From assembly GCF_000242635.2 (NCBI RefSeq), contig NC_017770.1, forward strand, positions 620,001 to 684,000: DNA of 64,000 bases, given 5' to 3'. Below the pieces are notes generated by a model. The model saw only the letters and a list, made by a program, of their open reading frames with translations, did not search any database and was not told the DNA's origin. Made by a program: the position numbers and the translations under genes. Source of the stretch: Solitalea canadensis DSM 3403. Its GTDB lineage: Bacteria > Bacteroidota > Bacteroidia > Sphingobacteriales > Sphingobacteriaceae. Below, in pieces: positions 1 to 64,000 of the stretch; positions within the stretch are counted from its first letter, which is position 1, and every line of letters starts with the position of its first letter.

Positions 1-24
1 CTGTTTAGTTGAAAAAATGAAAAT

Positions 25-82
25 AATATAAAATAGAAATGCCCCACTGTATGCATACAGTGGGGCATTTCTATTTTATATT
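25..82 (-). terminator. 58-nt perfect palindrome, probable terminator of the AsmA-like gene
   Basis: Every base pairs with its mirror position about the axis 53/54, giving 29 self-complementary positions. The GC-rich part is GCCCCACTGTATG and its complement, flanked by A/T runs. It starts 7 nt past the stop codon of the AsmA-like gene and ends in a T-rich stretch on either strand, as expected for a bidirectional intrinsic terminator. The absence of any spacer at the axis is unusual. Confidence 0.75.
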
Positions 83-89
83 TTAGTTT

Positions 90-2696
90 TTATTTGCTGC
101 CAAAAAGGCCTTTTAACTTATTTTTTACTTCGCTTTTTACTTTTTCAGTAGCCTGTTTTTTAACGGTATCAACTTTTTGTTTTACTTGTTCAGTTGCTTG
201 TTCTTTCAGTTTTGTCACTTCTTCTTTAGCTTTTGTCTCAAGTTCGGCTTTTTTCTCATCTGCCGCTTGCGCTAATACTGATTGTCCGGCTGATTTATCA
301 TTAGCTAGTTGAAGTTTAACGGTTGGCTTGGTAATGCTACCGCCTAAAAGAGCATTTACATTGATGGTTTCCCCAACAGAAACATTAGTACCTGCTTTGC
401 TATTTAAAGATGCAACCAATGAATTTACCGTAGCATTTGCTTGTGAACCTAATAAACTACGAGGAACCTTTAATGCAAGTTTATAATCCATTGATTGATC
501 CAAACCGTTAGAACCTTGAACATTCATTAAGAAATCACCTTTTTTAACATCAAACGGAGAAACTTTCAGACGACCTTCTTCGATACGGAACTTAGCCAAC
601 AGGTTGTTTACTTCCAGTTTTTTCAATTTATCCGTATTTAAGGCCATTGATAATTTATTCATTGGTTCAAATCCTTGAACTATAGCCTGAATAATATTGG
701 TTAATCCTTCTGCATTTATTGAAGAATAAACAGGCATCATATTTTGGTTCAGGTCAGAATTGAACTTAAGATCTGTTGAGAAGGTTCCTGCGGTATATTT
801 TGCAATTGGAGCCAATAATTTAACAGTATTAAAAGTTGAAAAGGCTTTCTGAATGTTCATGTTGTCAATTCCGAAATTGATATCAACCTTAGGTTTCTTT
901 GGATTGGTGGTGGCATAATAACCATTCATTTTTACTTTTCCATCCAACATGTCCATCGACATATCCTTAAAAGTAATTGTTTGGTTTTTTACAAATAATG
1001 CACCGCGGGCATTTTGGATATCCATGTTATCGTACAATACACGGCCAACTTTTGCAGTAAGCGTAAAGTCGATATTGGCAGGGACTTCAATAACACTAAG
1101 TTTAGCTGTATCGTTTTTGGTTTCTACCGTAGCAGGGCCCATTAGTTCATTTACATTCACAAGAGTTGAAGAAACATCAAAAGTTCCTTGTAATGCCTGC
1201 CCTTTTTGGAAGAAATAAGCTAAGTAGTTGTTGATTGATCCGTTTGCTGCAAAATCACTTTCGCCAACTTTTGCTGAAAAATTAGTTAGTGAAATGTTTT
1301 TAGGGTTAAACGTAAGTTTAGCAGATGGAATACTTACTGGTTTTGGAACGTTTGCGCCTGAGTAATTGAAGGCAGAAACAACCATTTGTCCTGCAGCTTT
1401 AAATTCCTCATAACGACCTTTGTCTATAGAAGACTTATGTCCGTTGGCTTGTACATCCGCATCAAGAACACCACTTAGTTTCATGTCTTTTAACGGGAAA
1501 ATAGTAGTCATTTGTTTTAAATCTACTTTTCCTTTTAAAGCCATATCTACATAAGGGTCAGATATAGGCGTTTTTACTAATAAACGACCATCCAAAGGAA
1601 CGGCACCAAATTCTAAATGGAATGAAGGGATATTAACCTGAGTGTGATCAATAACACCGTCAGGGTTGCTGATCGTTGTTTTTACCTGGATATTATTAAT
1701 TGCTGAAGGAAGAGAAGGATATTTGATTTTTCCGTTTTCAACCAACAAATTTACATTAAATGCAGGAAGTGATTTTTCATTATAAATACCTTTTGCAGAA
1801 CCATCCATCGCAAATTTCCCTGAAGCTTCTAAATCTTTAAAGTTGGAAGCATAAATAGCGGGAATTAATGAAAGGAAGTTTTTTAATTCTGATTTTTTGG
1901 CATCAAACTTAAAGTCGATAGCCATATCCGTTTCATTCGGCATTGAAAGGCTACCAACAAATGAAAGCAATAACTCGTTCAACTTGATTTCATTTTCTTT
2001 CAAGGTAAACTTCATTTGCTTCATGTCGATATCGATTGGCAATTTAGCGCTTAGGTTTACTTTGTTCAGATAAGGAATACCTCCGTATTTAACCGTTAAT
2101 TTCTCAATATCAGATTCGGTATCTAATGTGAAATTGTCTTGAGTGAAATCTCCTTTACCAGAGTGGTTTAGATTTTCAAGCGCCATAAAGAAGCCTAAAG
2201 AAGCATCATCATAAACCACCTTACCATTATTAATGCTATATTTTTTCAGAGCAGCTTTAAAGGTAGTAGGTTCTGCCGATGGTGTTGCCGAGCTATCTGG
2301 TTTGGCGATATCCCAGTTCGCTTTACCGCTTTTTAGCACTTTTGCGTAAATGGAAGGTTTATCCAATTCTACAGAACGGATTTCATAGGTTTCACCTTTG
2401 ATTACGCTCATCAGATTTACATTTACCTGTAATTGTTCAATATTTGCAAGGGTATCAGTTGCAAAGCTATCAATACCAATTACAGTTAAATTATTAAGTC
2501 GTAAACCTAAATTTGGGAAAGAGCTTAGTATAGTAAGATCAAAATCTTTAAAATCTACTTTGGCGTTAACATTTTCATTGATAGATGATTTAACCTTAGC
2601 AACGATTTTGTCTTTAAACAGCAATGGAACGCATACTGCAGCCCCAAGCAAAACCACAATGAGTATTGCAATTGTGATAAAAACTTTCTTTAGCAT
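90..2696 (-). CDS. AsmA-family inner membrane protein
   Basis: 868 residues. One N-terminal transmembrane helix (about residues 5-27) is followed by a long beta-rich periplasmic region and an AsmA-like C-terminal half; a lysine/alanine/glutamate-rich, coiled-coil tail occupies about residues 815-868. AsmA/TamB-like proteins are thought to bridge the periplasm and move lipids to the outer membrane. Here that role is inferred from the family, not from any catalytic motif. The gene stands alone, read away from its neighbours, and ends at a strong palindromic terminator. The ATG start gives a typical short cytoplasmic N-terminus before the helix. The basic tail is longer and more repetitive than I would expect for the domain itself and may bind the membrane or a partner. 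Confidence 0.85.
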   Translation of the reverse strand: MLKKVFITIAILIVVLLGAAVCVPLLFKDKIVAKVKSSINENVNAKVDFKDFDLTILSSFPNLGLRLNNLTVIGIDSFATDTLANIEQLQVNVNLMSVIKGETYEIRSVELDKPSIYAKVLKSGKANWDIAKPDSSATPSAEPTTFKAALKKYSINNGKVVYDDASLGFFMALENLNHSGKGDFTQDNFTLDTESDIEKLTVKYGGIPYLNKVNLSAKLPIDIDMKQMKFTLKENEIKLNELLLSFVGSLSMPNETDMAIDFKFDAKKSELKNFLSLIPAIYASNFKDLEASGKFAMDGSAKGIYNEKSLPAFNVNLLVENGKIKYPSLPSAINNIQVKTTISNPDGVIDHTQVNIPSFHLEFGAVPLDGRLLVKTPISDPYVDMALKGKVDLKQMTTIFPLKDMKLSGVLDADVQANGHKSSIDKGRYEEFKAAGQMVVSAFNYSGANVPKPVSIPSAKLTFNPKNISLTNFSAKVGESDFAANGSINNYLAYFFQKGQALQGTFDVSSTLVNVNELMGPATVETKNDTAKLSVIEVPANIDFTLTAKVGRVLYDNMDIQNARGALFVKNQTITFKDMSMDMLDGKVKMNGYYATTNPKKPKVDINFGIDNMNIQKAFSTFNTVKLLAPIAKYTAGTFSTDLKFNSDLNQNMMPVYSSINAEGLTNIIQAIVQGFEPMNKLSMALNTDKLKKLEVNNLLAKFRIEEGRLKVSPFDVKKGDFLMNVQGSNGLDQSMDYKLALKVPRSLLGSQANATVNSLVASLNSKAGTNVSVGETINVNALLGGSITKPTVKLQLANDKSAGQSVLAQAADEKKAELETKAKEEVTKLKEQATEQVKQKVDTVKKQATEKVKSEVKNKLKGLFGSK

Positions 2697-2832
2697 TTTG
2701 GTAATATGGGTTTTGTTTGATTTGATTATAGTTTATTGTTTAAACGAATAATCTGAATAAGAGTTATGCTAAAGACAAAAAAACTGGTAAAATAATAGAT
2801 AGGTTTTTATTGTATTGGTTAAATAAAATAGT

Positions 2833-3051
2833 TTAAACCTTTTGTTGATTCCTGTAAACCACAGAAATAACAGAACCGGCAATGAAAATTATTCCCCCGA
2901 GTATAGGAATCCAACTAATTTCTCTGTGGTCAGGATCATTCATTTCTACGCGCCCAACCTTAAAGTCTTTTTCTTTAGCGATCATACTGAATCCGCTAAA
3001 TGCTAAAATGGTAATACCAATAAGTAGCAATGTTAACCCAAGTGTTCTCAT
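2833..3051 (-). CDS. small two-helix membrane protein of unknown function
   Basis: 72 residues with hydrophobic helices at about residues 4-23 and 47-65, separated by a short charged loop. This resembles the small DUF3185-like or SdpI-like membrane proteins, but I cannot name a family with certainty. Signals for its being real are a clean ATG, the two membrane helices, a basic C-terminal end and isolation between two larger genes without overlap. No function can be assigned. It is transcribed divergently from the peptidase gene that follows. Confidence 0.6.
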   Translation of the reverse strand: MRTLGLTLLLIGITILAFSGFSMIAKEKDFKVGRVEMNDPDHREISWIPILGGIIFIAGSVISVVYRNQQKV

Positions 3052-3158
3052 CGTTTTAAAATATTAGTTCATAATTGTAAATTCAACGTTTTTTGCAAAC
3101 TATCTGACTTTGTAAATGGTTGTTAACTTACTGTTGAGGACTACTGTTACCCTTAAAT

Positions 3159-3932
3159 ATGGAAAAGATTATAGGACTTCTTGGAATTATACTATTGATT
3201 TGTCTTGTTCGAAATTATCTCGGACTCAATAAAAAGACAACAATAAATCCTGATAATGTAAATTTAAGAACAATTCTTGAGGATAATGTTTTGTTTTACA
3301 GTAGATTATCTCCTGATCAAAAGAGGCTGTTTGAAGAAAAAATAAATCAATTTCTTGCTGAAATTCATATTGAAGGTGTGGGAATGGAAATAACTGATAT
3401 GGATAAGGTGCTGGTGGCGGCAAGTGCAGTTATTCCTATTTTTCATTTTGATCATTGGAAATATAAGAACCTGACTAATGTGCTGATTTATCCAGATACG
3501 TTTAATGAACAATTTCAGTATGACAATGCGCAACGGAACATTGCCGGAATGGTGGGTACAGGTTACATGAACGGACAAATGATTCTTTCTCGTCGTGCAT
3601 TGTATGAAGGATTCAAAAATCACCAGGATAAGTCAAATACAGGTATCCATGAGTTTGTGCATTTGCTAGATAAATCAGATGGCGAAACCGATGGTATTCC
3701 TGAGAGTTTATTAGATCATCAGTACACCATTCCATGGCTTACCCTTATGCGCGATGAAATCAGAGAGATCAGAAAAGGATCTTCAGATATCAATCCTTAT
3801 GGAGCAACTAATGATGCGGAGTTTTTTGCTGTCGCATCAGAATATTTCTTTGAACAACCTCAAAAGTTTAAAGAGCATCACCCTGAGTTATATAAACTGA
3901 TGTCCGATATTTTTCAGGTTGATGCTGTATGA
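3159..3932 (+). CDS. MtfA-like zinc peptidase (family M90)
   Basis: 257 residues. A hydrophobic N-terminal helix (about residues 3-18) probably anchors the protein. The zinc motif HEFVH lies at residues 164-168, followed by LLDKSDG, and a conserved acidic segment with NDAEFFAVASEYFFE lies near residues 216-232; both are hallmarks of the M90/MtfA family. In enterobacteria MtfA is an aminopeptidase that binds the Mlc repressor and affects glucose uptake. Mlc is not expected here, so the physiological role is open. The gene is single, facing the convergent SnoaL/esterase pair with an 18-nt gap. Confidence 0.85.
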   Translation: MEKIIGLLGIILLICLVRNYLGLNKKTTINPDNVNLRTILEDNVLFYSRLSPDQKRLFEEKINQFLAEIHIEGVGMEITDMDKVLVAASAVIPIFHFDHWKYKNLTNVLIYPDTFNEQFQYDNAQRNIAGMVGTGYMNGQMILSRRALYEGFKNHQDKSNTGIHEFVHLLDKSDGETDGIPESLLDHQYTIPWLTLMRDEIREIRKGSSDINPYGATNDAEFFAVASEYFFEQPQKFKEHHPELYKLMSDIFQVDAV

Positions 3933-3950
3933 TTTGCTGAATATTAAAAA

Positions 3951-4313
3951 TTATCCATGATATACTCTTGACGCTACTATTTTATCATCACTAATTTCTA
4001 ATACCTCTGCAACTAATAAGTCAGGTTCATTTGCAACTCTTCTTACGTATTCCATAAATACTCGTTCATTATTTGCTGTTAGCGAAGTTGGAGTGTATTG
4101 TAAGGTTGGTAATCTGTCAAAAGCGTCTTTCCACCAGGCTCTTAATGCGTCTTTTCCCTGAACTAGTCCATTGGTTTCAGGATGTCTTATTTTTAGTTTG
4201 GGACTAAAGTGAACGGCTTCGTCATCATATAATGAAAGAAGCTGTTCAAGGTCATGCTCGTTAAATGCGTCAAACCACTTGCCGGCAATTGTTTCTAAAG
4301 AATTGGTTGTCAT
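3951..4313 (-). CDS. SnoaL/NTF2-like small protein
   Basis: 120 residues with the typical opening of the SnoaL-like NTF2 fold: a helix containing WFDAFNEHDLEQLLSLYDDE, then HFSP and a pocket-forming sheet. Members are small polyketide cyclases, isomerases or ligand-binding proteins, so the substrate cannot be read from sequence. The start codon directly abuts the stop codon of the upstream esterase gene (TAA then ATG with no spacer), indicating a two-gene operon with coupled translation. Confidence 0.8.
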   Translation of the reverse strand: MTTNSLETIAGKWFDAFNEHDLEQLLSLYDDEAVHFSPKLKIRHPETNGLVQGKDALRAWWKDAFDRLPTLQYTPTSLTANNERVFMEYVRRVANEPDLLVAEVLEISDDKIVASRVYHG

Positions 4314-5393
4314 TTATTTGAAAAACTTTAGTTGTTTGTTCTCTGCGTTAATAAAGATGATGTAAGGCTTACCTTGTTCATCCTTTTCAAAAGAAAAGAA
4401 TGTTTTCTGCATTTCCTCAATGAAATAATCTTTCTTAGAGCTGGCAAAAAGTTCAAAAGGGGTCTCATTAAATGTGGTTTTAAGGTATAGTTTCCTATCC
4501 TTCTCAAAGATTTCCATTTTAAGAGTGCTATCTGTTGGTGTAGTGTATACTCCTAAATAGGGTTTATAGGCTGTCGGACTTAAATCGATAGCCTTAGGCT
4601 TTTTACAATAACCAAAAGCGATTGCTTCTTGCATTACCTGTGCCAACCCGGACCCATGATTTGCTTTCGGTACTACTCCTGTTTCAATAATTAAGTTTTT
4701 ACATTCTTTACTTTCAATATACTGTTGAAATAGCGACAGGTTTTTAACAGCATCTCGCTCGTATTCTCCAACACCGGCGTATACTTTGGCATTTAGATCA
4801 TTATGGGTGGTAAAGTATTTTTCAGATTCAGAAAGTAAAGTTTTAGCGTAATTCCCCGGAGCTCCTATAAAAACCATGTTAAATAACTCTGGACGGTTAA
4901 ATAGTACATAAGTGGTAAACATTCCTCCTAATGAATAACCGTAAATGGCTTTTTCATTCGTTGTTCGGTAACGTCCGCTTATCCAAGGCATAACTTCTTT
5001 TTCAATAAACTCCAGAAACTTTGGTCCGCCTGTATACGGATTTAAATCCCTGGTTCTTTTGTTCTGCCCTTTTCCATAACCTATTCCAACAATTATAGGT
5101 TCAGTAATAAAATAATCTTGTCGGAGCATGCTAAAGCAATTCATGGCAACAGTCATATTCCAATCTCCATCAGTCATGTATAAAACCGGATATTTATTAG
5201 TTGACGATGAATAATTATCAGGTAAACGAACATAAAGTTTGAAATCATCCGCTACAGCTGCCGAATGGATCATTCGTGTTTCAATGTAAGAAATGCAAAA
5301 AGGGGTTATAGAAGTATCTGGCGATTGAGCAAATGCCAATGAGTGTGTTAATAGATAAATAACACAATTAGATAATAGCTTTTGTAAGTTCAT
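4314..5393 (-). CDS. secreted esterase of the alpha/beta-hydrolase (esterase D / IroE-like) family
   Basis: An upstream in-frame ATG would add 22 residues, but starting at 5393 gives a clean signal peptide (MNLQKLLSNC, hydrophobic core, cleavage near SLAFAQ), so that start is preferred; the protein is then 359 residues. The fold is a putative esterase: strand VLYMTDGDWN, nucleophile elbow GYSLGG, and a histidine in PKANHGSG. A C-terminal domain of about 90 residues looks like the small beta domain often found after this esterase in Bacteroidota. Related enzymes include formylglutathione hydrolase and siderophore esterase, but no siderophore genes are nearby. It is co-transcribed with the SnoaL-like gene. 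Confidence 0.8.
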   Translation of the reverse strand: MNLQKLLSNCVIYLLTHSLAFAQSPDTSITPFCISYIETRMIHSAAVADDFKLYVRLPDNYSSSTNKYPVLYMTDGDWNMTVAMNCFSMLRQDYFITEPIIVGIGYGKGQNKRTRDLNPYTGGPKFLEFIEKEVMPWISGRYRTTNEKAIYGYSLGGMFTTYVLFNRPELFNMVFIGAPGNYAKTLLSESEKYFTTHNDLNAKVYAGVGEYERDAVKNLSLFQQYIESKECKNLIIETGVVPKANHGSGLAQVMQEAIAFGYCKKPKAIDLSPTAYKPYLGVYTTPTDSTLKMEIFEKDRKLYLKTTFNETPFELFASSKKDYFIEEMQKTFFSFEKDEQGKPYIIFINAENKQLKFFK

Positions 5394-5509
5394 AGAAATG
5401 AAGAAATGATGTTTTTTAACTTTAATTAAAAATGCAATTAAAAGATTAAAAAACATCATTACTTCAGTAGTCCGAAGAAAAGATGCGAATCAATAAATAG
5501 CAATGATTA

Positions 5510-5968
5510 TTAAACCACTACAAGGTTATACTCGTTGTAATCATGGCAAATCTGAGTGGCATACTCTTCATCAAAATATAGTTTAGCACCATATTTTGCG
5601 AAAACAGGATATCGTGTTTCCGGACGAGCTTTGTCGAGGAAGTTATATCCCGACAGGAAAAGATCGGCGGCCGATATTTTTACCTTATAGACCCTACGAT
5701 GTTCCGCCTGGTCTAAAATGTCCATTAACTCCGTTCTTTCCAATTTACTTTCCGCTTCAAGTTTTACACGGAAAATCTCATCACCCGCTTTGGGGCGGTT
5801 GGTAAAAATCAAGTCAAAGTTTTTTACATAGCACGATAAGCAAAAGAGGTCATTGTAAATAATTGCCGGACAATTAGGGTCTCCCAATAATTTTACTTGA
5901 AACCCCGATCGTGTAAAAAAATCCACTACGCGCTTATTTCTTCGCTGAATATCAAATTCTGTAATCAT
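5510..5968 (-). CDS. conserved-looking protein of unknown function, 152 aa
   Basis: I do not recognise the family. The protein is soluble, without signal peptide or membrane helix. It starts with a basic stretch (QRRNKR), has a compact central region with two cysteines in LFCLSC and several aromatic residues, and ends in NEYNLVVV. Composition and codon use resemble the neighbours, and a perfect -7 element lies about 75 nt upstream, so it is likely expressed. It sits alone between the esterase operon and the TonB receptor gene. Confidence 0.6.
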   Translation of the reverse strand: MITEFDIQRRNKRVVDFFTRSGFQVKLLGDPNCPAIIYNDLFCLSCYVKNFDLIFTNRPKAGDEIFRVKLEAESKLERTELMDILDQAEHRRVYKVKISAADLFLSGYNFLDKARPETRYPVFAKYGAKLYFDEEYATQICHDYNEYNLVVV

Positions 5969-6043
5969 AACCTGTAACGATCAGGAACTTTTAATTTTAA
6001 ATAACTAAATAACTCATAGATTGAATGCTTTGTTAATTGTATA

Positions 6044-6051
6044 CAAAGGTA
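6044..6051 (-). promoter_or_regulatory. -7 element TACCTTTG for the unknown gene at 5510-5968
   Basis: Read on the minus strand this matches the Bacteroidota consensus TAnnTTTG exactly, with a TTTG about 21 nt further upstream as a possible -33 element. The predicted transcript start is near 6037, leaving a leader of about 70 nt. Confidence 0.5.
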
Positions 6052-6411
6052 CAACCTATAACACAACAGAAACAAATTTGTTTGTCTTGTGATTACATAA
6101 AGAGCCTATACACAAGTTTAGGACCAAATGCTACAATGTTTGAAAAGAAAAAAACAAAACTGAGGAAATTATTTCTTTGGAGGTTGATAATGTTTTGTAA
6201 TTGGTTGAAATAATTGCTGCTGATACTCTAAACGGGTTTTCTATTTAATTGAGATTACTATTGTTATAAAAAACTTGGCTACTATTTGTGTTTTATCAGC
6301 AGTAGTGATTTAGTTTGGTCGGGTATGAGGTGAGAAAGTGGGGGTATTTTTCCCCATATTTAAAGTATGGCCCTTTTTACCTTAGTATACAATTATTGTA
6401 TTAACATATTC

Positions 6412-6419
6412 TACCTTTG
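6412..6419 (+). promoter_or_regulatory. -7 element TACCTTTG for the TonB-dependent receptor gene
   Basis: Exact match to TAnnTTTG, 24 nt upstream of the ATG at 6443. A transcript start near 6426 would leave a leader below 20 nt, typical for this phylum. Confidence 0.55.
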
Positions 6420-6442
6420 TGCCTTCTTAAAACAATCATCTA

Positions 6443-8419
6443 ATGTATTCAAAATATACTTTTTATTCTATTGGTAACATTATTAGAAGTCTGAAGGCGT
6501 ATAATCTGAATAAAGTTATAGGACTACTTCTACTTACGATTCTCTCCTCATCAAACATTTTTGCACAAACTGATACTTCGAAAAACAATTCTCAAATGTT
6601 AAAGGAAGTTACAGTAAACTCCCAACGGAAGAAGATCTATTCGGCCCCAGGAAGAGTTATTTCGGTAATAACAGCTAATGAAATCAAGAATATGCCTGTA
6701 CATACGGTACAAGATCTATTAGAATCAGTTTCTTCTGTTGATATAAGAACGAGGGGCGAAAACGGAGTTCAGGCTGATGTAAGTATACGCGGTGGATCAT
6801 TTGATCAGGTGCTTATCTTATTAAATGGAATAAATGTTACTGATCCGCAAACTGGGCACCATAACCTAAATTTACCAGTTAATCTAGACGACATAGATCG
6901 GATAGAAATATTGCAAGGTCCCGGTACGCGGATTTTAGGACCAAATGCATTTACAGGGGCAGTTAACATTGTTACCGGAGAAAAGAAAACAAAGAAATTA
7001 CAAGCTTCACTTGCTGGAGGGGAGAATGGTTATTTATTAGGTTCAGTGTCTGCATTTTATCATAAAAAAGAACTTTCAATTGGAAGTTCAGCAAATTACA
7101 GTCGCTCCGACGGATATATTCATAATACAGATTTTAATCTGGGAAATTATTTCCTACAGATGCAATATGAAAATGCTAAGGCCGGAAAAGTTAATTTTCA
7201 AGGAGGTTTTCAGAATAAATCTTTTGGTGCTAATAGTTTTTATTCACCTGCTTTTAAAGAACAATATGAGCATACACGAACAATTTTTTCAAGCTTACAG
7301 TGGAATAAAAATTATGAGAAGCTGATTGTGGATGCCTCTTTCTATTGGCGCCGTAATTATGACCGCTATGAGTTGATTAAAAACAGTTCTTTCGGTCGCA
7401 ACTTTCACAGGACGGATGTGCTGGGTGGACAAGCAAAACTTTCTTATTTTTCACAAATTGGAAAAACCACTGTTGGTGTAGATTATAGTAATCAACAAAT
7501 TGTAAGTACAGTTTTAGGAGTTACTTTAAATAATCCTTCTGAGGTGGATTTCGGAAGTGATATATCTCCAATTCCCCAATATGTAAAAGGTGATAATAGA
7601 AATGTGTTGAATACTTTTATTGATCACACGATAATTGTTGGAGCGCTTTCATTATCCGGTGGATTGTTAAACTCATGGAATGAAGATTATGGAAGTCATT
7701 GGCAGGGTGGGGCAGATGCTTCTTACAGGATAACATCAGATTGGCAGGCTTTTGCCGGAATAAACCAATCGATGCGTTTACCAACGTTTACAGATCTCTA
7801 TTATAGAGGACCTGATTATGCTGCTAACAATAACCTTGTCCCTGAAACCGCGCTATCTTATGAAGCTGGGGTAAAATATGATAGATCTAAGTTCGGTGGT
7901 TCATTATCGGTATATCAACGTAACGGTAAAGATATTATTGATTGGATTAAACCACCTGATTCAGTAAAATGGCAAAGCAGTAACATTTCAAAAGTAAACA
8001 CAACCGGATTGGAGCTATCGGTAAATTATAAACCTGCCACCAGCTTCATAAAAAGAGCACAGTTTGAATTAACATGGCAAAAAACCGATAAAGACACGAA
8101 AAATTATACTTCTATGTATGATCTTAGTTTTCTGCGATTTAAATCGGAGTTTATATTAGATCATGCGATAGTTAAAAATCTGATAGCAAGTTGGAGAATC
8201 TCTTATCAGCAAAGAGCAGGAAATTATAAGGATTTTAATACGAAAGCTGTAGTAGATTATAACCCCTTTACCTTATTGGATCTTCGGTTGATGTACACCT
8301 TATCAAATTATGCTGTTTTTGTAGAATCAAGTAATTTATTCAATACTACCTATTATGATTTTGGGAATCTGCAACAGCCCGGACGCTGGATGAAGGCTGG
8401 AGTTAAGTTTCGACTTTAA
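6443..8419 (+). CDS. TonB-dependent outer membrane receptor (BtuB/iron-chelate type)
   Basis: 658 residues. A long basic N-region precedes a signal peptide ending near SNIFAQ (residue 42). The plug domain runs from about 55 to 175 with typical motifs (SVRGG-like VSIRGGSFDQ, VLILLNGINV, IEILQGPG, and NAFTGAVNIVTG), followed by a 22-strand-type barrel ending in an aromatic/leucine C-terminal strand (GVKFRL). It lacks the N-terminal carboxypeptidase-like domain of SusC-type receptors and has no SusD partner, so iron chelates or cobalamin are more likely ligands than glycans. That is inference. No periplasmic binding protein or ABC genes are adjacent. A bidirectional terminator follows. Confidence 0.88.
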   Translation: MYSKYTFYSIGNIIRSLKAYNLNKVIGLLLLTILSSSNIFAQTDTSKNNSQMLKEVTVNSQRKKIYSAPGRVISVITANEIKNMPVHTVQDLLESVSSVDIRTRGENGVQADVSIRGGSFDQVLILLNGINVTDPQTGHHNLNLPVNLDDIDRIEILQGPGTRILGPNAFTGAVNIVTGEKKTKKLQASLAGGENGYLLGSVSAFYHKKELSIGSSANYSRSDGYIHNTDFNLGNYFLQMQYENAKAGKVNFQGGFQNKSFGANSFYSPAFKEQYEHTRTIFSSLQWNKNYEKLIVDASFYWRRNYDRYELIKNSSFGRNFHRTDVLGGQAKLSYFSQIGKTTVGVDYSNQQIVSTVLGVTLNNPSEVDFGSDISPIPQYVKGDNRNVLNTFIDHTIIVGALSLSGGLLNSWNEDYGSHWQGGADASYRITSDWQAFAGINQSMRLPTFTDLYYRGPDYAANNNLVPETALSYEAGVKYDRSKFGGSLSVYQRNGKDIIDWIKPPDSVKWQSSNISKVNTTGLELSVNYKPATSFIKRAQFELTWQKTDKDTKNYTSMYDLSFLRFKSEFILDHAIVKNLIASWRISYQQRAGNYKDFNTKAVVDYNPFTLLDLRLMYTLSNYAVFVESSNLFNTTYYDFGNLQQPGRWMKAGVKFRL

Positions 8420-8449
8420 CGAATAAATAGATGTTGACTTAATAAAAAT

Positions 8450-8480
8450 GAAAATGCTCAGTACTAACCTGAGCATTTTC
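8450..8480. terminator. bidirectional terminator between receptor and norB-like genes
   Basis: Perfect 12-bp stem GAAAATGCTCAG with its complement around a 7-nt loop, A/T-rich on both sides. It lies between the convergent ends of the receptor gene and the NorB-like gene. Confidence 0.8.
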
Positions 8481-8509
8481 GATATATAGTAGTAGTTTGT
8501 GTGTGTCTT

Positions 8510-9862
8510 TTAGTTCTGTAGATCTTCCGCTGTTATTAGTTCATGCGTAGGTTCAATTGTTTTTTGAGGAAATGGCATAAGCAATAAAATGATGGCAATA
8601 ACACCTAAGCCAATCATTAGTCCTACACCGGCAAAAGTAAACAGTTCGATGTAAGGAGTTACCGATTCCATTAGTTGAGTATAGTGCATTTTGGGTTGCT
8701 CGATTGTTAAGTATCCTTTTACCCATCCAGCAATAATTAAGGCTACCCAAAATATTCCAAGAAAATATTGGTTGGCTTTATGAGTAATATTAATAATCCG
8801 CTTGTATTTAAGCTGTTGTAAATCTGCTCGTAAAATATAACTGATCGCACCCAATAATATAAATGTGTTAATCCCAATGGTAGTACCCATTGCATGTGCA
8901 ACAGTAATATGCGTTCCGTGCGAATAACGATTGAAAGCTGGAATGCTCATTAATAATGCTAAAATTAGGTTTGCAGCTACCCAAAACTCTGCAGCTGTTA
9001 GAAAACGGTAACTAACCAAATGACGTAATTTTTTGGCGGTGTCTAAGGTTTTACGAAAATCCCTAATGATCTTTAATAAGAAAAGCCATTCTGTCATACT
9101 TACAGCATAGGCAACGTGCCGCATCCAATTAGTATTTGGTAAATTATAAATATGATGCCCCCAGTTAAACATCAGGTTAAAGAGTCCAAGGAAATAAAAA
9201 AAGTAGGTTTGGCGTGAATGCAACATTTTTCGGTCTCCACTTATTTTATACATCATAAAGAAGGATAAACCGTATATCATCTGATTCCAAGCGCCAACCA
9301 TTGAACCATTTGCTTTCCATTGTACCGTTATTTCACGGCGAAATGATTCTCTGAACCAAGGGATTTGCCACGCATTTTGTTCTAAGAAGGTGAATAGGAA
9401 GAATAATAGTCCTGTCATCCACATCCATTCATAGGCTGGTGTTGATTTGTTAAGAGGAGTGAAAAGCGAATAAATTAAAAATATCCAGGCCGCTAACAGC
9501 GGAAGATTTAAATACGGAGGAAATTCCCAATATTCTCTACCTCCGAATTGGTTTAGACCATAATGTATAAATACAGCAATAATAGTGAATACCCATAAGT
9601 ACATAAAAGCTTTATTCCATCCCTTTTTTTCATTTAGAGAAGGGTTGCTTTCGTATTGAAGATAGCTAACGCAGCAAGCAGCGGCGCCTATAATCCAGAA
9701 AAGGGCTGCCGATGTATGTACTGGTCGCAGTAACTGAAATGGTAAAAAATGATTAAACAGATTGGGAAATAAATAGGCACAAGCTGCCAGCAGACCCGCA
9801 ATCAGGGTTACTAACAGAAGGACTAATGAAAAACGTATAGTGAATCGTTGTAAAGCAAACAT
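8510..9862 (-). CDS. NorB-like haem-copper oxidase superfamily subunit with altered active site
   Basis: 450 residues and about 12 membrane helices, the length of NorB of cytochrome-c-type NO reductase. Gapless matching by eye to the remembered Paracoccus NorB aligns H49 with the low-spin haem ligand, H236-H237 with two FeB histidines and H323 with the haem b3 ligand. The third FeB histidine is N185, the two catalytic-site glutamates are V189 and N193, and the second low-spin haem ligand is M325. The gene is 3 nt after norC, so it is a two-gene operon. Automated pipelines may call it cbb3 oxidase subunit I, but the NorC partner and the helix motifs fit the NOR branch better. Whether it reduces NO, dismutates it, or does something else cannot be decided from sequence. 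Confidence 0.75.
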   Translation of the reverse strand: MFALQRFTIRFSLVLLLVTLIAGLLAACAYLFPNLFNHFLPFQLLRPVHTSAALFWIIGAAACCVSYLQYESNPSLNEKKGWNKAFMYLWVFTIIAVFIHYGLNQFGGREYWEFPPYLNLPLLAAWIFLIYSLFTPLNKSTPAYEWMWMTGLLFFLFTFLEQNAWQIPWFRESFRREITVQWKANGSMVGAWNQMIYGLSFFMMYKISGDRKMLHSRQTYFFYFLGLFNLMFNWGHHIYNLPNTNWMRHVAYAVSMTEWLFLLKIIRDFRKTLDTAKKLRHLVSYRFLTAAEFWVAANLILALLMSIPAFNRYSHGTHITVAHAMGTTIGINTFILLGAISYILRADLQQLKYKRIINITHKANQYFLGIFWVALIIAGWVKGYLTIEQPKMHYTQLMESVTPYIELFTFAGVGLMIGLGVIAIILLLMPFPQKTIEPTHELITAEDLQN

Positions 9863-9865
9863 GGT

Positions 9866-10270
9866 TTAGTTGTTGATTATATAGGTTCCGGTCCAGTGTA
9901 CCTGGTCTGCCGAAACATGGTTTTTTCCACTTTTATCTACCCATTGCAGAAATGCAATGATTTCATCGGTTTCAGTATCTGATAAATGAAAATCGGGCAT
10001 CTTGGCTGATCCGCTTTTTATGAAAGCTTTCATATAATAATAGCCTTTGGTTGAATCGGACGCAATGTTGGTTAGATCGGGGCCCATATAGCCTCCGAGG
10101 CCATATAGTTGATGACAGGTATGACAATTATTTGCTTGCCATAAGTGCCATCCTTTAATTGCCTTTTCGGAAGGTGGAATATTGTTTGGTTGTGAATCAC
10201 TTTTAAAATACACAATTACGGTATATATCATGAACATACCTGCCAGTGAAAGCCATACTTTTAATACCAT
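9866..10270 (-). CDS. norC: NorC-like membrane-anchored cytochrome c
   Basis: 134 residues: one N-terminal membrane anchor (about residues 3-23) and one c-type haem domain. The haem motif CHTCH is followed by QLYGLGGYMGPDLTN, the pattern seen in NorC, and a KMPDF methionine ligand lies downstream. It would deliver electrons to the adjacent NorB-like subunit from the periplasmic side. A perfect palindrome lies 51-68 nt upstream of the start and could be the binding site of a CRP/FNR-type regulator. No norQ, norD or nosZ is present in the window. Confidence 0.8.
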   Translation of the reverse strand: MVLKVWLSLAGMFMIYTVIVYFKSDSQPNNIPPSEKAIKGWHLWQANNCHTCHQLYGLGGYMGPDLTNIASDSTKGYYYMKAFIKSGSAKMPDFHLSDTETDEIIAFLQWVDKSGKNHVSADQVHWTGTYIINN

Positions 10271-10320
10271 TTAACGTTATTTGGTTGAGGCACGAAAATA
10301 ATAGGCTGATTTTTTTTAGA

Positions 10321-10338
10321 ATATGACAGATGTCATAT
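10321..10338. promoter_or_regulatory. palindromic operator upstream of the norCB-like operon
   Basis: The 18-nt site ATATGACAGATGTCATAT has 8-bp perfect half-sites. Its core TGAC-N4-GTCA has the half-site spacing of CRP/FNR-superfamily boxes. It is centred about 43 nt upstream of a transcript start predicted from TATTTTCG (10293-10300, minus strand), the position of a class II activator. The regulator itself is not in the window. Confidence 0.6.
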
Positions 10339-10405
10339 AGTATATAGAAATAATAGATATTCGATGGTTAAGAATTGATCTGAAGGAGCGGGGTGTAAAG
10401 GATAA

Positions 10406-10438
10406 TCTCCTATGCTTAGATATTATAAGCATAGGAGA
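10406..10438 (-). terminator. hairpin after the cytochrome c lipoprotein gene
   Basis: Perfect 13-bp inverted repeat (TCTCCTATGCTTA and complement) around a 7-nt loop, just past the stop codon of the 10445-11026 gene. The downstream U-run on the minus strand is weak, so termination may be partial. Confidence 0.6.
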
Positions 10439-10444
10439 AATGTA

Positions 10445-11026
10445 TTAAAGCTCTGCTAGATTTTTTGCTGCAGGAACAACATTTTCAACAGGTTTTACTG
10501 TTTGGAGATAGGCAAAAATTGATTTAAGGTCAGTGTCGTTAAGTTGAGCATAAGACTGCCAAGGCATTGGTGGCAACAAAGGACGACCGTTCTCTAACCC
10601 TTTGTTTTTGCCCGTTCTGATACATTTAATAAACTGTTCTTCAGACCATTGTCCAATACCGGTTGCATCTGATGTAATATTAGCCGAATAACTAACACCC
10701 CATGGTCCGATTAAAGCAGTTCCCTGATAATTAAACAAAGCATAATTTTTGACTATTGATTTGTCAAATTTCATTATTGTTTCATTTGCCGGATGGCCGG
10801 ATAATAAACGTTCGGAATCTAGTTCAGGACCGTTGGCGCCAAATTTTTTCGGGGAATGGCAGTCATTGCATCCCATCGCAACAACTAAATATTTACCTCT
10901 ATTAATTAAACTGTCTTTTGTAATAACCGCTGATGTTTCAGTTTTTGCATCAGATGGTTTACAGGCAGAAAAATAGCCTAAAGATAATAGTCCCAAAAGG
11001 CCAATGTAGATAAGTGTTTTTTTCAT
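10445..11026 (-). CDS. cytochrome c lipoprotein
   Basis: 193 residues. The signal peptide ends in a lipobox with cysteine C22 (GYFSAC), followed by a single class I c-type haem domain with CNDCH at residues 53-57 and a possible methionine ligand in LPPMPW. Long loops between them are typical of diheme-like gluconate dehydrogenase cytochromes, but only one haem site is visible. It is probably a periplasm-facing electron carrier attached to a membrane. It is separated from norC by a hairpin, so it is likely a separate transcript, though the clustering suggests a shared respiratory context. Confidence 0.8.
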   Translation of the reverse strand: MKKTLIYIGLLGLLSLGYFSACKPSDAKTETSAVITKDSLINRGKYLVVAMGCNDCHSPKKFGANGPELDSERLLSGHPANETIMKFDKSIVKNYALFNYQGTALIGPWGVSYSANITSDATGIGQWSEEQFIKCIRTGKNKGLENGRPLLPPMPWQSYAQLNDTDLKSIFAYLQTVKPVENVVPAAKNLAEL

Positions 11027-11139
11027 TGTGAAAGTAGTAGTTTATGGATTTATTTACTCTAAACTAATTACTTTAACTAATTATTTATTAAGTATTTATA
11101 CTTTATTTTTTAAGGTGATGAAATAGGTGGTGTTATGTA

Positions 11140-11173
11140 AAAATAAAGACCACTATTTAGTGGTCTTTATTTT
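11140..11173 (-). terminator. terminator of the OmpA-like lipoprotein gene
   Basis: Perfect 16-bp stem (AAAATAAAGACCACTA and complement) with a 2-nt axis; the minus strand runs into T-rich sequence immediately after the stop codon region. Strong intrinsic terminator geometry. Confidence 0.85.
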
Positions 11174-11179
11174 GTGTTT

Positions 11180-12028
11180 TTATTTTTTAGGAGTTTCCAA
11201 TAATTTGAAGAATTGGTCTAACTGAGGAAGAATCACAATTCTTGTGCGGCGATTAGCTGCTCTACCTTCGGCGGTGGTATTATCGGCAATTGGAATAAAT
11301 TCACTTCTTCCTGATGCTGCCATGCGAGCAGGAGGAATTCCATAATCATTTTGAAGCACTCTTATAACAGATGTTGCTCTTTTAACACTCAAGTCCCAAT
11401 TATCCTGAATACAATTGTTTTTTATTGGGTTAGTGTCAGTATGTCCTTCAACCATAAACTCAATCGCAGGTTGATTTATTAATACTTTAGCAACTTTACC
11501 TAATACAACTTTTGCCTGGTTGGTAATAGTGTAACTACCACTGTTAAACAAAAGCTTATCAGAAATATCGATGTAAACCACACCTTTATCTACTTTTATG
11601 TTGATGTCTTTATCGTTTAAATCTCCTACAGCACCTTTTAAGTTCATCACTAATGCCATATTCAAGGAGTCTTTACGGGCAATTGATTTTTGCAGATCTT
11701 GTATGTAAGCGTCTTTTGCGCCGATATTTTCCATTGATTTTTTGATACTCTCAGCTTGCGATGCAGAAATTACCGACATGTCTTGCAGTTGTTTCAAGGC
11801 CGCGGTATTATTTTCTTTTAAATAGGAAAGTTGTTGATTAAGATTCTCAATTTGAGAGTTAGCTTTACTTAACTGACCTTCGCAATCTTGTTGTTTTACC
11901 TGCAGTTGTTGATATTGGGTTGCAAGGTCATCTTTTTCTGCTTTTACGAATTTTAACTTTTTAGAACTCACACATGAGAATAAAAACGGAGTACATAATA
12001 TGGCTAGCGCCATAGGTATTTTTCTCAT
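11180..12028 (-). CDS. OmpA-family lipoprotein with coiled coil
   Basis: 282 residues. Lipobox FLFSC places the lipid cysteine at C19. A glutamine/asparagine/leucine-rich coiled coil spans about residues 30-115, and the OmpA/MotB peptidoglycan-binding domain spans about 155-275, with the signature VEGHTDTNP, a conserved NWDLSVKRA helix and the AASGRSEF turn. The predicted job is tethering the outer membrane to peptidoglycan with the coiled coil spanning the gap. It is monocistronic, with a strong terminator downstream. Confidence 0.88.
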   Translation of the reverse strand: MRKIPMALAILCTPFLFSCVSSKKLKFVKAEKDDLATQYQQLQVKQQDCEGQLSKANSQIENLNQQLSYLKENNTAALKQLQDMSVISASQAESIKKSMENIGAKDAYIQDLQKSIARKDSLNMALVMNLKGAVGDLNDKDINIKVDKGVVYIDISDKLLFNSGSYTITNQAKVVLGKVAKVLINQPAIEFMVEGHTDTNPIKNNCIQDNWDLSVKRATSVIRVLQNDYGIPPARMAASGRSEFIPIADNTTAEGRAANRRTRIVILPQLDQFFKLLETPKK

Positions 12029-12131
12029 AACTAATTTATTTAATGAAAGGATAATTTTCTATCGAAATGATAGAATTGCAACTATAATACCAATGATAAT
12101 TATCACTATACTGTATTTAGGATTATAACGT

Positions 12132-12161
12132 AAAAGCAACCGTTTTAATTATGGTTGTTTT
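12132..12161 (-). terminator. probable terminator of the radical SAM gene
   Basis: CAACC and GGTTG arms with flanking A and T runs enclose a loop of about 11 nt. It lies about 40 nt past the stop codon of the 12198-13745 gene and is followed by T-rich sequence on the minus strand. The stem is short. Confidence 0.45.
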
Positions 12162-12197
12162 ATGCGATAGGAAAGCTGGATAGAGATCTGAGTTCTG

Positions 12198-13745
12198 TTA
12201 ACTCAATTGATTTACTTGCTGGGAAGTTTTGTGAAGATAGATATTGGGGTTATGATTAATTGAGCCGGCGGGTAACCACTCCCACCACTCACCCAGATCC
12301 TTTTTAATAATATTAATGTAAAATTGGGGAAGTACAGTGGTTTCTCCTTCAAAATATTGTCTGAAAGGCTTGTTTTCGATCAGGTTTTTTCTAACCTCGC
12401 GATAAAACCGCAAACGACCCCAACCCTCAGAAGATATTGCTCTCATTAAATTCATCCACTTCGACGTAAAGCTTGGTGTAGCTTTAATTCTTCTGTAAAT
12501 TGCTTTTTTTGAAAATGAGTACTCCGTTAAGTCTATTACCTTGTTATAAAAATCGATCCACTCATAGTTTTTGGGTTTAACATTCATAGCCAAATGATTG
12601 TTCAAGAAATGGAATGGGAACGGTAATACCCTGTTAGTTTTTTGATATTCAAGATTCAAAGGCGCTGATTCTCCAAATGCAGATAATAACGAATAACCTG
12701 GAAATGCAGCTGGAGAAAGGTCTACAAATCGCTTAGTGAGTTCAAAAGGTTCATTTCCTTCATCACTGTCGAGTCCTAATACAAAATTGGCTTGTAAATA
12801 GGGGATATAGCGAAATATCATGTTAACATGTGCTGATATTTTCAGGAGCTTTTCTTCTCCGCAATTATGCGAGGTTCTGGATTTATTACCTAATTCATAC
12901 CATGATTCAATACCGGGCAGCATTGCATTGAATCCATTTTGCTGCATCACTTTTAGATGATCTTCTGTAAGAATAGAAAGACTACTTTCAGCAATAAACT
13001 CGAAACTTTTGGGAGGTGCAACAGAAGCTATTGCATCCATGTAGCTCTCAAACCTAACCCCAAAATTGGGATCATGCCAAACGATTAATGGTTTTTTGAA
13101 TTTTGTGAGTAAGAAACGTAAGTCATTTTTTAGTGTTTCAAAATCAAGGGCCTGATAGGGAACGGTTGCATCAATACAGAATGGGCAGGTGTATGGACAA
13201 CCTACACTGCCTATCATGGGTACAATTTTAAGAAACGGTGCTTTTTTTAATGTAGATTCGATAAAACGCCAACGCTCTACCACTCCAGGTAGGCTAGCTG
13301 GTTGGTTCGCTTCCGAAAGATATTTGCCTAGCGGACGTTGTGGGGTACAATTATTTAGAATTTGAACAATTGTAGATTTGTGGGTAAATCCAGTTACATA
13401 ATCAAAATATTTACAAGCATCATCCGGATAAGAACGCGAGTGTGGCCCACCTAATACGGTAACAATACCTTGGTTTCGGAAATAATTACTGAGCGCATAG
13501 GATAAAAGGGCTGCCTGGGTAAATGCACAGATAAATATTAGGTCCATGCCTTGTGGTAACTCTTTCCGCAAATCTTCGGTACCCGTATAACAAATTAATT
13601 TTACATCGTGCCCTTCCTGCTCACACCATGTTGCAACCACTTGAGGCATAATGCTCGCCATATTGGCATGCATTATTCTGGCCCATAACGTATTATTAGG
13701 TCCTTTACTAACCAAATCGATAACTCCAATCTTGAGCTTTGACAT
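12198..13745 (-). CDS. B12-binding-domain radical SAM protein
   Basis: 515 residues. The N-terminal 130 residues form a Rossmann-like cobalamin-binding domain, with VTVLGGPHSRSYPDD near residues 95-109. The radical SAM cluster motif CPYTCPFC (cysteines 183, 187, 190) and a TIM-barrel-like region follow, then about 170 C-terminal residues of unfamiliar sequence. Family members methylate or rearrange unactivated carbons using SAM and often cobalamin. The N-domain lacks an obvious DxHxxG cobalamin-ligand motif, so it may bind base-off cobalamin. No substrate pathway is adjacent, so the reaction is unknown. The gene is monocistronic. Confidence 0.82.
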   Translation of the reverse strand: MSKLKIGVIDLVSKGPNNTLWARIMHANMASIMPQVVATWCEQEGHDVKLICYTGTEDLRKELPQGMDLIFICAFTQAALLSYALSNYFRNQGIVTVLGGPHSRSYPDDACKYFDYVTGFTHKSTIVQILNNCTPQRPLGKYLSEANQPASLPGVVERWRFIESTLKKAPFLKIVPMIGSVGCPYTCPFCIDATVPYQALDFETLKNDLRFLLTKFKKPLIVWHDPNFGVRFESYMDAIASVAPPKSFEFIAESSLSILTEDHLKVMQQNGFNAMLPGIESWYELGNKSRTSHNCGEEKLLKISAHVNMIFRYIPYLQANFVLGLDSDEGNEPFELTKRFVDLSPAAFPGYSLLSAFGESAPLNLEYQKTNRVLPFPFHFLNNHLAMNVKPKNYEWIDFYNKVIDLTEYSFSKKAIYRRIKATPSFTSKWMNLMRAISSEGWGRLRFYREVRKNLIENKPFRQYFEGETTVLPQFYINIIKKDLGEWWEWLPAGSINHNPNIYLHKTSQQVNQLS

Positions 13746-13975
13746 TTATGGGTCGAATTTGTTTCCTGAAACTCTTAAAACTTGATATGTCAAGGTCTTT
13801 AAAAGGAATCAAGAAATGATTGAAAAGTACTTGTGTATTAAGTTACTGTTTTTTAGGTATATATCATATAGATGGAAGTTAGGAAAAGGAGAATAAATAA
13901 CTGATAGTTAATGCGATCAGTTTATTACCAGGGAGGTAAAATGAAGTAGGTACCTTGCAGGATGTCTTTTAAAAG

Positions 13976-14010
13976 CTGCTCTCCCTTCATCTCTTCTGAA
14001 GGGAGAGCAG
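13976..14010 (-). terminator. hairpin downstream of the AHSA1-like remnant
   Basis: Perfect 13-bp stem CTGCTCTCCCTTC and complement around a 9-nt loop, followed on the minus strand by CTTTTAAAA. It is the relic terminator of the pseudogene, 5 nt past its stop codon. Confidence 0.75.
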
Positions 14011-14015
14011 ATTTC

Positions 14016-14237
14016 TTATCGTTCCATAATGGCCTTAATTCCTGCAAGAAACTCTGCCATGCCATCTTTGGAATGATTATATCCATCTTCACTTCCAAAA
14101 CCTTTCTGAGTCCAGGTAAATAAAGTTTTTTGGGCGTTAACCGGATTAATTGTGTAAGTAATTAATGAATAATTTTCAGGTTTATCCTCCAGTCCAGAAA
14201 ATCCGCTCCAGATAGTAATGTTAGGTTCTTGTATAGG
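14016..14237 (-). pseudogene. 3' remnant of an SRPBCC/AHSA1-domain gene
   Basis: Reading the minus strand gives 73 codons ending in TAA that translate as a typical C-terminal half of an AHSA1-like (activator of Hsp90 ATPase homologue, START/SRPBCC fold) protein. Characteristic pieces are SGLEDKPENYSLITYTI, LFTWTQKGF and DGMAEFLAGIKAIMER. An in-frame TAG lies just upstream (14238-14240) and sequence beyond it is AT-rich and non-coding, so the 5' half of about 75 codons is gone. No start codon or promoter is visible. The retained reading frame and intact terminator suggest recent decay by deletion. Confidence 0.75.
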
Positions 14238-14359
14238 CTAGAAAAATAAATATTAATACAACAAATATAATTTCCGTAAGTATTTGAAGCCTATTTACTT
14301 TTCCACAACCTGAAGTAGAGTGTTTTATCAACATATTCTGAACAATTCCGGCTTTTAGT

Positions 14360-14367
14360 TACCTTTG
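14360..14367 (+). promoter_or_regulatory. -7 element TACCTTTG for dnaE
   Basis: Exact TAnnTTTG match 125 nt upstream of the dnaE start. The resulting leader of about 120 nt is long for this genome and contains the nested hairpin at 14390-14476. Confidence 0.5.
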
Positions 14368-14389
14368 AAATTCCTTTAATTGTTATTAG

Positions 14390-14476
14390 TTAATGGCTCA
14401 TAGATAATCGTTTGTATAGAATAACGGCCTGTTATTCAGATTCTCAGAAGTCTACGAGTCATCAGCCATAAATTAC
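14390..14476 (+). repeat. nested hairpin with heptamer units in the dnaE leader
   Basis: The right arm reads on the minus strand as successive 7-mers ATGGCTG, ATGACTC, GTAGACT and TCTGAGA; the left arm holds ATGGCTC followed by ATAGATA. ATGGCT(C/G)AT pairs across the arms. Inside is a perfect hairpin GAATAAC-ggcct-GTTATTC (14419-14437). The architecture matches the other heptamer spacers, though more degenerate. Confidence 0.5.
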
Positions 14477-14491
14477 TTGGTTAATTAAATT

Positions 14492-17400
14492 ATGCCTGAA
14501 TTTTCGCACTTACACGTACATACTCAATTTTCGCTGCTCGATGGAGCTGCCGATATTTCTAAGCTCTATAAAAAAGCGGCTAATGATGGCATGCGCGCTC
14601 TTGCTATTACTGATCACGGTAATATGTTCGGTGTGTTTAAGTTTGTTGCAGAAGCCGGGAAATTTGATAATAAGGTAAAACCAATCGTTGGCTGTGAATT
14701 TTACGTGGTTGCAGATCGTCATGAGAAGAAGTTTACCAAAGAAAAAAAGGACAAACGTTATCATCAGTTATTCTTAGCAAAAAATGCTCAAGGGTACAAA
14801 AACCTTACTAAACTGTGTTCTTATGGTTTTATGGAAGGTTTATATAGCAAATGGCCTCGTATTGATAAAGAACTGGTTTTACAATATCATGAAGGCCTTA
14901 TTGCCACAACTTGTTGTATTGGAGCCTCGGTCCCTCAAGCTATTTTGAATGAAGGGGAAGAAGCCGGAGAGAAAGAATTTAAATGGTGGCTGGATGTTTT
15001 TGGAGAAGATTATTACATTGAATTGCAACGACATAATTTGCCGGAACAAGAAAAAGTGAATGAGGTTTTGCTTCGTTTCGCTAAAAAATACAATGTAAAA
15101 ATTATTGCATCTAATGATTCGCACTATGTAGATCAAGCCGATGCCAATGCCCACGATATTTTGTTGTGTATTAACACGGGTGATATTCAGGCAACGCCAA
15201 TTGCAACGGATGAAGAGGGTGGTAAGGGGTATCGCTTTGGTTTCCCTAATGATCAGTTCTTCTTTAAAACGCAGGCCGAAATGAATGCACTTTTTAGTGA
15301 TATTCCTGAAGCCATTGATAATACCAATGAAATTGTTGATAAGGTAGACCTGCTAAAATTAAAGCAGGATATTTTATTACCAAACTTCCCGATCCCGCCA
15401 GGATTTGTGGATCAAATGCAGTATTTGGAACATATAACTTGGGAAGGTGCAAGAGCACGTTATGGTGATACACTTGATGCAGATAAGGAAGAGCGTATCA
15501 ACTTTGAGTTGCACACCATCCGTACGATGGGTTTTGCCGGATATTTCCTTATTGTATCAGATTTCATCAAGGCAGGTCGTGATATGGGCGTATTTATTGG
15601 TCCTGGTCGTGGTTCTGCAGCAGGATCTGCGGTTGCCTATTGTATCGGCATTACCAATATCGACCCCATTAAATATAATCTCCTGTTTGAGCGTTTCCTG
15701 AATCCAGATCGTAAGTCGATGCCCGATATTGATACGGACTTTGATGATGAAGGCCGTCAGCGGGTAATTGATTATGTGGTTGATAAATATGGCAAAAACC
15801 AGGTAGCTCAGATTATTACCTATGGCTCAATGGCCGCTAAAATGAGTATAAAGGATGTGGCTCGGGCACTCGACCTGCCGCTTCCCGACTCAAACGCAAT
15901 GGCTAAGTTGGTGCCTGATAAACCGGGTATTTCACTAGATAGGGTCATGAATGCGCCTTTGGATGGTGATAAATCACTAAAAGATAAAGAAGGCCTTGGT
16001 CCTGAAGATTTAGAAAACGTAAAACAACTTCGTGAAATTCGAGAAGGAAGTGATTTACGTTCAAAAGTAATTAAGGAGGCTTTAATTCTTGAAGGATCTA
16101 TTCGTGGTACAGGTATTCACGCTGCAGGTATTATCATTGCTCCAGAGGACCTTACCAATATTGTTCCTGTAGCCGTAGCTAAGGATTCTGATCTGTTGGT
16201 TACTCAGTATGAAGGAAAAGTAATTGAAGATGCTGGTGTAATTAAAATGGACTTTTTGGGTTTAAAAACCCTTACCATTATACGCGATGCATTAAAAATG
16301 ATCAAAGAGAATCATGGGGTTGAAATTGATATTGATTATATCCCATTGACGGATGAGAAGACCTTTGAATTGTATCAACGCGGTGAAACAAACGGTACGT
16401 TCCAGTTTGAGAGTCCGGGTATGCAGAAGTACCTGAAAGATCTGGTACCTGACAAATTCGAAGACTTGATTGCCATGAACGCCCTTTATCGTCCCGGACC
16501 TATTGAGTATATCCCTGACTTTATTGAACGTAAACACGGTCGTAAAGCCGTTGAATACGATTTGGCCGACATGGAAGAGTATCTTTTTGATACCTATGGT
16601 ATTACCGTATATCAGGAGCAGGTGATGTTGCTTTCGCAGAAGCTAGCCAATTTTACAAAAGGTGATGCGGATGTGCTTCGTAAAGCAATGGGTAAGAAAG
16701 ACCGTAAAACACTTGATAAACTAAAACCTCAGTTTATTGAAAATGCTAAGTTAAAAGGTCATGATGCCAAAGTATTAGAAAAGGTATGGACCGACTGGGA
16801 AGCATTTGCATCGTACGCATTTAACAAATCGCACTCTACTTGTTATGCATTTGTGGCTTATCAAACGGCCTATTTGAAAGCCCATTATCCGGCTGAGTAC
16901 ATGGCCTCGGTATTAACACATACCAAAGGGCAGATCGATAAAATTACTTTCTTTATGGAAGAATGTAAGCGTATCGGAGTACCTGTATTAGGTCCGGATG
17001 TAAATGAAAGCGATCTCCACTTTACTGCTACTAAAAAAGGTCAGATTCGCTTCGGACTTTCTGGTATTAAAGGATTAGGAGAGGCTGCTATAGAAAGCTT
17101 GGTAACCGAAAGAAAGGAAAATGGACCTTATGAATCAGTTTATGATTTTGCTCGCAGGGTAAACCTTCGTTCAGTAAATAAAAAATCATGGGAGAACCTT
17201 GTTTATTCAGGTGCTTTTGATTGTTATGATGAATATCATCGTGCTCGCTATTTTGGTGTTAACCTGGCTGATCGTTTAAACGGTATTGAACGTTTAGTAA
17301 AATATGGTAACGATTTTGTAAGTAATAAAAATAGTGCTCAAAACTCGTTGTTTGGAGGAACAGCAGATGCGCATGTTCCAGAACCACCAATGCCTGAATC

Positions 17401-18049
17401 GGAAGAGTGGAGTTTATTACAGAAGCTAAGTTTTGAAAAAGAGGTAGTGGGAATGTATATTTCTGGTCACCCTCTTGATGACTATAAACTGGAGATTGAT
17501 AACTTCTGTAATGCAAAAATAACTGAGCTGGCTACTCCTAAACCAGGAACATTGGTTGTTGCCGGAATTATTACAGCTGCGGAAGAGCGTTTAACCAAAA
17601 CGGGTAAACCGTTTGGCGGATTTACCTTCGAGGATTATTCGGGTAGTCATCGTATGGTCATGTTCTCCGAAGATTATTTAAAGAATAAACATTTTTTTCA
17701 ATCGGGGTTATGTGTGTTTGTAAAGGGAATGTTTAAGCCACGTTTCGGGCAAGCAGATAACTTGGAGTTCAAAGTGGAGAGCATTCAACTGCTGTCAGAA
17801 ATTCGCGAAAAAATGGCTAAGAATGCCACATTGTCATTTCCCTTGCATGAGGTTACGTTAGAGTTCATCGACAACCTTGAGACTTTGTGTAAGGCTCATC
17901 CCGGTAATTGCAAATTGAAATTAAATGTGGTTGATCCGATTGAGCGAATCGTCTTGGATCTACCTTCAAAATCAATAAAAATTGATCCTAATAATACATT
18001 CATGAATGAATTAAGTAAGTTCAAGAATGTAAATTTCACTTTGAATTAA
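14492..18049 (+). CDS. dnaE: DNA polymerase III alpha subunit
   Basis: 1185 residues, the usual DnaE1 size. The N-terminal PHP domain starts at residue 6 (HLHVHTQFSLLDG) and includes AITDHGNMFG. The polymerase palm carries the metal-binding aspartates of PDIDTDFDD (residues 411-419), preceded by the phosphate-binding GPGRGSAAGSAVAYCIGI segment. Fingers, a helix-hairpin-helix region (GIKGLGEAAIESL) and a C-terminal OB fold (VAGIITAAEERLTKTGKPFGG) follow in order. It catalyses replicative DNA synthesis as the core of the holoenzyme. No proofreading DEDD domain is fused, so a separate DnaQ is expected. It is monocistronic with a strong terminator. Confidence 0.97.
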   Translation: MPEFSHLHVHTQFSLLDGAADISKLYKKAANDGMRALAITDHGNMFGVFKFVAEAGKFDNKVKPIVGCEFYVVADRHEKKFTKEKKDKRYHQLFLAKNAQGYKNLTKLCSYGFMEGLYSKWPRIDKELVLQYHEGLIATTCCIGASVPQAILNEGEEAGEKEFKWWLDVFGEDYYIELQRHNLPEQEKVNEVLLRFAKKYNVKIIASNDSHYVDQADANAHDILLCINTGDIQATPIATDEEGGKGYRFGFPNDQFFFKTQAEMNALFSDIPEAIDNTNEIVDKVDLLKLKQDILLPNFPIPPGFVDQMQYLEHITWEGARARYGDTLDADKEERINFELHTIRTMGFAGYFLIVSDFIKAGRDMGVFIGPGRGSAAGSAVAYCIGITNIDPIKYNLLFERFLNPDRKSMPDIDTDFDDEGRQRVIDYVVDKYGKNQVAQIITYGSMAAKMSIKDVARALDLPLPDSNAMAKLVPDKPGISLDRVMNAPLDGDKSLKDKEGLGPEDLENVKQLREIREGSDLRSKVIKEALILEGSIRGTGIHAAGIIIAPEDLTNIVPVAVAKDSDLLVTQYEGKVIEDAGVIKMDFLGLKTLTIIRDALKMIKENHGVEIDIDYIPLTDEKTFELYQRGETNGTFQFESPGMQKYLKDLVPDKFEDLIAMNALYRPGPIEYIPDFIERKHGRKAVEYDLADMEEYLFDTYGITVYQEQVMLLSQKLANFTKGDADVLRKAMGKKDRKTLDKLKPQFIENAKLKGHDAKVLEKVWTDWEAFASYAFNKSHSTCYAFVAYQTAYLKAHYPAEYMASVLTHTKGQIDKITFFMEECKRIGVPVLGPDVNESDLHFTATKKGQIRFGLSGIKGLGEAAIESLVTERKENGPYESVYDFARRVNLRSVNKKSWENLVYSGAFDCYDEYHRARYFGVNLADRLNGIERLVKYGNDFVSNKNSAQNSLFGGTADAHVPEPPMPESEEWSLLQKLSFEKEVVGMYISGHPLDDYKLEIDNFCNAKITELATPKPGTLVVAGIITAAEERLTKTGKPFGGFTFEDYSGSHRMVMFSEDYLKNKHFFQSGLCVFVKGMFKPRFGQADNLEFKVESIQLLSEIREKMAKNATLSFPLHEVTLEFIDNLETLCKAHPGNCKLKLNVVDPIERIVLDLPSKSIKIDPNNTFMNELSKFKNVNFTLN

Positions 18050-18078
18050 AAACTGCTTTTAGTTTGATGAAAATAAAG

Positions 18079-18108
18079 CCCTCAATATTAATTTATTGAG
18101 GGTTTTTT
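18079..18108 (+). terminator. dnaE terminator
   Basis: 9-bp stem CCCTCAATA/TATTGAGGG with a 6-nt loop followed by six T residues, 30 nt past the dnaE stop. Confidence 0.85.
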
Positions 18109-18160
18109 GGGTACTGTAATTTCTTTTTTACAAACCATTAGGCGCTGTTAAATAACTATA

Positions 18161-18183
18161 GTTAATATTTGACAAATATTAAC
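18161..18183. promoter_or_regulatory. perfect inverted repeat overlapping the promoter of the 18203 gene
   Basis: GTTAATATTT-GAC-AAATATTAAC: 10-bp arms with a 3-nt centre, ending 19 nt before the start codon. The left arm overlaps a near-consensus -7 sequence (TAATATTTG), so a bound dimer would sit on the promoter. It could alternatively be an RNA hairpin at the 5' end of the message. Confidence 0.5.
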
Positions 18184-18202
18184 CAATGAAAATTAACTAA
18201 AA

Positions 18203-18868
18203 ATGAAAAAACATCTATTTTTAATAGCTGCACTTATTGTAGCAACATTTACTGCAAATGCACAAATCAGTAAAGGAAACCAAGCTATTGGATTAAGTTT
18301 TTCAGGTGGTTCCAATAGTATTAAAAACCAGACTGGTAATGAAAATGAGGATGGGAAGAATAAAAATGCGGCTATTTCCTTCGATTACAGTTATTTTGTA
18401 GCTGATAAAACGGCAATTGGTGCATTCTTAGGATTTACCCATTCTGATGCTAATTCAATCTCAAATGGCGATGATGTTTTGGACTCAAAAGGAGATTCAT
18501 ATGCATTCGGTGTTTTTGGGAAAAAGTACTTTATGATTTCAGATAAATTCGGGGGACTTGGACAATTATCACTATCCGGATCAGATTTTAAAAGTGAAAG
18601 TACAAATATAGTAGCTGATGTTTCGTCAAAGTTTAAATCATGGGCTTTAGGAACAGGAGTTAATGCAGGATTTGTATTTTTCCCTTGGAAACGATTAGGA
18701 ATTGAAACCAGTTTGAATGTATTTAATCTTTCTTACAATGAATCCACTACAACTCATTCTTCTGGAGTAATTACCAAAGGTTCTGGATATAATCTATCGT
18801 CATCTTTTACTCAAAGTTTTGAAGATATCAAATTCACCCTGCGTTACCATTTCGGATTTAAGAAGTAA
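18203..18868 (+). CDS. small outer-membrane beta-barrel protein
   Basis: 221 residues with a signal peptide cleaved after ANAQ (about residue 22), then alternating strands rich in glycine, serine and aromatic residues and ending in FTLRYHFGFKK, the pattern of an 8-10-stranded OmpX/OprF-like barrel. No enzymatic or ligand motif is visible, so the function (stress or adhesion porin-like) is unknown. A perfect inverted repeat lies over its predicted promoter, suggesting specific regulation. Confidence 0.8.
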   Translation: MKKHLFLIAALIVATFTANAQISKGNQAIGLSFSGGSNSIKNQTGNENEDGKNKNAAISFDYSYFVADKTAIGAFLGFTHSDANSISNGDDVLDSKGDSYAFGVFGKKYFMISDKFGGLGQLSLSGSDFKSESTNIVADVSSKFKSWALGTGVNAGFVFFPWKRLGIETSLNVFNLSYNESTTTHSSGVITKGSGYNLSSSFTQSFEDIKFTLRYHFGFKK

Positions 18869-18924
18869 TTCTGTCAGTTAAATTTCTTCAAACATTCGTT
18901 GGAACAATTATTGACTCAATCTGT

Positions 18925-18932
18925 TATATTTG
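18925..18932 (+). promoter_or_regulatory. -7 element TATATTTG for trxA
   Basis: Exact consensus, 22 nt before the trxA start, with TTG at 18899-18901 as a possible -33 element. Confidence 0.55.
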
Positions 18933-18953
18933 CAAACGTAAATTTTTAAAAAT

Positions 18954-19274
18954 ATGGCTTTAGTAATAACCGACGCAAACTTCGAAGAAGTTGTATTGAA
19001 ATCAGATAAACCTGTATTAGTTGATTTCTGGGCAGAATGGTGTGGCCCATGCCGCATGGTGGGTCCAGTTGTTGAAGAGTTAGCGAATGAATATGCTGGC
19101 AAAGCAGTTATTGGAAAAGTTGATGTGGATAATAACCCAGAAGTTTCAATGAAATTTGGTATCCGTAACATTCCAGCTTTGTTATTCTTCAAAAATGGTG
19201 AAATTGTAGATAAACAAATTGGCGCAGTTCCAAAATCGGTTTTAGCCGGTAAATTGGAAGCTCAATTAAGCTAA
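18954..19274 (+). CDS. trxA: thioredoxin
   Basis: 106 residues, a complete single-domain thioredoxin with active site WCGPC (cysteines 30 and 33), the buried aspartate in VLVDFWAEW and the cis-proline loop RNIPALLFF. It reduces protein disulfides in the cytoplasm using thioredoxin reductase, which is not in this window. No signal peptide. It has its own promoter and a strong terminator, so it is separate from the following DUF58 gene. Confidence 0.96.
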
Positions 19275-19297
19275 TTATAAATAACGCACTAATTTTA

Positions 19298-19332
19298 TAA
19301 AGGCCCCGAAGTTTTTCGGGGCCTTTATTTTT
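19298..19332 (+). terminator. trxA terminator
   Basis: 12-bp GC-rich stem (AAAGGCCCCGAA and complement), 4-nt loop, then a T-rich tail; 24 nt past the stop. Confidence 0.9.
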
Positions 19333-19382
19333 TAAAATCGTATTTTGCTGTCAATACCATTTTGAATAAGGAACAGATTAAC

Positions 19383-20285
19383 ATGCTCGAAAACAAAGAA
19401 GAACTACAGCAAATAAACCTTGAAATTTTGGCCAACCAGGTTGTTGAAGGATTTATTACGGGTTTACATAAAAGCCCGTTTCATGGTTTTTCTGTTGAGT
19501 TTGCCGAACATCGCTTATATAATACAGGTGAGTCGGTAAAAAACATCGATTGGAAGTTATTCGGTCGTACTGATAAGTTATTTACCAAGCGATTTGAAGA
19601 AGAAACCAATTTACGATGTCAGTTGGTTATTGATGCGTCTTCGTCCATGTATTATCCTGAAGGAAAAGATAATAAGCTTCAATTCTCCGTTTATTGTGCA
19701 GCTGCCCTTATTAATTTGTTAAAACGTCAGCGTGATGCATTTGGATTAAGTGTTTTTGCTGACAAAGTAGTATTGTCTACTCCTGCAAAATCGACAACAC
19801 CGCATCAACGCTTTCTATATTTTGAATTAGAAAAATTAATGGCCGACCGGCCTAAGCAAAAGACTACTGCGATTGTAAATGCTTTGCACGAGATAGCTGA
19901 AAATATTCACAAGCGATCAATGGTGGTTATTTTTAGCGACATGATGGAAAGTAAGGAAGATGAAGACGATCTTTTTTCAGCGCTCCAACATTTAAAGCAC
20001 AACAAACATGAAGTGATCCTTTTTAATGTTACTGATAAACGACATGAACAGGATTTTAGATTTGAAAATCGTCCTTATTTGTTTGTTGACGTTGAGAACG
20101 GTGAAGAAATAAAAGTGCAGCCCGGACAGGTTAAAGAGCAGTATTTAAAAGCCATGACTGAGTTTAAGCATAATCTGATGCTTAAATGCGCTCAGTACAG
20201 GATTGATTTTATTGACGCTGATATGAATGAAGGGTTTTACCCGGTGCTTAATTCGTACCTGGTAAAAAGAAACAAGATGATGTAA
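19383..20285 (+). CDS. DUF58 / vWA-like protein
   Basis: The longest frame begins at a TTG (19362), but the ATG at 19383 with AAGGA-like purines 15 nt upstream is the likelier start; 300 residues. The DUF58 signature lies near residues 40-65 (NIDWKLFGRTDKLFTKRFEEE), followed by a von Willebrand A-like domain with the metal-site-like DASSSM and later IFSDMME. DUF58 proteins usually accompany MoxR AAA-ATPases and Bat proteins in envelope or aerotolerance functions; none of these are adjacent here. An IS element sits 19 nt past the stop codon, so any original downstream partner would now be uncoupled. Confidence 0.85.
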   Translation: MLENKEELQQINLEILANQVVEGFITGLHKSPFHGFSVEFAEHRLYNTGESVKNIDWKLFGRTDKLFTKRFEEETNLRCQLVIDASSSMYYPEGKDNKLQFSVYCAAALINLLKRQRDAFGLSVFADKVVLSTPAKSTTPHQRFLYFELEKLMADRPKQKTTAIVNALHEIAENIHKRSMVVIFSDMMESKEDEDDLFSALQHLKHNKHEVILFNVTDKRHEQDFRFENRPYLFVDVENGEEIKVQPGQVKEQYLKAMTEFKHNLMLKCAQYRIDFIDADMNEGFYPVLNSYLVKRNKMM

Positions 20286-20301
20286 TAAACCTTCGATTTT
20301 T

Positions 20302-20304
20302 GAC
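20302..20304 (+). repeat. left target-site duplication GAC of the IS3-family element
   Basis: GAC immediately precedes the left inverted repeat and recurs immediately after the right one (21640-21642). Three-bp duplications are usual for the IS3 family. Confidence 0.75.
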
Positions 20305-20350
20305 TAGTCCTGAAATAGGTTGACTCTTTTTGGAGTTACTAATTTGGCTT

Positions 20351-20388
20351 AAAAACCTCAAACATCCTCAAAAATGTTTGAGGTTTTT
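20351..20388 (-). terminator. terminator at the end of the IS transposase
   Basis: 15-bp stem AAAAACCTCAAACAT and complement with an 8-nt loop; its left arm extends past the orfB stop codon and both flanks are A/T runs, so it would stop transcription in either direction. Confidence 0.85.
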
Positions 20389-21254
20389 TTGTAAGTCTTT
20401 ATGATTATTTCTTGTTGCTGATGCATTTGTTGAGGTGTTAATAGCTGGCAGCTACTGTGCGGACGCAGTGTGTTATAAAGGTTGATACTTTGTGAAGTTT
20501 GCCGAAAAGCTGCATTCAGGTCTTCTAACTGTTCACTTAATCCAAATTCGTCTTTTAAGATTCCGTTCATTCTTTCTGCTATTGCATTTTCGTAAGGACT
20601 TCCGTTTTCTGTCATACTGATTTGAATGCCATTCTCCTGTAGGATGCTGACATACGCCTTACTACAGTATTGCAGCCCCCGATCAGAATGATGAATCAGA
20701 GCAGAGGAATATTTTCGGTTCTTTAAAGCCATTTTCAAGGCCTTGGCCGTAGAGGCGGCTTCCATATTATCGCATAGTTCATACCCCATAATTTGTTTAG
20801 AATAGGCATCGGTAATTAAATGAAGGAAGGCATTGCCTTCTACTGTATCCAGATAAGTTATATCTGCAACCCATACCTGCTCCGGCCGACTTATCCTGAT
20901 GTCTTTAATTTGGTTTGGGTATTTATGCATCCAGTGCCTTGAATTAGTCGTGACTGTATACCGCTTTCTTTTCGTGATAAGCAGCCCTTGTTTCCTTAAA
21001 AGGGTAAAAAGTTTATCCCGGCCGATATCGATTTCTCCTTTTAGCATATAATGAAGCTTACGAGTTCCCAAACGGGGCAGCAGCCTTCGAAGCTGTAATA
21101 CAGCCCTTGTTGTACCATCCTCCCTTAAGGCCTTATTTTGCTTGCGCTTGCTTTGCTTATAATAGGCCTGTTTGCTAAAGCCAAACAATTCACAAAACGT
21201 ACCTACTCGTGGCGGGTAGGTTTTGGCAAGCGCATGGATTGTTTGGCCGCGTCT
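20358..21254 (-). CDS. IS3-family transposase, OrfB catalytic frame
   Basis: This frame is open from the slippery site at 21254 to the stop at 20358; a TTG at 21188 gives a 276-residue product if read alone. It contains an IS3-type N-terminal helical region with SKQAYYK, then the rve integrase core: DITYLDT (first Asp), HHSDRGLQYCS (second Asp) and ENGSPYENAIAERMNGILKDEFG carrying the catalytic Glu. The DDE triad is intact. Expression is expected as an OrfAB fusion through -1 frameshifting. No internal stop is visible, so this frame looks functional. Confidence 0.9.
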   Translation of the reverse strand, partial: RRGQTIHALAKTYPPRVGTFCELFGFSKQAYYKQSKRKQNKALREDGTTRAVLQLRRLLPRLGTRKLHYMLKGEIDIGRDKLFTLLRKQGLLITKRKRYTVTTNSRHWMHKYPNQIKDIRISRPEQVWVADITYLDTVEGNAFLHLITDAYSKQIMGYELCDNMEAASTAKALKMALKNRKYSSALIHHSDRGLQYCSKAYVSILQENGIQISMTENGSPYENAIAERMNGILKDEFGLSEQLEDLNAAFRQTSQSINLYNTLRPHSSCQLLTPQQMHQQQEIIIKTYKKTSNIFEDV

Positions 21255-21601
21255 TTTTTTAGGATATTGATCCCTTCTTCTTTCTCTGCAATCGAAATAA
21301 GCTTCTCATAGGCTATTATTTTAAGTTTTGCCTCTTCTAACTGTTTTTCAAGTTCTTTGATGCGCTGCTTTTGGGGATCTTTCATGGGACGGCCTAATGA
21401 ACCTGCTACAGGATAGTGCAACTTACCATATTTACGGCACCATTCCAATACTCTGGAGTTGCCTCCTATACCATACTTGGCCTGAATCTGGTCTTTGTTG
21501 AGCAAGCCCCGTTCATAATCTGCAACGACGGCTCGTTTAAACCATTCACTGTACTTGACTGCTCGGCTGTTGCCTTTGGACTGTTCTTTTTGATTTTCAT
21601 T
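21203..21601 (-). CDS. IS3-family transposase, OrfA (helix-turn-helix), start codon out of frame
   Basis: The conserved OrfA frame reads KYSEWFKRAVVADYERG, then GIGGNSRVLEWCRKYGKLHYPV, GRPMKDPQKQRIKELEKQLE and a leucine-zipper-like helix to its stop at 21203. The only plausible ATG (21599-21601) is one base out of frame: ATGAAAATC would need one more A to read Met-Lys-Asn-Gln-Lys-Glu-Gln into the conserved frame. Within the correct frame the first usable initiator is a TTG at 21505, which would remove the first helix. The gene may therefore be inactive, or it may be rescued by slippage on the A run, or the base may be a sequencing error. Confidence 0.8.
   Translation of the reverse strand, partial: NENQKEQSKGNSRAVKYSEWFKRAVVADYERGLLNKDQIQAKYGIGGNSRVLEWCRKYGKLHYPVAGSLGRPMKDPQKQRIKELEKQLEEAKLKIIAYEKLISIAEKEEGINILKKDAAKQSMRLPKPTRHE
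21253..21260 (-). promoter_or_regulatory. programmed -1 frameshift site A7G of the IS
   Basis: Seven A residues followed by G on the minus strand, near the end of orfA, contain the A-AAA-AAG slippery heptamer. Shifting -1 there joins orfA to the orfB frame, continuing with RRGQTIHALAKTYPP and no stop. Confidence 0.75.
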
Positions 21602-21639
21602 TTGTTGACTAGATTTTAGTCAACTTTTTTCAGGACGAG

Positions 21640-21642
21640 ACA
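21640..21642 (+). repeat. right target-site duplication GAC of the IS3-family element
   Basis: Matches the GAC at 20302-20304, marking the right boundary of the insertion at 21639. Confidence 0.75.
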
Positions 21643-21650
21643 TTTAATCA

Positions 21651-21683
21651 AAAAAGCCCGGCAGCTTTTACACAACCGGGCCC
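21651..21683 (-). terminator. probable terminator of the Lys/Ala-rich protein gene
   Basis: A GCCCG/CGGGC stem with a loop of about 15 nt is followed by six T on the minus strand, about 30 nt past the stop. The stem is short. Confidence 0.5.
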
Positions 21684-21714
21684 TCTTCTACTATTAATTA
21701 CCTAATGAACTGTA

Positions 21715-21927
21715 TTAAGCTTTAGGTTTTGCTGTTTTAGCATCTGATTTTTTCGCAGGTGCCGGTTTACTAGTTGCTTTAACTTCTTTCTTAGCGTCAG
21801 TAGCTTTAGCAGTAGCTTTTACCTCTTTAGTTTCTTTTTTCGTGTCTGCTTTTTTTGCAGGTGTTGTTTGTGCAAATGCGCCAGTTGTGAAGGCTGCTAA
21901 AGCAACCAATGCCATGAATTTTTTCAT
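21715..21927 (-). CDS. small secreted Lys/Ala/Thr-rich protein
   Basis: An upstream in-frame ATG exists, but the start at 21927 gives a standard signal peptide MKKFMALVALAAFTTGAFAQ. The mature part is about 50 residues of almost only K, A, T, P, D and E, with repeats of the type KKxDAKxxKAT and KPAPAKKSDAK. It is expected to be unfolded and highly basic, resembling histone H1-like or PG-associated tails of Bacteroidota. No function is assignable. It lies between the IS and a two-component system. Confidence 0.65.
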   Translation of the reverse strand: MKKFMALVALAAFTTGAFAQTTPAKKADTKKETKEVKATAKATDAKKEVKATSKPAPAKKSDAKTAKPKA

Positions 21928-21988
21928 CTTTACTATCGATTTGATGAATCTAAAGTCCACAACTTACATGAAGATTTTATGAAGAAAT

Positions 21989-22007
21989 CAGATTATTTTA
22001 AAATCTG
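21989..22007 (-). terminator. weak hairpin after the histidine kinase gene
   Basis: CAGATT-attttaa-AATCTG, a 6-bp stem, 14 nt past the kinase stop; only a modest T-rich tail follows. Confidence 0.35.
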
Positions 22008-22020
22008 GGTGAGGGAGTTG

Positions 22021-23343
22021 CTAGGATGGGAAATGAAATATGAAACTGGTGCCTACTTGTGAAACTGAATTAATGTCTATTTTAATTTTATGGAAATTTG
22101 CCACACTCTGAACAATCGATAAACCTAAACCATGACTGTTTTCACTTGTGGAATCCAGCTTTTCAAAACGATTAAATATTACTTTCAATTTTTTAGGGTC
22201 AATGCCAATTCCCGTATCGCTAATTGTTAATTGGTAATGTCCGTTTTCGAAATCATCGGTAATAGTAATAGTTCCTTCTTGCTTATTATATTTTATTGCA
22301 TTCGTAATCACATTGAAAAGCATGGTTCTAATAAGTGATGCATTGCCATAAAAATGATATTGATGCTGCAAGTTTAACTGAACCCGAATTGACTTTTCTT
22401 CGAGTCGATGTTCCACATCTTCGTAAATTTTCTCCAGTAGTTTATCCAGATCAATTTCCTCATTTTGTTCAAATTGCTCGTTTTCAATTTTTGAGATGAG
22501 CAATAGACTATTTACAATATTCTTTAACCAATGTAATGTGTTTAATGAAGAATAGATTTGATTCTGCATCTCCTCGTTGATATCTTCTTCATTTAAAAGA
22601 TTTTCAAACCTTGTTTTAAGAATTGATATTGGTGTTAAAAGTTCGTGTGAAACATTGGCGATAAATTCTTTTTGAGTAAAAAAAGAATGTGAAATCCGCT
22701 TCAACATATCCTTCAGTTGATTATCCAGGTGTTGAAAATCAGTTGTAGAGGTCTTTATCATTTCATAGTTGAAATGAGATGGATCATTAACGTTCTCAAG
22801 ACGCTTGTTAATAATAGAAGACAGAGGTCGCAACAGAAAACCGGTGAATAAAAAGTCGGTAAGTAATGAAAGTAAAACCGCAACACATAAAACAATGGTT
22901 GTATAAGTCCTTAATGAGGTTTGAAATTGTTTGATACTAGCCAGACTTTCTCCAATCTCCAATTGATACTGCTGACCTTGAAAGTCAAAGTCATATGTTA
23001 AAATGCGATAGTTACTGGTTTGGTTTTCAATTATCCTTTGTTCATCCGAAAAATTGCCAACTGTAGTCTGCTCTTTTACAGGTGGAATAACTTTAAGTAA
23101 AATGTATTCTTCTTTTAAAATATTATAACTGGCAAAGTCGGTGTCTTGTTCAGAAATATATTCAGAAATACTTTTACTTGATAATTTGCTCATAATCAAT
23201 TCTTTTTTCTGAAGAATACGAGCATCAAGGTGATTATAAGCAACACGTTCAACGGTAAGCTCAAATAAAATATAAACCGACAGTATAATAGCAATTTTTG
23301 TCAGGATATTATATAAGGCAAATTTGGCTTGTAAACGCATCAC
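22021..23343 (-). CDS. two-component sensor histidine kinase
   Basis: 440 residues. Two membrane helices (about 12-29 and 148-170) flank a periplasmic sensor of about 115 residues without a recognised family. A short linker lacks a clear HAMP motif. The phospho-acceptor is H233 in NVSHELLTPISIL, and the ATPase domain follows with N box NVITNAIKYN, G1 DTGIGIDPKK, F box FNRFEKLD and G2 HGLGLSIV. It would phosphorylate the regulator encoded just upstream in the same operon (57-nt gap). The signal is unknown. Confidence 0.92.
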   Translation of the reverse strand: MMRLQAKFALYNILTKIAIILSVYILFELTVERVAYNHLDARILQKKELIMSKLSSKSISEYISEQDTDFASYNILKEEYILLKVIPPVKEQTTVGNFSDEQRIIENQTSNYRILTYDFDFQGQQYQLEIGESLASIKQFQTSLRTYTTIVLCVAVLLSLLTDFLFTGFLLRPLSSIINKRLENVNDPSHFNYEMIKTSTTDFQHLDNQLKDMLKRISHSFFTQKEFIANVSHELLTPISILKTRFENLLNEEDINEEMQNQIYSSLNTLHWLKNIVNSLLLISKIENEQFEQNEEIDLDKLLEKIYEDVEHRLEEKSIRVQLNLQHQYHFYGNASLIRTMLFNVITNAIKYNKQEGTITITDDFENGHYQLTISDTGIGIDPKKLKVIFNRFEKLDSTSENSHGLGLSIVQSVANFHKIKIDINSVSQVGTSFIFHFPS

Positions 23344-23374
23344 TAATGAAGATCAAAGTTTATTTTGGAGTCGA

Positions 23375-23402
23375 AAATCTAAAATCTAATAGCTCATTAT
23401 CT
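23375..23402 (-). repeat. heptamer array between response regulator and kinase genes
   Basis: Two perfect tandem copies of AAATCTA followed by ATAGCTC and ATTATCT in the same 7-bp phase. The array overlaps the stop codon of the response regulator gene (23401-23403). No inverted second arm is seen. Confidence 0.45.
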
Positions 23403-24078
23403 AATTATTAATCTTATAACCAATACTTCTTACCGTTTCAAACCAATCGATAGGAGTGTGGGCTTGTAATTTTTTGCGAAGATTTTTTACATGAACATCA
23501 ACAAAGTTGGAGTCACTGTTTATCTCTAAAACATCACCCCAAACATGTTCAGTTAATTGAAGGCGAGAAATAACGCGGTTTTTATTTAAAACTAAGAAGT
23601 TTAAGATATCAAATTCCTTTTTTGTAAGGTTAATTTTGGAGTCCTTAAAACTTACTTCCCGGTTCTGAATATCAATTACAAAACCGTGCAAGTTAATATC
23701 ATTTTTAACGAGACGATGCTTGCGTCGTAAAATAGCATGCATCCGTGAATGCAATTCAGAAAGATCGAATGGTTTACCCAGGTAATCGTCGGCGCCCAGA
23801 TTCAGGCCTTTTACCTTGTCTTCGGTAGCACCCCTGGCAGTTAAGACAATAATTGCATCTTCGCGGTTAGGAAGTTGCCTGAATTCCTTTAGTAAATCTA
23901 ATCCATCTCCATCAGGTAAACCTAAGTCGAGTAAAACAAAATCATAAGTGTTTACGAAAAGTTTTTCGGCAGCCTCTCTTTTATTGTAAGCTAAATCACA
24001 AAGAAAACCCTCATACTTAAGGAATTTTGCTATTTCATCAGACAAGCTGTACCTGTCTTCAATAATTAGAACGTTCAA
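23401..24078 (-). CDS. OmpR/PhoB-family response regulator
   Basis: 225 residues. The receiver domain has the acidic pocket IIEDR, phospho-acceptor D51 in LLDLGLPDGDG and the conserved K102 in DDYLGKPFD. A winged-helix DNA-binding domain from about 130 to 224 ends in ETVRSIGYKI, with NFVDVHVKNLRKKL as the recognition region. It is paired with the downstream kinase. Target genes are unknown; the Lys/Ala-rich secreted protein gene is the nearest candidate only by location. Confidence 0.93.
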   Translation of the reverse strand: MNVLIIEDRYSLSDEIAKFLKYEGFLCDLAYNKREAAEKLFVNTYDFVLLDLGLPDGDGLDLLKEFRQLPNREDAIIVLTARGATEDKVKGLNLGADDYLGKPFDLSELHSRMHAILRRKHRLVKNDINLHGFVIDIQNREVSFKDSKINLTKKEFDILNFLVLNKNRVISRLQLTEHVWGDVLEINSDSNFVDVHVKNLRKKLQAHTPIDWFETVRSIGYKINN

Positions 24079-24139
24079 TTTATATTAGATTTTAAGGATC
24101 AATTATACAATTTATGATAATTCTATAAAAGGCACAAAA

Positions 24140-25333
24140 TCAGCTATTCAGAATTTCATTGATGCTTTCTAAGATAATGGAGCAAGCTTTCCTTATTTCA
24201 GCTTCTGTAATGATTAAAGGGGGCGCGAGCCGTAGTGAGTTACTGCAATGCAAAAACCAGTCGGTAATTAGTCCTTTTTCGATACAGCGATCAATAATTT
24301 TCTTATTGGTTTCAAAACTTTCAAACTCGATGGTAAACATTAATCCTTTTCCTCTAAAATCAAGAATTGCCGAATGTTGTAACAACTGTTTAAATAGTTG
24401 ATGTTTAGCTTCGACTTGATCTATCAGGTTTTCTTCTAATAAAGCTTCAAAACCAGCTAATCCTGCCGCACAACACACCGGATGACCACCAAAAGTAGTA
24501 ACATGACCCAATATTGGGTCGTTTTTTAAACTCGACATTATTTCTAAGGAAGAAATAAATGCTCCGATTGGCATTCCTGCACCTAGTGCTTTTGCTAAAA
24601 GAAGCACATCTGGAACAATATTAAAGTGCTCGAACGCAAATAATTTCCCGGTACGCCCCATTCCTGCTTGTATCTCATCAAGAATTAACAATGTTCCAGT
24701 TTCTGTACAGCGTTTTCTTAAAGCTTGCATGTATTCGATAGCCGGCACTCTGATACCTGCTTCACCTTGGATTGTTTCCATAATTACACAAGCCGTACGC
24801 TCAGTAATTTGTTTTAAATCTGGTAAATGATTAAAGTTGATGAAGCGAACATCAGGTAAGAGGGGGCGAAATGCATATTTATAATCCTCATTTCCCATTA
24901 CACTCAGCGCTCCGTTAGTGCTTCCATGATACGCATTTTTACAGGCAATTATTTCTGTTCTCCCTGTAAAGCGCTTAGCCAGTTTTAAAGCACCTTCAGT
25001 AGCCTCTGCACCCGAATTAACAAAGTATACAGATTGTAATGATGAGGGTAAATGAGCTGCAAGTTTTGCTGCAAATAAGGTTTGTGGAGCTTGAATAAAC
25101 TCTCCGTATACCATTTGATGCATAAATGTGGCAGCTTGATCTTTAATTGCTTTAACCACTTTTGGATGGCAATGGCCAATATTGCTAACCCCAATACCGG
25201 ATATAAGGTCGATAGAAGGACGATCATTTTTATCATACAGATAAATTCCCTGAGCTCTGGTGAACTCTAGCATTAAAGGAAAATCGGTAGTTTGGGCGTT
25301 ATGTTGTAGGAATTGCTGACGTAATGGAATCAT
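24140..25333 (-). CDS. class III PLP-dependent aminotransferase
   Basis: 397 residues, full length for the acetylornithine/4-aminobutyrate aminotransferase family. Visible are NSGAEATEGALKLAKRFTGR, the PLP-binding aspartate in ILDEIQAGMGRTG, the Schiff-base lysine in LLLAKALGAGMPIGAF, and THxx-type FGGHPVC. Substrate could be acetylornithine, ornithine or another omega-amine; no arginine or polyamine genes are adjacent, so I do not give a symbol. The start is 4 nt after GAAATTTG, one base off the -7 consensus, suggesting a near-leaderless message. Confidence 0.88.
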   Translation of the reverse strand: MIPLRQQFLQHNAQTTDFPLMLEFTRAQGIYLYDKNDRPSIDLISGIGVSNIGHCHPKVVKAIKDQAATFMHQMVYGEFIQAPQTLFAAKLAAHLPSSLQSVYFVNSGAEATEGALKLAKRFTGRTEIIACKNAYHGSTNGALSVMGNEDYKYAFRPLLPDVRFINFNHLPDLKQITERTACVIMETIQGEAGIRVPAIEYMQALRKRCTETGTLLILDEIQAGMGRTGKLFAFEHFNIVPDVLLLAKALGAGMPIGAFISSLEIMSSLKNDPILGHVTTFGGHPVCCAAGLAGFEALLEENLIDQVEAKHQLFKQLLQHSAILDFRGKGLMFTIEFESFETNKKIIDRCIEKGLITDWFLHCSNSLRLAPPLIITEAEIRKACSIILESINEILNS

Positions 25334-25465
25334 TCTGCAAATTTCGTCAAAATAGTTTAATCCACCTGCTTGTCGAATGTATCATTTTTTATGGCTGAGC
25401 TAGTTTTTTGTACCAATTTTTTCAAAAATAGCGTTTATACCTGTTCCGTTTTTTATCTTCATTTT

Positions 25466-26365
25466 ATGATTACTACCTTACAAGAAAGAGAGGTTTCTGG
25501 TTTTACCTGGATCGATGTTGAAAACCCGACACCCGAAGAGCTTAATGATATCGCATTAAAATATAACCTGCATTATACTTCTGTTCAGGATTGCCTTGAT
25601 CCGGAGCATTTGCCTAAGTATGAGGTTATTGATGATGTGATTTTTATTATAGCCCGTATCTTCGACCAGAATGCAAAGGTAGAGGCATTGGATATAAACT
25701 CCATTACTCGCAAGATCGCTATCTTTTCTTCAGATGGTTTGGTTATAACCATTCATCGTTCTTCCCAACCTTTTTTAATTCATCTGCAGCAACGGTGTGA
25801 AAGCATGAAAAAATCGCCGGGTAGGTTTCAGTTATTAGCATTGATCATGGATCATGTGGTAATTTCATTTGAAAGTCCGTTGGATAAAATAAATGAGCTG
25901 CTAGAGTTTTATGAAGAACGTATGTTCCTTAAAACACGTTTGCCTAATTTATTGCAACACTTCTATCAATTGAAGAGGAAAGCTACATCTATTAAAAGGA
26001 CGGTTTTTCTTACTAAGGATATCGTATTTCGGATTTCAGAGAACCTGAAAGGACCCATAATGCAAGATCTTAAGGATACAATAATTGAGGTGGAAACAAG
26101 TACGGAGCAGGTAATAGATTCTGCTAGCAACTTGTTGAGCATCTATATTTCATTAGCTTCTCAGAAAACAAATGAAGTAATGCGTGTTTTAACGATTTTC
26201 TCCGTGTTCTTTATGCCTTTAACTTTTATTGTGGGGGTGTACGGGATGAATTTTGAAAACATGCCCGAAATTAAATCGCCACATGGTTATGGAGTAACAT
26301 GGGTTGTTATGATCTTAGTGACGATTATTGTTTATTTCTGGTTTAGAAGGAAAAGGTGGCTGTAA
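25466..26365 (+). CDS. corA: CorA-like divalent metal ion transporter
   Basis: The frame extends upstream to a TTG, but the first 32 residues there are uncharacteristic; the ATG at 25466 gives the usual N-terminus (MITTLQEREVSGFTWIDVEN), 299 residues. A soluble alpha/beta cytoplasmic domain and long stalk helix are followed by two C-terminal membrane helices separated by the signature YGMNF (within VGVYGMNFENMPE). The C-terminus is basic (FRRKRWL). CorA pentamers import magnesium or cobalt. Single gene, divergent from the aminotransferase. Confidence 0.92.
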   Translation: MITTLQEREVSGFTWIDVENPTPEELNDIALKYNLHYTSVQDCLDPEHLPKYEVIDDVIFIIARIFDQNAKVEALDINSITRKIAIFSSDGLVITIHRSSQPFLIHLQQRCESMKKSPGRFQLLALIMDHVVISFESPLDKINELLEFYEERMFLKTRLPNLLQHFYQLKRKATSIKRTVFLTKDIVFRISENLKGPIMQDLKDTIIEVETSTEQVIDSASNLLSIYISLASQKTNEVMRVLTIFSVFFMPLTFIVGVYGMNFENMPEIKSPHGYGVTWVVMILVTIIVYFWFRRKRWL

Positions 26366-26386
26366 TTAGGCTATTCGCTTTTGGCC

Positions 26387-26453
26387 TTTAGCAATTAGCA
26401 ATTTATAAGGCAGGTAATGCTAATAGCTAATACCTAATAGCTATTAGCTAATC
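26387..26453. repeat. inverted heptamer arrays (TTAGCWA) between convergent genes
   Basis: The left arm has TTTAGCA and ATTAGCA in tandem (26387-26400). The right arm has five consecutive 7-mers: GCTAATA, GCTAATA, CCTAATA, GCTATTA, GCTAATC (26419-26453). The arms are reverse complements in type, so the transcript folds. The right arm ends 1 nt before the stop codon of the Spy-like gene. Confidence 0.7.
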
Positions 26454-26454
26454 A

Positions 26455-26919
26455 TTAATTTTCAGGAGGTTGTTGTGACTGACTTCTTAGGCGTTTTATA
26501 AGCTCACGCTTAAATTGTTCTTCGGCCATGTAAAACTTCGCGACTTTCTTCATTGAAAGTACTTTCTTGAATTTGTCGTAATATTTACGCTCCAGATCAA
26601 GTTCGCGTTGTTTAACGGAGAAGTCATTCAAAATCACATCTTCTAATTCTTTGTCGCTCAAATTATCGGCATTCATTCTTGCCATTACAATCTTCTGACG
26701 ACGTTCCTTTAGCAAACGCTGCTTTTCTGCGTCATATTCATTATAAATTGGCCAGAAAACTTTACCTTCTTCTGTGGTTAAGCCCACTTTTGTAGTTATG
26801 ATGGAAACTTTAAGTGCGTCAATATCAGCCTTTCGTTGATTAAAGTTTTGTGCTTTTACCAGAAAAGGAAGGGTTACAAATAAAATGAGCAATAAAGTAG
26901 ATAAGTTGAGTTTCTTCAT
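26455..26919 (-). CDS. periplasmic Spy/CpxP-like protein, third gene of a sigma factor operon
   Basis: 154 residues with a signal peptide cleaved after VKAQ (about residue 23). The mature part is a charged helical protein in which FNQRKADIDALKVSII and later QRELDLERKYYDKFKKVL resemble the antiparallel hairpins of Spy/CpxP-like proteins. Homologues in Bacteroidota are often labelled sensor of ECF sigma factor. It starts 3 nt after the membrane protein gene, in an operon with the ECF sigma factor. Its role as an envelope stress sensor or chaperone is inference. Confidence 0.75.
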   Translation of the reverse strand: MKKLNLSTLLLILFVTLPFLVKAQNFNQRKADIDALKVSIITTKVGLTTEEGKVFWPIYNEYDAEKQRLLKERRQKIVMARMNADNLSDKELEDVILNDFSVKQRELDLERKYYDKFKKVLSMKKVAKFYMAEEQFKRELIKRLRSQSQQPPEN

Positions 26920-26922
26920 TTG

Positions 26923-27594
26923 TTATAGTTCCTGTAGTAATAAATCTTCGTCTACGTTATTTAAAATATAGTTTTCCAGCTTGTTGTTTTGATCAGTTTT
27001 TTGTGTGTTATTTTGAGAAACCTTAGTATTAATTACTTCATCTATAATCATTGATTCATCGAAATAATTAAGGTCATAATTATGATTACCAATTTTTACC
27101 ACATTTACAGGACTGCTCATTTGTTTATCGAGTAAGCTCGTATGATAAATATTAGAGCCAAACCAAAATAGTAAGGCTCCTAAACAAGCAGTAATTGCTA
27201 GTTTATAAAATCTAAATACAAATATTTTTTGAGCTTGTTCAAACTCAGAATTAGCAATATCATTAAAAATCTGCTCTTCAATTGCGATGGGTAGATTATT
27301 AAAATACTCATCAGGAACAGTAAAAGGGTTTTTATTATTTAAATCAGGAATCGAAAGTCGTACATCATCATCTTTTAACTGATTTTCAATTCTGGTTGAG
27401 AGCTCGTTAAAATAATCATCAGGTGTTTTGAACGGATTTACATTGGTAAGTCCTTCGATAGTTGGTCCGGCATCTTCCATTTCAATGCGAACCATGATAC
27501 GAGATGCCAAAGAATCAAAGTAATCCTTAGGTACTGTATACGGCGACGATTGTTGTGGTTTGGGAATGCTATTTTCAAATTCGTTATTTTCCAC
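26923..27594 (-). CDS. membrane protein with triple FxxPxxYF motif, probable anti-sigma partner
   Basis: 223 residues. The cytosolic N-terminal part contains three related segments at about residues 18-38, 53-73 and 90-110: SPYTVPKDYFDSL, NPFKTPDDYFNEL and NPFTVPDEYFNNL, each followed by an amphipathic helix. One membrane helix (about 131-150) precedes a short acidic periplasmic tail. Position between an ECF sigma gene and a periplasmic sensor gene suggests it tethers the sigma factor, though no zinc-binding anti-sigma motif is present. Confidence 0.7.
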   Translation of the reverse strand: MENNEFENSIPKPQQSSPYTVPKDYFDSLASRIMVRIEMEDAGPTIEGLTNVNPFKTPDDYFNELSTRIENQLKDDDVRLSIPDLNNKNPFTVPDEYFNNLPIAIEEQIFNDIANSEFEQAQKIFVFRFYKLAITACLGALLFWFGSNIYHTSLLDKQMSSPVNVVKIGNHNYDLNYFDESMIIDEVINTKVSQNNTQKTDQNNKLENYILNNVDEDLLLQEL

Positions 27595-27706
27595 CTCGAA
27601 ATCCTTTGTTATTATTTTGTGAGCTTTTAGATTTAGATTGAAAAAACTCTGAATGGTTTAATTAAAATGTAAAATTCGGATTTTATTTATATTATTGTAG
27701 AAACGA

Positions 27707-28261
27707 TTACTCGTTTTGTTTGAAATATTCTTCAATTTTTTTGACTGCATGATGATAAGATGCTTTTAATGCTCCTACGCTTGTATCCAAAACTTCAGAC
27801 ATATCTTCATATTTCATTTCGTCAAAATATTTCATGTTAAAAACAATCCGCTGCTTTTCAGGCAATGTTAATATGGCACGTTGGAGTTTCATTTGGATGT
27901 GATTACCATCAACATACATGCTGTCCGTTAACTTGTCAACTAAATATCCTGCGTGATCCTCGAAACTCTCTGAAGCACGCATTTTTTGACGATTTAAAAA
28001 AGTAATGGATTCATTAGTGGCAATCCGATAGAGCCATGTGTAGAGTTGTGCGTCTTCCCTGAAATTATCAAGGTTTTTCCAAACCTTAATAAAAACTTCT
28101 TGTATCACATCGTCAGCATCATCATGATCGATAACTATACGACGTATATGCCAGTAAATGCGTTTTTGATATTTTTCTATAAGTTGACTAAAAGCAAGAT
28201 TTCTGGTTGATTCATCGCGAAATCTTGTTAATAAGTCTTTATCACTAAAATCTTCTTTCAT
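27707..28261 (-). CDS. ECF-subfamily RNA polymerase sigma factor
   Basis: 184 residues with region 2 (YTWLYRIATNESITFLNRQ and DADDVIQEVFIKVWKNL) and region 4 (LPEKQRIVFNMKYFDEMKYEDMSEVLDTSVGALKASYHHAVKKIEEY). This is the standard two-domain ECF layout with no extensions. It directs transcription of a small regulon, probably including its own operon. The 112-nt gap before the downstream membrane protein gene is longer than the 3-nt gap that follows, so some separate control is possible. Confidence 0.93.
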   Translation of the reverse strand: MKEDFSDKDLLTRFRDESTRNLAFSQLIEKYQKRIYWHIRRIVIDHDDADDVIQEVFIKVWKNLDNFREDAQLYTWLYRIATNESITFLNRQKMRASESFEDHAGYLVDKLTDSMYVDGNHIQMKLQRAILTLPEKQRIVFNMKYFDEMKYEDMSEVLDTSVGALKASYHHAVKKIEEYFKQNE

Positions 28262-28332
28262 GAAGTTATTATATCAATTAGCTGGTAGCAGCCTAAATTA
28301 GTAAAAAATTAAGACCAAACAAGGTTAATAAA

Positions 28333-28360
28333 AAAGCCTTTGTGGTAACACAAAGGCTTT
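28333..28360 (-). terminator. terminator of the transketolase C-terminal subunit gene
   Basis: Perfect 12-bp stem AAAGCCTTTGTG and complement, 4-nt loop GTAA, followed by six T on the minus strand. Confidence 0.88.
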
Positions 28361-28384
28361 CAAATTGATATACAACTATTGAAA

Positions 28385-29338
28385 TTATTTACGAGCCATT
28401 ACAGCTTTAACAGCTTTAACAATATGATCTTTGTCAAGACCATATTTCGCCATTAACTGATCCGGAGTACCACTTTCACCAAATGAGTCATTCACTGCAA
28501 CATATTCCATTGGAGTAGGTAATTTTTGCGATAATACTTGAGCAATACTATCTCCTAAGCCTCCAATACGATTATGCTCTTCACAGCTTACAACGCAACC
28601 TGTTTTAGCTGCAGAAGCTAATACCAGTTCAGCATCTAATGGTTTAATTGTGTGGATATTAATGATCTCTGCGCTAATGCCCATTTCTGCCAACATTTCA
28701 CCTGCTTCAATAGCTGGCCATACTAAGTGACCGGTAGCGAAGATGGTTACATCCGTTCCTTCATTTAACACAATACCTTTACCGATTTCAAACTTCTGAT
28801 CAGCTGGAGTGAAGTTAGGAACTGTTGGGCGACCGAAGCGCAGGTAAACTGGTCCAACATGCTCTGCAATGGCAATGGTGGCAGCTTTGGTTTGATTAAA
28901 GTCACAAGGATTGATAACGGTCATTCCTGGTAACATTTTCATCATTCCGATATCTTCTAAGATCTGGTGGGTAGCACCATCTTCTCCTAAGGTTAAACCT
29001 GCGTGAGAAGCACATATTTTAACGTTTTTGTCGGAGTATGCAACCGATTGACGAATCTGGTCATAGACACGACCTGTTGAGAAGTTTGCAAAAGTTCCGG
29101 TAAAAGGAATTTTGCCACCGATGGTCATACCTGCTGCTAAGCCAATCATATTAGCTTCTGCAATACCCACCTGGAAGAAACGCTCAGGAAAATCTTTCTT
29201 AAACGCATCCATTTTTAATGAACCGATCAAGTCGGCACACAAAGCAACTACGTTAGGATTGGTTTTGCCTAATTCAGCTAAACCGGCACCAAATCCCGAA
29301 CGGGTATCTTTTTTCTCTGTGAAAGTATATTTTTTCAT
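28385..29338 (-). CDS. transketolase, C-terminal subunit
   Basis: 317 residues forming the pyrimidine-binding and C-terminal domains of transketolase. The catalytic glutamate lies in GIAEANMIGLAAGM, with TGTFANFSTGR, THQILEDIGMM and the EEHNRIGGLGDSIAQ C-terminal domain following. Together with the upstream gene it makes a split, two-subunit transketolase of the pentose phosphate pathway, common in Bacteroidota and archaea. The spacer between the two is 104 nt and contains degenerate heptamer repeats. Confidence 0.93.
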   Translation of the reverse strand: MKKYTFTEKKDTRSGFGAGLAELGKTNPNVVALCADLIGSLKMDAFKKDFPERFFQVGIAEANMIGLAAGMTIGGKIPFTGTFANFSTGRVYDQIRQSVAYSDKNVKICASHAGLTLGEDGATHQILEDIGMMKMLPGMTVINPCDFNQTKAATIAIAEHVGPVYLRFGRPTVPNFTPADQKFEIGKGIVLNEGTDVTIFATGHLVWPAIEAGEMLAEMGISAEIINIHTIKPLDAELVLASAAKTGCVVSCEEHNRIGGLGDSIAQVLSQKLPTPMEYVAVNDSFGESGTPDQLMAKYGLDKDHIVKAVKAVMARK

Positions 29339-29359
29339 TTTGAGTAAGGGTCTCAGTAA

Positions 29360-29400
29360 TTAGTCATCATTAGTTGTTGGAGACGAGCTAATTGCTAGTT
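29360..29400. repeat. degenerate heptamer repeats in the split transketolase spacer
   Basis: The right arm has GCTAATT and GCTAGTT in perfect 7-bp tandem (29387-29400); the left side has TTAGTCA (29360) and TTAGTTG (29370), 10 bp apart. The word is the same TTAGCWA-type unit as in the 26.4 kb array, in inverted orientation, but decayed. Confidence 0.4.
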
Positions 29401-29442
29401 GTAAGGTTTTTATTGAAATTAGTTTATCGCTAATAACAAAAA

Positions 29443-30300
29443 TTAATAATCGCCTAAATAATTATAACCGGTAGTTTCCTCTAGTTGGGCCAAAGCTTGT
29501 GCTAACTGCTCGTCGTTAGGAGCTACTCCATGCCATTTGTGTGATCCCATCATGAAATCAACACCTGCACCCATTTCGGTTTTCATTAAAATAACAACCG
29601 GTTTGCCTTTACCAGTTTGAGTTTTAGCGTAGTTAAGTGTTTTTACAACTTCGTCCATGTCATTGCCCGACATATCGATTACTTCCCATCCGAAAGCTTC
29701 CCATTTAGCGCGAAGATTTCCTAATGAAAGTACCTGATCTGTAGAACCATCAATTTGCTGACCGTTTACGTCAACTGTAGCAATAAGATTATCTACTTTA
29801 TTGTGAGCTGCATACATTGCAGCTTCCCAAATTTGTCCTTCTTGTAATTCTCCATCACCGTGCAAGCTAAAAACAATGCTCTTGTCATTGTTTAGTTTTT
29901 TAGTTTGCGCAGCTCCAAGAGCAACAGACAGTCCCTGACCTAATGAACCAGACGCCATACGAACTCCTGGCAGGTGTTCATGCGTAGTAGGGTGTCCCTG
30001 TAAACGTGAGTTTAGCTTACGGAAAGTAGCTAATTCTGAAATAGGGAAATAACCCGAACGGGCTAATACACTGTAGAACACTGGTGAGATATGTCCGTTT
30101 GAAAGGAAGAAAACATCCTCTCCGATGGCATCCATGTTAAACTCAGGGTTATGATTCATCACCTCGAAGTATAAGGCTACCAAATAATCAGTACAGCCCA
30201 GCGAACCTCCCGGGTGACCGGAATTTACTGCGTGAACCATCCTAACAATGTCGCGACGTACTTGCGAAGCAATCTTTTTTAACTCTTCTGTAGTTGGCAT
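29443..30300 (-). CDS. transketolase, N-terminal subunit
   Basis: The frame extends upstream, but the ATG at 30300 (MPTTEELKKIASQVRRDIV) fits the family and follows a good promoter; 285 residues. It is the thiamine-diphosphate-binding half: HPGGSLGCTDYL, HISPVFYS, ASGSLGQGLSVALG and the metal/ThDP motif GDGELQEGQIWEA...N. It pairs with the downstream C-terminal subunit to transfer two-carbon ketol units. It is first in the operon. Confidence 0.93.
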   Translation of the reverse strand: MPTTEELKKIASQVRRDIVRMVHAVNSGHPGGSLGCTDYLVALYFEVMNHNPEFNMDAIGEDVFFLSNGHISPVFYSVLARSGYFPISELATFRKLNSRLQGHPTTHEHLPGVRMASGSLGQGLSVALGAAQTKKLNNDKSIVFSLHGDGELQEGQIWEAAMYAAHNKVDNLIATVDVNGQQIDGSTDQVLSLGNLRAKWEAFGWEVIDMSGNDMDEVVKTLNYAKTQTGKGKPVVILMKTEMGAGVDFMMGSHKWHGVAPNDEQLAQALAQLEETTGYNYLGDY

Positions 30301-30344
30301 TTCTTGGATTTTAATAGTTAAAATGAAGATACTGAACGATTTAT

Positions 30345-30362
30345 TTTTTGCGCGCAAAAATA
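30345..30362 (-). promoter_or_regulatory. promoter with overlapping 16-nt palindrome for the split transketolase
   Basis: On the minus strand TATTTTTG (30355-30362) matches TAnnTTTG. The perfect palindrome TTTTTGCGCGCAAAAA (30345-30360) overlaps the -7 element and the predicted start near 30348, leaving a 48-nt leader. It could bind a repressor, or be chance in AT-rich DNA. Confidence 0.5.
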
Positions 30363-30462
30363 AGGATTTAATTGAGCATTAATGTCTTTTTTGTGAAATA
30401 GTTCGTATCAATCTTATTGCTGGTTAATAAGAAAAGGAATTTATTTGAAGTAAAAAGATGAA

Positions 30463-31104
30463 TTAGCTCACCAATTGTAGAATGGCTCCAAAGTGAAATG
30501 AGGCACCTCCTAAAACAAATAAATGCCAAATAGTGTGGTTGTAAGCAATGCTGTCATTTCGATAGAAATAAACGCCAATTGTATATAGCATTCCTCCGAT
30601 GCCCAACAAAGAAACGATAGTTAAGGGTACAGCATTCATGATCGGCTGTATGATTAGCATACCCATCCATCCTAAGGCCAGATAAAGAGCAGTGGATAAA
30701 AAAGTATACTTGCCGGTAAAGAAGATCTTTAATAAAATACCGCTTACAATGATGGTCCACATTGCCGTTAAGAACATGCTTCCGGTTTCATTCTTAATGT
30801 AATGCATGATGATGGGCACATAAGTCCCGCCGATAAGCAGGAATATGCAACAATGATCTACAATTTGCCAGAAATGTTTTCTGTCCGGCTGTCGTGTTGC
30901 ATGATAAATACTTGAAACCAGGAACATAGTTATAAGCGATGCCGTATAAATTCCGATTGGAAGTAAAAGGTTTTGTTTACTCGAATAGCATTGCCATACT
31001 AAGTAGATGCCTCCAATCAAAAAAGCGGCTGTCCCAATGAGGTGAGTGAGCGTATTTAAGCGCTCATGTTTCTCTTCATACGAGGGATAAGTAAAGATAT
31101 TCAT
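30463..31104 (-). CDS. PAQR / hemolysin III family membrane protein
   Basis: 213 residues and seven membrane helices. Hallmarks of the family are EEKHERLNTLTHLIG at the first helix, SSIYHATRQP, the DHCCIFLLIGGTYVPI segment and the late WHLFVLGGASFHFGAIL histidines that form a metal site with the earlier ones. Bacterial members include YqfA and hemolysin III; the activity (possibly ceramidase-like or membrane fluidity related) is unsettled. Monocistronic. Confidence 0.88.
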   Translation of the reverse strand: MNIFTYPSYEEKHERLNTLTHLIGTAAFLIGGIYLVWQCYSSKQNLLLPIGIYTASLITMFLVSSIYHATRQPDRKHFWQIVDHCCIFLLIGGTYVPIIMHYIKNETGSMFLTAMWTIIVSGILLKIFFTGKYTFLSTALYLALGWMGMLIIQPIMNAVPLTIVSLLGIGGMLYTIGVYFYRNDSIAYNHTIWHLFVLGGASFHFGAILQLVS

Positions 31105-31167
31105 AAGCTTAGTTTTGAGCTTTAATTTACGAAACTAAGCTCAGAAGATAAAGAGGAGAGCTACGAT

Positions 31168-31782
31168 TTATACCAATAATGACTTATTTTTTGCAACCTC
31201 AATTAATTGCAAAAAAAGGTCCCAAAGATCATCAGAACCTTGTTCAATGATATTAAGTCGATTCAAGGCTTGTTCAACTCTAACACCCGCTTCGGTCCAG
31301 CTTTGGCCACCATTTACAGAGTTTAGCAGAAAAGGAGTAATTCGGTCAATCGTGTTGGCAAATATGGCTTCCTGGGTCGACCGGTGTTCAAATTCAGTCC
31401 ATAATGAGATAAATTCCTCCTTTTGGTCAGCCGGTAAAATTCCAAATATTCTTTCGGCTGATAAGGTTTCGTTATCGTATTTACCCACATTGGCCTGTTC
31501 ATCAAAAAGGAAGACATCCCCAGCGTAAATTTCAACCAAATCATGCACAGTAAGCATTTTAATAACACGCAACAGATCCATATTTTTCTCCTTTGCGTAT
31601 TCTGAAAATGTTAGTGTGATGAGAATTATTTGCCATGAATGTTCAGCCGTATTTTCCCGACGACTTGCATCTGCAATAAAATTTCTACGAATAACTTGCT
31701 TAAGTTTATCCGTTTCGAGTATAAAATGTAATTGTTGTGAAAGACGATCTGTAATATTCAGATCTTTAGTAAGAGCATGCAT
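31168..31782 (-). CDS. HD-domain nucleotide hydrolase (YfbR-like)
   Basis: 204 residues with a metal-dependent HD phosphohydrolase fold: first histidine in NTAEHSWQI, the HD pair in LTVHDLVEIYAGD, and a late aspartate in NTIDRITPFLL. This spacing is that of YfbR/5'-deoxynucleotidase-type proteins, which dephosphorylate deoxynucleoside monophosphates, but the exact substrate is not visible. A perfect -7 element ends 8 nt upstream of the ATG, so the message is probably leaderless, and a heptamer array lies directly behind the promoter. Confidence 0.82.
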   Translation of the reverse strand: MHALTKDLNITDRLSQQLHFILETDKLKQVIRRNFIADASRRENTAEHSWQIILITLTFSEYAKEKNMDLLRVIKMLTVHDLVEIYAGDVFLFDEQANVGKYDNETLSAERIFGILPADQKEEFISLWTEFEHRSTQEAIFANTIDRITPFLLNSVNGGQSWTEAGVRVEQALNRLNIIEQGSDDLWDLFLQLIEVAKNKSLLV

Positions 31783-31790
31783 AATGGAGG

Positions 31791-31798
31791 CAAAGGTA
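31791..31798 (-). promoter_or_regulatory. -7 element TACCTTTG, predicted leaderless HD-domain gene
   Basis: Exact consensus on the minus strand. The final G lies 9 nt from the A of the start codon, so the transcript would begin at or within a couple of nucleotides of the ATG. The upstream -33 region is T/A-rich spacer and heptamer array, with no TTG. Confidence 0.55.
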
Positions 31799-31813
31799 GG
31801 AAATTAGTTTTAT

Positions 31814-31886
31814 AGTCTTGAGTCTTGAGTCTTGAGTCCGGAGTCCGGATTATAGACTCAAGGCTCGAGACTCAAAACTCATGACT
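31814..31886. repeat. inverted heptamer arrays (AGTCTTG type)
   Basis: Left arm: AGTCTTG three times and AGTCCGG twice in perfect 7-bp tandem (31814-31848). Right arm (31855-31886) read on the minus strand: AGTCATG, AGTTTTG, AGTCTCG, AGCCTTG, AGTC. The arms form a hairpin of about 30 bp with a 6-nt loop. The right arm stops 3 nt before the aldehyde dehydrogenase stop codon. Confidence 0.8.
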
Positions 31887-31889
31887 AAA

Positions 31890-33284
31890 TCAGAACCTCA
31901 AAAACATCCTTGCTATTTTAATTTTTTCCTTAAATGGTGCATAATATACTCCACTGTCGAACCAGGTGCCTGTTTTTACTACCGATTTAATTCTGCTGAA
32001 AGCTTCAAAGCTGAATTTTCCGTGGTAATGACCCATGCCACTATTGCCAACACCGCCGAACGGGATATTGCTGTTGCCTAAATGAACTAATGTATTGTTA
32101 ATACAACCACCGCCAAAAGCAAGATGCTTGGTGTAAAAATCAGCTGTACTGCTATTTTTTGAAAATAAATAAAACGATAATGGATTAGGATTACGTGCAA
32201 TAATATTCATCGCTTCTTCATGTGTGTCGAAGCCAAAGATTGGAAGGATTGGGCCGAAAATCTCGTCATGCATTAATGGAGCGTCCAGTGAAACATTGGT
32301 CATTAAAGTAGGTTCTATAAAAAGCTCCTCTTCATTTGTATGTCCACCATAAATTATCTCTCCATCCGCTAAATAACCAGCTAATGTTTTAAAACGTTTT
32401 GTAGTTATAATTCTTCCGTAATCAGCTTTTATTGCTTGTTCACCAAAGAAACTAACGATGGTTTCCTTTATTAATTCAATGAGTTTTTCTTTTTGAGAAT
32501 TATGAATAAGAAGGTAGTCAGGTGCCACGCATGTTTGTCCGGCATTGGTAAATTTACCCCATACAATTCGCTTAGCCGCATGATTTAAGTCCACATCTTT
32601 ATCCACTACACACGGACTTTTACCACCCAATTCAAGTATAACGGGTGTTAATTTCTTAGCAGCCATTTCTGCAATGGAACGGCCAACAGGGATACTTCCT
32701 GTAAAGAATACTAAATCAAAACGATGGTTATTCATCATTTCAGGAATAACTACATGACCTTCACCTTGAATGGTTGCTACATATTCTGGTGAAAACGTTT
32801 CTGAAATGATTTTTTCAATAATTACTGCAGTTGCCGGAGCAAGCTCTGATGGCTTTAATACAGCGCAGTTGCCACCCGCAATTGCACCAACAAGTGGATT
32901 GATCAATAATTGAAATGGATAATTCCATGGAGCGATGATTAATACGCAACCTAACGGATCTTTATACAGATAACTGCTCGAGGGAAACAATACCATCGGA
33001 GTGCTTTTTCGTTCAGGCTTCATCCATTTTTTTAGATGGCTGATCGCAATATTCAACTCTTCATAAACAAGCCCTACTTCGGTGCTATACGATTCAAATT
33101 CATGTTTATTTAAATCTGTTTTTAATGCATCGAAAATGTCCTGCTCATGATTACGAATAACCTGCTTTAATTTTTTGAGTTGTTGAATTCTGAATTCATA
33201 ACTTAAGGTTGCACCCGAATTGAAATAAGAGCGTTGGTTATTGATAATTTTTGATAAGGTTGAAAGCTCGATTTCTGCTATCAT
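31890..33284 (-). CDS. aldehyde dehydrogenase (class 3 / AlkH-like)
   Basis: 464 residues, the short NAD(P)-dependent ALDH class. Visible are the cofactor loop IIAPWNYPFQLLINPLVGAI, GSIPVGRSIAEMAAK, catalytic glutamate in VILELGGKSPCVVD and nucleophilic cysteine in FTNAGQTCVAPDYLL. The C-terminal hydrophobic/basic tail is like membrane-associated fatty aldehyde dehydrogenases. It oxidises medium or long-chain aldehydes; exact substrate unknown. An inverted repeat ends 3 nt upstream of the start codon. Confidence 0.93.
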   Translation of the reverse strand: MIAEIELSTLSKIINNQRSYFNSGATLSYEFRIQQLKKLKQVIRNHEQDIFDALKTDLNKHEFESYSTEVGLVYEELNIAISHLKKWMKPERKSTPMVLFPSSSYLYKDPLGCVLIIAPWNYPFQLLINPLVGAIAGGNCAVLKPSELAPATAVIIEKIISETFSPEYVATIQGEGHVVIPEMMNNHRFDLVFFTGSIPVGRSIAEMAAKKLTPVILELGGKSPCVVDKDVDLNHAAKRIVWGKFTNAGQTCVAPDYLLIHNSQKEKLIELIKETIVSFFGEQAIKADYGRIITTKRFKTLAGYLADGEIIYGGHTNEEELFIEPTLMTNVSLDAPLMHDEIFGPILPIFGFDTHEEAMNIIARNPNPLSFYLFSKNSSTADFYTKHLAFGGGCINNTLVHLGNSNIPFGGVGNSGMGHYHGKFSFEAFSRIKSVVKTGTWFDSGVYYAPFKEKIKIARMFLRF

Positions 33285-33287
33285 AAT

Positions 33288-33312
33288 AGTTTATTGATAA
33301 GTAAATAAACTA
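33288..33312 (-). promoter_or_regulatory. inverted repeat adjoining the aldehyde dehydrogenase start codon
   Basis: TAGTTTATT-N7-AATAAACTA, perfect 9-bp arms, beginning 4 nt upstream of the ATG. In RNA it would fold over the ribosome entry region; in DNA it could be an operator. Confidence 0.4.
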
Positions 33313-33385
33313 AAAAATGTTCAAACATAAAAGCATCTGGAGTGTGCATTTACGCTTGAGTATTTTGGTATGATAAGTAATGAAA

Positions 33386-33847
33386 CTACCCAACTAAATC
33401 CAATACTTGTTGTGTTGAATTCTTAGTGTCTACCTTTTCGATAATGTGAGTAATTACACCTTCTTCATTGATAATAAATGTTGTGCGGGCTGTTCCCATA
33501 TAAGTTCTCCCATACATGCTTTTCTCCACCCAAACTCCATAATCCTCCACCATTTTTTTATCAGGATCAGCAATTAAAGTAAATGGAAGATTATACTTAT
33601 TTACAAACTTAGTGTGTGATTTTTCAGAGTCAACACTAACGCCAATAACTTCAAAGCCATTACTCTTCAAGCCTGCATAGTTATCTCTGAAATCACAAGC
33701 TTCGGCAGTACAGCCGGGAGTATCATCCTTCGGATAAAAATACAACACTACTTTTTTGCCCTTGTAGTTAGCCAAAGAAACCGGATTTCCGTTTTGATCA
33801 ACTCCTGAAAACTCAGGCGCTTTATCGTTTATGCTTAATTTTCCCAT
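33386..33847 (-). CDS. bcp: thiol peroxidase of the Bcp/PrxQ type
   Basis: 153 residues. The peroxidatic cysteine is C46 in DDTPGCTAEACDF, with resolving C51 five residues later, the alpha-2 type arrangement of PrxQ. The Arg of the active site is in GRTYMGTARTTFIIN. It reduces hydrogen peroxide and organic peroxides with electrons from thioredoxin (trxA is elsewhere in this window). Monocistronic, with a heptamer array just upstream. Confidence 0.95.
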   Translation of the reverse strand: MGKLSINDKAPEFSGVDQNGNPVSLANYKGKKVVLYFYPKDDTPGCTAEACDFRDNYAGLKSNGFEVIGVSVDSEKSHTKFVNKYNLPFTLIADPDKKMVEDYGVWVEKSMYGRTYMGTARTTFIINEEGVITHIIEKVDTKNSTQQVLDLVG

Positions 33848-33860
33848 AGTCTTTATTTTT

Positions 33861-34031
33861 AGATGTGAGATATGAGATGTGAGATTTCTTTATTAGTCCG
33901 ATAGACTTACCAGACCCAGCTTATCTCAAATCCCATATCTAATTATTTATTAGTCGGATAATCTTATAGATAATATCTCAATTCCTCGACCAGTTATATC
34001 TCAAATCTCACATCCCACATCTCAAATCTAA
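33861..34031. repeat. complex heptamer array (AGATGTG type) with a duplicated right arm
   Basis: Left arm: AGATGTG, AGATATG, AGATGTG, AGATTTC (33861-33888). Inverted units occur twice: ATCTCAA, ATCCCAT, ATCTAAT at 33923-33943, and ATCTCAA, ATCTCAC, ATCCCAC, ATCTCAA, ATCTAAT at 33998-34032. Both copies are followed by TATTTAT and preceded by a TTAGTC(C/G)GATA...GACCAG-like segment, so a segment of roughly 60-80 bp has been duplicated. The last unit overlaps the M23 gene stop codon. Confidence 0.75.
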
Positions 34032-35789
34032 TTATTTATAAAATTCGGCCTCATACAGTGAGGAGTTATTTTTAACGTCAGTAACAACTAATTGCAAGGT
34101 ATGTTTGCCTGCTGCTGTACTTTCAGTAAATGTATGTTTTAAAATATTGGTTTTTCCGTCTAATTCAAACAATACCCATTGACCATCAATCATGCCTTTC
34201 CAGTCTTTCACACCCGATAAATAATCCGCCACTCTAAATGTGATGGTGGATGATCCACTCATGTTTTTTCCGTTAATAATATTAATAGGTGTTATTCGAG
34301 GAGGCACCGTATCGACCGTAACATAATAGGTTCCGAAAGTTTTGATGCTTGCTTTTACATATCCATTTTCATATTCACCACCCTGGTAGGCTTTACTATC
34401 GTTCACAATTACTGCTTTATGTGGAATAGTAAGCTCAGGATCAGGTTTGATCTGTAATATAAAAGGTTTATTTATAGGTACATATTTATTATGCAACGTA
34501 TGAAGATTTGAATAAGCACCATAAATTTTTCCTCCCAATTGATACTCGAAATTGAAATTATTAAAGAAACAACCTTCAGGAAATGTTGCTATAATATTGT
34601 TTGAAATAAACTGATCTTGTTTGTTCCAATAAAAAGGTATAGAACCAGCTTTAACTGATTTAGTAAAAATCTTTTTAGTTGATGTACTATTTACATTAAA
34701 TGTTAACGACGAAGTGTTGCCGGCAACATCTTTTACAATGTATTCCATCTTGCTTGTTTCTGATCCTTCAAAATTCTGGATGCCACGGTTCGGGGAAATT
34801 TTGAAAATGGGCAAAGAGTTACCCGGATCTACAAACGATTTCTGAATAAAGTTTCTATTCAGTAAAAATGAATTAAAATCAATATATGAATTGATGGAAC
34901 GCTGTAAGTTAAAATCAAGGTGATCAAACACTGCTTTATAAACTGTTTGTTCATTGCGTTTTAATTCGATGGAATAAATACCATTCAGGTTTCCTGCTCC
35001 GTCCTGCATATCACTAGTGATGATTCCGAAACCAACTTGTCCATTTGCATTAATTGTGGTAGCCTGACTAACTGCATAATTACCAGCTCCTCTTGCAGCA
35101 ATAGGGAAGCCTGTTCTGATATTGCTACCGTTAACAGTACTACTATCGTTCATTGGATAAACGTATAAGCCTTTAATTAATGGAGTTTTACTGTCTCTTA
35201 CAGGTAAACCAAATAATAATGGATTTATAGGTTCTTCAGTTTTGGTATCACGGATTTCAAAGTGTAAATGCGGACCGCCCGAACCTCCTGTATTCCCTGA
35301 ATAACCAATCAATTCACCTTTTTTTACAGGAATTTCAGCATACAATAAATTAAAGTCAACTTCAAAAGACTGACGGCCATATTGAGCGGTTCTTAATACT
35401 TTTTCTAATCGAGGTGCAAAACGCTGCATATGTGCGTATACAGAAGTATATCCGTTCGGATGGTCAAGGTATGCGGCATTGCCAAATCCCCAAACCTGAA
35501 CCCTTATCCGCGATACAAATCCGTCGGCTATTGCATAAATAGGAAAACCTTCACGTTGCTGCGTTTTGAAATCTAAACCTGTGTGAAAGTGGTTAGGCCT
35601 AAGTTCACCGAATGTTCCGGAAATTGCTATTGGAATATCCATAGGCAAACGGAAATATCCTTGCGGATAAGTTCTTTCGCCGCTGGATTGCTTAAATGTA
35701 GAGTCGTTTTTATCAGCTTTTGAAAACATAAAGCCCAAGCAAACAGCAGTACCCAACGTTACTGCAACAACGCTTTTCAATAATTTCAT
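34032..35789 (-). CDS. M23-family peptidase domain protein
   Basis: 585 residues. A hydrophobic N-terminal segment (about 6-23) acts as signal or anchor. The LytM domain carries HFHTGLDF (H69, D73) and later GGPHLHFEIRD, i.e. the complete HxxxD...HxH zinc set, so it should be an active peptidoglycan endopeptidase. The C-terminal 380 residues are beta-rich, with Ig-like segments (VDTVPPRITPINI and VADYLSGVKDW), likely binding or scaffold modules. Location is periplasmic or outer-membrane facing. Monocistronic. Confidence 0.88.
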   Translation of the reverse strand: MKLLKSVVAVTLGTAVCLGFMFSKADKNDSTFKQSSGERTYPQGYFRLPMDIPIAISGTFGELRPNHFHTGLDFKTQQREGFPIYAIADGFVSRIRVQVWGFGNAAYLDHPNGYTSVYAHMQRFAPRLEKVLRTAQYGRQSFEVDFNLLYAEIPVKKGELIGYSGNTGGSGGPHLHFEIRDTKTEEPINPLLFGLPVRDSKTPLIKGLYVYPMNDSSTVNGSNIRTGFPIAARGAGNYAVSQATTINANGQVGFGIITSDMQDGAGNLNGIYSIELKRNEQTVYKAVFDHLDFNLQRSINSYIDFNSFLLNRNFIQKSFVDPGNSLPIFKISPNRGIQNFEGSETSKMEYIVKDVAGNTSSLTFNVNSTSTKKIFTKSVKAGSIPFYWNKQDQFISNNIIATFPEGCFFNNFNFEYQLGGKIYGAYSNLHTLHNKYVPINKPFILQIKPDPELTIPHKAVIVNDSKAYQGGEYENGYVKASIKTFGTYYVTVDTVPPRITPINIINGKNMSGSSTITFRVADYLSGVKDWKGMIDGQWVLFELDGKTNILKHTFTESTAAGKHTLQLVVTDVKNNSSLYEAEFYK

Positions 35790-35870
35790 GAGCGGAATTT
35801 TTTAGAAGGATAGTAAGTTCAAAAAGAATAAAAACACTCTTTTTAACTTATATTAATTAATGCATTAAAT

Positions 35871-36482
35871 TTATTTGATTTCGAAATCAAGCAGTTTCTT
35901 GCCTTCCAGATACCCTGTTAAGCGGTCTCCAATATTTACTTTGCCAACACCTTCGGGAGTACCGGTAAATATAAGATCGCCTTTTTTTAGGGTAATATAT
36001 TTTGATACGAAACTGATCAAGTGTTCAAAAGGGAATATCATATTTCCAGTATTGCCCTTCTGCACTTCGTTATCGTTGATCAATAAGTTAAAATTGATGT
36101 TTTTTAGATTCGAAAATTCAGATTTCGGAATAAACTCGCTTACCGGTGCCGAATTGTCGAAGCCTTTTGCCAATTCCCATGGCAACCCTTTTTCTTTAAG
36201 ATTTTGTTGAAGGTCGCGAGCAGTAAAATCAATCCCCAAGCCTATTTCTTCAAAGTAATTGCCAGCAAATCTTGGGTCTATATGTTTTCCTTCTTTTGCA
36301 ATCTTTAATACAATTTCAATCTCATGATGTATATCGGTTGAAAAATCGGGATGATAGAAAGGATTATTGTGTTTAAGTACTGCGGTATCCGGCTTCATGA
36401 ATATTACCGGAGATGCTGGTACTGGATTGTTTAATTCTTTTGCGTGTGCAACGTAATTTCTTCCAATAGCAATTATCTTCAT
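35871..36482 (-). CDS. fumarylacetoacetate hydrolase family protein
   Basis: The start at 36482 (MKIIAIGRNYVAHAKELNN) is chosen over an upstream in-frame ATG because it matches the family opening; 203 residues. Metal-binding residues appear in HHEIEIVLKI, GLGIDFTARDLQ and KGFDNSAPVSEF, and the C-terminal motif is GDLIFTGTPEGVGKV. Small FAH proteins act as acylpyruvases, oxaloacetate decarboxylases or 2-hydroxyhepta-diene-dioate isomerases; which one is not evident here. Cytoplasmic, single gene. Confidence 0.9.
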   Translation of the reverse strand: MKIIAIGRNYVAHAKELNNPVPASPVIFMKPDTAVLKHNNPFYHPDFSTDIHHEIEIVLKIAKEGKHIDPRFAGNYFEEIGLGIDFTARDLQQNLKEKGLPWELAKGFDNSAPVSEFIPKSEFSNLKNINFNLLINDNEVQKGNTGNMIFPFEHLISFVSKYITLKKGDLIFTGTPEGVGKVNIGDRLTGYLEGKKLLDFEIK

Positions 36483-36597
36483 GCGTGTAGTATAAGTGTA
36501 ATTGTAGTGCGATTTGTACAATAAAGGTCAATGACCAGAATCGTAAAAATATAAAATACCCGAATATTAATGATGAATCGGGAGAAAAGCGCAAAAA

Positions 36598-36629
36598 GAA
36601 AGTCCTGCAAAATGATTCGCAGGACTTTC
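36598..36629 (-). terminator. terminator of the T9SS cargo gene
   Basis: Perfect 11-bp stem GAAAGTCCTGC and complement with a 10-nt loop, followed by TTTTTGC on the minus strand. Confidence 0.8.
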
Positions 36630-36647
36630 CGATGGTACTAAAATATT

Positions 36648-37220
36648 TTAGAGTACTGATATTCTTTTTGAAACAGATTCATTGCCAACAGTCAACCTTA
36701 CAAAGTAGAAACCTTTTTGAAGGGTATTGCTCACATTAAAGGTGATTTCCTGTGTTCCGGCAGAAGTACGTTGTTGAGAAACCAAAGTGGATATTTCGTT
36801 GCCCAGCAAATCCATTAATTTAATGGTTACCATGTTATCTCTTTTCAGGTTATAGCTAACTGTAAAGGCGTCGTTAACAGGATTTGGGTAAACTTTTACA
36901 TCACTGATGTTTCTTTCTTCTTCTTGCGCATTTGCAAACATAATTGACCGGCCAGGTGTTGTTGTACTGGCAACAGGAAGCATATTTTTAGCGTTATAAA
37001 GAAGCTTGGATACTGAATATGGCTTAGGGGCAGAGTTCTTCAAAACATAATTTCCTTTCTTTTCAGAAAGGACTGACTTGCTGAATGAACTTAATGTATC
37101 TGTAAATCCAGGGCCTGAATTGCCTGGACCTACCCCCTCTAAGTTATGCGCAATAGCAGCTATTGACGCACTAAGAGCCATTAAAAGTAATAATGTATGT
37201 TTTTTGTAAATATATTTCAT
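36648..37220 (-). CDS. secreted protein with type IX secretion C-terminal sorting domain
   Basis: 190 residues: signal peptide ending near SIAAIAHN, a low-complexity middle of about 80 residues with no recognised domain, and a type A sorting domain from about residue 105. Its hallmarks are VKVYPNPVNDAFTVSY, LMDLLGNEI and QKGFYFVRLTVGNESVSKRISVL at the very end. It should cross the outer membrane through the T9SS, whose PorT and PorG are encoded in this window. The cargo part is unusually small, so it may be a structural or regulatory surface protein rather than an enzyme. Confidence 0.85.
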   Translation of the reverse strand: MKYIYKKHTLLLLMALSASIAAIAHNLEGVGPGNSGPGFTDTLSSFSKSVLSEKKGNYVLKNSAPKPYSVSKLLYNAKNMLPVASTTTPGRSIMFANAQEEERNISDVKVYPNPVNDAFTVSYNLKRDNMVTIKLMDLLGNEISTLVSQQRTSAGTQEITFNVSNTLQKGFYFVRLTVGNESVSKRISVL

Positions 37221-37301
37221 CGCATTGGCTACAAATATAGATAAATAAAACTTTTCGAGAGCAGCAGATTGTTTTAAATTTACTAATAATACTTCAAAAA
37301 T

Positions 37302-37326
37302 ATAAAAAGGTTTAAACCTATTTTAT
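37302..37326. promoter_or_regulatory. near-perfect 25-nt palindrome between divergent genes
   Basis: ATAAAA-AGGTTTAAACCT-ATTTTAT with a perfect 12-nt core AGGTTTAAACCT. It lies 82 nt upstream of the T9SS cargo gene and about 70 nt upstream of the kup -7 element, a suitable place for a shared regulator. The binding factor is unknown. Confidence 0.45.
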
Positions 37327-37395
37327 AAAAATATTAATACAATTATTAATCCAAAAAACATCGCCGTTTTAATTGGGTGATTTATAGTCAAAAAG

Positions 37396-37403
37396 TATAT
37401 TTG
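37396..37403 (+). promoter_or_regulatory. -7 element TATATTTG for kup
   Basis: Exact consensus with a TTG about 20 nt upstream as -33 element. The transcript would start near 37410, 16 nt before the TTG start codon of kup. Confidence 0.6.
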
Positions 37404-37425
37404 CGCACAATTCTTATTTACTACT

Positions 37426-39429
37426 TTGAGCAGTCATAAACTTAACCGCGTAAGTGCCGCTGGTTTATTAATCAGTTTAGGTATAATTTATGGCGATATT
37501 GGAACATCGCCTCTCTATGTTTTTAAAGCCATTATTGATGGTAGGGCAATTAATGAAGTTTTAGTGTTAGGAGGAATCTCCTGTGTTTTCTGGACATTAA
37601 CGTTGCAAACCACGCTTAAGTATGTAATTGTTACGTTACAGGCCGATAACAAAGGTGAGGGAGGTATTTTTTCACTCTTTTCATTAGTAAGGCGCAAGGC
37701 AAAATGGCTGGTTGTTCCTGCCATGATTGGTGGTTGTGCCCTTTTGGCAGACGGGATTATTACTCCACCCATTACGGTAACCTCAGCAATTGAGGGATTG
37801 CGTTTGGTTCCCAGCTTGCAACATGTACCAGTGGTGCCGGTTGTACTGATCATTATCACTTTGTTGTTTTTTATTCAGCAATTCGGGACTAATATCGTTG
37901 GTAAATCATTCGGACCCATCATGTTCCTTTGGTTTTCGATGTTGGGGGTACTGGGTGTAATGCAATTGATCACCAATCCAATGGTTTTAAAAGCCTTGAA
38001 TCCATATTGGGCTTATAAGATCCTATTCGAAAATCCTCATGGGTTCATCATTCTCGGAGCTGTATTTTTGTGTACAACGGGTGCTGAAGCTTTGTATTCA
38101 GATTTGGGGCACTGTGGTAAACACAATATCCGCGTTAGCTGGACTTTCGTAAAAACCATGCTTGTGCTTAATTATTTAGGACAGGGGGCCTGGTTGTTAA
38201 AAGAGCATATGGGTACAGTTGTAGGCGAAAATCCATTTTACGGAATGATGCCTGATGCTTTTAGGTTATTTGGAATTGCGTTAGCCACTGCTGCTGCAAT
38301 AGTAGCCAGTCAGGCTTTGATAAGTGGTTCCTTTACCCTGATTAGTGAGGCTGTGCGCATGAACCTATGGCCTAAAGTAAGAATTAACTATCCTACTGAA
38401 TCAAAAGGACAATTATATGTGCCCAGTGTTAACTGGTTACTTTGGGCGGGCTGTTGTTTTGTTGTCTATCATTTTGGTGAATCCAGCAAGATGGAGGCGG
38501 CTTACGGCCTTTCAATTACCATTGCCATGTTAATGACCACCGTTTTAATGTGTGTGTTCTTGTTAACTCGCAAGGTTGCATTACCAATTGTAATTGTCTT
38601 TGTAGGGATGTATATAGTTGTAGAAGGTGCGTTTTTGTTAGGTAACCTTTCGAAATTTATGCACGGAGGTTATTTTACAGTGATTTTAGGAAGTTTGATC
38701 TTCTCCGTTATGTGGACTTGGTTTAAGGCTCGCAAGATCAAAAACCGTTATGTTAAATTTGTTGAGATTGAAGATTATTTTGAAATCCTTGAGGACCTTA
38801 GTAAAGACTCAACAGTTTCTAAATATTCATCACAACTGGTTTACCTTACCAGTGCAAACTTTGATTCGGAGATTGAATCGAAAATTATTTATTCTATACT
38901 TCAGAAACAACCCAAAAGGGCAGATGTCTATTGGTTAGTTCATGTGGACGTGCTTGATGAACCTTACAAAAAAGAATATCGTGTAGTTGAAATGGTTCCC
39001 GGAGTACTGTACCGTGTCGATTTCCGCTTAGGTTTCCGTGAAAGTCAGCGCATTAATATCTTATTCAGAAAGGTTGTAGAAGAAATGGTGAAGAATAAGG
39101 AAGTAAGCATTACAAGTCAATATCAGTCGTTACGCAAACATAATCTGGTAGGCGACTTCCGATTTGTAGTTCTTGAGAAAATTTTGTCTGATCCACGTGC
39201 ACTATCATTCATTGAGCGTATGACCATGTACTATTACTTCGTTCTTAAAAAGCTTAGCTTATCTGAAGAAAAAGGGTTTGGCCTCGATCTGAGTTCGGTA
39301 GCTGTTGAAAAAGTTCCACTAGTATTAACAACCACTGATAATGTGGAGATTAAACGGGTTGATTTTGAAGGAGGAAATGGAGTAGATGCGCTTTATAACC
39401 CAAAGGCGGCAAAACATTCTGAGGTTTAA
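37426..39429 (+). CDS. kup: KUP-type low-affinity potassium transporter (TTG start)
   Basis: 667 residues with 12 predicted membrane helices and a hydrophilic C-terminal domain of about 200 residues. Signature GIIYGDIGTSPLYVFKA starts at about residue 19, followed by GEGGIFSLFSLVRR. The start codon is TTG: no in-frame ATG or GTG lies between it and the upstream stop at 37378, and the N-terminus SSHKLNRVSAAGLLI is what the family shows. Kup imports K+ with protons. Weak TTG initiation and the palindrome upstream may set low expression. Confidence 0.95.
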   Translation: MSSHKLNRVSAAGLLISLGIIYGDIGTSPLYVFKAIIDGRAINEVLVLGGISCVFWTLTLQTTLKYVIVTLQADNKGEGGIFSLFSLVRRKAKWLVVPAMIGGCALLADGIITPPITVTSAIEGLRLVPSLQHVPVVPVVLIIITLLFFIQQFGTNIVGKSFGPIMFLWFSMLGVLGVMQLITNPMVLKALNPYWAYKILFENPHGFIILGAVFLCTTGAEALYSDLGHCGKHNIRVSWTFVKTMLVLNYLGQGAWLLKEHMGTVVGENPFYGMMPDAFRLFGIALATAAAIVASQALISGSFTLISEAVRMNLWPKVRINYPTESKGQLYVPSVNWLLWAGCCFVVYHFGESSKMEAAYGLSITIAMLMTTVLMCVFLLTRKVALPIVIVFVGMYIVVEGAFLLGNLSKFMHGGYFTVILGSLIFSVMWTWFKARKIKNRYVKFVEIEDYFEILEDLSKDSTVSKYSSQLVYLTSANFDSEIESKIIYSILQKQPKRADVYWLVHVDVLDEPYKKEYRVVEMVPGVLYRVDFRLGFRESQRINILFRKVVEEMVKNKEVSITSQYQSLRKHNLVGDFRFVVLEKILSDPRALSFIERMTMYYYFVLKKLSLSEEKGFGLDLSSVAVEKVPLVLTTTDNVEIKRVDFEGGNGVDALYNPKAAKHSEV

Positions 39430-39446
39430 GTTAAACTTAGCTATAA

Positions 39447-39474
39447 AAAACGCCCGGTTATTACCGGGCGTTTT
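39447..39474 (+). terminator. kup terminator
   Basis: Perfect 12-bp stem AAAACGCCCGGT and complement, 4-nt loop, then T-rich tail. Confidence 0.9.
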
Positions 39475-39597
39475 GTTTTAAGAGCATTTGTTTTTAATTA
39501 ATGAAACTGTTAGGACTAACAGAAATAAGACAGATAAATGTAGTATTTATTAAATCACTTTTGTAGTTATTGCTGATTAAAATATTCAAATTATAAA

Positions 39598-39627
39598 GAA
39601 AACCGCCTCTGTTATGAAGCGGTTTTC
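39598..39627 (-). terminator. terminator of the APC permease gene
   Basis: 9-bp stem GAAAACCGC/GCGGTTTTC with a 12-nt loop; 30 nt past the permease stop, and T-rich on the minus strand. Confidence 0.8.
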
Positions 39628-39657
39628 CTTTTATAAAATCAATCGGTTGCCCGAGAA

Positions 39658-41589
39658 TTATTGAATAGTTTGAACACTTTTTAGTTGAGCTAACTTGCTG
39701 TTTTTATAGCCATATGCAAAATAGATAACTAAGCCAACCAGTAACCATATTCCGAATCCAATCCAATTGCTTACACCCAATTCGCTCATCATATATAAGC
39801 AGGATAAGAAACCTAAAACCGGGATAAGCGACAAGCTCTTTTTGATACACAGAAAAATAGTGTACACGGCAATGATCATAAATATCCAAAATGGAATCTT
39901 GTGTTTAAACAGTGACCATCCGCTTTCATATTTTTTATCCCAAGATACCTTGGCTTCATCAACAAAAGCTTTATACTCTGTGTTATTTAAATTGCTCAGA
40001 AAAGCTTCTGTGTCATCACTTCCATGTCCTTTTGATGCTGCTAATTGTTTCACAGCAGAAAGCTCTTCTGCGTTAAGAGAAGTTACGAAAGAAGCAGGTG
40101 AATTTAATTGTGGCTCATTCTTCAGGAAAGCTATTGTTTCGGCCTTCTTGTTGGTAAACGCAAAGATTAATCCGCCAATTAAGATAAGCGGCATAATAAA
40201 ACGGGAGTTAATATAAGGGGTTCTGAATTTACCTCTTGGAGCATTTGGTGTAGTTTGTAGTTTTAATACACCTGCACAAACCAATACAAAAGCGAATAGG
40301 GTTCCAATGCTGCATAAATCAGTAACAATGGTGAGGTTCATGAAAAGGGCTGGAACAGCAACAACAAACCCCGTCACAATTGTGGCAAAACTAGGTGTTT
40401 TAAATCTTGGGTGAATGTTAGAGAATTTTTTAGGCATTAATCCATCTCTACTCATACTCATCCAGATACGAGGTTGGCCCATTTGAAATACCAATAATAC
40501 ACTTGCCATTGCAATAACTGCACTAACCGCAATAATGCCTGATAACCACTTTAAGTTTAATTTGCCAAATACAAAGGCTAACGGATCTCCAACATTTAAA
40601 GATTCGTAAGAAACCATTCCAGTTAAAACCAAGGCAATGGCTACATATAAAATGGTACAAATAATAATGGCCCACATCATTCCTCGAGGAAGATCGCGTT
40701 GCGGGTTTTTACATTCTTCTGCAGTAGTTGAAATAGCATCAAAGCCAATATAGGCGAAGAATACGGCCGAAACACCTTTTAGTACGCCCGAAATTCCATT
40801 AGGAGCAAAAGGGTTCCAGTTATTAGTATCCACATAAAAAATGCCTACGGCTAATACCAGTAGAATAACGGCTAGTTTTACAACAACCATCGCATTCCCG
40901 GCATTTTTTGATTCTTTCATACCACGATAAACCAGCCAGGTAATGATAATAATGATTAATAAAGCAGGAATATCCAGGATCAGGTGAAGTCCACCGATTT
41001 GTGGTGAGGCATTCCATGCATTATAGGCCATCTGTAAGTGAGGATCAAGATTTTCGAATGATTTTCCACTCTGCATTAAAGCCGTTGCACTTTTGTATCC
41101 TTGAGAAATGGTCAGATAGTCTGTCGACATCCAATCAGGAATATGAATACCCCCGCTGTCAAGAAGTCCTGTAAAATAATCAGACCATGATATGGCAACA
41201 GTTATATTTCCGATGGCATACTCCATAATCAATGCCCATCCAATGATCCATGCTGCTAGTTCACCGAAAGCTACATAGGAATACGTATAAGCACTTCCCG
41301 AAACCGGAACCATTGAAGCAAATTCCGCGTAGGCAAAAGCTGCAAAACTACAGGCGATTGCTGTGAAAATGAATAAGAAAATTACGGCTGGACCTCCATC
41401 AAATGATGCTTTTCCGATCGTACTAAATATACCTGCACCAACAATAGCAGCTATTCCAAATGACGTTAAATCCCTCACACTTAATGTTCGGTGCAATGAT
41501 CCATCGTCATGGCCGTGGTCTCCATGTCCTGCATGGGTTTCATTTAAAATGGATTCTACTGATTTCTTTCTAAAAAGATTTTTCAACAT
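39658..41589 (-). CDS. APC-superfamily amino acid permease
   Basis: 643 residues. A histidine-rich cytosolic N-terminus (HAGHGDHGHDDGSLHR) precedes helix 1 with the substrate-binding GAIVGAGIFSTIG pattern, and the membrane region contains FFAYIGFDAISTTAEECKNPQRDLPRG, the CAT/YfnA signature. Between the last helices is an extra hydrophilic segment of about 90 residues (around 480-570, starting KKAETIAFLKNE) that is absent from short permeases and probably lies on one membrane face. Substrate unknown; cationic amino acids are plausible. The His-rich tail may bind metal. Confidence 0.9.
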   Translation of the reverse strand: MLKNLFRKKSVESILNETHAGHGDHGHDDGSLHRTLSVRDLTSFGIAAIVGAGIFSTIGKASFDGGPAVIFLFIFTAIACSFAAFAYAEFASMVPVSGSAYTYSYVAFGELAAWIIGWALIMEYAIGNITVAISWSDYFTGLLDSGGIHIPDWMSTDYLTISQGYKSATALMQSGKSFENLDPHLQMAYNAWNASPQIGGLHLILDIPALLIIIIITWLVYRGMKESKNAGNAMVVVKLAVILLVLAVGIFYVDTNNWNPFAPNGISGVLKGVSAVFFAYIGFDAISTTAEECKNPQRDLPRGMMWAIIICTILYVAIALVLTGMVSYESLNVGDPLAFVFGKLNLKWLSGIIAVSAVIAMASVLLVFQMGQPRIWMSMSRDGLMPKKFSNIHPRFKTPSFATIVTGFVVAVPALFMNLTIVTDLCSIGTLFAFVLVCAGVLKLQTTPNAPRGKFRTPYINSRFIMPLILIGGLIFAFTNKKAETIAFLKNEPQLNSPASFVTSLNAEELSAVKQLAASKGHGSDDTEAFLSNLNNTEYKAFVDEAKVSWDKKYESGWSLFKHKIPFWIFMIIAVYTIFLCIKKSLSLIPVLGFLSCLYMMSELGVSNWIGFGIWLLVGLVIYFAYGYKNSKLAQLKSVQTIQ

Positions 41590-41771
41590 AAGTTTTCAGA
41601 TTGGCTCTATGCTTTGAAGCATGAAAGATAAAAAGTTTATTGAATAAGCATTGCACAAAATAACATTGTGATAAATAAAAAAATCATGGTCTGTTAATTG
41701 GTTTTAGTAGTATTCAGAAGAATGAATATTGTATACAGGGTTGAACTAATGTAAAATGAGCGTTTAAATGG

Positions 41772-41779
41772 TAGATTTG
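41772..41779 (+). promoter_or_regulatory. -7 element TAGATTTG for the PAP2 gene
   Basis: Exact consensus 27 nt upstream of the PAP2 start codon. Confidence 0.5.
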
Positions 41780-41805
41780 TTAAAAAATCGCCGCATAATT
41801 TTTAT

Positions 41806-42423
41806 ATGATTAAACTAATCTCTACCAATCGAATTTTTTTTGTTTTAGTTATTTGCTGGCTTTTAATAGGTGGATTTTCATTGGCTGTTTACGGCAGTCC
41901 ACAGCTGTTTTTGAGGTTGCGCGCAGATTTAGGACCTATTACTGATTTAATTTTCAGATCTATAACAGAACTGGGTAGTGCAACATTTTCTGTACTCGTA
42001 GCATTGTTTTTGATTTACAGGAATAAGAGATCGGGTCTTTTCGCATCGTTAGCGATGATAGTGGCGACAGTGATCACCCATTTAGTTAAGTTTTGGGTAA
42101 ATGCTCCTCGTCCTTCTATATTTTTTGCCAATACCAATCCAATAAAGAGTATTGATGGAGTTCAATTGTTAACCGAACACAGTTTTCCATCAGGTCATAC
42201 CACAGCGGCATTTGCATTGGCCTGTGTGCTAACTTTCATTACGGTTGATAAACGATGGAGTATTTTCTACTTCTTTATGGCTTTAATGGTTGGATTTTCA
42301 CGTATTTATTTAGGACAGCATTTCCCAGTGGATGTATATGCCGGGAGTTTGATCGCTGTGGGTTCCTGTTCATTGGTTTGGGGTGCTTTTGAAAATAGGT
42401 CCCAAAATTATAAACAATACTAA
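41806..42423 (+). CDS. PAP2-family membrane phosphatase
   Basis: 205 residues and six membrane helices. The three-part PAP2 active site is complete: KFWVNAPRP (C1), EHSFPSGHTTAA (C2) and SRIYLGQHFPVDV (C3). It dephosphorylates a lipid phosphate facing the periplasm; undecaprenyl pyrophosphate, phosphatidylglycerophosphate or lipid A phosphate are possible. The link to the uppS gene at 54 kb is only functional, not positional. Confidence 0.9.
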   Translation: MIKLISTNRIFFVLVICWLLIGGFSLAVYGSPQLFLRLRADLGPITDLIFRSITELGSATFSVLVALFLIYRNKRSGLFASLAMIVATVITHLVKFWVNAPRPSIFFANTNPIKSIDGVQLLTEHSFPSGHTTAAFALACVLTFITVDKRWSIFYFFMALMVGFSRIYLGQHFPVDVYAGSLIAVGSCSLVWGAFENRSQNYKQY

Positions 42424-42459
42424 ATTAGTATCTTGTTATCAGATCAATTTATAAACCAT

Positions 42460-42807
42460 ATGACTCATCTTTTTTCACGTACTGTTATGTACACGCTTGT
42501 TTTTATAATTGGTGTTATTGTTAATAGTGGATGTGCTACTGCTCAAAAGAACTACAAAATGTCTGATGCTGAAATAAAAATGATTGTTATTTCCCGTGGA
42601 AGTTACCAATACCTGGTTAGGATAGGGGAGACCACTTATTTTCCAAAGAATCTGAGTGAGGAATTTAAGCAGGATGGGCTAAAAGTTCATTTAACTTATA
42701 AAGTATTGGAATTAAAAGAAAAGGTTTATAAGCCTTCACCAACAGATGTTCCTGAAGTTGACTATGAAGTTAACGTTATTGAGATAAAAGAGATGAAGCT
42801 GAAATAA
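42460..42807 (+). CDS. small lipoprotein of unknown function
   Basis: The frame opens at a TTG (42433), but ATG 42460 yields a compact lipoprotein signal peptide with lipobox VNSGC (cysteine about residue 20); 115 residues. The mature region contains a small beta-rich part (IVISRGSYQYLVRIGETTYF) and ends in alternating charged strands (EVNVIEIKEMKLK). I do not recognise the family. It follows the PAP2 gene by 36 nt and may share its transcript. Confidence 0.6.
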   Translation: MTHLFSRTVMYTLVFIIGVIVNSGCATAQKNYKMSDAEIKMIVISRGSYQYLVRIGETTYFPKNLSEEFKQDGLKVHLTYKVLELKEKVYKPSPTDVPEVDYEVNVIEIKEMKLK

Positions 42808-42817
42808 CTTAAAAAAA

Positions 42818-42847
42818 GAAAAGTCCCGCTCTCCCACGGGACTTTTC
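42818..42847. terminator. bidirectional terminator between lipoprotein and M43 protease genes
   Basis: Perfect 11-bp stem GAAAAGTCCCG and complement around an 8-nt loop, A-rich before and T-rich after, between convergent genes. Confidence 0.85.
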
Positions 42848-42865
42848 CATATAAATCGAAATAAT

Positions 42866-43876
42866 TTAATTAACCCCAGCAGGCTGAGCGAATGAATTAC
42901 GTGGTCCGCCAGCAGCAAACACAGCTAAAGCTCTTGTTTTTTGTCCCGCAGAGAACATGTACATACATGCGTCATCTGTATAATCCATGTAGTTCATGGT
43001 CATTTCAACAGGAGTACCACTACAAGTACTTAAATGAGGATATGAAGGACAACCAAAGTTGGCGGTATTGTGAGTTGGCGTGTCATTAACCAAGTCGCTA
43101 CCGCAAGCTGCATCGCCCCAAATATGACGTAAGTTTAGCCAATGGCCAACCTCATGCGTTGCAGTTCTTCCTTTGTTAAATGGAGCTGATACAGTTCCAA
43201 CGCGTCCAAAGAAGTTATAACCAATTACAACACCATCAGTTGCTGCACTTCCACCCGGAAATTGAGCATAGCCTAAGATAGTTTGACCACCAGAAGTCAT
43301 TTTGTTTACTACCCACATGTTAAGCTTTGTTGTAGGGCTGGTAGGATCAATTCCTCCTTGCGACGATTTTTTCATCGCATCGTTTGTGCCCCAGCTTGAT
43401 TTACTAGAAGATTTACGAACAATTTTATCAAGTTTAAATTTGACACCCACGGCAGCTTTTACGCCTGAGAATGCTGCAGGAACATTTCCATAATCAGCAT
43501 TTGTACCTCCAAAATCTTCGTTTAAAACATCGATCTGTGACTGAATCTGAGCATCAGAAATATTCTGAGCAGCGGTTTTGTAAATAACATTTACAACAAC
43601 CGGGATTTCAATGGTGCCGTCCGGCAATAAAGTGTTTAGTTCTTTCTCATTAGATGAAACACGTTGAGTAAAAGCCTCAATGTCGTTCATACGTTGCTGT
43701 AATTGAGGATCAGCATGTAATTGAGCATTAAGAACTTCCATTGATCCGCATTCACGTTTTACGGTTGCATTGGCTTCAAGATCGGTTCTTTCTTCTTTGG
43801 CTGATTCCATTTTGTTACAGCTCATTGCCAGAATCCCTCCGGTCAACACAAGGCTAAAAATTACATTTTTCTTCAT
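42866..43876 (-). CDS. M43-family (pappalysin/cytophagalysin) zinc metalloprotease lipoprotein
   Basis: 336 residues. The lipobox ILAMSC puts the lipid cysteine at C20. The catalytic motif HEVGHWLNLRH at residues 241-251 supplies three histidine ligands, and TMNYMDYTDD is the Met-turn typical of metzincins; CSGTP and other cysteines match the cytophagalysin group. It is probably a surface or periplasmic-leaflet protease. There is no T9SS sorting domain, so lipidation is the likely anchor. A long non-coding region lies upstream. Confidence 0.9.
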   Translation of the reverse strand: MKKNVIFSLVLTGGILAMSCNKMESAKEERTDLEANATVKRECGSMEVLNAQLHADPQLQQRMNDIEAFTQRVSSNEKELNTLLPDGTIEIPVVVNVIYKTAAQNISDAQIQSQIDVLNEDFGGTNADYGNVPAAFSGVKAAVGVKFKLDKIVRKSSSKSSWGTNDAMKKSSQGGIDPTSPTTKLNMWVVNKMTSGGQTILGYAQFPGGSAATDGVVIGYNFFGRVGTVSAPFNKGRTATHEVGHWLNLRHIWGDAACGSDLVNDTPTHNTANFGCPSYPHLSTCSGTPVEMTMNYMDYTDDACMYMFSAGQKTRALAVFAAGGPRNSFAQPAGVN

Positions 43877-43950
43877 GTGATTGTAATTAAAAGTTAATTA
43901 TTGATTGAATTTGTAAGTGTGACATAAGTAAGGTGCATGTGTAAATGCAG

Positions 43951-44028
43951 ACTCCGGGTGGAACAATACAAGACTCTCCCATGCCCTGGAAGAGAACTCT
44001 TGTAATTTCTAATAATTCCAACCCTGAG
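43951..44028. ncRNA. rod-like structured element, possible small RNA or 5' UTR structure
   Basis: The outer stem pairs ACTCCGGGTGGAA (43951-43963) with TTCCAACCCTGAG (44016-44028); the inner stem pairs ACAAGACTCTCC (43968-43979) with GGAAGAGAACTCTTGT (43988-44003). Between them is an asymmetric internal loop of 4 and 12 nt. This is GC-richer than its surroundings. Strand and function are unknown; it could belong to the M43 gene leader on the minus strand. Confidence 0.35.
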
Positions 44029-44449
44029 ATTATTATTGATAGGTGAGATATTGAGCGTTTGTATAGAAGAAGGTGAAACCTATTGATTTGATTTTATCAC
44101 TAATGGAGGTCTGGTTGTTAAGTGTTTTCATAAGAAATAATAAGCAGAAAAGAGAGTTTTAAACGTTTTTACTTAATTAACTTTCTTGATATAAATGTGT
44201 GATCGTGTTTGTAAAAATAATGATACGTTTTTTTTCTATCTTATTAAAATTCTGTGAGTTGAATAAAGTTTAAAAAATGCTTAAAAGGCATCTTTCTGGT
44301 TATTAATTGATTAATAAAAAATATATTATCCTGAAAAGATGTTAATGCTAAATTGAGTTTGGTTTTCATCTTTTCAAAATAATTTATAATTGATTTAAAA
44401 CTTTTGAAAAATAATATTTTGCTGTAATTTATTTATGTAAAATAAAAAA

Positions 44450-44473
44450 CGGGGCAATGTTTCCACAGCCCCG
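44450..44473 (-). terminator. terminator of the M3 oligopeptidase gene
   Basis: CGGGGC/GCCCCG stem with a 12-nt loop, followed by six T on the minus strand; 27 nt past the stop. Confidence 0.75.
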
Positions 44474-44499
44474 CTATACAAAATATTATGGTAAGTAAC

Positions 44500-46188
44500 T
44501 TAGTCGAGTTTACTTAATTCTGATTTTACAAACTGCATTAGTTCGTGCACATATTCTTTACTGAAATTAAACGGAATACCGGCAGTTTTATAGATTTCAC
44601 CAATAGGCTTTGTATATCCAAGTTTTAAAGCGCTTAAATAATTATCTAATGCTTTCTCTGGATTTTCCTTATAATTTCTCCATACAGCGATAGCTCCCAA
44701 TTGTGCGATGGCATATTCAATGTAATAAAAAGGAACTTCGAACAAATGAAGCTGTTTTTGCCATAAATTGGTTTTAGCCTCTTCATATCCTGTCCAGTCG
44801 ACAAAGCCGGCACCGAAACGATTGTAGATACTGATCCATGCTTCATTTCGTTCTTCTACAGAATGTTCAGGGTGGGTATAGATCCAATGTTGAAATGCAT
44901 CAATTACTGCTACCCATGGAAGCGTTTTAAGAACATCTTTTAATTGATCTTTTTTGGCCCGAATCAGGTCTTCTTCCTTGTCAAAAAATACGTCCCATTG
45001 GTCCATTGAAATTAATTCCATCGACATAGATGCAAGTTCTGCGATCTCAGATGTCAGATGCTTAAAATCATTCAATTCAAGATCAGATGAAATAAAAGTA
45101 TGAACAGCATGACCGCCTTCATGCACCATTGTGCTTAAGTCACGCATTGAGTTAGCTGAATTCATGAAAATGAAAGGCATTCCGGTTTCAGCTAATGGAT
45201 AATTATAACCTCCTGGCGACTTTCCTTTGCGCGATTCAACATCAAACAGGCTGCGTTCTTTCATGGTGGTTAAACATTCACCCAAATAAGGATGCAGTTG
45301 TTCAAAGCATAAAATGGATTTGTCTACCAGCTCTTGTCCGTTGTTAAATGGCTTTAGCATCGGTTTTCCTGAAACATCTACATCAGTATCCCAAGGCTTC
45401 AACTCATTTAAACCTAAAGCGTCTTTTCGCTTTTCTGCTTGCTCTTTTAATAAAGGAACTACTTCTTTTTCAATTGCTTCGTGAAACTGAAAACAATCTT
45501 CAGGAGTGTAATCAAAGCGTCCCATTGAAGCGAAAGCATAATCTCTGTAATTGTCAAAACCTGCATTTTTTGCAACCTGTTGGCGCAGATTGATCAACGT
45601 AGTGTACAATTCATTAAGCTTGTCCTTGTCTTGCAGTCTGCGTGAGCTGATCGTTTCATAAGCTTGCTGACGAACTTCTCTGTTAGTATCTTTCAAGAAA
45701 TTGGAAGCCTGTTCAAGTGTATATTCCTTATCGTTGATTATTACACTCATTGCTCCTGAAATGCCTCCAAACTTCTGTTGCTCAACCTGAAGCTGGCTCA
45801 TTAACGGAATATTTTCTTCCCTAAATAATTCCAATTGTTTCTTGATTCCCCGAATAAGAATAAAGTATTTATTCTGATCCAGTTCTTTTAAGGAAGGAGC
45901 ATTGATGAACTTTTTATTAAGTTCATTAGTGTATGGAGCAATTTTAGGTTCAATTTCAGTAGCAAAGTATTGAAAATCGGCTACTAGCTTTTCATCTGTA
46001 GTATCACATGTCATCTTAATATAACGCCATGCAAAATCTTCTTCTAAGGCAGCCTCAAGCTCGCTTCGATCAAGCAGCCATTTTTCCAGATCTGCTTTAG
46101 TATCAAAATTAGCGATGAGCAATTGTTTATAATAAGACTCGATACTTTCAAATGTTATGTTGAATTGTTGAGGGATGAAATTTCTCAT
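44500..46188 (-). CDS. M3-family oligoendopeptidase (PepF-like)
   Basis: 562 residues, the usual size of the PepF/oligoendopeptidase branch of M3. The catalytic motif HEGGHAVHTF lies near residue 355, followed by the downstream glutamate-containing helix SEIAELASMSMELI. No signal peptide, so it is cytoplasmic and degrades peptides of roughly 7-20 residues. Monocistronic. The spacer before the start holds a heptamer array. Confidence 0.92.
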   Translation of the reverse strand: MRNFIPQQFNITFESIESYYKQLLIANFDTKADLEKWLLDRSELEAALEEDFAWRYIKMTCDTTDEKLVADFQYFATEIEPKIAPYTNELNKKFINAPSLKELDQNKYFILIRGIKKQLELFREENIPLMSQLQVEQQKFGGISGAMSVIINDKEYTLEQASNFLKDTNREVRQQAYETISSRRLQDKDKLNELYTTLINLRQQVAKNAGFDNYRDYAFASMGRFDYTPEDCFQFHEAIEKEVVPLLKEQAEKRKDALGLNELKPWDTDVDVSGKPMLKPFNNGQELVDKSILCFEQLHPYLGECLTTMKERSLFDVESRKGKSPGGYNYPLAETGMPFIFMNSANSMRDLSTMVHEGGHAVHTFISSDLELNDFKHLTSEIAELASMSMELISMDQWDVFFDKEEDLIRAKKDQLKDVLKTLPWVAVIDAFQHWIYTHPEHSVEERNEAWISIYNRFGAGFVDWTGYEEAKTNLWQKQLHLFEVPFYYIEYAIAQLGAIAVWRNYKENPEKALDNYLSALKLGYTKPIGEIYKTAGIPFNFSKEYVHELMQFVKSELSKLD

Positions 46189-46201
46189 TGTTGTTAAGTA
46201 A

Positions 46202-46316
46202 TTACGTATTGCGTATTACGAGTTACTGGTTTTTACTGAATTTAATGATTAATTGATTAGCTATTAGTGATTAATCAATTATTAATTGAACTCGAAACAC
46301 GTAACCCGCAACTCGA
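46202..46316. repeat. nested inverted heptamer arrays (NCGWRTT type) upstream of pepF
   Basis: Left arm: ACGTATT, GCGTATT, ACGAGTT in tandem (46204-46224). Right arm (46289-46316) read on the minus strand: TCGAGTT, GCGGGTT, ACGTGTT, TCGAGTT. Inside is a second structure with AATTGATTA (46251-46259) paired to TAATCAATT (46272-46280), itself containing TTAGCTA and TTAGTGA 7-mers. The array ends 3 nt before the prenyltransferase stop codon. Confidence 0.75.
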
Positions 46317-46319
46317 AAT

Positions 46320-47171
46320 CTATTTTAAATACACATCTGCGAGGAAAAATACAGCGAATACAACGCTTGCAATTCCGTTTGCGGTCATAAAGGCTAAGTT
46401 TACTCTACTTAGATCGTTTGGTTTAACAACAGAATGCTGATAGATAAGCATGCCGATATAACCTGTAACACCTATCCAGTAAAAAATGCCGAAGTTTCCT
46501 AAGTAACCTGCAGCTATTACAAATAGTGCAGAGAAAACGTGTAAAACCGACGAAAAGTTTAACGCTTTTTTTGTTCCCAACCATTCCGGGATAGAATGTA
46601 GTTTTTGAGAACGATCAAAATCTTCGTCTTGTAATGCATAAATAATATCAAAACCGCTTACCCAAGTAATTACTGCAAACGAAAATAAGATGGGTAAAAC
46701 CGCAAATTCACCTGTAACAACTAAATAGGCGCCAATAGGAGCTAATGAAAGGCCTAAGCCTAAAACCAAATGACAAAAGGAGGTAAAGCGTTTAGTATAA
46801 CTATAGCCTAAAACCACTAATAAGGCAATTGGTGATAAGTAAAAACAGATGCTATTAATAAAGTAAGTAGTAACTATAAATGCGGCACAGTTAAATACAG
46901 TAAAAAATAAAGCTTTCTGTGGACTAATAACTCCGGCTGGTATTTCACGTACTTTGGTGCGTGGGTTTTGTGCATCAAAATCACGATCTATATAACGGTT
47001 GAAAGCCATGGCTGCACTTCGGGCAAAGACCATACACGCTATCATCAACACAAATTTTTTCAAATCAAACGCCACTCCAGTTACTGATACGGCCAAAATG
47101 AATCCGATAATAGCAAATGGCATTGCAAAAATGGTATGACTGAATTTAATGAGGGATAAATAATTTTTCAT
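46320..47171 (-). CDS. UbiA-family prenyltransferase (UbiA/MqnP-like)
   Basis: 283 residues and about eight membrane helices. The first aspartate-rich motif is NRYIDRDFDAQNPRTKVREIPAG (residues about 58-80) and the second is DIIYALQDEDFDRSQK. The close RYIDRDFDAQNPRT wording is typical of UbiA-like enzymes assigned to 4-hydroxybenzoate or futalosine-route menaquinone (MqnP) prenylation. As MenG/UbiE is 850 bp away, quinone synthesis is a fair inference; which quinone route is not settled. It follows engB closely in the same direction. Confidence 0.85.
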   Translation of the reverse strand: MKNYLSLIKFSHTIFAMPFAIIGFILAVSVTGVAFDLKKFVLMIACMVFARSAAMAFNRYIDRDFDAQNPRTKVREIPAGVISPQKALFFTVFNCAAFIVTTYFINSICFYLSPIALLVVLGYSYTKRFTSFCHLVLGLGLSLAPIGAYLVVTGEFAVLPILFSFAVITWVSGFDIIYALQDEDFDRSQKLHSIPEWLGTKKALNFSSVLHVFSALFVIAAGYLGNFGIFYWIGVTGYIGMLIYQHSVVKPNDLSRVNLAFMTANGIASVVFAVFFLADVYLK

Positions 47172-47196
47172 TTGTTGGTTTATGGCTTCTTTGTTT

Positions 47197-47838
47197 TTAT
47201 AAATCAGTATCTTCAGTTGATTTGATTTGGATATCGTCTAAATTAAAACTCTGGTTCACGCTATCAATGAATTCAAGTAATTCTTCACGCCCGCTTTTAT
47301 CCTCGGCGGAGGTAACAAATAGCTGCGGAACCTCTTCCCAGGTTTTCAATAGTTCATTTTTAAACAACTGAACGTTTTGAGCGGTTTTTCCTTTTGATTG
47401 CTTATCCGATTTGGTAAAAACAATTACAAAAGGTAATCCCAATTCTCCCAATGAGTCAATAAACTGTAAATCAATTTTTTGCGGCTCAAGTCTGGAGTCC
47501 ACCAACACCATTACGCATTGCAGGTTTTCTCTTTTTGATAAATACTGCCTGATAAATTTACCCCATTTTTCAGCAGAAGTTTTTGACACCCGGGCAAAAC
47601 CGTAACCAGGTAAATCCACCAAAAACCAATTGTTATTTATCTGGAAATGATTTATTAATTGAGTTTTACCGGGAGTTTGCGAAGTTTTAGCCAGTCCCTT
47701 TTTGCCCGTCAACATGTTAATCAATGATGATTTACCAACATTAGAACGGCCAATAAAAGCGTACTCGGGCAACGACGGAGGAGGTAATTTGCTTACCTGA
47801 GTGTTGCTGCAAACAAATTCAGCAGATTTTATGATCAT
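47197..47838 (-). CDS. engB: ribosome biogenesis GTPase EngB/YsxC
   Basis: 213 residues with the complete G-motifs: G1 [12 protein letters not shown] (30-41), G2 threonine in SQTPGKTQ, G3 DLPGYGFA and G4 TKSD. It assists 50S subunit assembly. A perfect TATCTTTG lies with its G only 5 nt from the start codon, so the message is predicted to be leaderless. It is divergent from ubiE across a repeat array, and is followed at a 25-nt gap by the prenyltransferase gene. Confidence 0.95.
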
Positions 47839-47842
47839 TCTG

Positions 47843-47850
47843 CAAAGATA
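47843..47850 (-). promoter_or_regulatory. -7 element TATCTTTG, leaderless engB promoter
   Basis: Exact TAnnTTTG on the minus strand; its G is 5 nt from the A of the engB ATG. The upstream side is occupied by the GTGTAATC repeat array. Confidence 0.6.
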
Positions 47851-47859
47851 GTATTTATT

Positions 47860-47999
47860 GATTATTGTGAGATTACACTGATTATTGTGGGATTACACCG
47901 ATTTTAATAGCGAAAGATCTCACATGGATATTATAATCATAGGTGTAATCAACAAACAATAATCTGTGTAATCAAAAAATCAATAATCAGTGTAATCCC
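47860..47999. repeat. inverted composite repeat GTGTAATC-n-CAATAATC between engB and ubiE
   Basis: Two 20-bp tandem units on the left (47860-47879 and 47880-47899, 18/20 identical) read GATTATTGTG(A/G)GATTACAC. Three units of opposite orientation on the right start with GTGTAATC at 47943, 47966 and 47990, each followed by (C)AATAATC after a variable gap. The array fills almost the whole space between the two -7 elements. Confidence 0.75.
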
Positions 48000-48008
48000 A
48001 AATAATCA

Positions 48009-48016
48009 TATCTTTG
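48009..48016 (+). promoter_or_regulatory. -7 element TATCTTTG, leaderless ubiE/menG promoter
   Basis: Exact consensus; the G at 48016 lies 8 nt from the A of the ATG at 48024, so transcription should start at or next to the start codon. Confidence 0.6.
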
Positions 48017-48023
48017 CCTCACG

Positions 48024-48755
48024 ATGGCAGAAGCAGTTAAACCTTACAAAGAATTAGATTCGACTAAGAAAGAGCAAGTAGCTCAAATGTTTGATAAAAT
48101 TGCAGGAAAGTACGACTTCCTGAATCATTTTCTTTCATTCGGAATTGATATTTGGTGGCGAAAAAAGGCGATAAGTGAACTTAACGCTATTAAACCGAAC
48201 TTGATTTTAGATGTTGCAACCGGCACCGGTGATTTAGGTTTTAAAGCAATTGAAATGTTAAAGCCTGAAAAAGTTATTGGTATCGATATTTCGGAAGGAA
48301 TGCTGGCTTTTGCAGAAAAGAAAATAGCAGAACGCAACCTACAGAACGTTTTTTCAGTACAGGTAGGAGATTCTGAAAATCTGCCATTTGCTGATAATAC
48401 ATTTGATGCAGTAATAGTGAGTTTTGGGGTTCGTAACTTTGAAAACTTAGAAAAAGGGCTGGTAAATATTCAGCGTGTATTGAAACCGGGAGGAAAAGCT
48501 GTAGTATTAGAATTCTCCAAACCAACAATGTTTCCTTTTAAACAATTATATAATTTCTATTTTTTTAACTTACTTCCGTTTTTTGGAAAATTTGTTTCAA
48601 AAGACAACAGTGCTTATACGTATTTGCCGGAATCTGTTTATGCATTTCCGGACGGTGAAAAATTTACAGATATTATGAAGCGCTCAGGATTTCAACAAAC
48701 TAAAATTAAAAAACTAACGTTAGGAATAAGTTCAATCTATACAGGAATTAAATAA
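48024..48755 (+). CDS. ubiE: demethylmenaquinone/ubiquinone C-methyltransferase
   Basis: 243 residues. Signature opening VAQMFDKIAGKYDFLNHFLSFGID, SAM-binding motif I ILDVATGTGD (61-70), and the family motif with SVSFGVRNFENLEKGL-type wording (VSFGVRNFENL), ending in a C-terminal YTGIK. It C-methylates the quinone ring; in this phylum the product is menaquinone, so menG is equally appropriate. It is 3 nt ahead of porT, so they form an operon, an arrangement I recall from other Bacteroidota. Confidence 0.95.
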   Translation: MAEAVKPYKELDSTKKEQVAQMFDKIAGKYDFLNHFLSFGIDIWWRKKAISELNAIKPNLILDVATGTGDLGFKAIEMLKPEKVIGIDISEGMLAFAEKKIAERNLQNVFSVQVGDSENLPFADNTFDAVIVSFGVRNFENLEKGLVNIQRVLKPGGKAVVLEFSKPTMFPFKQLYNFYFFNLLPFFGKFVSKDNSAYTYLPESVYAFPDGEKFTDIMKRSGFQQTKIKKLTLGISSIYTGIK

Positions 48756-48758
48756 CCA

Positions 48759-49499
48759 ATGAAAAAAGCCTTACTGTTCGTAATTTTTGCGCTTCTCAGT
48801 CTTTCAGTTAATGCTCAGTTTTTAAACACAGGCGGCGACATTGATCATGAACGGTTAAACTTCGGTTTTTTATTGGGCATAGACAGAGGGTCATTTGTAG
48901 TTGCCAAACAGAGTGATTTCAGTATACCTGGTTCAAATCCATACACTCCCAATGATACGCTACAGGCTATCAAACCTTTGGGCAGCATGGGGTTTAGTCT
49001 TGGGCTACTAGCTAACTTAAACCTTTCAAAGAACTTCGACCTGCGTTTTACACCTAAATTCTCTTTCATCGACAGACAGTTGGAATTTGAGTACAATAAA
49101 GCCTCTGATCGAAAAGTTTATAATAAAAAGGTTGAATCGACATTTTTGGAACTGCCACTATTATTGAAATTTAAATCAGACCGCCAGCGTGATGTGCGTA
49201 TGTACATTATTGGAGGGATTAAATTTGTGACAGACATTCGTTCAAAAAAGAAAAAGAACGATGATTCTGATTTTAATCCTGACGATGATCGTAAGTTGGT
49301 TAAAATCAATAACAGCTTTTTTGCTGTTGAAGCAGGCATCGGAGCTGATATCTATTTGGAGTATTTTAAATTTTCACCTGAATTTAAACTCTCCCGCAGC
49401 ATGACCAATGTGATGAAAAAGGGAGACGATAACTTATTTACACGTCCATTAGCAGGTCTGTTCGCTGAAGCATTTCACTTTACGATGTATTTCGAATAA
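48759..49499 (+). CDS. porT: type IX secretion protein PorT (outer-membrane beta-barrel)
   Basis: 246 residues with a signal peptide ending at VNAQ and a predicted 8-stranded barrel with an acidic/lysine loop (RSKKKKNDDSDFNPDDDRKL). PorT is an outer-membrane T9SS component encoded right after UbiE/MenG in this phylum; the gene order and the GGDIDHERLNFGFLLGIDRGSF opening support the call. The C-terminus is FTMYFE, an aromatic-ending final strand. A simple porin-like assignment is the alternative. Confidence 0.8.
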   Translation: MKKALLFVIFALLSLSVNAQFLNTGGDIDHERLNFGFLLGIDRGSFVVAKQSDFSIPGSNPYTPNDTLQAIKPLGSMGFSLGLLANLNLSKNFDLRFTPKFSFIDRQLEFEYNKASDRKVYNKKVESTFLELPLLLKFKSDRQRDVRMYIIGGIKFVTDIRSKKKKNDDSDFNPDDDRKLVKINNSFFAVEAGIGADIYLEYFKFSPEFKLSRSMTNVMKKGDDNLFTRPLAGLFAEAFHFTMYFE

Positions 49500-49551
49500 T
49501 ATTAATTGGCGGAAACTCCGTTATTCAACTTACACTCAAAAATTATTACCA

Positions 49552-50310
49552 ATGAATAAGATAGTAATGATTACAGGTGCCACCGCAGGGATTGGTGAGG
49601 CCTGTGCTCATGTATTTGCCAAAAATAACTACGATCTGATACTCACAGGAAGACGTGAAGGCCGATTAATGAGCCTTACCAATGAGTTGAAAGAAACCTA
49701 TAAGATCAATGTACTTCCAATGGTTTTTGATGTTCGTGAGTTAAGTGAAGTGAAAAATGCTATTGATAGTCTGGATGAAAAGTGGAAAGCAATAGATATT
49801 TTAGTGAATAATGCAGGTTTGTCGGTAGGACTTGAGCCAATTCAGGAAGGATCTTTTGATGATTGGAACCGAATGATAGATACTAATGTTAAAGGCTTAT
49901 TGCATATTACACGTTTAGTAAGTCCTTTAATGATTGCACGTAAAAGCGGACATATCATCAATCTTGGGTCAATTGCCGGTAAAGAAACTTATGCAAACGG
50001 TAATGTTTACTGTGCAACAAAACATGCAGTTGATTCATTAAATAAAGCAATGCGCATTGATTTATTACCCCATAATATAAGGGTAAGTGCAATAAATCCG
50101 GGTGCAGTTGAAACAGAATTCTCTCTTGTGCGTTTTAAAGGGGATGATGAACGTGCTAAAAACGTTTATAAAGGATTCGAACCCTTAACAGCTGCTGATA
50201 TTGCCGATACAATTTATTATGTCGCTTCATTACCTCCGCATGTAAATATTAATGATTTAACCATTATGCCAACTGCACAGGCAAATACAGTTTATTGGAA
50301 TAAAAATTAA
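49552..50310 (+). CDS. short-chain dehydrogenase/reductase (YdfG-like)
   Basis: 252 residues, classical SDR: cofactor motif TGATAGIGEA (7-16), NNAG, catalytic serine in NLGSIAG and YxxxK as YCATK. The C-terminal PGAVETEFSLVRFKGD and FEPLTAADIADTIYYVASLP match the YdfG/NADP-dependent 3-hydroxy acid dehydrogenase subgroup that oxidises serine or 3-hydroxyisobutyrate-like substrates. Substrate here is unproven. Followed by a short decayed heptamer array and the YqeY gene. Confidence 0.9.
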   Translation: MNKIVMITGATAGIGEACAHVFAKNNYDLILTGRREGRLMSLTNELKETYKINVLPMVFDVRELSEVKNAIDSLDEKWKAIDILVNNAGLSVGLEPIQEGSFDDWNRMIDTNVKGLLHITRLVSPLMIARKSGHIINLGSIAGKETYANGNVYCATKHAVDSLNKAMRIDLLPHNIRVSAINPGAVETEFSLVRFKGDDERAKNVYKGFEPLTAADIADTIYYVASLPPHVNINDLTIMPTAQANTVYWNKN

Positions 50311-50325
50311 TGTGAATTAATGATT

Positions 50326-50363
50326 ATGAGTAGTGTATTGCAAAGAAATAATACGTAACTCGC
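50326..50363. repeat. small inverted heptamer array (NCGWRTT type) before yqeY
   Basis: Left: ATGAGTA and GTGTATT in tandem (50326-50339), i.e. the 46.2 kb unit with C-to-T changes. Right (50350-50363) on the minus strand: GCGAGTT and ACGTATT, both fitting NCGWRTT exactly. The arms flank a 10-nt loop. Confidence 0.55.
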
Positions 50364-50389
50364 ATCTTTAAACCCCTAATAGATTAAAT

Positions 50390-50839
50390 ATGTCACTTTT
50401 AGAGAAAATAGATCAAGATATAAAAAAAGCGATGTTAGCAAAAGAAGAAGCTACACTTCGCGGATTAAGAGCAATTAAAGCTGCATTGTTGGTAGCAAAA
50501 ACTGAAAAAGGCGCAGCAGATACTCTTTCTGAAGATACCGAAATTAAGGTTTTACAAAAGCAAGCTAAACAACGCAAAGAATCTGCAGATATTTACTTAA
50601 CGCAAAATCGTCCGGATTTAGCTAAAATTGAGCAGGAAGAGTTGGAAGTGATTGAAAATTATCTTCCAAAACAAATGAGTGAAGAAGAAGTTGAGGCAGT
50701 GGTTAAACAGCTAATAACCGATACTGGTGCAGCAGGAATGAAGGATATGGGAAAAGTGATGGGAGCTGCCACCAAGCAACTGGCAGGACAGGCTGATGGT
50801 AAAATAGTGTCGGCTGTTGTAAAAAAATTATTGTCGTAA
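50390..50839 (+). CDS. GatB/YqeY-domain protein
   Basis: 149 residues, the full YqeY length. It starts with LLEKIDQDIKKAMLAKEEATLRGLRAIKAALLVAKTEKG, the typical tail-domain opening, and ends in MGAATKQLAGQADGKIVSAVVKKLLS, the tRNA-binding helical tail also found in GatB. Stand-alone YqeY proteins are thought to be linked to tRNA amidation or editing; no GatA/C is nearby. A good terminator follows. Confidence 0.92.
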   Translation: MSLLEKIDQDIKKAMLAKEEATLRGLRAIKAALLVAKTEKGAADTLSEDTEIKVLQKQAKQRKESADIYLTQNRPDLAKIEQEELEVIENYLPKQMSEEEVEAVVKQLITDTGAAGMKDMGKVMGAATKQLAGQADGKIVSAVVKKLLS

Positions 50840-50868
50840 CTTTTTTAGACATAGATGTTTATTGTTTA

Positions 50869-50908
50869 AAAAAAATAACTGGGAATTTATTCCACGTGTT
50901 ATTTTTTT
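50869..50908 (+). terminator. yqeY terminator
   Basis: AAAAAATAAC with GTTATTTTTT outer arms and an inner GGAAT/ATTCC stem, about 30 nt past the stop; T-rich tail. Confidence 0.75.
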
Positions 50909-50939
50909 GTTTTTAATCGGCCATTTTTAATTTTAGCTA

Positions 50940-50947
50940 TATATTTG
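50940..50947 (+). promoter_or_regulatory. -7 element TATATTTG for the alpha/beta hydrolase gene
   Basis: Exact consensus, 20 nt before the ATG at 50967. Confidence 0.55.
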
Positions 50948-50966
50948 GTCGACATTTAGAATAATT

Positions 50967-51737
50967 ATGAGTTATCAGCTACGAGAAGAGGACGGTTACC
51001 GGTACATTGACGAAGGGCAAGGGGAGGTATTAATCTTATTACACGGACTTATGGGTGCGCTTAGCAACTGGGAGCCTGTGGTAGACCGTTTTTCTAACAA
51101 TTACAGAGTAATTATTCCGATGTTACCCCTGTATGATATGCCCTTGCTTACCACAGGAGTTAAAACATTGTCTAAATTCCTGCACAAGTTTGTTGAGCAT
51201 TTGAATATTTCCAAATTTACCCTGATGGGTAATTCATTGGGCGGACATGTGGCTTTGATTTATGTGTTAAATCATCCCGAGTTTGTGCACTCTTTAGTAC
51301 TAACCGGAAGTTCAGGCTTATATGAAAATGCCATGGGAGCATCTTTCCCACGTCGTGAAAGTTATGACTACATTAAAGAAAAGGTAGCGTATACTTTTTA
51401 CGATCCAATAATGGCAAGTAAAGAATTAGTCGATGATGTATTTGCTACAGTTAACGACCGAAATCGCGTAATCCGAATATTGGCAATGGCAAAATCAGCT
51501 ATTCGCCATAATATGGAGAAAGATTTGTATAAGATAAATATGCCTGTTTGTTTGATTTGGGGTAGAGATGATAAAATTACACCGCCTGATGTTGCGGAGG
51601 AGTTTTTGAAACTACTACCCAATGCAGAACTAAACTGGGTTGAAAAATGCGGGCATGCTCCAATGATGGAACGCCCGGAAGAATTTAATGAATACCTGGA
51701 TAAATTCTTGAAAAAGGTTTATCCGGTTAATGCCTAA
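50967..51737 (+). CDS. alpha/beta hydrolase
   Basis: 256 residues. Oxyanion strand LILLHGLMGALSNWEP, nucleophile S90 in LMGNSLGGH, acid in WGRDDKITPPD and the histidine in KCGHAPMMERPEEF form a complete triad. No signal peptide, so it is cytoplasmic. The sequence resembles esterase/lipase and haloperoxidase-like members; the substrate cannot be inferred. It is the only gene on its short transcript, followed by a long inverted repeat. Confidence 0.88.
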   Translation: MSYQLREEDGYRYIDEGQGEVLILLHGLMGALSNWEPVVDRFSNNYRVIIPMLPLYDMPLLTTGVKTLSKFLHKFVEHLNISKFTLMGNSLGGHVALIYVLNHPEFVHSLVLTGSSGLYENAMGASFPRRESYDYIKEKVAYTFYDPIMASKELVDDVFATVNDRNRVIRILAMAKSAIRHNMEKDLYKINMPVCLIWGRDDKITPPDVAEEFLKLLPNAELNWVEKCGHAPMMERPEEFNEYLDKFLKKVYPVNA

Positions 51738-51746
51738 TACTTTCTT

Positions 51747-51834
51747 AAGTTAGAAAATAGGCAGTTAACTATTTATGTAATAATAGTGTTTAACTATGGT
51801 TGATATTTTGATTTTAACTGCATATTTTCTACTT
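51747..51834. repeat. 21-bp near-perfect inverted repeat between hydrolase and CBS genes
   Basis: Left arm 51747-51768 and right arm 51814-51834 share AAGT(T)AGAAAATA(G/T)GCAGTTAA once one is inverted, with one insertion and one mismatch. The 45-nt loop contains a small ACTATT/AATAGT hairpin. It may be a terminator, an element of the CBS gene leader, or a mobile remnant. Confidence 0.5.
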
Positions 51835-51858
51835 TAATATATACTAAATGTTAACCGT

Positions 51859-52521
51859 ATGGTAGCCTCTCAATTAGCCAGCGATTTCATTCCTCCATTG
51901 AAGACTTCTGATTCGGCGCAAAAAGCACTTGACAGAATGGCGGAGTTTCGTGTGAGCCATTTACCAATAGTTAACGAAACAGAATTCCTTGGCCTTATTT
52001 CCGATCATGATATTGCTGAATTAGCAGATTTGAACGAACCTATTGGTAGTTCAGGGTTGTCAATTATTTACCAGTCGGTAAATGAGGATCAACATTTATA
52101 CGATGCTATCAGGCTGATTCATGAGCAAAAATTAACCGTGGTGCCTGTAATAGATCATCGCAATCAATACACAGGATTAATCACCCTTACTTCACTTGCT
52201 GAGTACTTTTCTGTAATTACTGCAATTGAAAGTCCGGGAGGAATAATTATACTGGAGTTAGGCGTGCGTGATTTCTCTTTATCGGAAATTGCACGTTTGA
52301 TCGAATCTGACAATGCTATGGTTTTGAGTTCATATGTTAAAACATTTAGTGATTCAACAAAATTGGAACTTACGATCAAAGTAAATAAAACAGACCTTAC
52401 ATCTATTCTTGCCTCTTTCCAACGATTTGGGTATACAGTTAAGGCGTCATTTTCTCATGTTTCGAGATCTGACGATACGATGGATCGTTTCGATTCATTT
52501 ATGCATTATCTTAATATGTAA
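51859..52521 (+). CDS. CBS-domain pair protein
   Basis: 220 residues: two CBS motifs (about 1-60 and 75-130), with LPIVNETEFLGLISDHDI and VVPVIDHRNQYTGLITLTSL, followed by about 80 residues resembling an ACT-like or small regulatory domain. CBS pairs bind adenine nucleotides and regulate partner enzymes or channels. The partner is unknown; the gene lies between the hydrolase and nadK, codirectional with both. Confidence 0.85.
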   Translation: MVASQLASDFIPPLKTSDSAQKALDRMAEFRVSHLPIVNETEFLGLISDHDIAELADLNEPIGSSGLSIIYQSVNEDQHLYDAIRLIHEQKLTVVPVIDHRNQYTGLITLTSLAEYFSVITAIESPGGIIILELGVRDFSLSEIARLIESDNAMVLSSYVKTFSDSTKLELTIKVNKTDLTSILASFQRFGYTVKASFSHVSRSDDTMDRFDSFMHYLNM

Positions 52522-52606
52522 TACTTCCTAAAAAGAAAATTTATATCTTTCACCCCTGAATTATTATCACACTTTGCTTAAAGTAGATAAAGTAAAAAAC
52601 TAATAG

Positions 52607-53488
52607 ATGAAAATTGCCCTTTACGGACGACAGTTTAGCAACAATTCTCTACCATTTGTACAAGAAATTATTGATAGTCTGGTTCAGCATGGGGTAGATA
52701 TACTTATCTATAAAGAGTTTAAAGAATTTATTGAAGCCAAACAAATTAACCCATTTAATGCAGAAACCTTTGCTGATCATACTGATTTAACAGGTCATGT
52801 GAAATGTATGTTAAGTTTGGGTGGTGATGGAACTTTGCTGGATACGTTGGCATTGGTGAGAGATTCGGGCTTACCTGTATTAGGGATAAATCTTGGTCGT
52901 TTAGGTTTTCTGGCAAGTATTAATAAAACAGAAATCAAGTTGGCAATTGCGGCTTTGGTAAATGATGAATATACGCTTGATACCAGGGTGCTTATTAATC
53001 TTGATTCAACAGAAACGGATATTTTTGGTGAAGTAAACTATGCATTGAACGAAATAACGATTCATAAAAGAGATACCTCACCAATGATTATTATTCATAC
53101 CTATATTAATGGTGAGTTTTTAAATTCATATTGGGCAGACGGACTGATTATCTCAACCCCTACAGGGTCTACGGCTTATTCATTAAGTTGTGGCGGGCCG
53201 ATTGTTTTTCCACAATCGGGAAATTTTGTGATTACTCCAATTTGTCCGCATAATTTAAGTGTACGTCCGATCGTTATCTCTGACAGTAGTGTACTTACCT
53301 TCCGGATCGAAGCACGCGCCTCGCAGTTTTTGGTGTCGCTTGATTCGAGGACCGAAACGGTAGATACAAATGTGGTTTTAACAGCCAAAAAAGAAAATTT
53401 TTCTATAAATCTGATACGCCTCTACAATGAAAGCTATTTAACCACGTTAAGGAACAAGTTAATGTGGGGACTGGATTCAAGAAATTAA
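52607..53488 (+). CDS. nadK: NAD kinase
   Basis: 293 residues. GGDGT at 72-76 is the nucleotide-binding/catalytic motif, LDTLALVRDSGLPVLGINLGRLGFLA follows, and NEITIHKRDTSPM plus TPTGSTAYSLSCGGPIV form the NAD-binding part. It converts NAD to NADP. It leads the envelope operon nadK-porG-uppS-bamA-ompH-ompH. Confidence 0.95.
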   Translation: MKIALYGRQFSNNSLPFVQEIIDSLVQHGVDILIYKEFKEFIEAKQINPFNAETFADHTDLTGHVKCMLSLGGDGTLLDTLALVRDSGLPVLGINLGRLGFLASINKTEIKLAIAALVNDEYTLDTRVLINLDSTETDIFGEVNYALNEITIHKRDTSPMIIIHTYINGEFLNSYWADGLIISTPTGSTAYSLSCGGPIVFPQSGNFVITPICPHNLSVRPIVISDSSVLTFRIEARASQFLVSLDSRTETVDTNVVLTAKKENFSINLIRLYNESYLTTLRNKLMWGLDSRN

Positions 53489-53509
53489 ATCAGATACCTG
53501 ACTAAATAA

Positions 53510-54310
53510 ATGTTTAAGAAGATAACAGCCGTTTTAACGGTTTTGGTTTTAATAGTTAGCATTAATGCTAGTGCACAAAAATATGAGCTGGGTGCATTTG
53601 TTGGCGGGGCAGGTTATAAAGGCGATTTAAGTCAGTTTAACTATTTCCGTTTTACAGATGCTGCATTTGGAATTATTTTTCGTAAAAACTTTAACCCACG
53701 TAATGCTTTAAAGGTTACATTAACACACGGTAAAGTGCAGGCTAATGATGCCACATCAGGGATTCCTGATCAGGAACGTAGGAATTTACGTTTCGAATCA
53801 CCAATTAATGAGCTTTCTGTTCAATATGAATTTAATTTCTTTAGTTTAAATCCGTTTAAAGAAGGCGAAGTATTTTCACCTTATCTGTCAGCAGGCTTAT
53901 CTGTTTTCAATTTTGATCCCCAGGCTGAAAATGGTCAGCGTTTGCAACCATTAGGAACTGAGGGACAAGGATTGGAAGGTTACGAGAAACGTTATAGGCT
54001 AACAACACTTTCGGTTCCTTTAGCTTTTGGGCTGAAGTATCAAATGACTGAACGCTGGAAATTATTCAGTGAGTTGGGCTACAGAATCACTTTTACAGAT
54101 TATATAGACGATGTAAGTGGTTACTATGCTAATTTGAGCTCAGTACCATCTACGTTAACAAGAACATACGCCGACAGATCAGCAGAAGCAGGATATGCAT
54201 CAAACTTACCAGGCAATCAGCGAGGAGATCTATTGAAAAAAGATATGTATATGTTTGCCGTTGTTGGCATTACATTTAGTTTTGTATCTTCGCGCTGTCC
54301 AACTTTTTAG
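53510..54310 (+). CDS. porG: DUF6089-type outer membrane protein, type IX secretion PorG
   Basis: 266 residues with a signal peptide ending in SASAQ and a barrel-like series of strands ending in GITFSFVSSRCPTF. DUF6089/PorG proteins lie between nadK and uppS in many Bacteroidota, as here (21-nt and 15-nt gaps). PorG is an outer membrane protein associated with the PorK/PorN ring of the T9SS in Porphyromonas. The call rests on context and strand pattern rather than on a short motif. Confidence 0.78.
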   Translation: MFKKITAVLTVLVLIVSINASAQKYELGAFVGGAGYKGDLSQFNYFRFTDAAFGIIFRKNFNPRNALKVTLTHGKVQANDATSGIPDQERRNLRFESPINELSVQYEFNFFSLNPFKEGEVFSPYLSAGLSVFNFDPQAENGQRLQPLGTEGQGLEGYEKRYRLTTLSVPLAFGLKYQMTERWKLFSELGYRITFTDYIDDVSGYYANLSSVPSTLTRTYADRSAEAGYASNLPGNQRGDLLKKDMYMFAVVGITFSFVSSRCPTF

Positions 54311-54325
54311 CATAGTAGGGTAAAA

Positions 54326-55066
54326 ATGAGTTTTAAGGAAAAGATCGATATGGATCGCTTACCGCGACACGTTGCAGTAATTATGGATGGCAATGGCCGG
54401 TGGGCAAAAGAGAAAGGAAAACTACGCGTTTTTGGACACCAAAACGGCGTAAAGGCGGTGCGCGATACAGTTGAAGCTGCAACAGAGTTAGGAGTAGAAT
54501 ACCTTACTCTTTATGCTTTTTCTACTGAAAACTGGAATCGCCCAGCTTTTGAAGTAACAGCATTAATGGAATTATTGGTATCTACAATTAACAAAGAGAC
54601 CAAAACATTGATGGAAAACGGTGTTCGTTTGAATGCTTTTGGTGATTTAAAGTCTTTGCCTTCAAGATGTTACAAAGAATTAATGGAGGCGATAGACAAA
54701 ACTAGCACTAATAAGCGTTTAACATTAAATCTTGCATTAAGTTACAGTGCCCGTTGGGAGTTAACTCAAATGGCAAAACAGCTTGCTGCCAAGATTGAAA
54801 ACAAAGAAATGAGTGCCGCAGATGTAAATGAAGACATAGTTTCTTCATTATTATGTACGGCAGGAATACCTGACCCTGAATTATTGATCCGCACCAGTGG
54901 TGAATATCGTATCAGTAACTTTATGTTATGGCAAATTGCATATTCTGAGTTATATTTTACAGATATATTCTGGCCTGATTTCAGGAGGGAGCATCTGTAT
55001 GAAGCTATAGTAAATTATCAAAGCCGTGAACGACGTTTCGGCAAAACAAGTGAACAAGTTATCTAA
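54326..55066 (+). CDS. uppS: isoprenyl transferase (undecaprenyl diphosphate synthase)
   Basis: 246 residues. Motif MDGNGRWAKEKG (20-31) contains the catalytic aspartate of cis-prenyltransferases; the later PELLIRTSGEYRISNFMLWQIAYSELYF segment is the conserved substrate-binding end and is nearly invariant in UppS. It makes the C55 lipid carrier for peptidoglycan and other envelope glycans. It stands 20 nt before bamA. Confidence 0.96.
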   Translation: MSFKEKIDMDRLPRHVAVIMDGNGRWAKEKGKLRVFGHQNGVKAVRDTVEAATELGVEYLTLYAFSTENWNRPAFEVTALMELLVSTINKETKTLMENGVRLNAFGDLKSLPSRCYKELMEAIDKTSTNKRLTLNLALSYSARWELTQMAKQLAAKIENKEMSAADVNEDIVSSLLCTAGIPDPELLIRTSGEYRISNFMLWQIAYSELYFTDIFWPDFRREHLYEAIVNYQSRERRFGKTSEQVI

Positions 55067-55086
55067 TATCGATTCGAACTGACTGA

Positions 55087-57630
55087 ATGAAGAGGACCTT
55101 ATTAACAGCGTTTTTAACTCTATTGCTGTTCAACTTAACCAATGCCCAAATTATTTATAAACCGCAAGCAAGGCCCCAAGTTGATCCGAATGCACCTAAG
55201 GAATACATTATTGGCGGCATTACCGTTAGCGGTACGCAGTCATTAGATAAAGATGTGCTTATCACTATTTCTAAATTAAAAGTTGGAGATAGAATAAAAG
55301 TTCCTGGTGATAAAATGGCTGCGTCAATTAAAGATTTGTGGGCGCAGGGCTTATTTGATGATGTGCAGATCAACATCACTGATATTCGTCAGGATTCTAT
55401 TTTCCTTGATCTTTATCTGTTGGAGCGACCGCGTTTATCAAAAGTAATTTTCCGTGGATTAAAAAAATCGGAAGTAGATGATCTGAATGAGAAAAAATTG
55501 AAGGATGCTACAGGAAAAGTAGTAAACGACAATCTTATTCAGTCGACATCATTGATCGTAAAGAAATACTTTGTAGAAAAAGGGTATTATAATACAGAAG
55601 TATTTGCTACACAACGCCCTGATTCAGCTTCTGGCAGAACCGCATTGGTTTTAACTGTAAATAAGCACTCGAAGGTAAAAGTAAATAGTATTACTGTTGA
55701 AGGCAATACAGCTATTTCTGATGCGAAGATCAAGAAATTTATGAAAGGTACCAAAGAACGTAAGTTCTATAAGATCTTTGGTTCAAAAAAATACCTTGAG
55801 TCTAAGTATGATGAAGATAAGGCAACTATCGTTAAAAAATATAATGAACGAGGTTACCGTGATGCTAGTATTACAATGGATACTGTGTATCGTCACGATC
55901 TTAATTCATTAGATATTACCATGAAAATCTCAGAGGGACATAAATACTACTTCGGAGATGTTAAGTGGGCTGGAAATGCTATTTATAAGTCGGAGCAACT
56001 AAGCCAGATATTAGCTATCAAAAAAGGTGATGTTTACGACGAAGAAAAAATGGAGAAACGTTTACGTAACAGTCCTTCTGAAGACGACGTTTCATCATTA
56101 TACATGAACAATGGTTATTTGTTCTTTAGTGTAAATCCGGTTCAAACCAGTGTTAAAGGTGATACCATTAACCTTGAAATGCAGATTTATGAAGGAGAAC
56201 AAGCAACAATCAATAAAGTTGTTGTAAACGGTAACGACCGTACAAACGATAAAGTTGTTTTGCGTGAAATTAGGACAAAACCGGGTGATAAATTCAATAA
56301 ATCATTATTGATCCGTACCATTCGTGAGTTAAATCAGTTAGGTTATTTTGATGAACAAAAGACTACTCCTGATGTAAAACCTAATCCTCAGGACGGAACA
56401 GTAGACCTTGCCTTCAATGTTACAGAAAAACCTTCTGACCAGTTAGAACTTTCTGGTGGCTTTGGTGGTGGCCGTATCATTGGTACCTTGGGCTTAACGT
56501 TCAATAACTTCTCCCTACGTAAATTATTTACAAGCGATTGGGGTGGTATTTTACCAGCAGGTGATGGACAAAAATTATCACTTCGTGTTCAATCAAATGG
56601 TAAATATTATCAGGCCTACAGTTTCTCATTTTCTGAGCCATGGTTAGGAGGAGATAAACCAAGATACTTTAGCTTGTCATTTACTCACACCAATCAAAAT
56701 GTGACAGGTGCAAGTAAATCAAGTTCAAGTTATCAGGCATTGCAGTTAACAGGGGTTACATTAGGATTAGGACAACGCTTAAGATGGCCTGATGACTATT
56801 TTACCTTAAATACCTCATTAGCTTTTAACCGATATAACTTTACTAACTATCCATATTTTACGCAGTTTAGTACCGGTACTTCTTATACTTTTAGTTTAAC
56901 AGAAACATTAGGACGTAACTCTATTGACGCTCCTATTTATCCTACTTCAGGATCTAATATTCAGTTAAGTGTTGAGTTAACTCCTCCATATTCACTAATA
57001 AATGGAAAGAACTATGCTGATCCTAATATGTCTCCTCAGGAGAAATATAAGTTCACAGAGTTTCACCGTTGGAAGTTCGATGCTGGATGGTACACCAAAG
57101 CTTCTGCATCAAGTAAACTAGTGTTCCACATGGGAATGCACTTAGGATTCTTAGGTTATTACAATAAAGACATTGGTACAACACAGTTTGATCGTTGGAA
57201 AGTGGGAGGTAGTGGATTACAAGGTTACGATTATATTCAAGGGGTAGAGGTTATTCCATTGCGTGGTTACGCTGATAACTCAGTTACTCCGGTTGGGAGT
57301 TCATCTTCAAGCTATTATAATGGTAGTCCGATCTATGCTCGTTACTTATTAGAACTTCGCCATCCAATTACCTTAAACCAGCAGGCTACTATTTTTGCAT
57401 TAGCATTTGCTGAAGCAGGTAATACTTGGGATAACTTTAGAACGTTTCAGCCGTTTAATGTTAAAAGATCTGTGGGTGCCGGTGTTCGTATCTTCTTACC
57501 AATCTTTGGTATGTTGGGTCTTGACTATGGTTATGGATTTGATTCGGTTCCTCCGATCCCTGGTGGTGGTAAAGCTAATAAAGGGCAATTCCACTTCTCA
57601 ATTGCACAGCAGTTAGGTGCCGGATTTTAA
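55087..57630 (+). CDS. bamA: outer membrane protein assembly factor BamA
   Basis: 847 residues: signal peptide ending at TNAQ, five POTRA-like repeats (about 40-430; for example IIGGITVSGTQSLDKDVL, VNSITVEGNTAISDAKI and INKVVVNGNDRTNDKVVLREI), then a 16-stranded barrel ending in FHFSIAQQLGAGF. The barrel includes the VGGSGLQGYDY-like surrogate of the RGF/Y loop (KVGGSGLQGYDYIQG). It folds outer membrane proteins. Located between uppS and two Skp-like genes, the classical arrangement in this phylum. Confidence 0.95.
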   Translation: MKRTLLTAFLTLLLFNLTNAQIIYKPQARPQVDPNAPKEYIIGGITVSGTQSLDKDVLITISKLKVGDRIKVPGDKMAASIKDLWAQGLFDDVQINITDIRQDSIFLDLYLLERPRLSKVIFRGLKKSEVDDLNEKKLKDATGKVVNDNLIQSTSLIVKKYFVEKGYYNTEVFATQRPDSASGRTALVLTVNKHSKVKVNSITVEGNTAISDAKIKKFMKGTKERKFYKIFGSKKYLESKYDEDKATIVKKYNERGYRDASITMDTVYRHDLNSLDITMKISEGHKYYFGDVKWAGNAIYKSEQLSQILAIKKGDVYDEEKMEKRLRNSPSEDDVSSLYMNNGYLFFSVNPVQTSVKGDTINLEMQIYEGEQATINKVVVNGNDRTNDKVVLREIRTKPGDKFNKSLLIRTIRELNQLGYFDEQKTTPDVKPNPQDGTVDLAFNVTEKPSDQLELSGGFGGGRIIGTLGLTFNNFSLRKLFTSDWGGILPAGDGQKLSLRVQSNGKYYQAYSFSFSEPWLGGDKPRYFSLSFTHTNQNVTGASKSSSSYQALQLTGVTLGLGQRLRWPDDYFTLNTSLAFNRYNFTNYPYFTQFSTGTSYTFSLTETLGRNSIDAPIYPTSGSNIQLSVELTPPYSLINGKNYADPNMSPQEKYKFTEFHRWKFDAGWYTKASASSKLVFHMGMHLGFLGYYNKDIGTTQFDRWKVGGSGLQGYDYIQGVEVIPLRGYADNSVTPVGSSSSSYYNGSPIYARYLLELRHPITLNQQATIFALAFAEAGNTWDNFRTFQPFNVKRSVGAGVRIFLPIFGMLGLDYGYGFDSVPPIPGGGKANKGQFHFSIAQQLGAGF

Positions 57631-57641
57631 TAATTAGTAAA

Positions 57642-58169
57642 ATGAAAAGATTACTCTTAACAATAGTTTTAATTGTAAGTTTTGGTGTATTTGCAGCCCA
57701 TGCACAAAAAATTGGTTATGTAGATACTGAATATGTATTGAAGCATATGCCTGAGTACAGCGCAGCTCAGAAGCAAATCAACTCTTTATCTGAACAATGG
57801 CAGAAAGAAATAGATCAGAAGTTTGATGAGGTTGATGCATTGTATAAAGCTTACCAGTCAGAGCAAATGTTGTTGACAGATGCTATGCGCAAGAAACGTG
57901 AAGAGGAAATAGTGAAGCAAGAAAAGGATGCCAAAGATTTGCAAAAAGCTAAATTTGGACCTGAGGGTGAATTATTTTCGAAACAAAAATCATTGGTGAA
58001 ACCTATTCAGGATAAGGTTTATAAGGCAATTGAGCAAATTGCTGAAGAAGGTATGTACGCAATTATTTTTGATAAGTCAAACGGAATGCTATATTCGAGC
58101 CCTCGTTTCGATAAAAGTAACGATGTACTGGCAAAGCTTGGTTTAAAGCCAGGTGAGTTTGCTAAGTAA
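57642..58169 (+). CDS. periplasmic chaperone OmpH/Skp, first paralogue
   Basis: 175 residues: signal peptide ending AHAQ, then the Skp fold starting KIGYVDTEYVLKHMPEYS, two long charged helices (about 45-125) and a terminal YAIIFDKSNGMLYSS strand pair. Skp trimers carry unfolded outer membrane proteins to BamA. Starts 11 nt after bamA. Confidence 0.92.
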   Translation: MKRLLLTIVLIVSFGVFAAHAQKIGYVDTEYVLKHMPEYSAAQKQINSLSEQWQKEIDQKFDEVDALYKAYQSEQMLLTDAMRKKREEEIVKQEKDAKDLQKAKFGPEGELFSKQKSLVKPIQDKVYKAIEQIAEEGMYAIIFDKSNGMLYSSPRFDKSNDVLAKLGLKPGEFAK

Positions 58170-58213
58170 AATAATAACCAAGAGAACATTTTATAGAAAA
58201 CTGAAAATTAAAA

Positions 58214-58723
58214 ATGAAAACAATTAAAGTTTTAGTTGCGGCAGTAGTGCTGTTGATTTTTGCGGGTAATGCTAACGCCCAAACCAAATTTGGCCATATT
58301 AACGTAAATGAGTTAATTGCTGCTATGCCTGACATTAAAGTTGCTGATAAAGCAGTTCAGGACTTTGCTACTACGTTGGATGGTCAGATGAAAACTATGA
58401 CCACTGAGTACCAAACTAAAATTGCTGATTACCAGTCAAAAGAAAAAACTATGACTGATGCTATTAAAGAAGCAAAGGTTAAAGAAATTCAAGATTTAGA
58501 AAAACGTATCGGTGAGTTCCAGCAAAAAGCTCAGCAAGATATTGGTAAAAAACAAGAAGAAGTTTATGCTCCGGTATTGAAAAAAGCTGAAGATGCGGTT
58601 AAAGCTGTAGCTAAAGAAAACAACATTGCTTACGTTTTCGATTCAAGCAAAGGTGTGTTGATTCAATTCCCTGATGGTGACAACATTTTACCTTTAGTAA
58701 AAAAGAAATTAGGTATTCAGTAA
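58214..58723 (+). CDS. periplasmic chaperone OmpH/Skp, second paralogue
   Basis: 169 residues with a signal peptide ending NAQ and start KFGHINVNELIAAMPDIK, the same fold as the preceding gene (KIGYVDTEYVLKHMPEY), plus the IAYVFDSSKGVLIQFPDG end. The two are a tandem duplication with clear divergence, perhaps giving mixed trimers or different client preference. The operon ends at the terminator that follows. Confidence 0.92.
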   Translation: MKTIKVLVAAVVLLIFAGNANAQTKFGHINVNELIAAMPDIKVADKAVQDFATTLDGQMKTMTTEYQTKIADYQSKEKTMTDAIKEAKVKEIQDLEKRIGEFQQKAQQDIGKKQEEVYAPVLKKAEDAVKAVAKENNIAYVFDSSKGVLIQFPDGDNILPLVKKKLGIQ

Positions 58724-58753
58724 GCTAAGAAATTAGTTTGAATAAAGATGTTT

Positions 58754-58790
58754 AAAGCGTCCTGTTCCGGTTAACGGAATAGGACGCTTT
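58754..58790 (+). terminator. terminator of the nadK-ompH operon
   Basis: 16-bp stem AAAGCGTCCTGTTCCG and complement (one G-T pair), 5-nt loop, then TGTTTTTT. Confidence 0.9.
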
Positions 58791-58948
58791 TGTTTTTTAC
58801 ATTGGCAACTTAGCTATTAGAAATCAGCTACTTACTCTTAGTCTCATTTTTAGTTAATATTTCAGAATACTTTAAATTTTCATTTTTCTGTAAGTAACGT
58901 TTTGGAGGTATTGCGATATGCTGAAATGAAAGTTTTATTTTAGCAGAT

Positions 58949-59332
58949 ATGACGAAAAAAAAGACAGCTTATGCTTTGTTGCTTCGGAAGTTTATGTTAA
59001 TAAGCTTTTCGTTGTTTTTAGCTGTTTTTATTTCATGCCATGTTCGTAAGGCTATCAAGTTTGAGTTGGGCATTCCAGTTGTGTTGGGACAAACAATAGA
59101 GAAGAGTTTGTCAACAGACAATTGTCAGATTAATGAGTACTCCGGCTCTGTCGAATGGGAGCTTAACGATCAAAAGGCCCCCACACAATTATTATCTGGA
59201 ATATTAACAGTAGCAATATTGTTCTTTGCCATTCTTTTCGTTGATGGTAGCAGACAGTTATTCCCGCATCAAACATCACCATTACTTAATCAACTACCTT
59301 TATTTCTTCTCTACCGAAAACTACTAATTTGA
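58949..59332 (+). CDS. two-helix membrane protein of unknown function
   Basis: 127 residues with hydrophobic helices at about 14-30 and 82-97, separated by a hydrophilic segment with two cysteines (C30 and C58) and NEYSGSVEWELNDQ. Its position 108 nt before a DoxD-family gene suggests a link with sulfur metabolism, but that is inference. No family recognised. The start codon ATG follows a TTTTATTTT stretch. Confidence 0.55.
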   Translation: MTKKKTAYALLLRKFMLISFSLFLAVFISCHVRKAIKFELGIPVVLGQTIEKSLSTDNCQINEYSGSVEWELNDQKAPTQLLSGILTVAILFFAILFVDGSRQLFPHQTSPLLNQLPLFLLYRKLLI

Positions 59333-59440
59333 TTTTTCATTGAGCTGAGCTTTCAATTCAGCAATTATTAAGCTTTTATCAGAACTATCGTTTATGAGGC
59401 AACCGCTTGTTTGTGGATGGCCTGCTTATTATTAAAATCA

Positions 59441-60463
59441 ATGGTAAATCATTTTCATAACAATAAAATTTCAGCTAGCCAATATGGCTCAATTACATTA
59501 GCATTAAGAGTAGTTACCGGGTGGACTTACTTTTCCGCATTCTGGCGCAGGTTAATTCTTGAAAACAAGTTGGATCCGGATGCTCCTGGATATATTGGAG
59601 AAAAGTTCAACCATTTTCTACCAAACGCATTATTAATAAAACCTCAGATAGAGTTCCTTGTTACACATCCCGATTGGTTATGGTGGGCGATGCTCGTGTT
59701 TACAATTATAGAGGGTGTTGTTGGATTGTTATTTATGCTGGGACTCTTTACCAGATTAATGAGCATAGGAGTTTTTAGCCTTGCTATGGGTATATTGCTG
59801 GGAGCAGGATGGTTGGGTACAACATGTCTTGACGAATGGCAAATAGGAGTGTTAGGCGTGGCTGCAGGGTTTACTGTTTTCCTATCGGGAGGTGGGGCTT
59901 ATTCTGTGGATACAGTTCTTCAACAGAAAATAGGAAGCAGCAAACTGATGAATTGGTTAAGTTCAGGAGAATTCAGTTTCTCAGAAAAAATATTGAAGAA
60001 AATAGTGATAGGAGGTACCGTCTTTATCACTGCTTTAACTTTATTTACCAATCAGTATTTTCATGGTGGTGTGTGGGGTAAACTTCATAATCTTTCGGTA
60101 AAACCCAATATCCACATTTCTGGTGCACAGATTGAAAATGGGAAGTTAAGTTTTACCATTTTTAGAAATGAAGGTGCAGATGTTTACGGCTCATTCTTAA
60201 TTAAAATAACCTTGAAGGATAAGCAAGGAAATATTTTGATGGAACGTGCAGCAAATGAACTGGCCTCGATGAGTAAAAGTGATATAAAAAATTATTACGT
60301 AGCTAAAGTAAAACCAGGTAAACTGAGTATAGTTGTTCCGTTGGGTGCAAAGGCAACCTTACACTTTATTGAACCTGTATTTCTGCAATCGCTAAATACT
60401 GACGATCTGATTCTTGAGCTCACTGACATAAGTGGAATAATATGGACCTCAAAAATCAATTAA
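59441..60463 (+). CDS. DoxD-DoxA fusion (thiosulfate:quinone oxidoreductase-like) membrane protein
   Basis: The frame opens at a TTG (59411), but the ATG at 59441 (MVNHFHNNKISASQYGSIT) gives a compact start; 340 residues. The N-terminal half is a DoxD/DoxX four-helix domain (ALRVVTGWTYFSAFWRRLI, LGLFTRLMSIGVFSLAMGILLG); the C-terminal half resembles the DoxA subunit of the archaeal thiosulfate:quinone oxidoreductase. It may feed electrons from reduced sulfur to quinone. Its stop lies 2 nt before a DsrE-family gene. Confidence 0.78.
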   Translation: MVNHFHNNKISASQYGSITLALRVVTGWTYFSAFWRRLILENKLDPDAPGYIGEKFNHFLPNALLIKPQIEFLVTHPDWLWWAMLVFTIIEGVVGLLFMLGLFTRLMSIGVFSLAMGILLGAGWLGTTCLDEWQIGVLGVAAGFTVFLSGGGAYSVDTVLQQKIGSSKLMNWLSSGEFSFSEKILKKIVIGGTVFITALTLFTNQYFHGGVWGKLHNLSVKPNIHISGAQIENGKLSFTIFRNEGADVYGSFLIKITLKDKQGNILMERAANELASMSKSDIKNYYVAKVKPGKLSIVVPLGAKATLHFIEPVFLQSLNTDDLILELTDISGIIWTSKIN

Positions 60464-60465
60464 CC

Positions 60466-60822
60466 ATGCAAGAGACTGGTCAATATAAAGTGGTTTTTCA
60501 ATTATCGAGCAATGATAGTGCAGTGCATAAGGTACTGATACAGCAGCTTCATAATCTCCTAAATGCTTTGAATAATGTAATTATTGAAGTCGCAATCAAT
60601 GGTCCTGGAATTGACTTTGTTTACAAGGGATCTGTATTTGCAGACGTAATTCAAGAATTAAACCGAAAGGATGTAACTTTCTTAATCTGTAATAATACAT
60701 TGAACGGTTTAAGAATTACGACTGAGCAATTAATTGATGATATTAAGGTAATTCCTGCTACTGTAGCCCATTTAGTGACGCGGCAGTACGAAGGATGGGC
60801 CTATATTAAAGCCGGATTTTAA
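60466..60822 (+). CDS. DsrE/DsrF-family sulfur-transfer protein
   Basis: 118 residues from the ATG at 60466, which gives a 2-nt gap to the preceding gene; an ATG at 60442 overlapping that gene is possible. The fold starts YKVVFQLSSNDS, has the DsrE helix LLNALNNVIIEVAINGPGID, and the candidate active cysteine lies in VTFLICNNTLNGL. DsrE proteins carry persulfide. Together with the DoxDA fusion it suggests a small sulfur oxidation or detoxification module. Confidence 0.8.
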   Translation: MQETGQYKVVFQLSSNDSAVHKVLIQQLHNLLNALNNVIIEVAINGPGIDFVYKGSVFADVIQELNRKDVTFLICNNTLNGLRITTEQLIDDIKVIPATVAHLVTRQYEGWAYIKAGF

Positions 60823-60833
60823 TTTATTATGAT

Positions 60834-60862
60834 AGAAGCTCTTTCACATTGAAAGTGCTTCT
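60834..60862 (+). terminator. terminator of the DoxDA-DsrE operon
   Basis: AGAAGCTCTTTC with GAAAGTGCTTCT (one internal mismatch), 5-nt loop, then TCTTTT. Confidence 0.7.
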
Positions 60863-61011
60863 GTCTTTTCATAAAAAATCAGATATTACCTTATGAAATT
60901 GATTGGATAGTAATATCAGGTTTGTAGGCTCATATTGGATTTTCTATGTGTACTAATTGAAATGCGATTAAGTCATTTGTGCAATACATTTAATCTGTTT
61001 TTAATAACGTT

Positions 61012-61656
61012 GTGAACATATACCTTGTAAGTGGCTTAGGAGCCGATAAACGTGCATTTCAGCGAGTGACATTTCCTGCTAATTATCGCATCCACCATGT
61101 TGAATGGATAGAACCAAAATGTGATGAATCTATATCATCTTATGCCTTGAGATTATCAACTCAGATTAATATAAGTGAGCCATTCTGTTTGATCGGATTA
61201 TCTTTTGGAGGAATGATCGTGGTAGAAATGTTGGATTTTCTTCAACCGGTAAAAACGATCATTATTTCAAGTGTTTCGAACTCTGGTCAGATTCCGTGGT
61301 TTTATAAAATTAAGGGCACTGTAAAGCTGTTGCGATTCATTCCGTTGTCATTTTTTAAATCGTCCAATACAATTATTCATTGGTTATTTGGATTGAGTAA
61401 TAAAGGCGAAAAGCAATTATTCAAAGAAATCATCAACGACTGTGATCCAAATTTTATGAAATGGGCGATAGCTCAAGTGCTTTTATTGAAAATGGATAGG
61501 GCTGCTTATGAGATTATTCATATCCATGGGAATAATGACAAAATTTTGCCAATGCCCACAATTGGTGTAAATTATGTCATTGATGGAGGCGGGCACTTTA
61601 TGGTATTTAATAAAGCTTTTGAAATCTCTACTATTTTAGCCTCATCATTAAACTAA
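61012..61656 (+). CDS. alpha/beta hydrolase, GTG start
   Basis: 214 residues. A GTG at 61012 starts MNIYLVSGLGADKRAF; no in-frame ATG fits better. Nucleophile S64 sits in LIGLSFGGM, the histidine in IDGGGHFMVF near the C-terminus, and acid in IHGNNDKILPM. This is a small, YqiA- or RutD-like hydrolase of unknown substrate. It is 11 nt before the DUF2071 gene and probably co-transcribed. Confidence 0.82.
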   Translation: MNIYLVSGLGADKRAFQRVTFPANYRIHHVEWIEPKCDESISSYALRLSTQINISEPFCLIGLSFGGMIVVEMLDFLQPVKTIIISSVSNSGQIPWFYKIKGTVKLLRFIPLSFFKSSNTIIHWLFGLSNKGEKQLFKEIINDCDPNFMKWAIAQVLLLKMDRAAYEIIHIHGNNDKILPMPTIGVNYVIDGGGHFMVFNKAFEISTILASSLN

Positions 61657-61667
61657 CAACCCTTCAC

Positions 61668-62384
61668 ATGAATTCTATTTTTTTATCTGCAGAGTGGCGC
61701 AAACTGGTAATGGCTAATTATGTAGTTGATCCTTCTCTATTGTTGCCTTACCTACCTTATAAAACAGAGTTGGATTGTTTTAATAATCAGTGTTATTTAA
61801 GCCTTGTTGGGTTTAGGTTTCTTAATACTAAATTAAAAGGAGTTAAAATTCCTTTTCATTCTAATTTTGAAGAAGTAAACCTTAGGTTTTATGTTCGTTT
61901 TAAATCTAATAATGAATGGAAGAGGGGAGTGGTTTTTATTAAAGAAATTGTTCCAAAACCGGCCTTGGCATTTGTTGCTAATACACTTTATAAAGAGAAC
62001 TACGATACAATGCCAATGAAGCATGAGTGGAAGACTACCGAAAATAGCCTTTTTGTTTCCTACCAGTGGAATTGGAATGATAAATGGAATCAGCTATCGG
62101 TTTCTGCGGCTAATAAACCCATGCCGATTTTGCAAGGAAGCGAAGCGGAGTTTATAACTGAACATTATTGGGGTTACACCAAACTAAATGACAAGAAAAC
62201 ATCTGAATATGAAGTTGAACATCCACGATGGAAAACATACCTCATTAATAGCTACGAAATAGATGTGGATTTCGCGAGTATTTATGATGAACGTTTTAGT
62301 TTTTTAAACAAAGCTACTCCGACGTCAGTTTTTCTTGCAGAAGGTTCTATTATAAATGTACGTTCAGTTACTACGGTAGTATAA
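61668..62384 (+). CDS. DUF2071 / YqjF-family protein
   Basis: 238 residues. The opening FLSAEWRKLVMANYVVDPSLLLPYLP and SLVGFRFLNTKLKGVKIPFH, with NLRFYVRF, is the wording of DUF2071 (YqjF) proteins, which have a predicted SRPBCC-like barrel. Biochemical function is unknown. Overlap with an antisense frame at 61833-62024 is a shadow. Cotranscribed with the preceding hydrolase. Confidence 0.85.
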   Translation: MNSIFLSAEWRKLVMANYVVDPSLLLPYLPYKTELDCFNNQCYLSLVGFRFLNTKLKGVKIPFHSNFEEVNLRFYVRFKSNNEWKRGVVFIKEIVPKPALAFVANTLYKENYDTMPMKHEWKTTENSLFVSYQWNWNDKWNQLSVSAANKPMPILQGSEAEFITEHYWGYTKLNDKKTSEYEVEHPRWKTYLINSYEIDVDFASIYDERFSFLNKATPTSVFLAEGSIINVRSVTTVV

Positions 62385-62482
62385 GCATATGTCCGTTCTC
62401 AATAATTGATAACAATCCTGTTTTACGTTAGCTATCAATAATTATTTTAATTATTTTGCGGGTTGACCAATGAATTGACTTT

Positions 62483-63133
62483 ATGAAGTGGGGTTATTCC
62501 GTTACACAAAAAACGAAAGCGGCTGCGCTTTTGGTTTTGGTTTTCGTTATTGTACTTGCCAAAAATATTATTGATCGTAATAATGTTTTAGAGTTAGGAG
62601 ATTCTTTTTCGGCCGTTTACAAAGATCGTTTGATGGCTGAAAGTTATATCTATCATTTTTCAGATCATTTATACCAGAAGAAGTTATTATTAGCAACCAA
62701 TCAAAATATGGATGGTGGTGTAAAACAGTCGCTGGATCGTCATAATAAAGAAATTAATGATATTATAACCAAGTATGATGAAACCAAGCTTACGGAAATA
62801 GAATCCAATTATTTCAAGGAATTTAAAAAGAACTTACATGATCTGATGGCATTGGAAACGGATTACCTCAGTAAGGCCAGCAGCACAACCAAACAATTGA
62901 TTGATCAACAATTTACCGTTGCACTGAGCAACTTAAACCAGCTTTCAACTATTCAAACCGCCGAAGGTAAAAAGTTAATGGAAGGTTCTCAAAAGATAAT
63001 CTCCGAGTCAACTCTTTTGACCAAACTTGAGTTGGCTATTCTAATTATCATTGGTTTAATAATACAGGTGCTAATTTTTGCTTCAGGTTCTTTGGTTCCT
63101 AAAACTCAACCTAGAAATCAGCATCTTAATTAA
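62483..63133 (+). CDS. four-helix-bundle (MCP sensor-like) membrane protein without output domain
   Basis: 216 residues. Membrane helix at about 13-30, a periplasmic helical bundle of about 150 residues (SYIYHFSDHLYQKKLLLATNQN and later NQLSTIQTAEGKKLMEGSQKII), and a second membrane helix at about 183-201 followed by a short basic tail. This is the layout of a 4HB-type chemoreceptor sensor, but no HAMP, kinase, or methyl-accepting domain follows. Function unknown; it might pair with a separate signalling protein, possibly the AraC regulator next door. Confidence 0.7.
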   Translation: MKWGYSVTQKTKAAALLVLVFVIVLAKNIIDRNNVLELGDSFSAVYKDRLMAESYIYHFSDHLYQKKLLLATNQNMDGGVKQSLDRHNKEINDIITKYDETKLTEIESNYFKEFKKNLHDLMALETDYLSKASSTTKQLIDQQFTVALSNLNQLSTIQTAEGKKLMEGSQKIISESTLLTKLELAILIIIGLIIQVLIFASGSLVPKTQPRNQHLN

Positions 63134-63139
63134 TTTTCT

Positions 63140-63979
63140 TTATAGGATCAGTTCTTTACGGTATTGTGAGGGATTTATGCCTGTGTGAGTTTTAAAGAAT
63201 TTATTGAAATGACTGAGATCGGAAAATCCCAACTCATTGCAGATATCTTTAATTGAAAATGAACTATACTTTAGGCGATTGGTTATTAGATTCAATTTGT
63301 AATTGTTTATATAATCACGAAGATTGATGCCAGTTTTTTCTTTAAAGTAGATCCCCAAATAATGCTTTGATAGTCCAAATACATCGCCTAAATGATCTGC
63401 CTGGGTCATTTCAAGATGGTAGATGTTTTTGTGAATGTAATTGATAATTGCAGTTATTCGATCGTTAATTGCACCATTCGTTCGTAAACTGCTGATATTC
63501 CTTTTTATTATTGATAATGTAGCCTGAATAAGAAAAAATATGGTTTCATTCGTTTCGTTCCTCGTCTCTTTCCATTCGTCTGCAATCAGTCTTAATAAAC
63601 CATCGGTTTTCTTCGCGTCTTCCTCATTTCGCAATATTGGGGCATCCATAAGTGAGTTGAGCATTAAGAGCTCATCCATGTGCTGATTCCAATTAGTTTG
63701 AACTTGTATATTTCCAATTCCACTTAAGTATACATTATTGAACTTTAAAAAAGTAAATAAAGTCTTTTCATGAATGTCAAAAGAGTGATAATCAGAAGGT
63801 CTTAACAGAAACAATGAATGCTCTGAATAAGGTTGCTCGTTGCCTGAAAGATAATGAACTCCCTTTCCTGCGTGTATGAAGATGATTTCGAAATGATTAT
63901 GATTATGAATCGGATGTTCCCATTTTGTTGCCTCAAAATGAGAAATCTTTAAAAATTCATGTTGAATGTATCTTTTCAT
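63140..63979 (-). CDS. AraC-family transcriptional regulator
   Basis: The ATG at 63979 (MKRYIQHEFLKISHFEATKWE) is preferred to the TTG nine bases upstream; 279 residues. The N-terminal cupin domain has HPIHNHNHFEIIFIHAGKG and a second acidic half, suggesting a small-molecule sensor. The C-terminal AraC domain holds two helix-turn-helices, HLGDVFGLSKHYLGIYFKE and SIKDICNELGFSDLSHFNKFFK, then KTHTGINPSQYR. Ligand and targets are unknown. It ends 6 nt from the convergent bundle protein gene; upstream sequence is cut by the window edge. Confidence 0.9.
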   Translation of the reverse strand: MKRYIQHEFLKISHFEATKWEHPIHNHNHFEIIFIHAGKGVHYLSGNEQPYSEHSLFLLRPSDYHSFDIHEKTLFTFLKFNNVYLSGIGNIQVQTNWNQHMDELLMLNSLMDAPILRNEEDAKKTDGLLRLIADEWKETRNETNETIFFLIQATLSIIKRNISSLRTNGAINDRITAIINYIHKNIYHLEMTQADHLGDVFGLSKHYLGIYFKEKTGINLRDYINNYKLNLITNRLKYSSFSIKDICNELGFSDLSHFNKFFKTHTGINPSQYRKELIL

Positions 63980-64000
63980 TCTTGCCAAAATACCATTTTT

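Follow-up and report, generated by a model that had tools for sequence, protein, structure and literature searches.

Several gene spacers in a 64,000-nucleotide stretch of the Solitalea canadensis chromosome (the window) contain tandem 7-base words, some of them repeated as reverse complements across a loop, which raises the question of whether each array arose in place or whether the arrays belong to a population spread over the genome. A first-pass annotation had listed eight such spacers, most with inverted arms and each with its own word. We assessed period 7 in each of them by comparing the lag-7 score with 2000 dinucleotide shuffles of the spacer. The scores were 26.0 at 31.8 kb and 17.5 at 26.4 kb (P=0.0005 for both), 15.0 at 33.9 kb (P=0.001), 10.0 at 23.4 kb (P=0.0015) and 9.0 at 46.2 kb (P=0.0025); period 7 was unsupported at 29.4 kb (5.5, P=0.06), in the last 202 bases of the dnaE leader at 14.4 kb (5.0, P=0.26) and at 50.3 kb (4.0, P=0.33). 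Inverted arms were found at 31.8 kb (33 nt, 82% complementary), 33.9 kb (29 nt, 90%), 26.4 kb (31 nt, 74%) and 46.2 kb (23 nt, 74%, plus an inner pair of 22 nt, 82%), weak ones at 29.4 kb (24 nt, 71%) and in the dnaE leader (15 nt, 80%), and the search returned no pair at 23.4 and 50.3 kb. The eight loci thus comprise four two-arm hairpins (26.4, 31.8, 33.9 and 46.2 kb), a lone tandem array at 23.4 kb, a weak case at 29.4 kb and two, at 14.4 and 50.3 kb, where the tandem claim is unsupported.

The four hairpins are built from different word families. In the convergent spacer 3' of the CorA gene stop, a left arm of TTAGCAA/TTAGC words (26388..26403, forward strand) faces a right arm of GCTAATA words (26415..26452, reverse strand; 5.6 copies, 84%; P=0.0005), both of family D. 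Family E supplies the AGTCTTG/AGTCCGG words at 31813..31848 (forward strand), an arm with six weaker BLAST matches at other places in the genome, and the GACTCAA-type words at 31855..31887 (reverse strand); the next-best host match of this array covers 79 of its 111 bases at 76%, so the search gave no sign of a recent copy of the entire array. The family B hairpin has a left arm of AGATGTG/AGATATG words (33859..33887, forward strand) detected by both the tandem and the inverted-arm search, an inner right-arm fragment from an inverted-arm pair (33923..33942, reverse strand) and a right arm of CANATCT words (33998..34031, reverse strand) that ends where the M23 peptidase gene has its stop codon. 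In family C, ATTACGT/ATTGCGT/ATTACGA words (46201..46226, forward strand) are matched by degenerate CGNAACY words (46289..46319, reverse strand) in two inverted-arm pairs. Two further features carry no strand assignment, namely a short run of tandem AAAATCT words that lacks an inverted counterpart (23371..23397) and the weak degenerate hairpin of TTAG/CTAA words (29370..29440). A search of the window with Rfam gave no match at the gathering threshold, which rejects known RNA families, and a tRNA gene search found none.

The scan of the host chromosome covered 1.264 of 5.202 Mb and 744 spacers, with gene boundaries set by longest-ORF calls; here and in the relatives, spacers were taken from only part of each genome. 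A period-7 array was present in 31 of the 744 spacers and in none of four shuffles. Exact lag-7 runs of at least 10 numbered 29 in spacers and 0.8 in shuffles, and coding sequence had none; lags 14 and 21 were also raised (19 and 17 runs), and the other lags between 2 and 30 gave 0 to 4. A separate host scan by period assigned 38 spacers to 7 and 28 to 14, while every remaining lag between 4 and 13 had 1 to 3. With word patterns written after seeing the arrays, tandem words were counted in 62/744 spacers versus 4, 2 and 5 in shuffles. Two-word arms occur at 558 per Mb of spacer, compared to 38 in coding sequence and 13 to 44 in shuffled spacer; coding sequence thus does not exceed the shuffled level.

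About five word families, drawn up and counted on one and the same data set, recur over many unlinked host spacers, and this rules out the notion that each locus has a word of its own. The arms also have a fixed polarity, the AG-type arm being on the left in 27/27 two-arm spacers, and the same family leads in both arms of 26 of these 27. We consider it probable, if far from certain, that the arrays form a REP-like population with several families, made of palindromic heptad elements that are non-coding, dispersed over the genome and reshaped by steps of 7 bases. In such an element, tandem RGNYNNN words would make up the 5' arm and their reverse complements the 3' arm, with a variable loop in between; the elements would be located in spacers, near gene ends. 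Copying of a master may give rise to new elements, in the manner of REP/REPIN sequence clouds. These would then decay, grow or shrink as replication slips by units of 7 bases, and persist where genes and promoters stay intact. They would presumably be transcribed as 3'-end or intercistronic hairpins.

The spacer orthologous to the 33.9 kb locus measures 24-27 bp and is array-free in all three congeners (G001-G003), which could be loss or gain. Counted as overlapping windows and not as loci, the host has 54 four-word windows of family A, G001 has 9, G003 has 3 and G002 has 0. Relatives use units of 8 and 9 as well as 7, and the first-pass claim that the unit is always 7 is correct for the host and excluded as a universal rule. 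For each orthologue set we took the 30 best of 149 genomes. One orthologous spacer has tandem words by eye in 28/30 species, with six word classes, likewise assigned by eye, so that different word classes occupy one orthologous site in different species. At three array sites, picked for having an array in G016 and with G016 counted in, 16/30 (the spacer just described), 15/23 and 5/12 of the recovered spacers score at least 9 (two of these sites yielded only 23 and 12 of 30 orthologues), versus 2/27 at an array-free control site, which is one spacer only; one shuffle of each set gave 0. In one case the length differs in 7-base steps, the left arm having five words in G016 and three in G286 around a conserved loop, in species ~90% identical at the locus. 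Counted as overlapping three-word windows, RGWTSAT and RGWCSAT stand at 163/5 in G286, 116/32 in G016 and 58/136 in G190 (for these three genomes the backwards-read control gives 0, for two others 8 and 3), and the majority word class thus differs between species ~89% identical at an orthologous locus. An AGTC core is not a phylum-wide signature: it occurs in 41/296 genomes, but its backwards-read control, itself a heptad core, reaches ~80 by hand count.

If elements are copied from a master, the order of words within arms may retain a trace of it. Pairs of identical three-word arms in G179 (100 windows listed of 118) number 206 versus 116 under permutation, a value not reached in 5000 permutations. 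For G181 we used first 65 of 78 windows (two perfect or palindromic arrays left out) and then all 78, the latter giving 38 pairs versus 13.2 (P=0.0004); AGTYCAT-AGTYGAT-GGTYCAT is the leading order in both genomes. Two of the five genomes tested thus have arms that cluster around a master order of words. The absence of such a signal in G016 (4 pairs versus 2.0, P=0.12, in 21 of 47 windows, 26 being listed and 5 overlapping ones dropped), G151 (0 versus 0.7, all 22 windows) and G136 (0 versus 0.1, all 15 windows) speaks against copying. The missing whole copy of the 31.8 kb array and the family A windows in G001 and G003, by which the congeners are not wholly array-free, also count against the dispersal reading.

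Another possibility, to which we give little credence, is that the arrays are functional sites under selection, i.e., protein- or RNA-binding arrays or bidirectional 3'-end hairpins and terminators. A degenerate lexicon would then reflect the tolerance of a factor; the presence of a similar one (RG-W-T/C-S-AT) in two genera is compatible with such selection, and array sites remain occupied across species. However, the congener G002 is nearly array-free (1/114 spacers at period 7, equal to its shuffle), and close species differ in both word and unit length. Arrays are present in 11/123 convergent, 21/484 co-directional and 4/137 divergent spacers (convergent versus rest, P=0.035; divergent versus rest, P=0.38), which favors 3'-end sites, but the convergent excess could be tolerance. 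Array spacers fold strongly as RNA, which suits dispersed palindromic elements as well as terminators (median z of -3.8 for 18 array spacers versus -1.4 for 60 others). Arrays also occur between same-strand permease-like paralogs, an odd place for a strong terminator. An extra strong hairpin is enclosed in only 3/27 two-arm spacers versus 0 to 3 in shuffles (a count in which the spacer at 1,564,360 was misparsed), so extra loop stems are about as frequent as in shuffles; the arms are not a general wrap around existing terminators.

We regard it as more doubtful still that each array originated locally, built up where it lies by slippage in units of 7 bases, with one arm copied onto the other by template switching across the hairpin. 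The length steps between G016 and G286 agree with this, and heptanucleotides are reported to be the commonest long repeats in most genomes, with a polymerase-footprint explanation proposed (Mrazek 2007 as cited in PMC4679880 and PMC4692102). A purely local origin is nevertheless contradicted, because the words recur genome-wide, at many unlinked spacers, and the polarity is fixed; the genome-wide difference in majority word class between close species also counts against it. The leading family common to both arms is what arm copying would give, but within a family, host arms from the same spacer pair no better than arms from different spacers, in a comparison of low power (A, 12 loci, P=0.17; B, 4 loci, P=0.96; C, 3 loci, P=0.34; D, 7 loci, P=0.79). 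Among relatives the first three words of the left and right arms are identical in 6/13 pairs in G179 (13.5% expected, P=0.004), but in 0/14 in G181 (pooled, 6/27 versus 2.7 expected). Of the slippage and arm conversion invoked by the first-pass annotation, slippage steps thus find support in one species pair, whereas conversion is unsupported in the host and the picture in relatives is mixed.

REP/REPIN sequences are dispersed intergenic palindromes that accompany RAYT (Y1_Tnp) transposases, form a sequence cloud around a master and undergo turnover; they are not known to carry tandem-word arms, REPs being single short palindromes. That the heptad arms are the REPs of such a transposase is very improbable: Y1_Tnp has two matches in the host and ten in the array-rich G016, and the master-order clustering in G179 and G181 (not in G016, G151 or G136) resembles REPINs, but the flanks of the inspected loci (29 of 30 fetched, among them one of the two in the host and two of the ten in G016; about 230 to 260 bases per side, some shortened by contig ends) show other hairpins and, by eye, no heptad arms. 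The single-arm listing of the host gave no candidate for an autonomous element in which a transposase gene lies between the arms.

Cyanobacterial heptanucleotide STRRs are dispersed repeats with a unit of 7, and we know of none that form inverted-arm hairpins with several families per genome. The arrays resemble STRR/LSSR repeats in being intergenic tandem units of 7 above chance (in the host) and in differing in copy number by unit steps (in the one species pair G016/G286); a Calothrix example is mentioned in PMC4692102. That paper describes GGGAATC / GGGGA(C/T)T heptamers of Xanthomonas and Nostoc as intergenic arrays, 186 and 183 in two Xanthomonas genomes with 70 and 75 convergent inverted pairs, lying near the 5' neighbouring ORF with few in divergent spacers and varying in length and sequence between close species. 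The host pairs share the fixed convergent orientation. They differ from what is described there, one G-rich word with quadruplex potential, in having about five mostly G-poor families, in word classes that differ between species at one site and in the 8- and 9-base units of relatives. Regular G-tracts, as in the Xanthomonas/Nostoc word GGGANTN that host words do not match, are absent from family A, B, D and E words and present only in some family C arrays (CGGGTTN). The TAACTGA repeats are intergenic heptamers found also in five Bacteroidetes, some with other heptamers mixed in, and in the main genome they are mostly direct and just upstream of start codons, with one indirect case (PMC4679880). 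Read on the opposite strand, (TAACTGA)n is (AGTTATC)n and fits RGNYNNN; the host has other words and paired arms, and the accessible text describes TAACTGA without paired arms or word replacement.

Intergenic heptamer arrays, some as inverted pairs, are therefore already published, and so are heptamer arrays in Bacteroidetes (PMC4679880), whereas the first-pass annotation knew of no description in Bacteroidota. In mainly open-access literature with few preprints we found no account of inverted heptad hairpins of several families in Bacteroidota and no accepted function for heptamer arrays, and a text search for the words themselves returned two papers, both unrelated by title. In the present case several families coexist in one genome, one site holds different words across species and the majority word class differs between species as close as those compared. 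We tentatively suggest, as an idea of low probability, that a trans-acting system of Bacteroidota, a sequence-specific copying enzyme or a binding factor, may write or maintain tandem-word hairpins at fixed spacer positions, with the word as a switchable genome-wide setting; if so, the word would change at hundreds of sites at once, with site and architecture retained. With coexisting families and words that differ between species, comparisons of close species and knockouts of candidate copying genes can test whether such repeats are slippage by-products, selfish elements or binding arrays.

Tandem words of about seven bases, here termed arrays, were searched for in a sample of 1.264 Mb (744 spacers, 159,548 spacer bases) of the single 5,202,069-base contig of the host, Solitalea canadensis. 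The window covers positions 620,001-684,000 of this contig. Exact lag-7 runs of at least 10 were found 29 times in spacers, compared to 0.8 in shuffled sequences and none in 1.10 Mb of coding sequence. By an approximate score, 31 of the 744 spacers pass at period 7 and none in each of four shuffles, the kind of control that the first-pass annotation had suggested, while periods 5, 6, 8, 9 and 10 yield only 1 to 3 spacers each. Tandem words of the families described below occur in 62 of the 744 spacers (4, 2 and 5 in shuffles). Two-word arms reach 558 per Mb in spacers. Coding sequence has 42 of them, or 38 per Mb, a rate within the range for shuffled spacers (13 to 44 per Mb), which puts it at background.

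The arms lie close to genes, the median distance to the gene end being 10 bases for left arms and 16 for right arms. Of the 36 spacers with at least three tandem words, 11 are convergent (out of 123 such spacers), 21 co-directional (out of 484) and 4 divergent (out of 137; P=0.035, convergent versus the rest), and 17 of the 36 are located in the 1.5-1.9 Mb block. The median z-score of RNA folding is -3.8 for array spacers (18 of the 27 two-arm spacers, those under 260 bases) versus -1.4 for 60 others.

Eight spacers in the window had been proposed to carry heptamer arrays, most with inverted arms. Five of them, at 23.4, 26.4, 31.8, 33.9 and 46.2 kb, are detected as period-7 arrays by Tandem Repeats Finder and backed by the lag-7 score against 2000 dinucleotide shuffles, which gives no support at 29.4, 50.3 or 14.4 kb (the dnaE leader, last 202 bases). 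Inverted arms stand at 26.4, 31.8, 33.9 and 46.2 kb; those of the dnaE leader and the 29.4 kb spacer are weak, and none were found at 23.4 and 50.3 kb. A divergent GTPase gene and a ubiE-like gene are separated by a spacer (47857-47997) with a hairpin of longer words, the left side at period 20 and the right at period 24, with arm complementarity of up to 95%; it may be an element of this kind built on a longer unit.

Instead of a separate word for each locus, about five families cover the host arrays. As read in the left arm, these are A, RG[AT][CT][CG]AT (for example, AGTTCAT and AGTCCAT); B, AGATNTG; C, GGTTNCG; D, AGCTATT; and E, AGTCNNG. The polarity is fixed, the AG-type arm being on the left in all 27 two-arm spacers among the 744, and in places one pair of arms encloses another in mirror order (at 1,572,623, D is outer and E inner). 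The leading family is common to both arms in 26 of the 27. The proposed match of arms within a spacer holds at the family level, but not measurably per locus: within a family, the duplex energy of arms from the same spacer is no better than with arms from other spacers (P=0.17 for 12 loci of family A, P=0.96 for 4 of B, P=0.34 for 3 of C and P=0.79 for 7 of D), although the numbers are small. On the host contig (G000:C1), two family C arms at 307690-307931 flank a long (AATC)n tetranucleotide run. At 312-341 kb (L023, L024), several spacers of a one-strand run of paralogs, MacB/FtsX-type permease-like by N-terminal sequence, contain family D arrays, and two contain a different palindrome, GTAGAGACAAGACATGTCTTGTCTC.

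The arrays differ among relatives at orthologous sites. The 33.9 kb spacer comprises 184 bases with arrays in the host versus 24 to 27 array-free bases in three congeners. The congeners are not wholly without arrays: compared to 54 four-word family A windows in the host, G001 has 9, G003 has 3 and G002 has none. Across the family, 32 of 151 genomes contain such windows. In 220 kb of G002, a single spacer out of 114 reaches the period-7 score, equal to its shuffle. Genus g14 among these relatives is probably Mucilaginibacter, judging by dnaE sequence, because a named Mucilaginibacter dnaE aligns almost end to end with five g14 genomes, at 79 to 80%, and only in pieces, at 68 to 76%, with the four genomes of two other genera. 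The host itself probably belongs to the Sphingobacteriaceae; among the matches listed for its dnaE, the best from named organisms are those of Daejeonella and Desertivirga (67 to 69% identity). One g14 spacer, inspected by eye in 30 species, contains AGTT[CG]AT in 7, AGTC[CG]AT in 3, AGTCNNN in 13, GGATTTC in 3, AAAGCTN in 1, a GAATATC-type word in 1 and no array in 2; 16 of the 30 pass by score. At two more sites, picked for having an array in genome G016, the spacers recovered pass in 15 of 23 and 5 of 12 cases, compared to 2 of 27 at the single array-free control site.

The unit had been described as always 7, which is the predominant length in the host (38 spacers) but does not extend to G016 and G190. 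Their syntenic block (50 reciprocal best pairs, mean protein identity 94%) has differing arrays or hairpins in several spacers, with units of 7, 8 and 9; 4 spacers are at period 7 and 7 at period 8 in G016, and 2 and 12 in G190, period 8 predominating in the G190 stretch read. Octamer hairpins (AGTCCGAA, GTGCAGAT, GTTGAAAG) and nonamer hairpins (AAGTTGATT) in this block (L168-L177) retain the arm architecture.

Word class also differs genome-wide. Among 31 genomes searched, three-word windows of RGWTSAT and RGWCSAT, respectively, number 163 and 5 in G286, 116 and 32 in G016, 58 and 136 in G190, 173 and 5 in G278, 39 and 127 in G265, and 88 and 74 in the host, with 0 or 1 for the pattern read backwards. 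At the locus compared, identity to G016 is 90% for G286 and 89% for G190. The lexicon of words neighbouring an anchor word is alike in the host and g14. The first position is a purine in 80 of 100 neighbours in the host and 170 of 193 in g14, and G in 29% and 45% versus 10% and 12% of background 7-mers; relative to background, the preference for A/T at position 3 and C/G at position 5 is weaker for AGTTCAT and clearer for AGTCCAT. T and C at position 4 are unmixed within 21 of 21 arms in G016 (8.9 by chance) and 20 of 22 in G151 (9.8), with no effect in G136 (11 of 15 versus 11.3).

Word order carries a signal of copying in two genomes. AGTTCAT-AGTTGAT-GGTTCAT opens 19 of 59 arms in G179, where identical three-word arm pairs number 206 versus 116 after column permutation, a value not reached in 5000 trials. 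The C-class version of this order is the most frequent in G181 (9 of 42 arms; 38 identical pairs versus 13 permuted, P=0.0004). No such signal was found in G016, G151 and G136. The first three words are alike in left and right arms in 6 of 13 pairs in G179 (13.5% expected) and 0 of 14 in G181.

Across 80 Bacteroidota dnaE loci, the period-7 score is reached in 13 of 729 spacers versus none in one shuffle, with various words, including spacers from Daejeonella, Dyadobacter, Siphonobacter and Chitinophagaceae. A perfect or near-perfect (CGACCGC)n array is followed by an inverted stretch, GGTCGGCGGTCC, in Dyadobacter sp. CY261 (L272). Earlier publications describe intergenic heptamer repeats in Xanthomonas, some as convergent inverted pairs, with similar heptamers in Nostoc (PMC4692102), and TAACTGA heptamers in Beggiatoaceae, cyanobacteria and five Bacteroidetes (PMC4679880), contrary to the initial impression that none had been described in this phylum. 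Both credit heptamer over-representation and the polymerase-footprint idea to a 2007 study by Mrazek and colleagues. Two genomes of the phylum, G469 and G578, contain very many CTGA-core heptads, matches to the AGTC core read backwards as a control (185 plus 320 and 39 plus 50), which would take in TAACTGA arrays. Our literature search found no printed account of several inverted families within one genome, of word replacement at orthologous sites, or of word classes that differ genome-wide from one close species to another.

No copying agent was found: the flanks of genes with Y1_Tnp, the RAYT-type transposase domain, inspected by eye over about 230 to 260 bases per side at 29 of 30 loci fetched, contain hairpins of other kinds but not heptad arms. 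REP-like hairpins of their own accompany the Y1_Tnp genes at L189 and L213 in G016 and at other such loci, with more than one kind per genome. The main alternative is selection of a degenerate word by some factor, which could also act jointly with copying. The best reading is that the arrays are a population of non-autonomous palindromic elements, which would be renewed through copying of a current master, with the copies then decaying and their length shifting by slippage. Such renewal, decay and slippage would account for words being shared and replaced, for the fixed polarity and mirror order, and for turnover.
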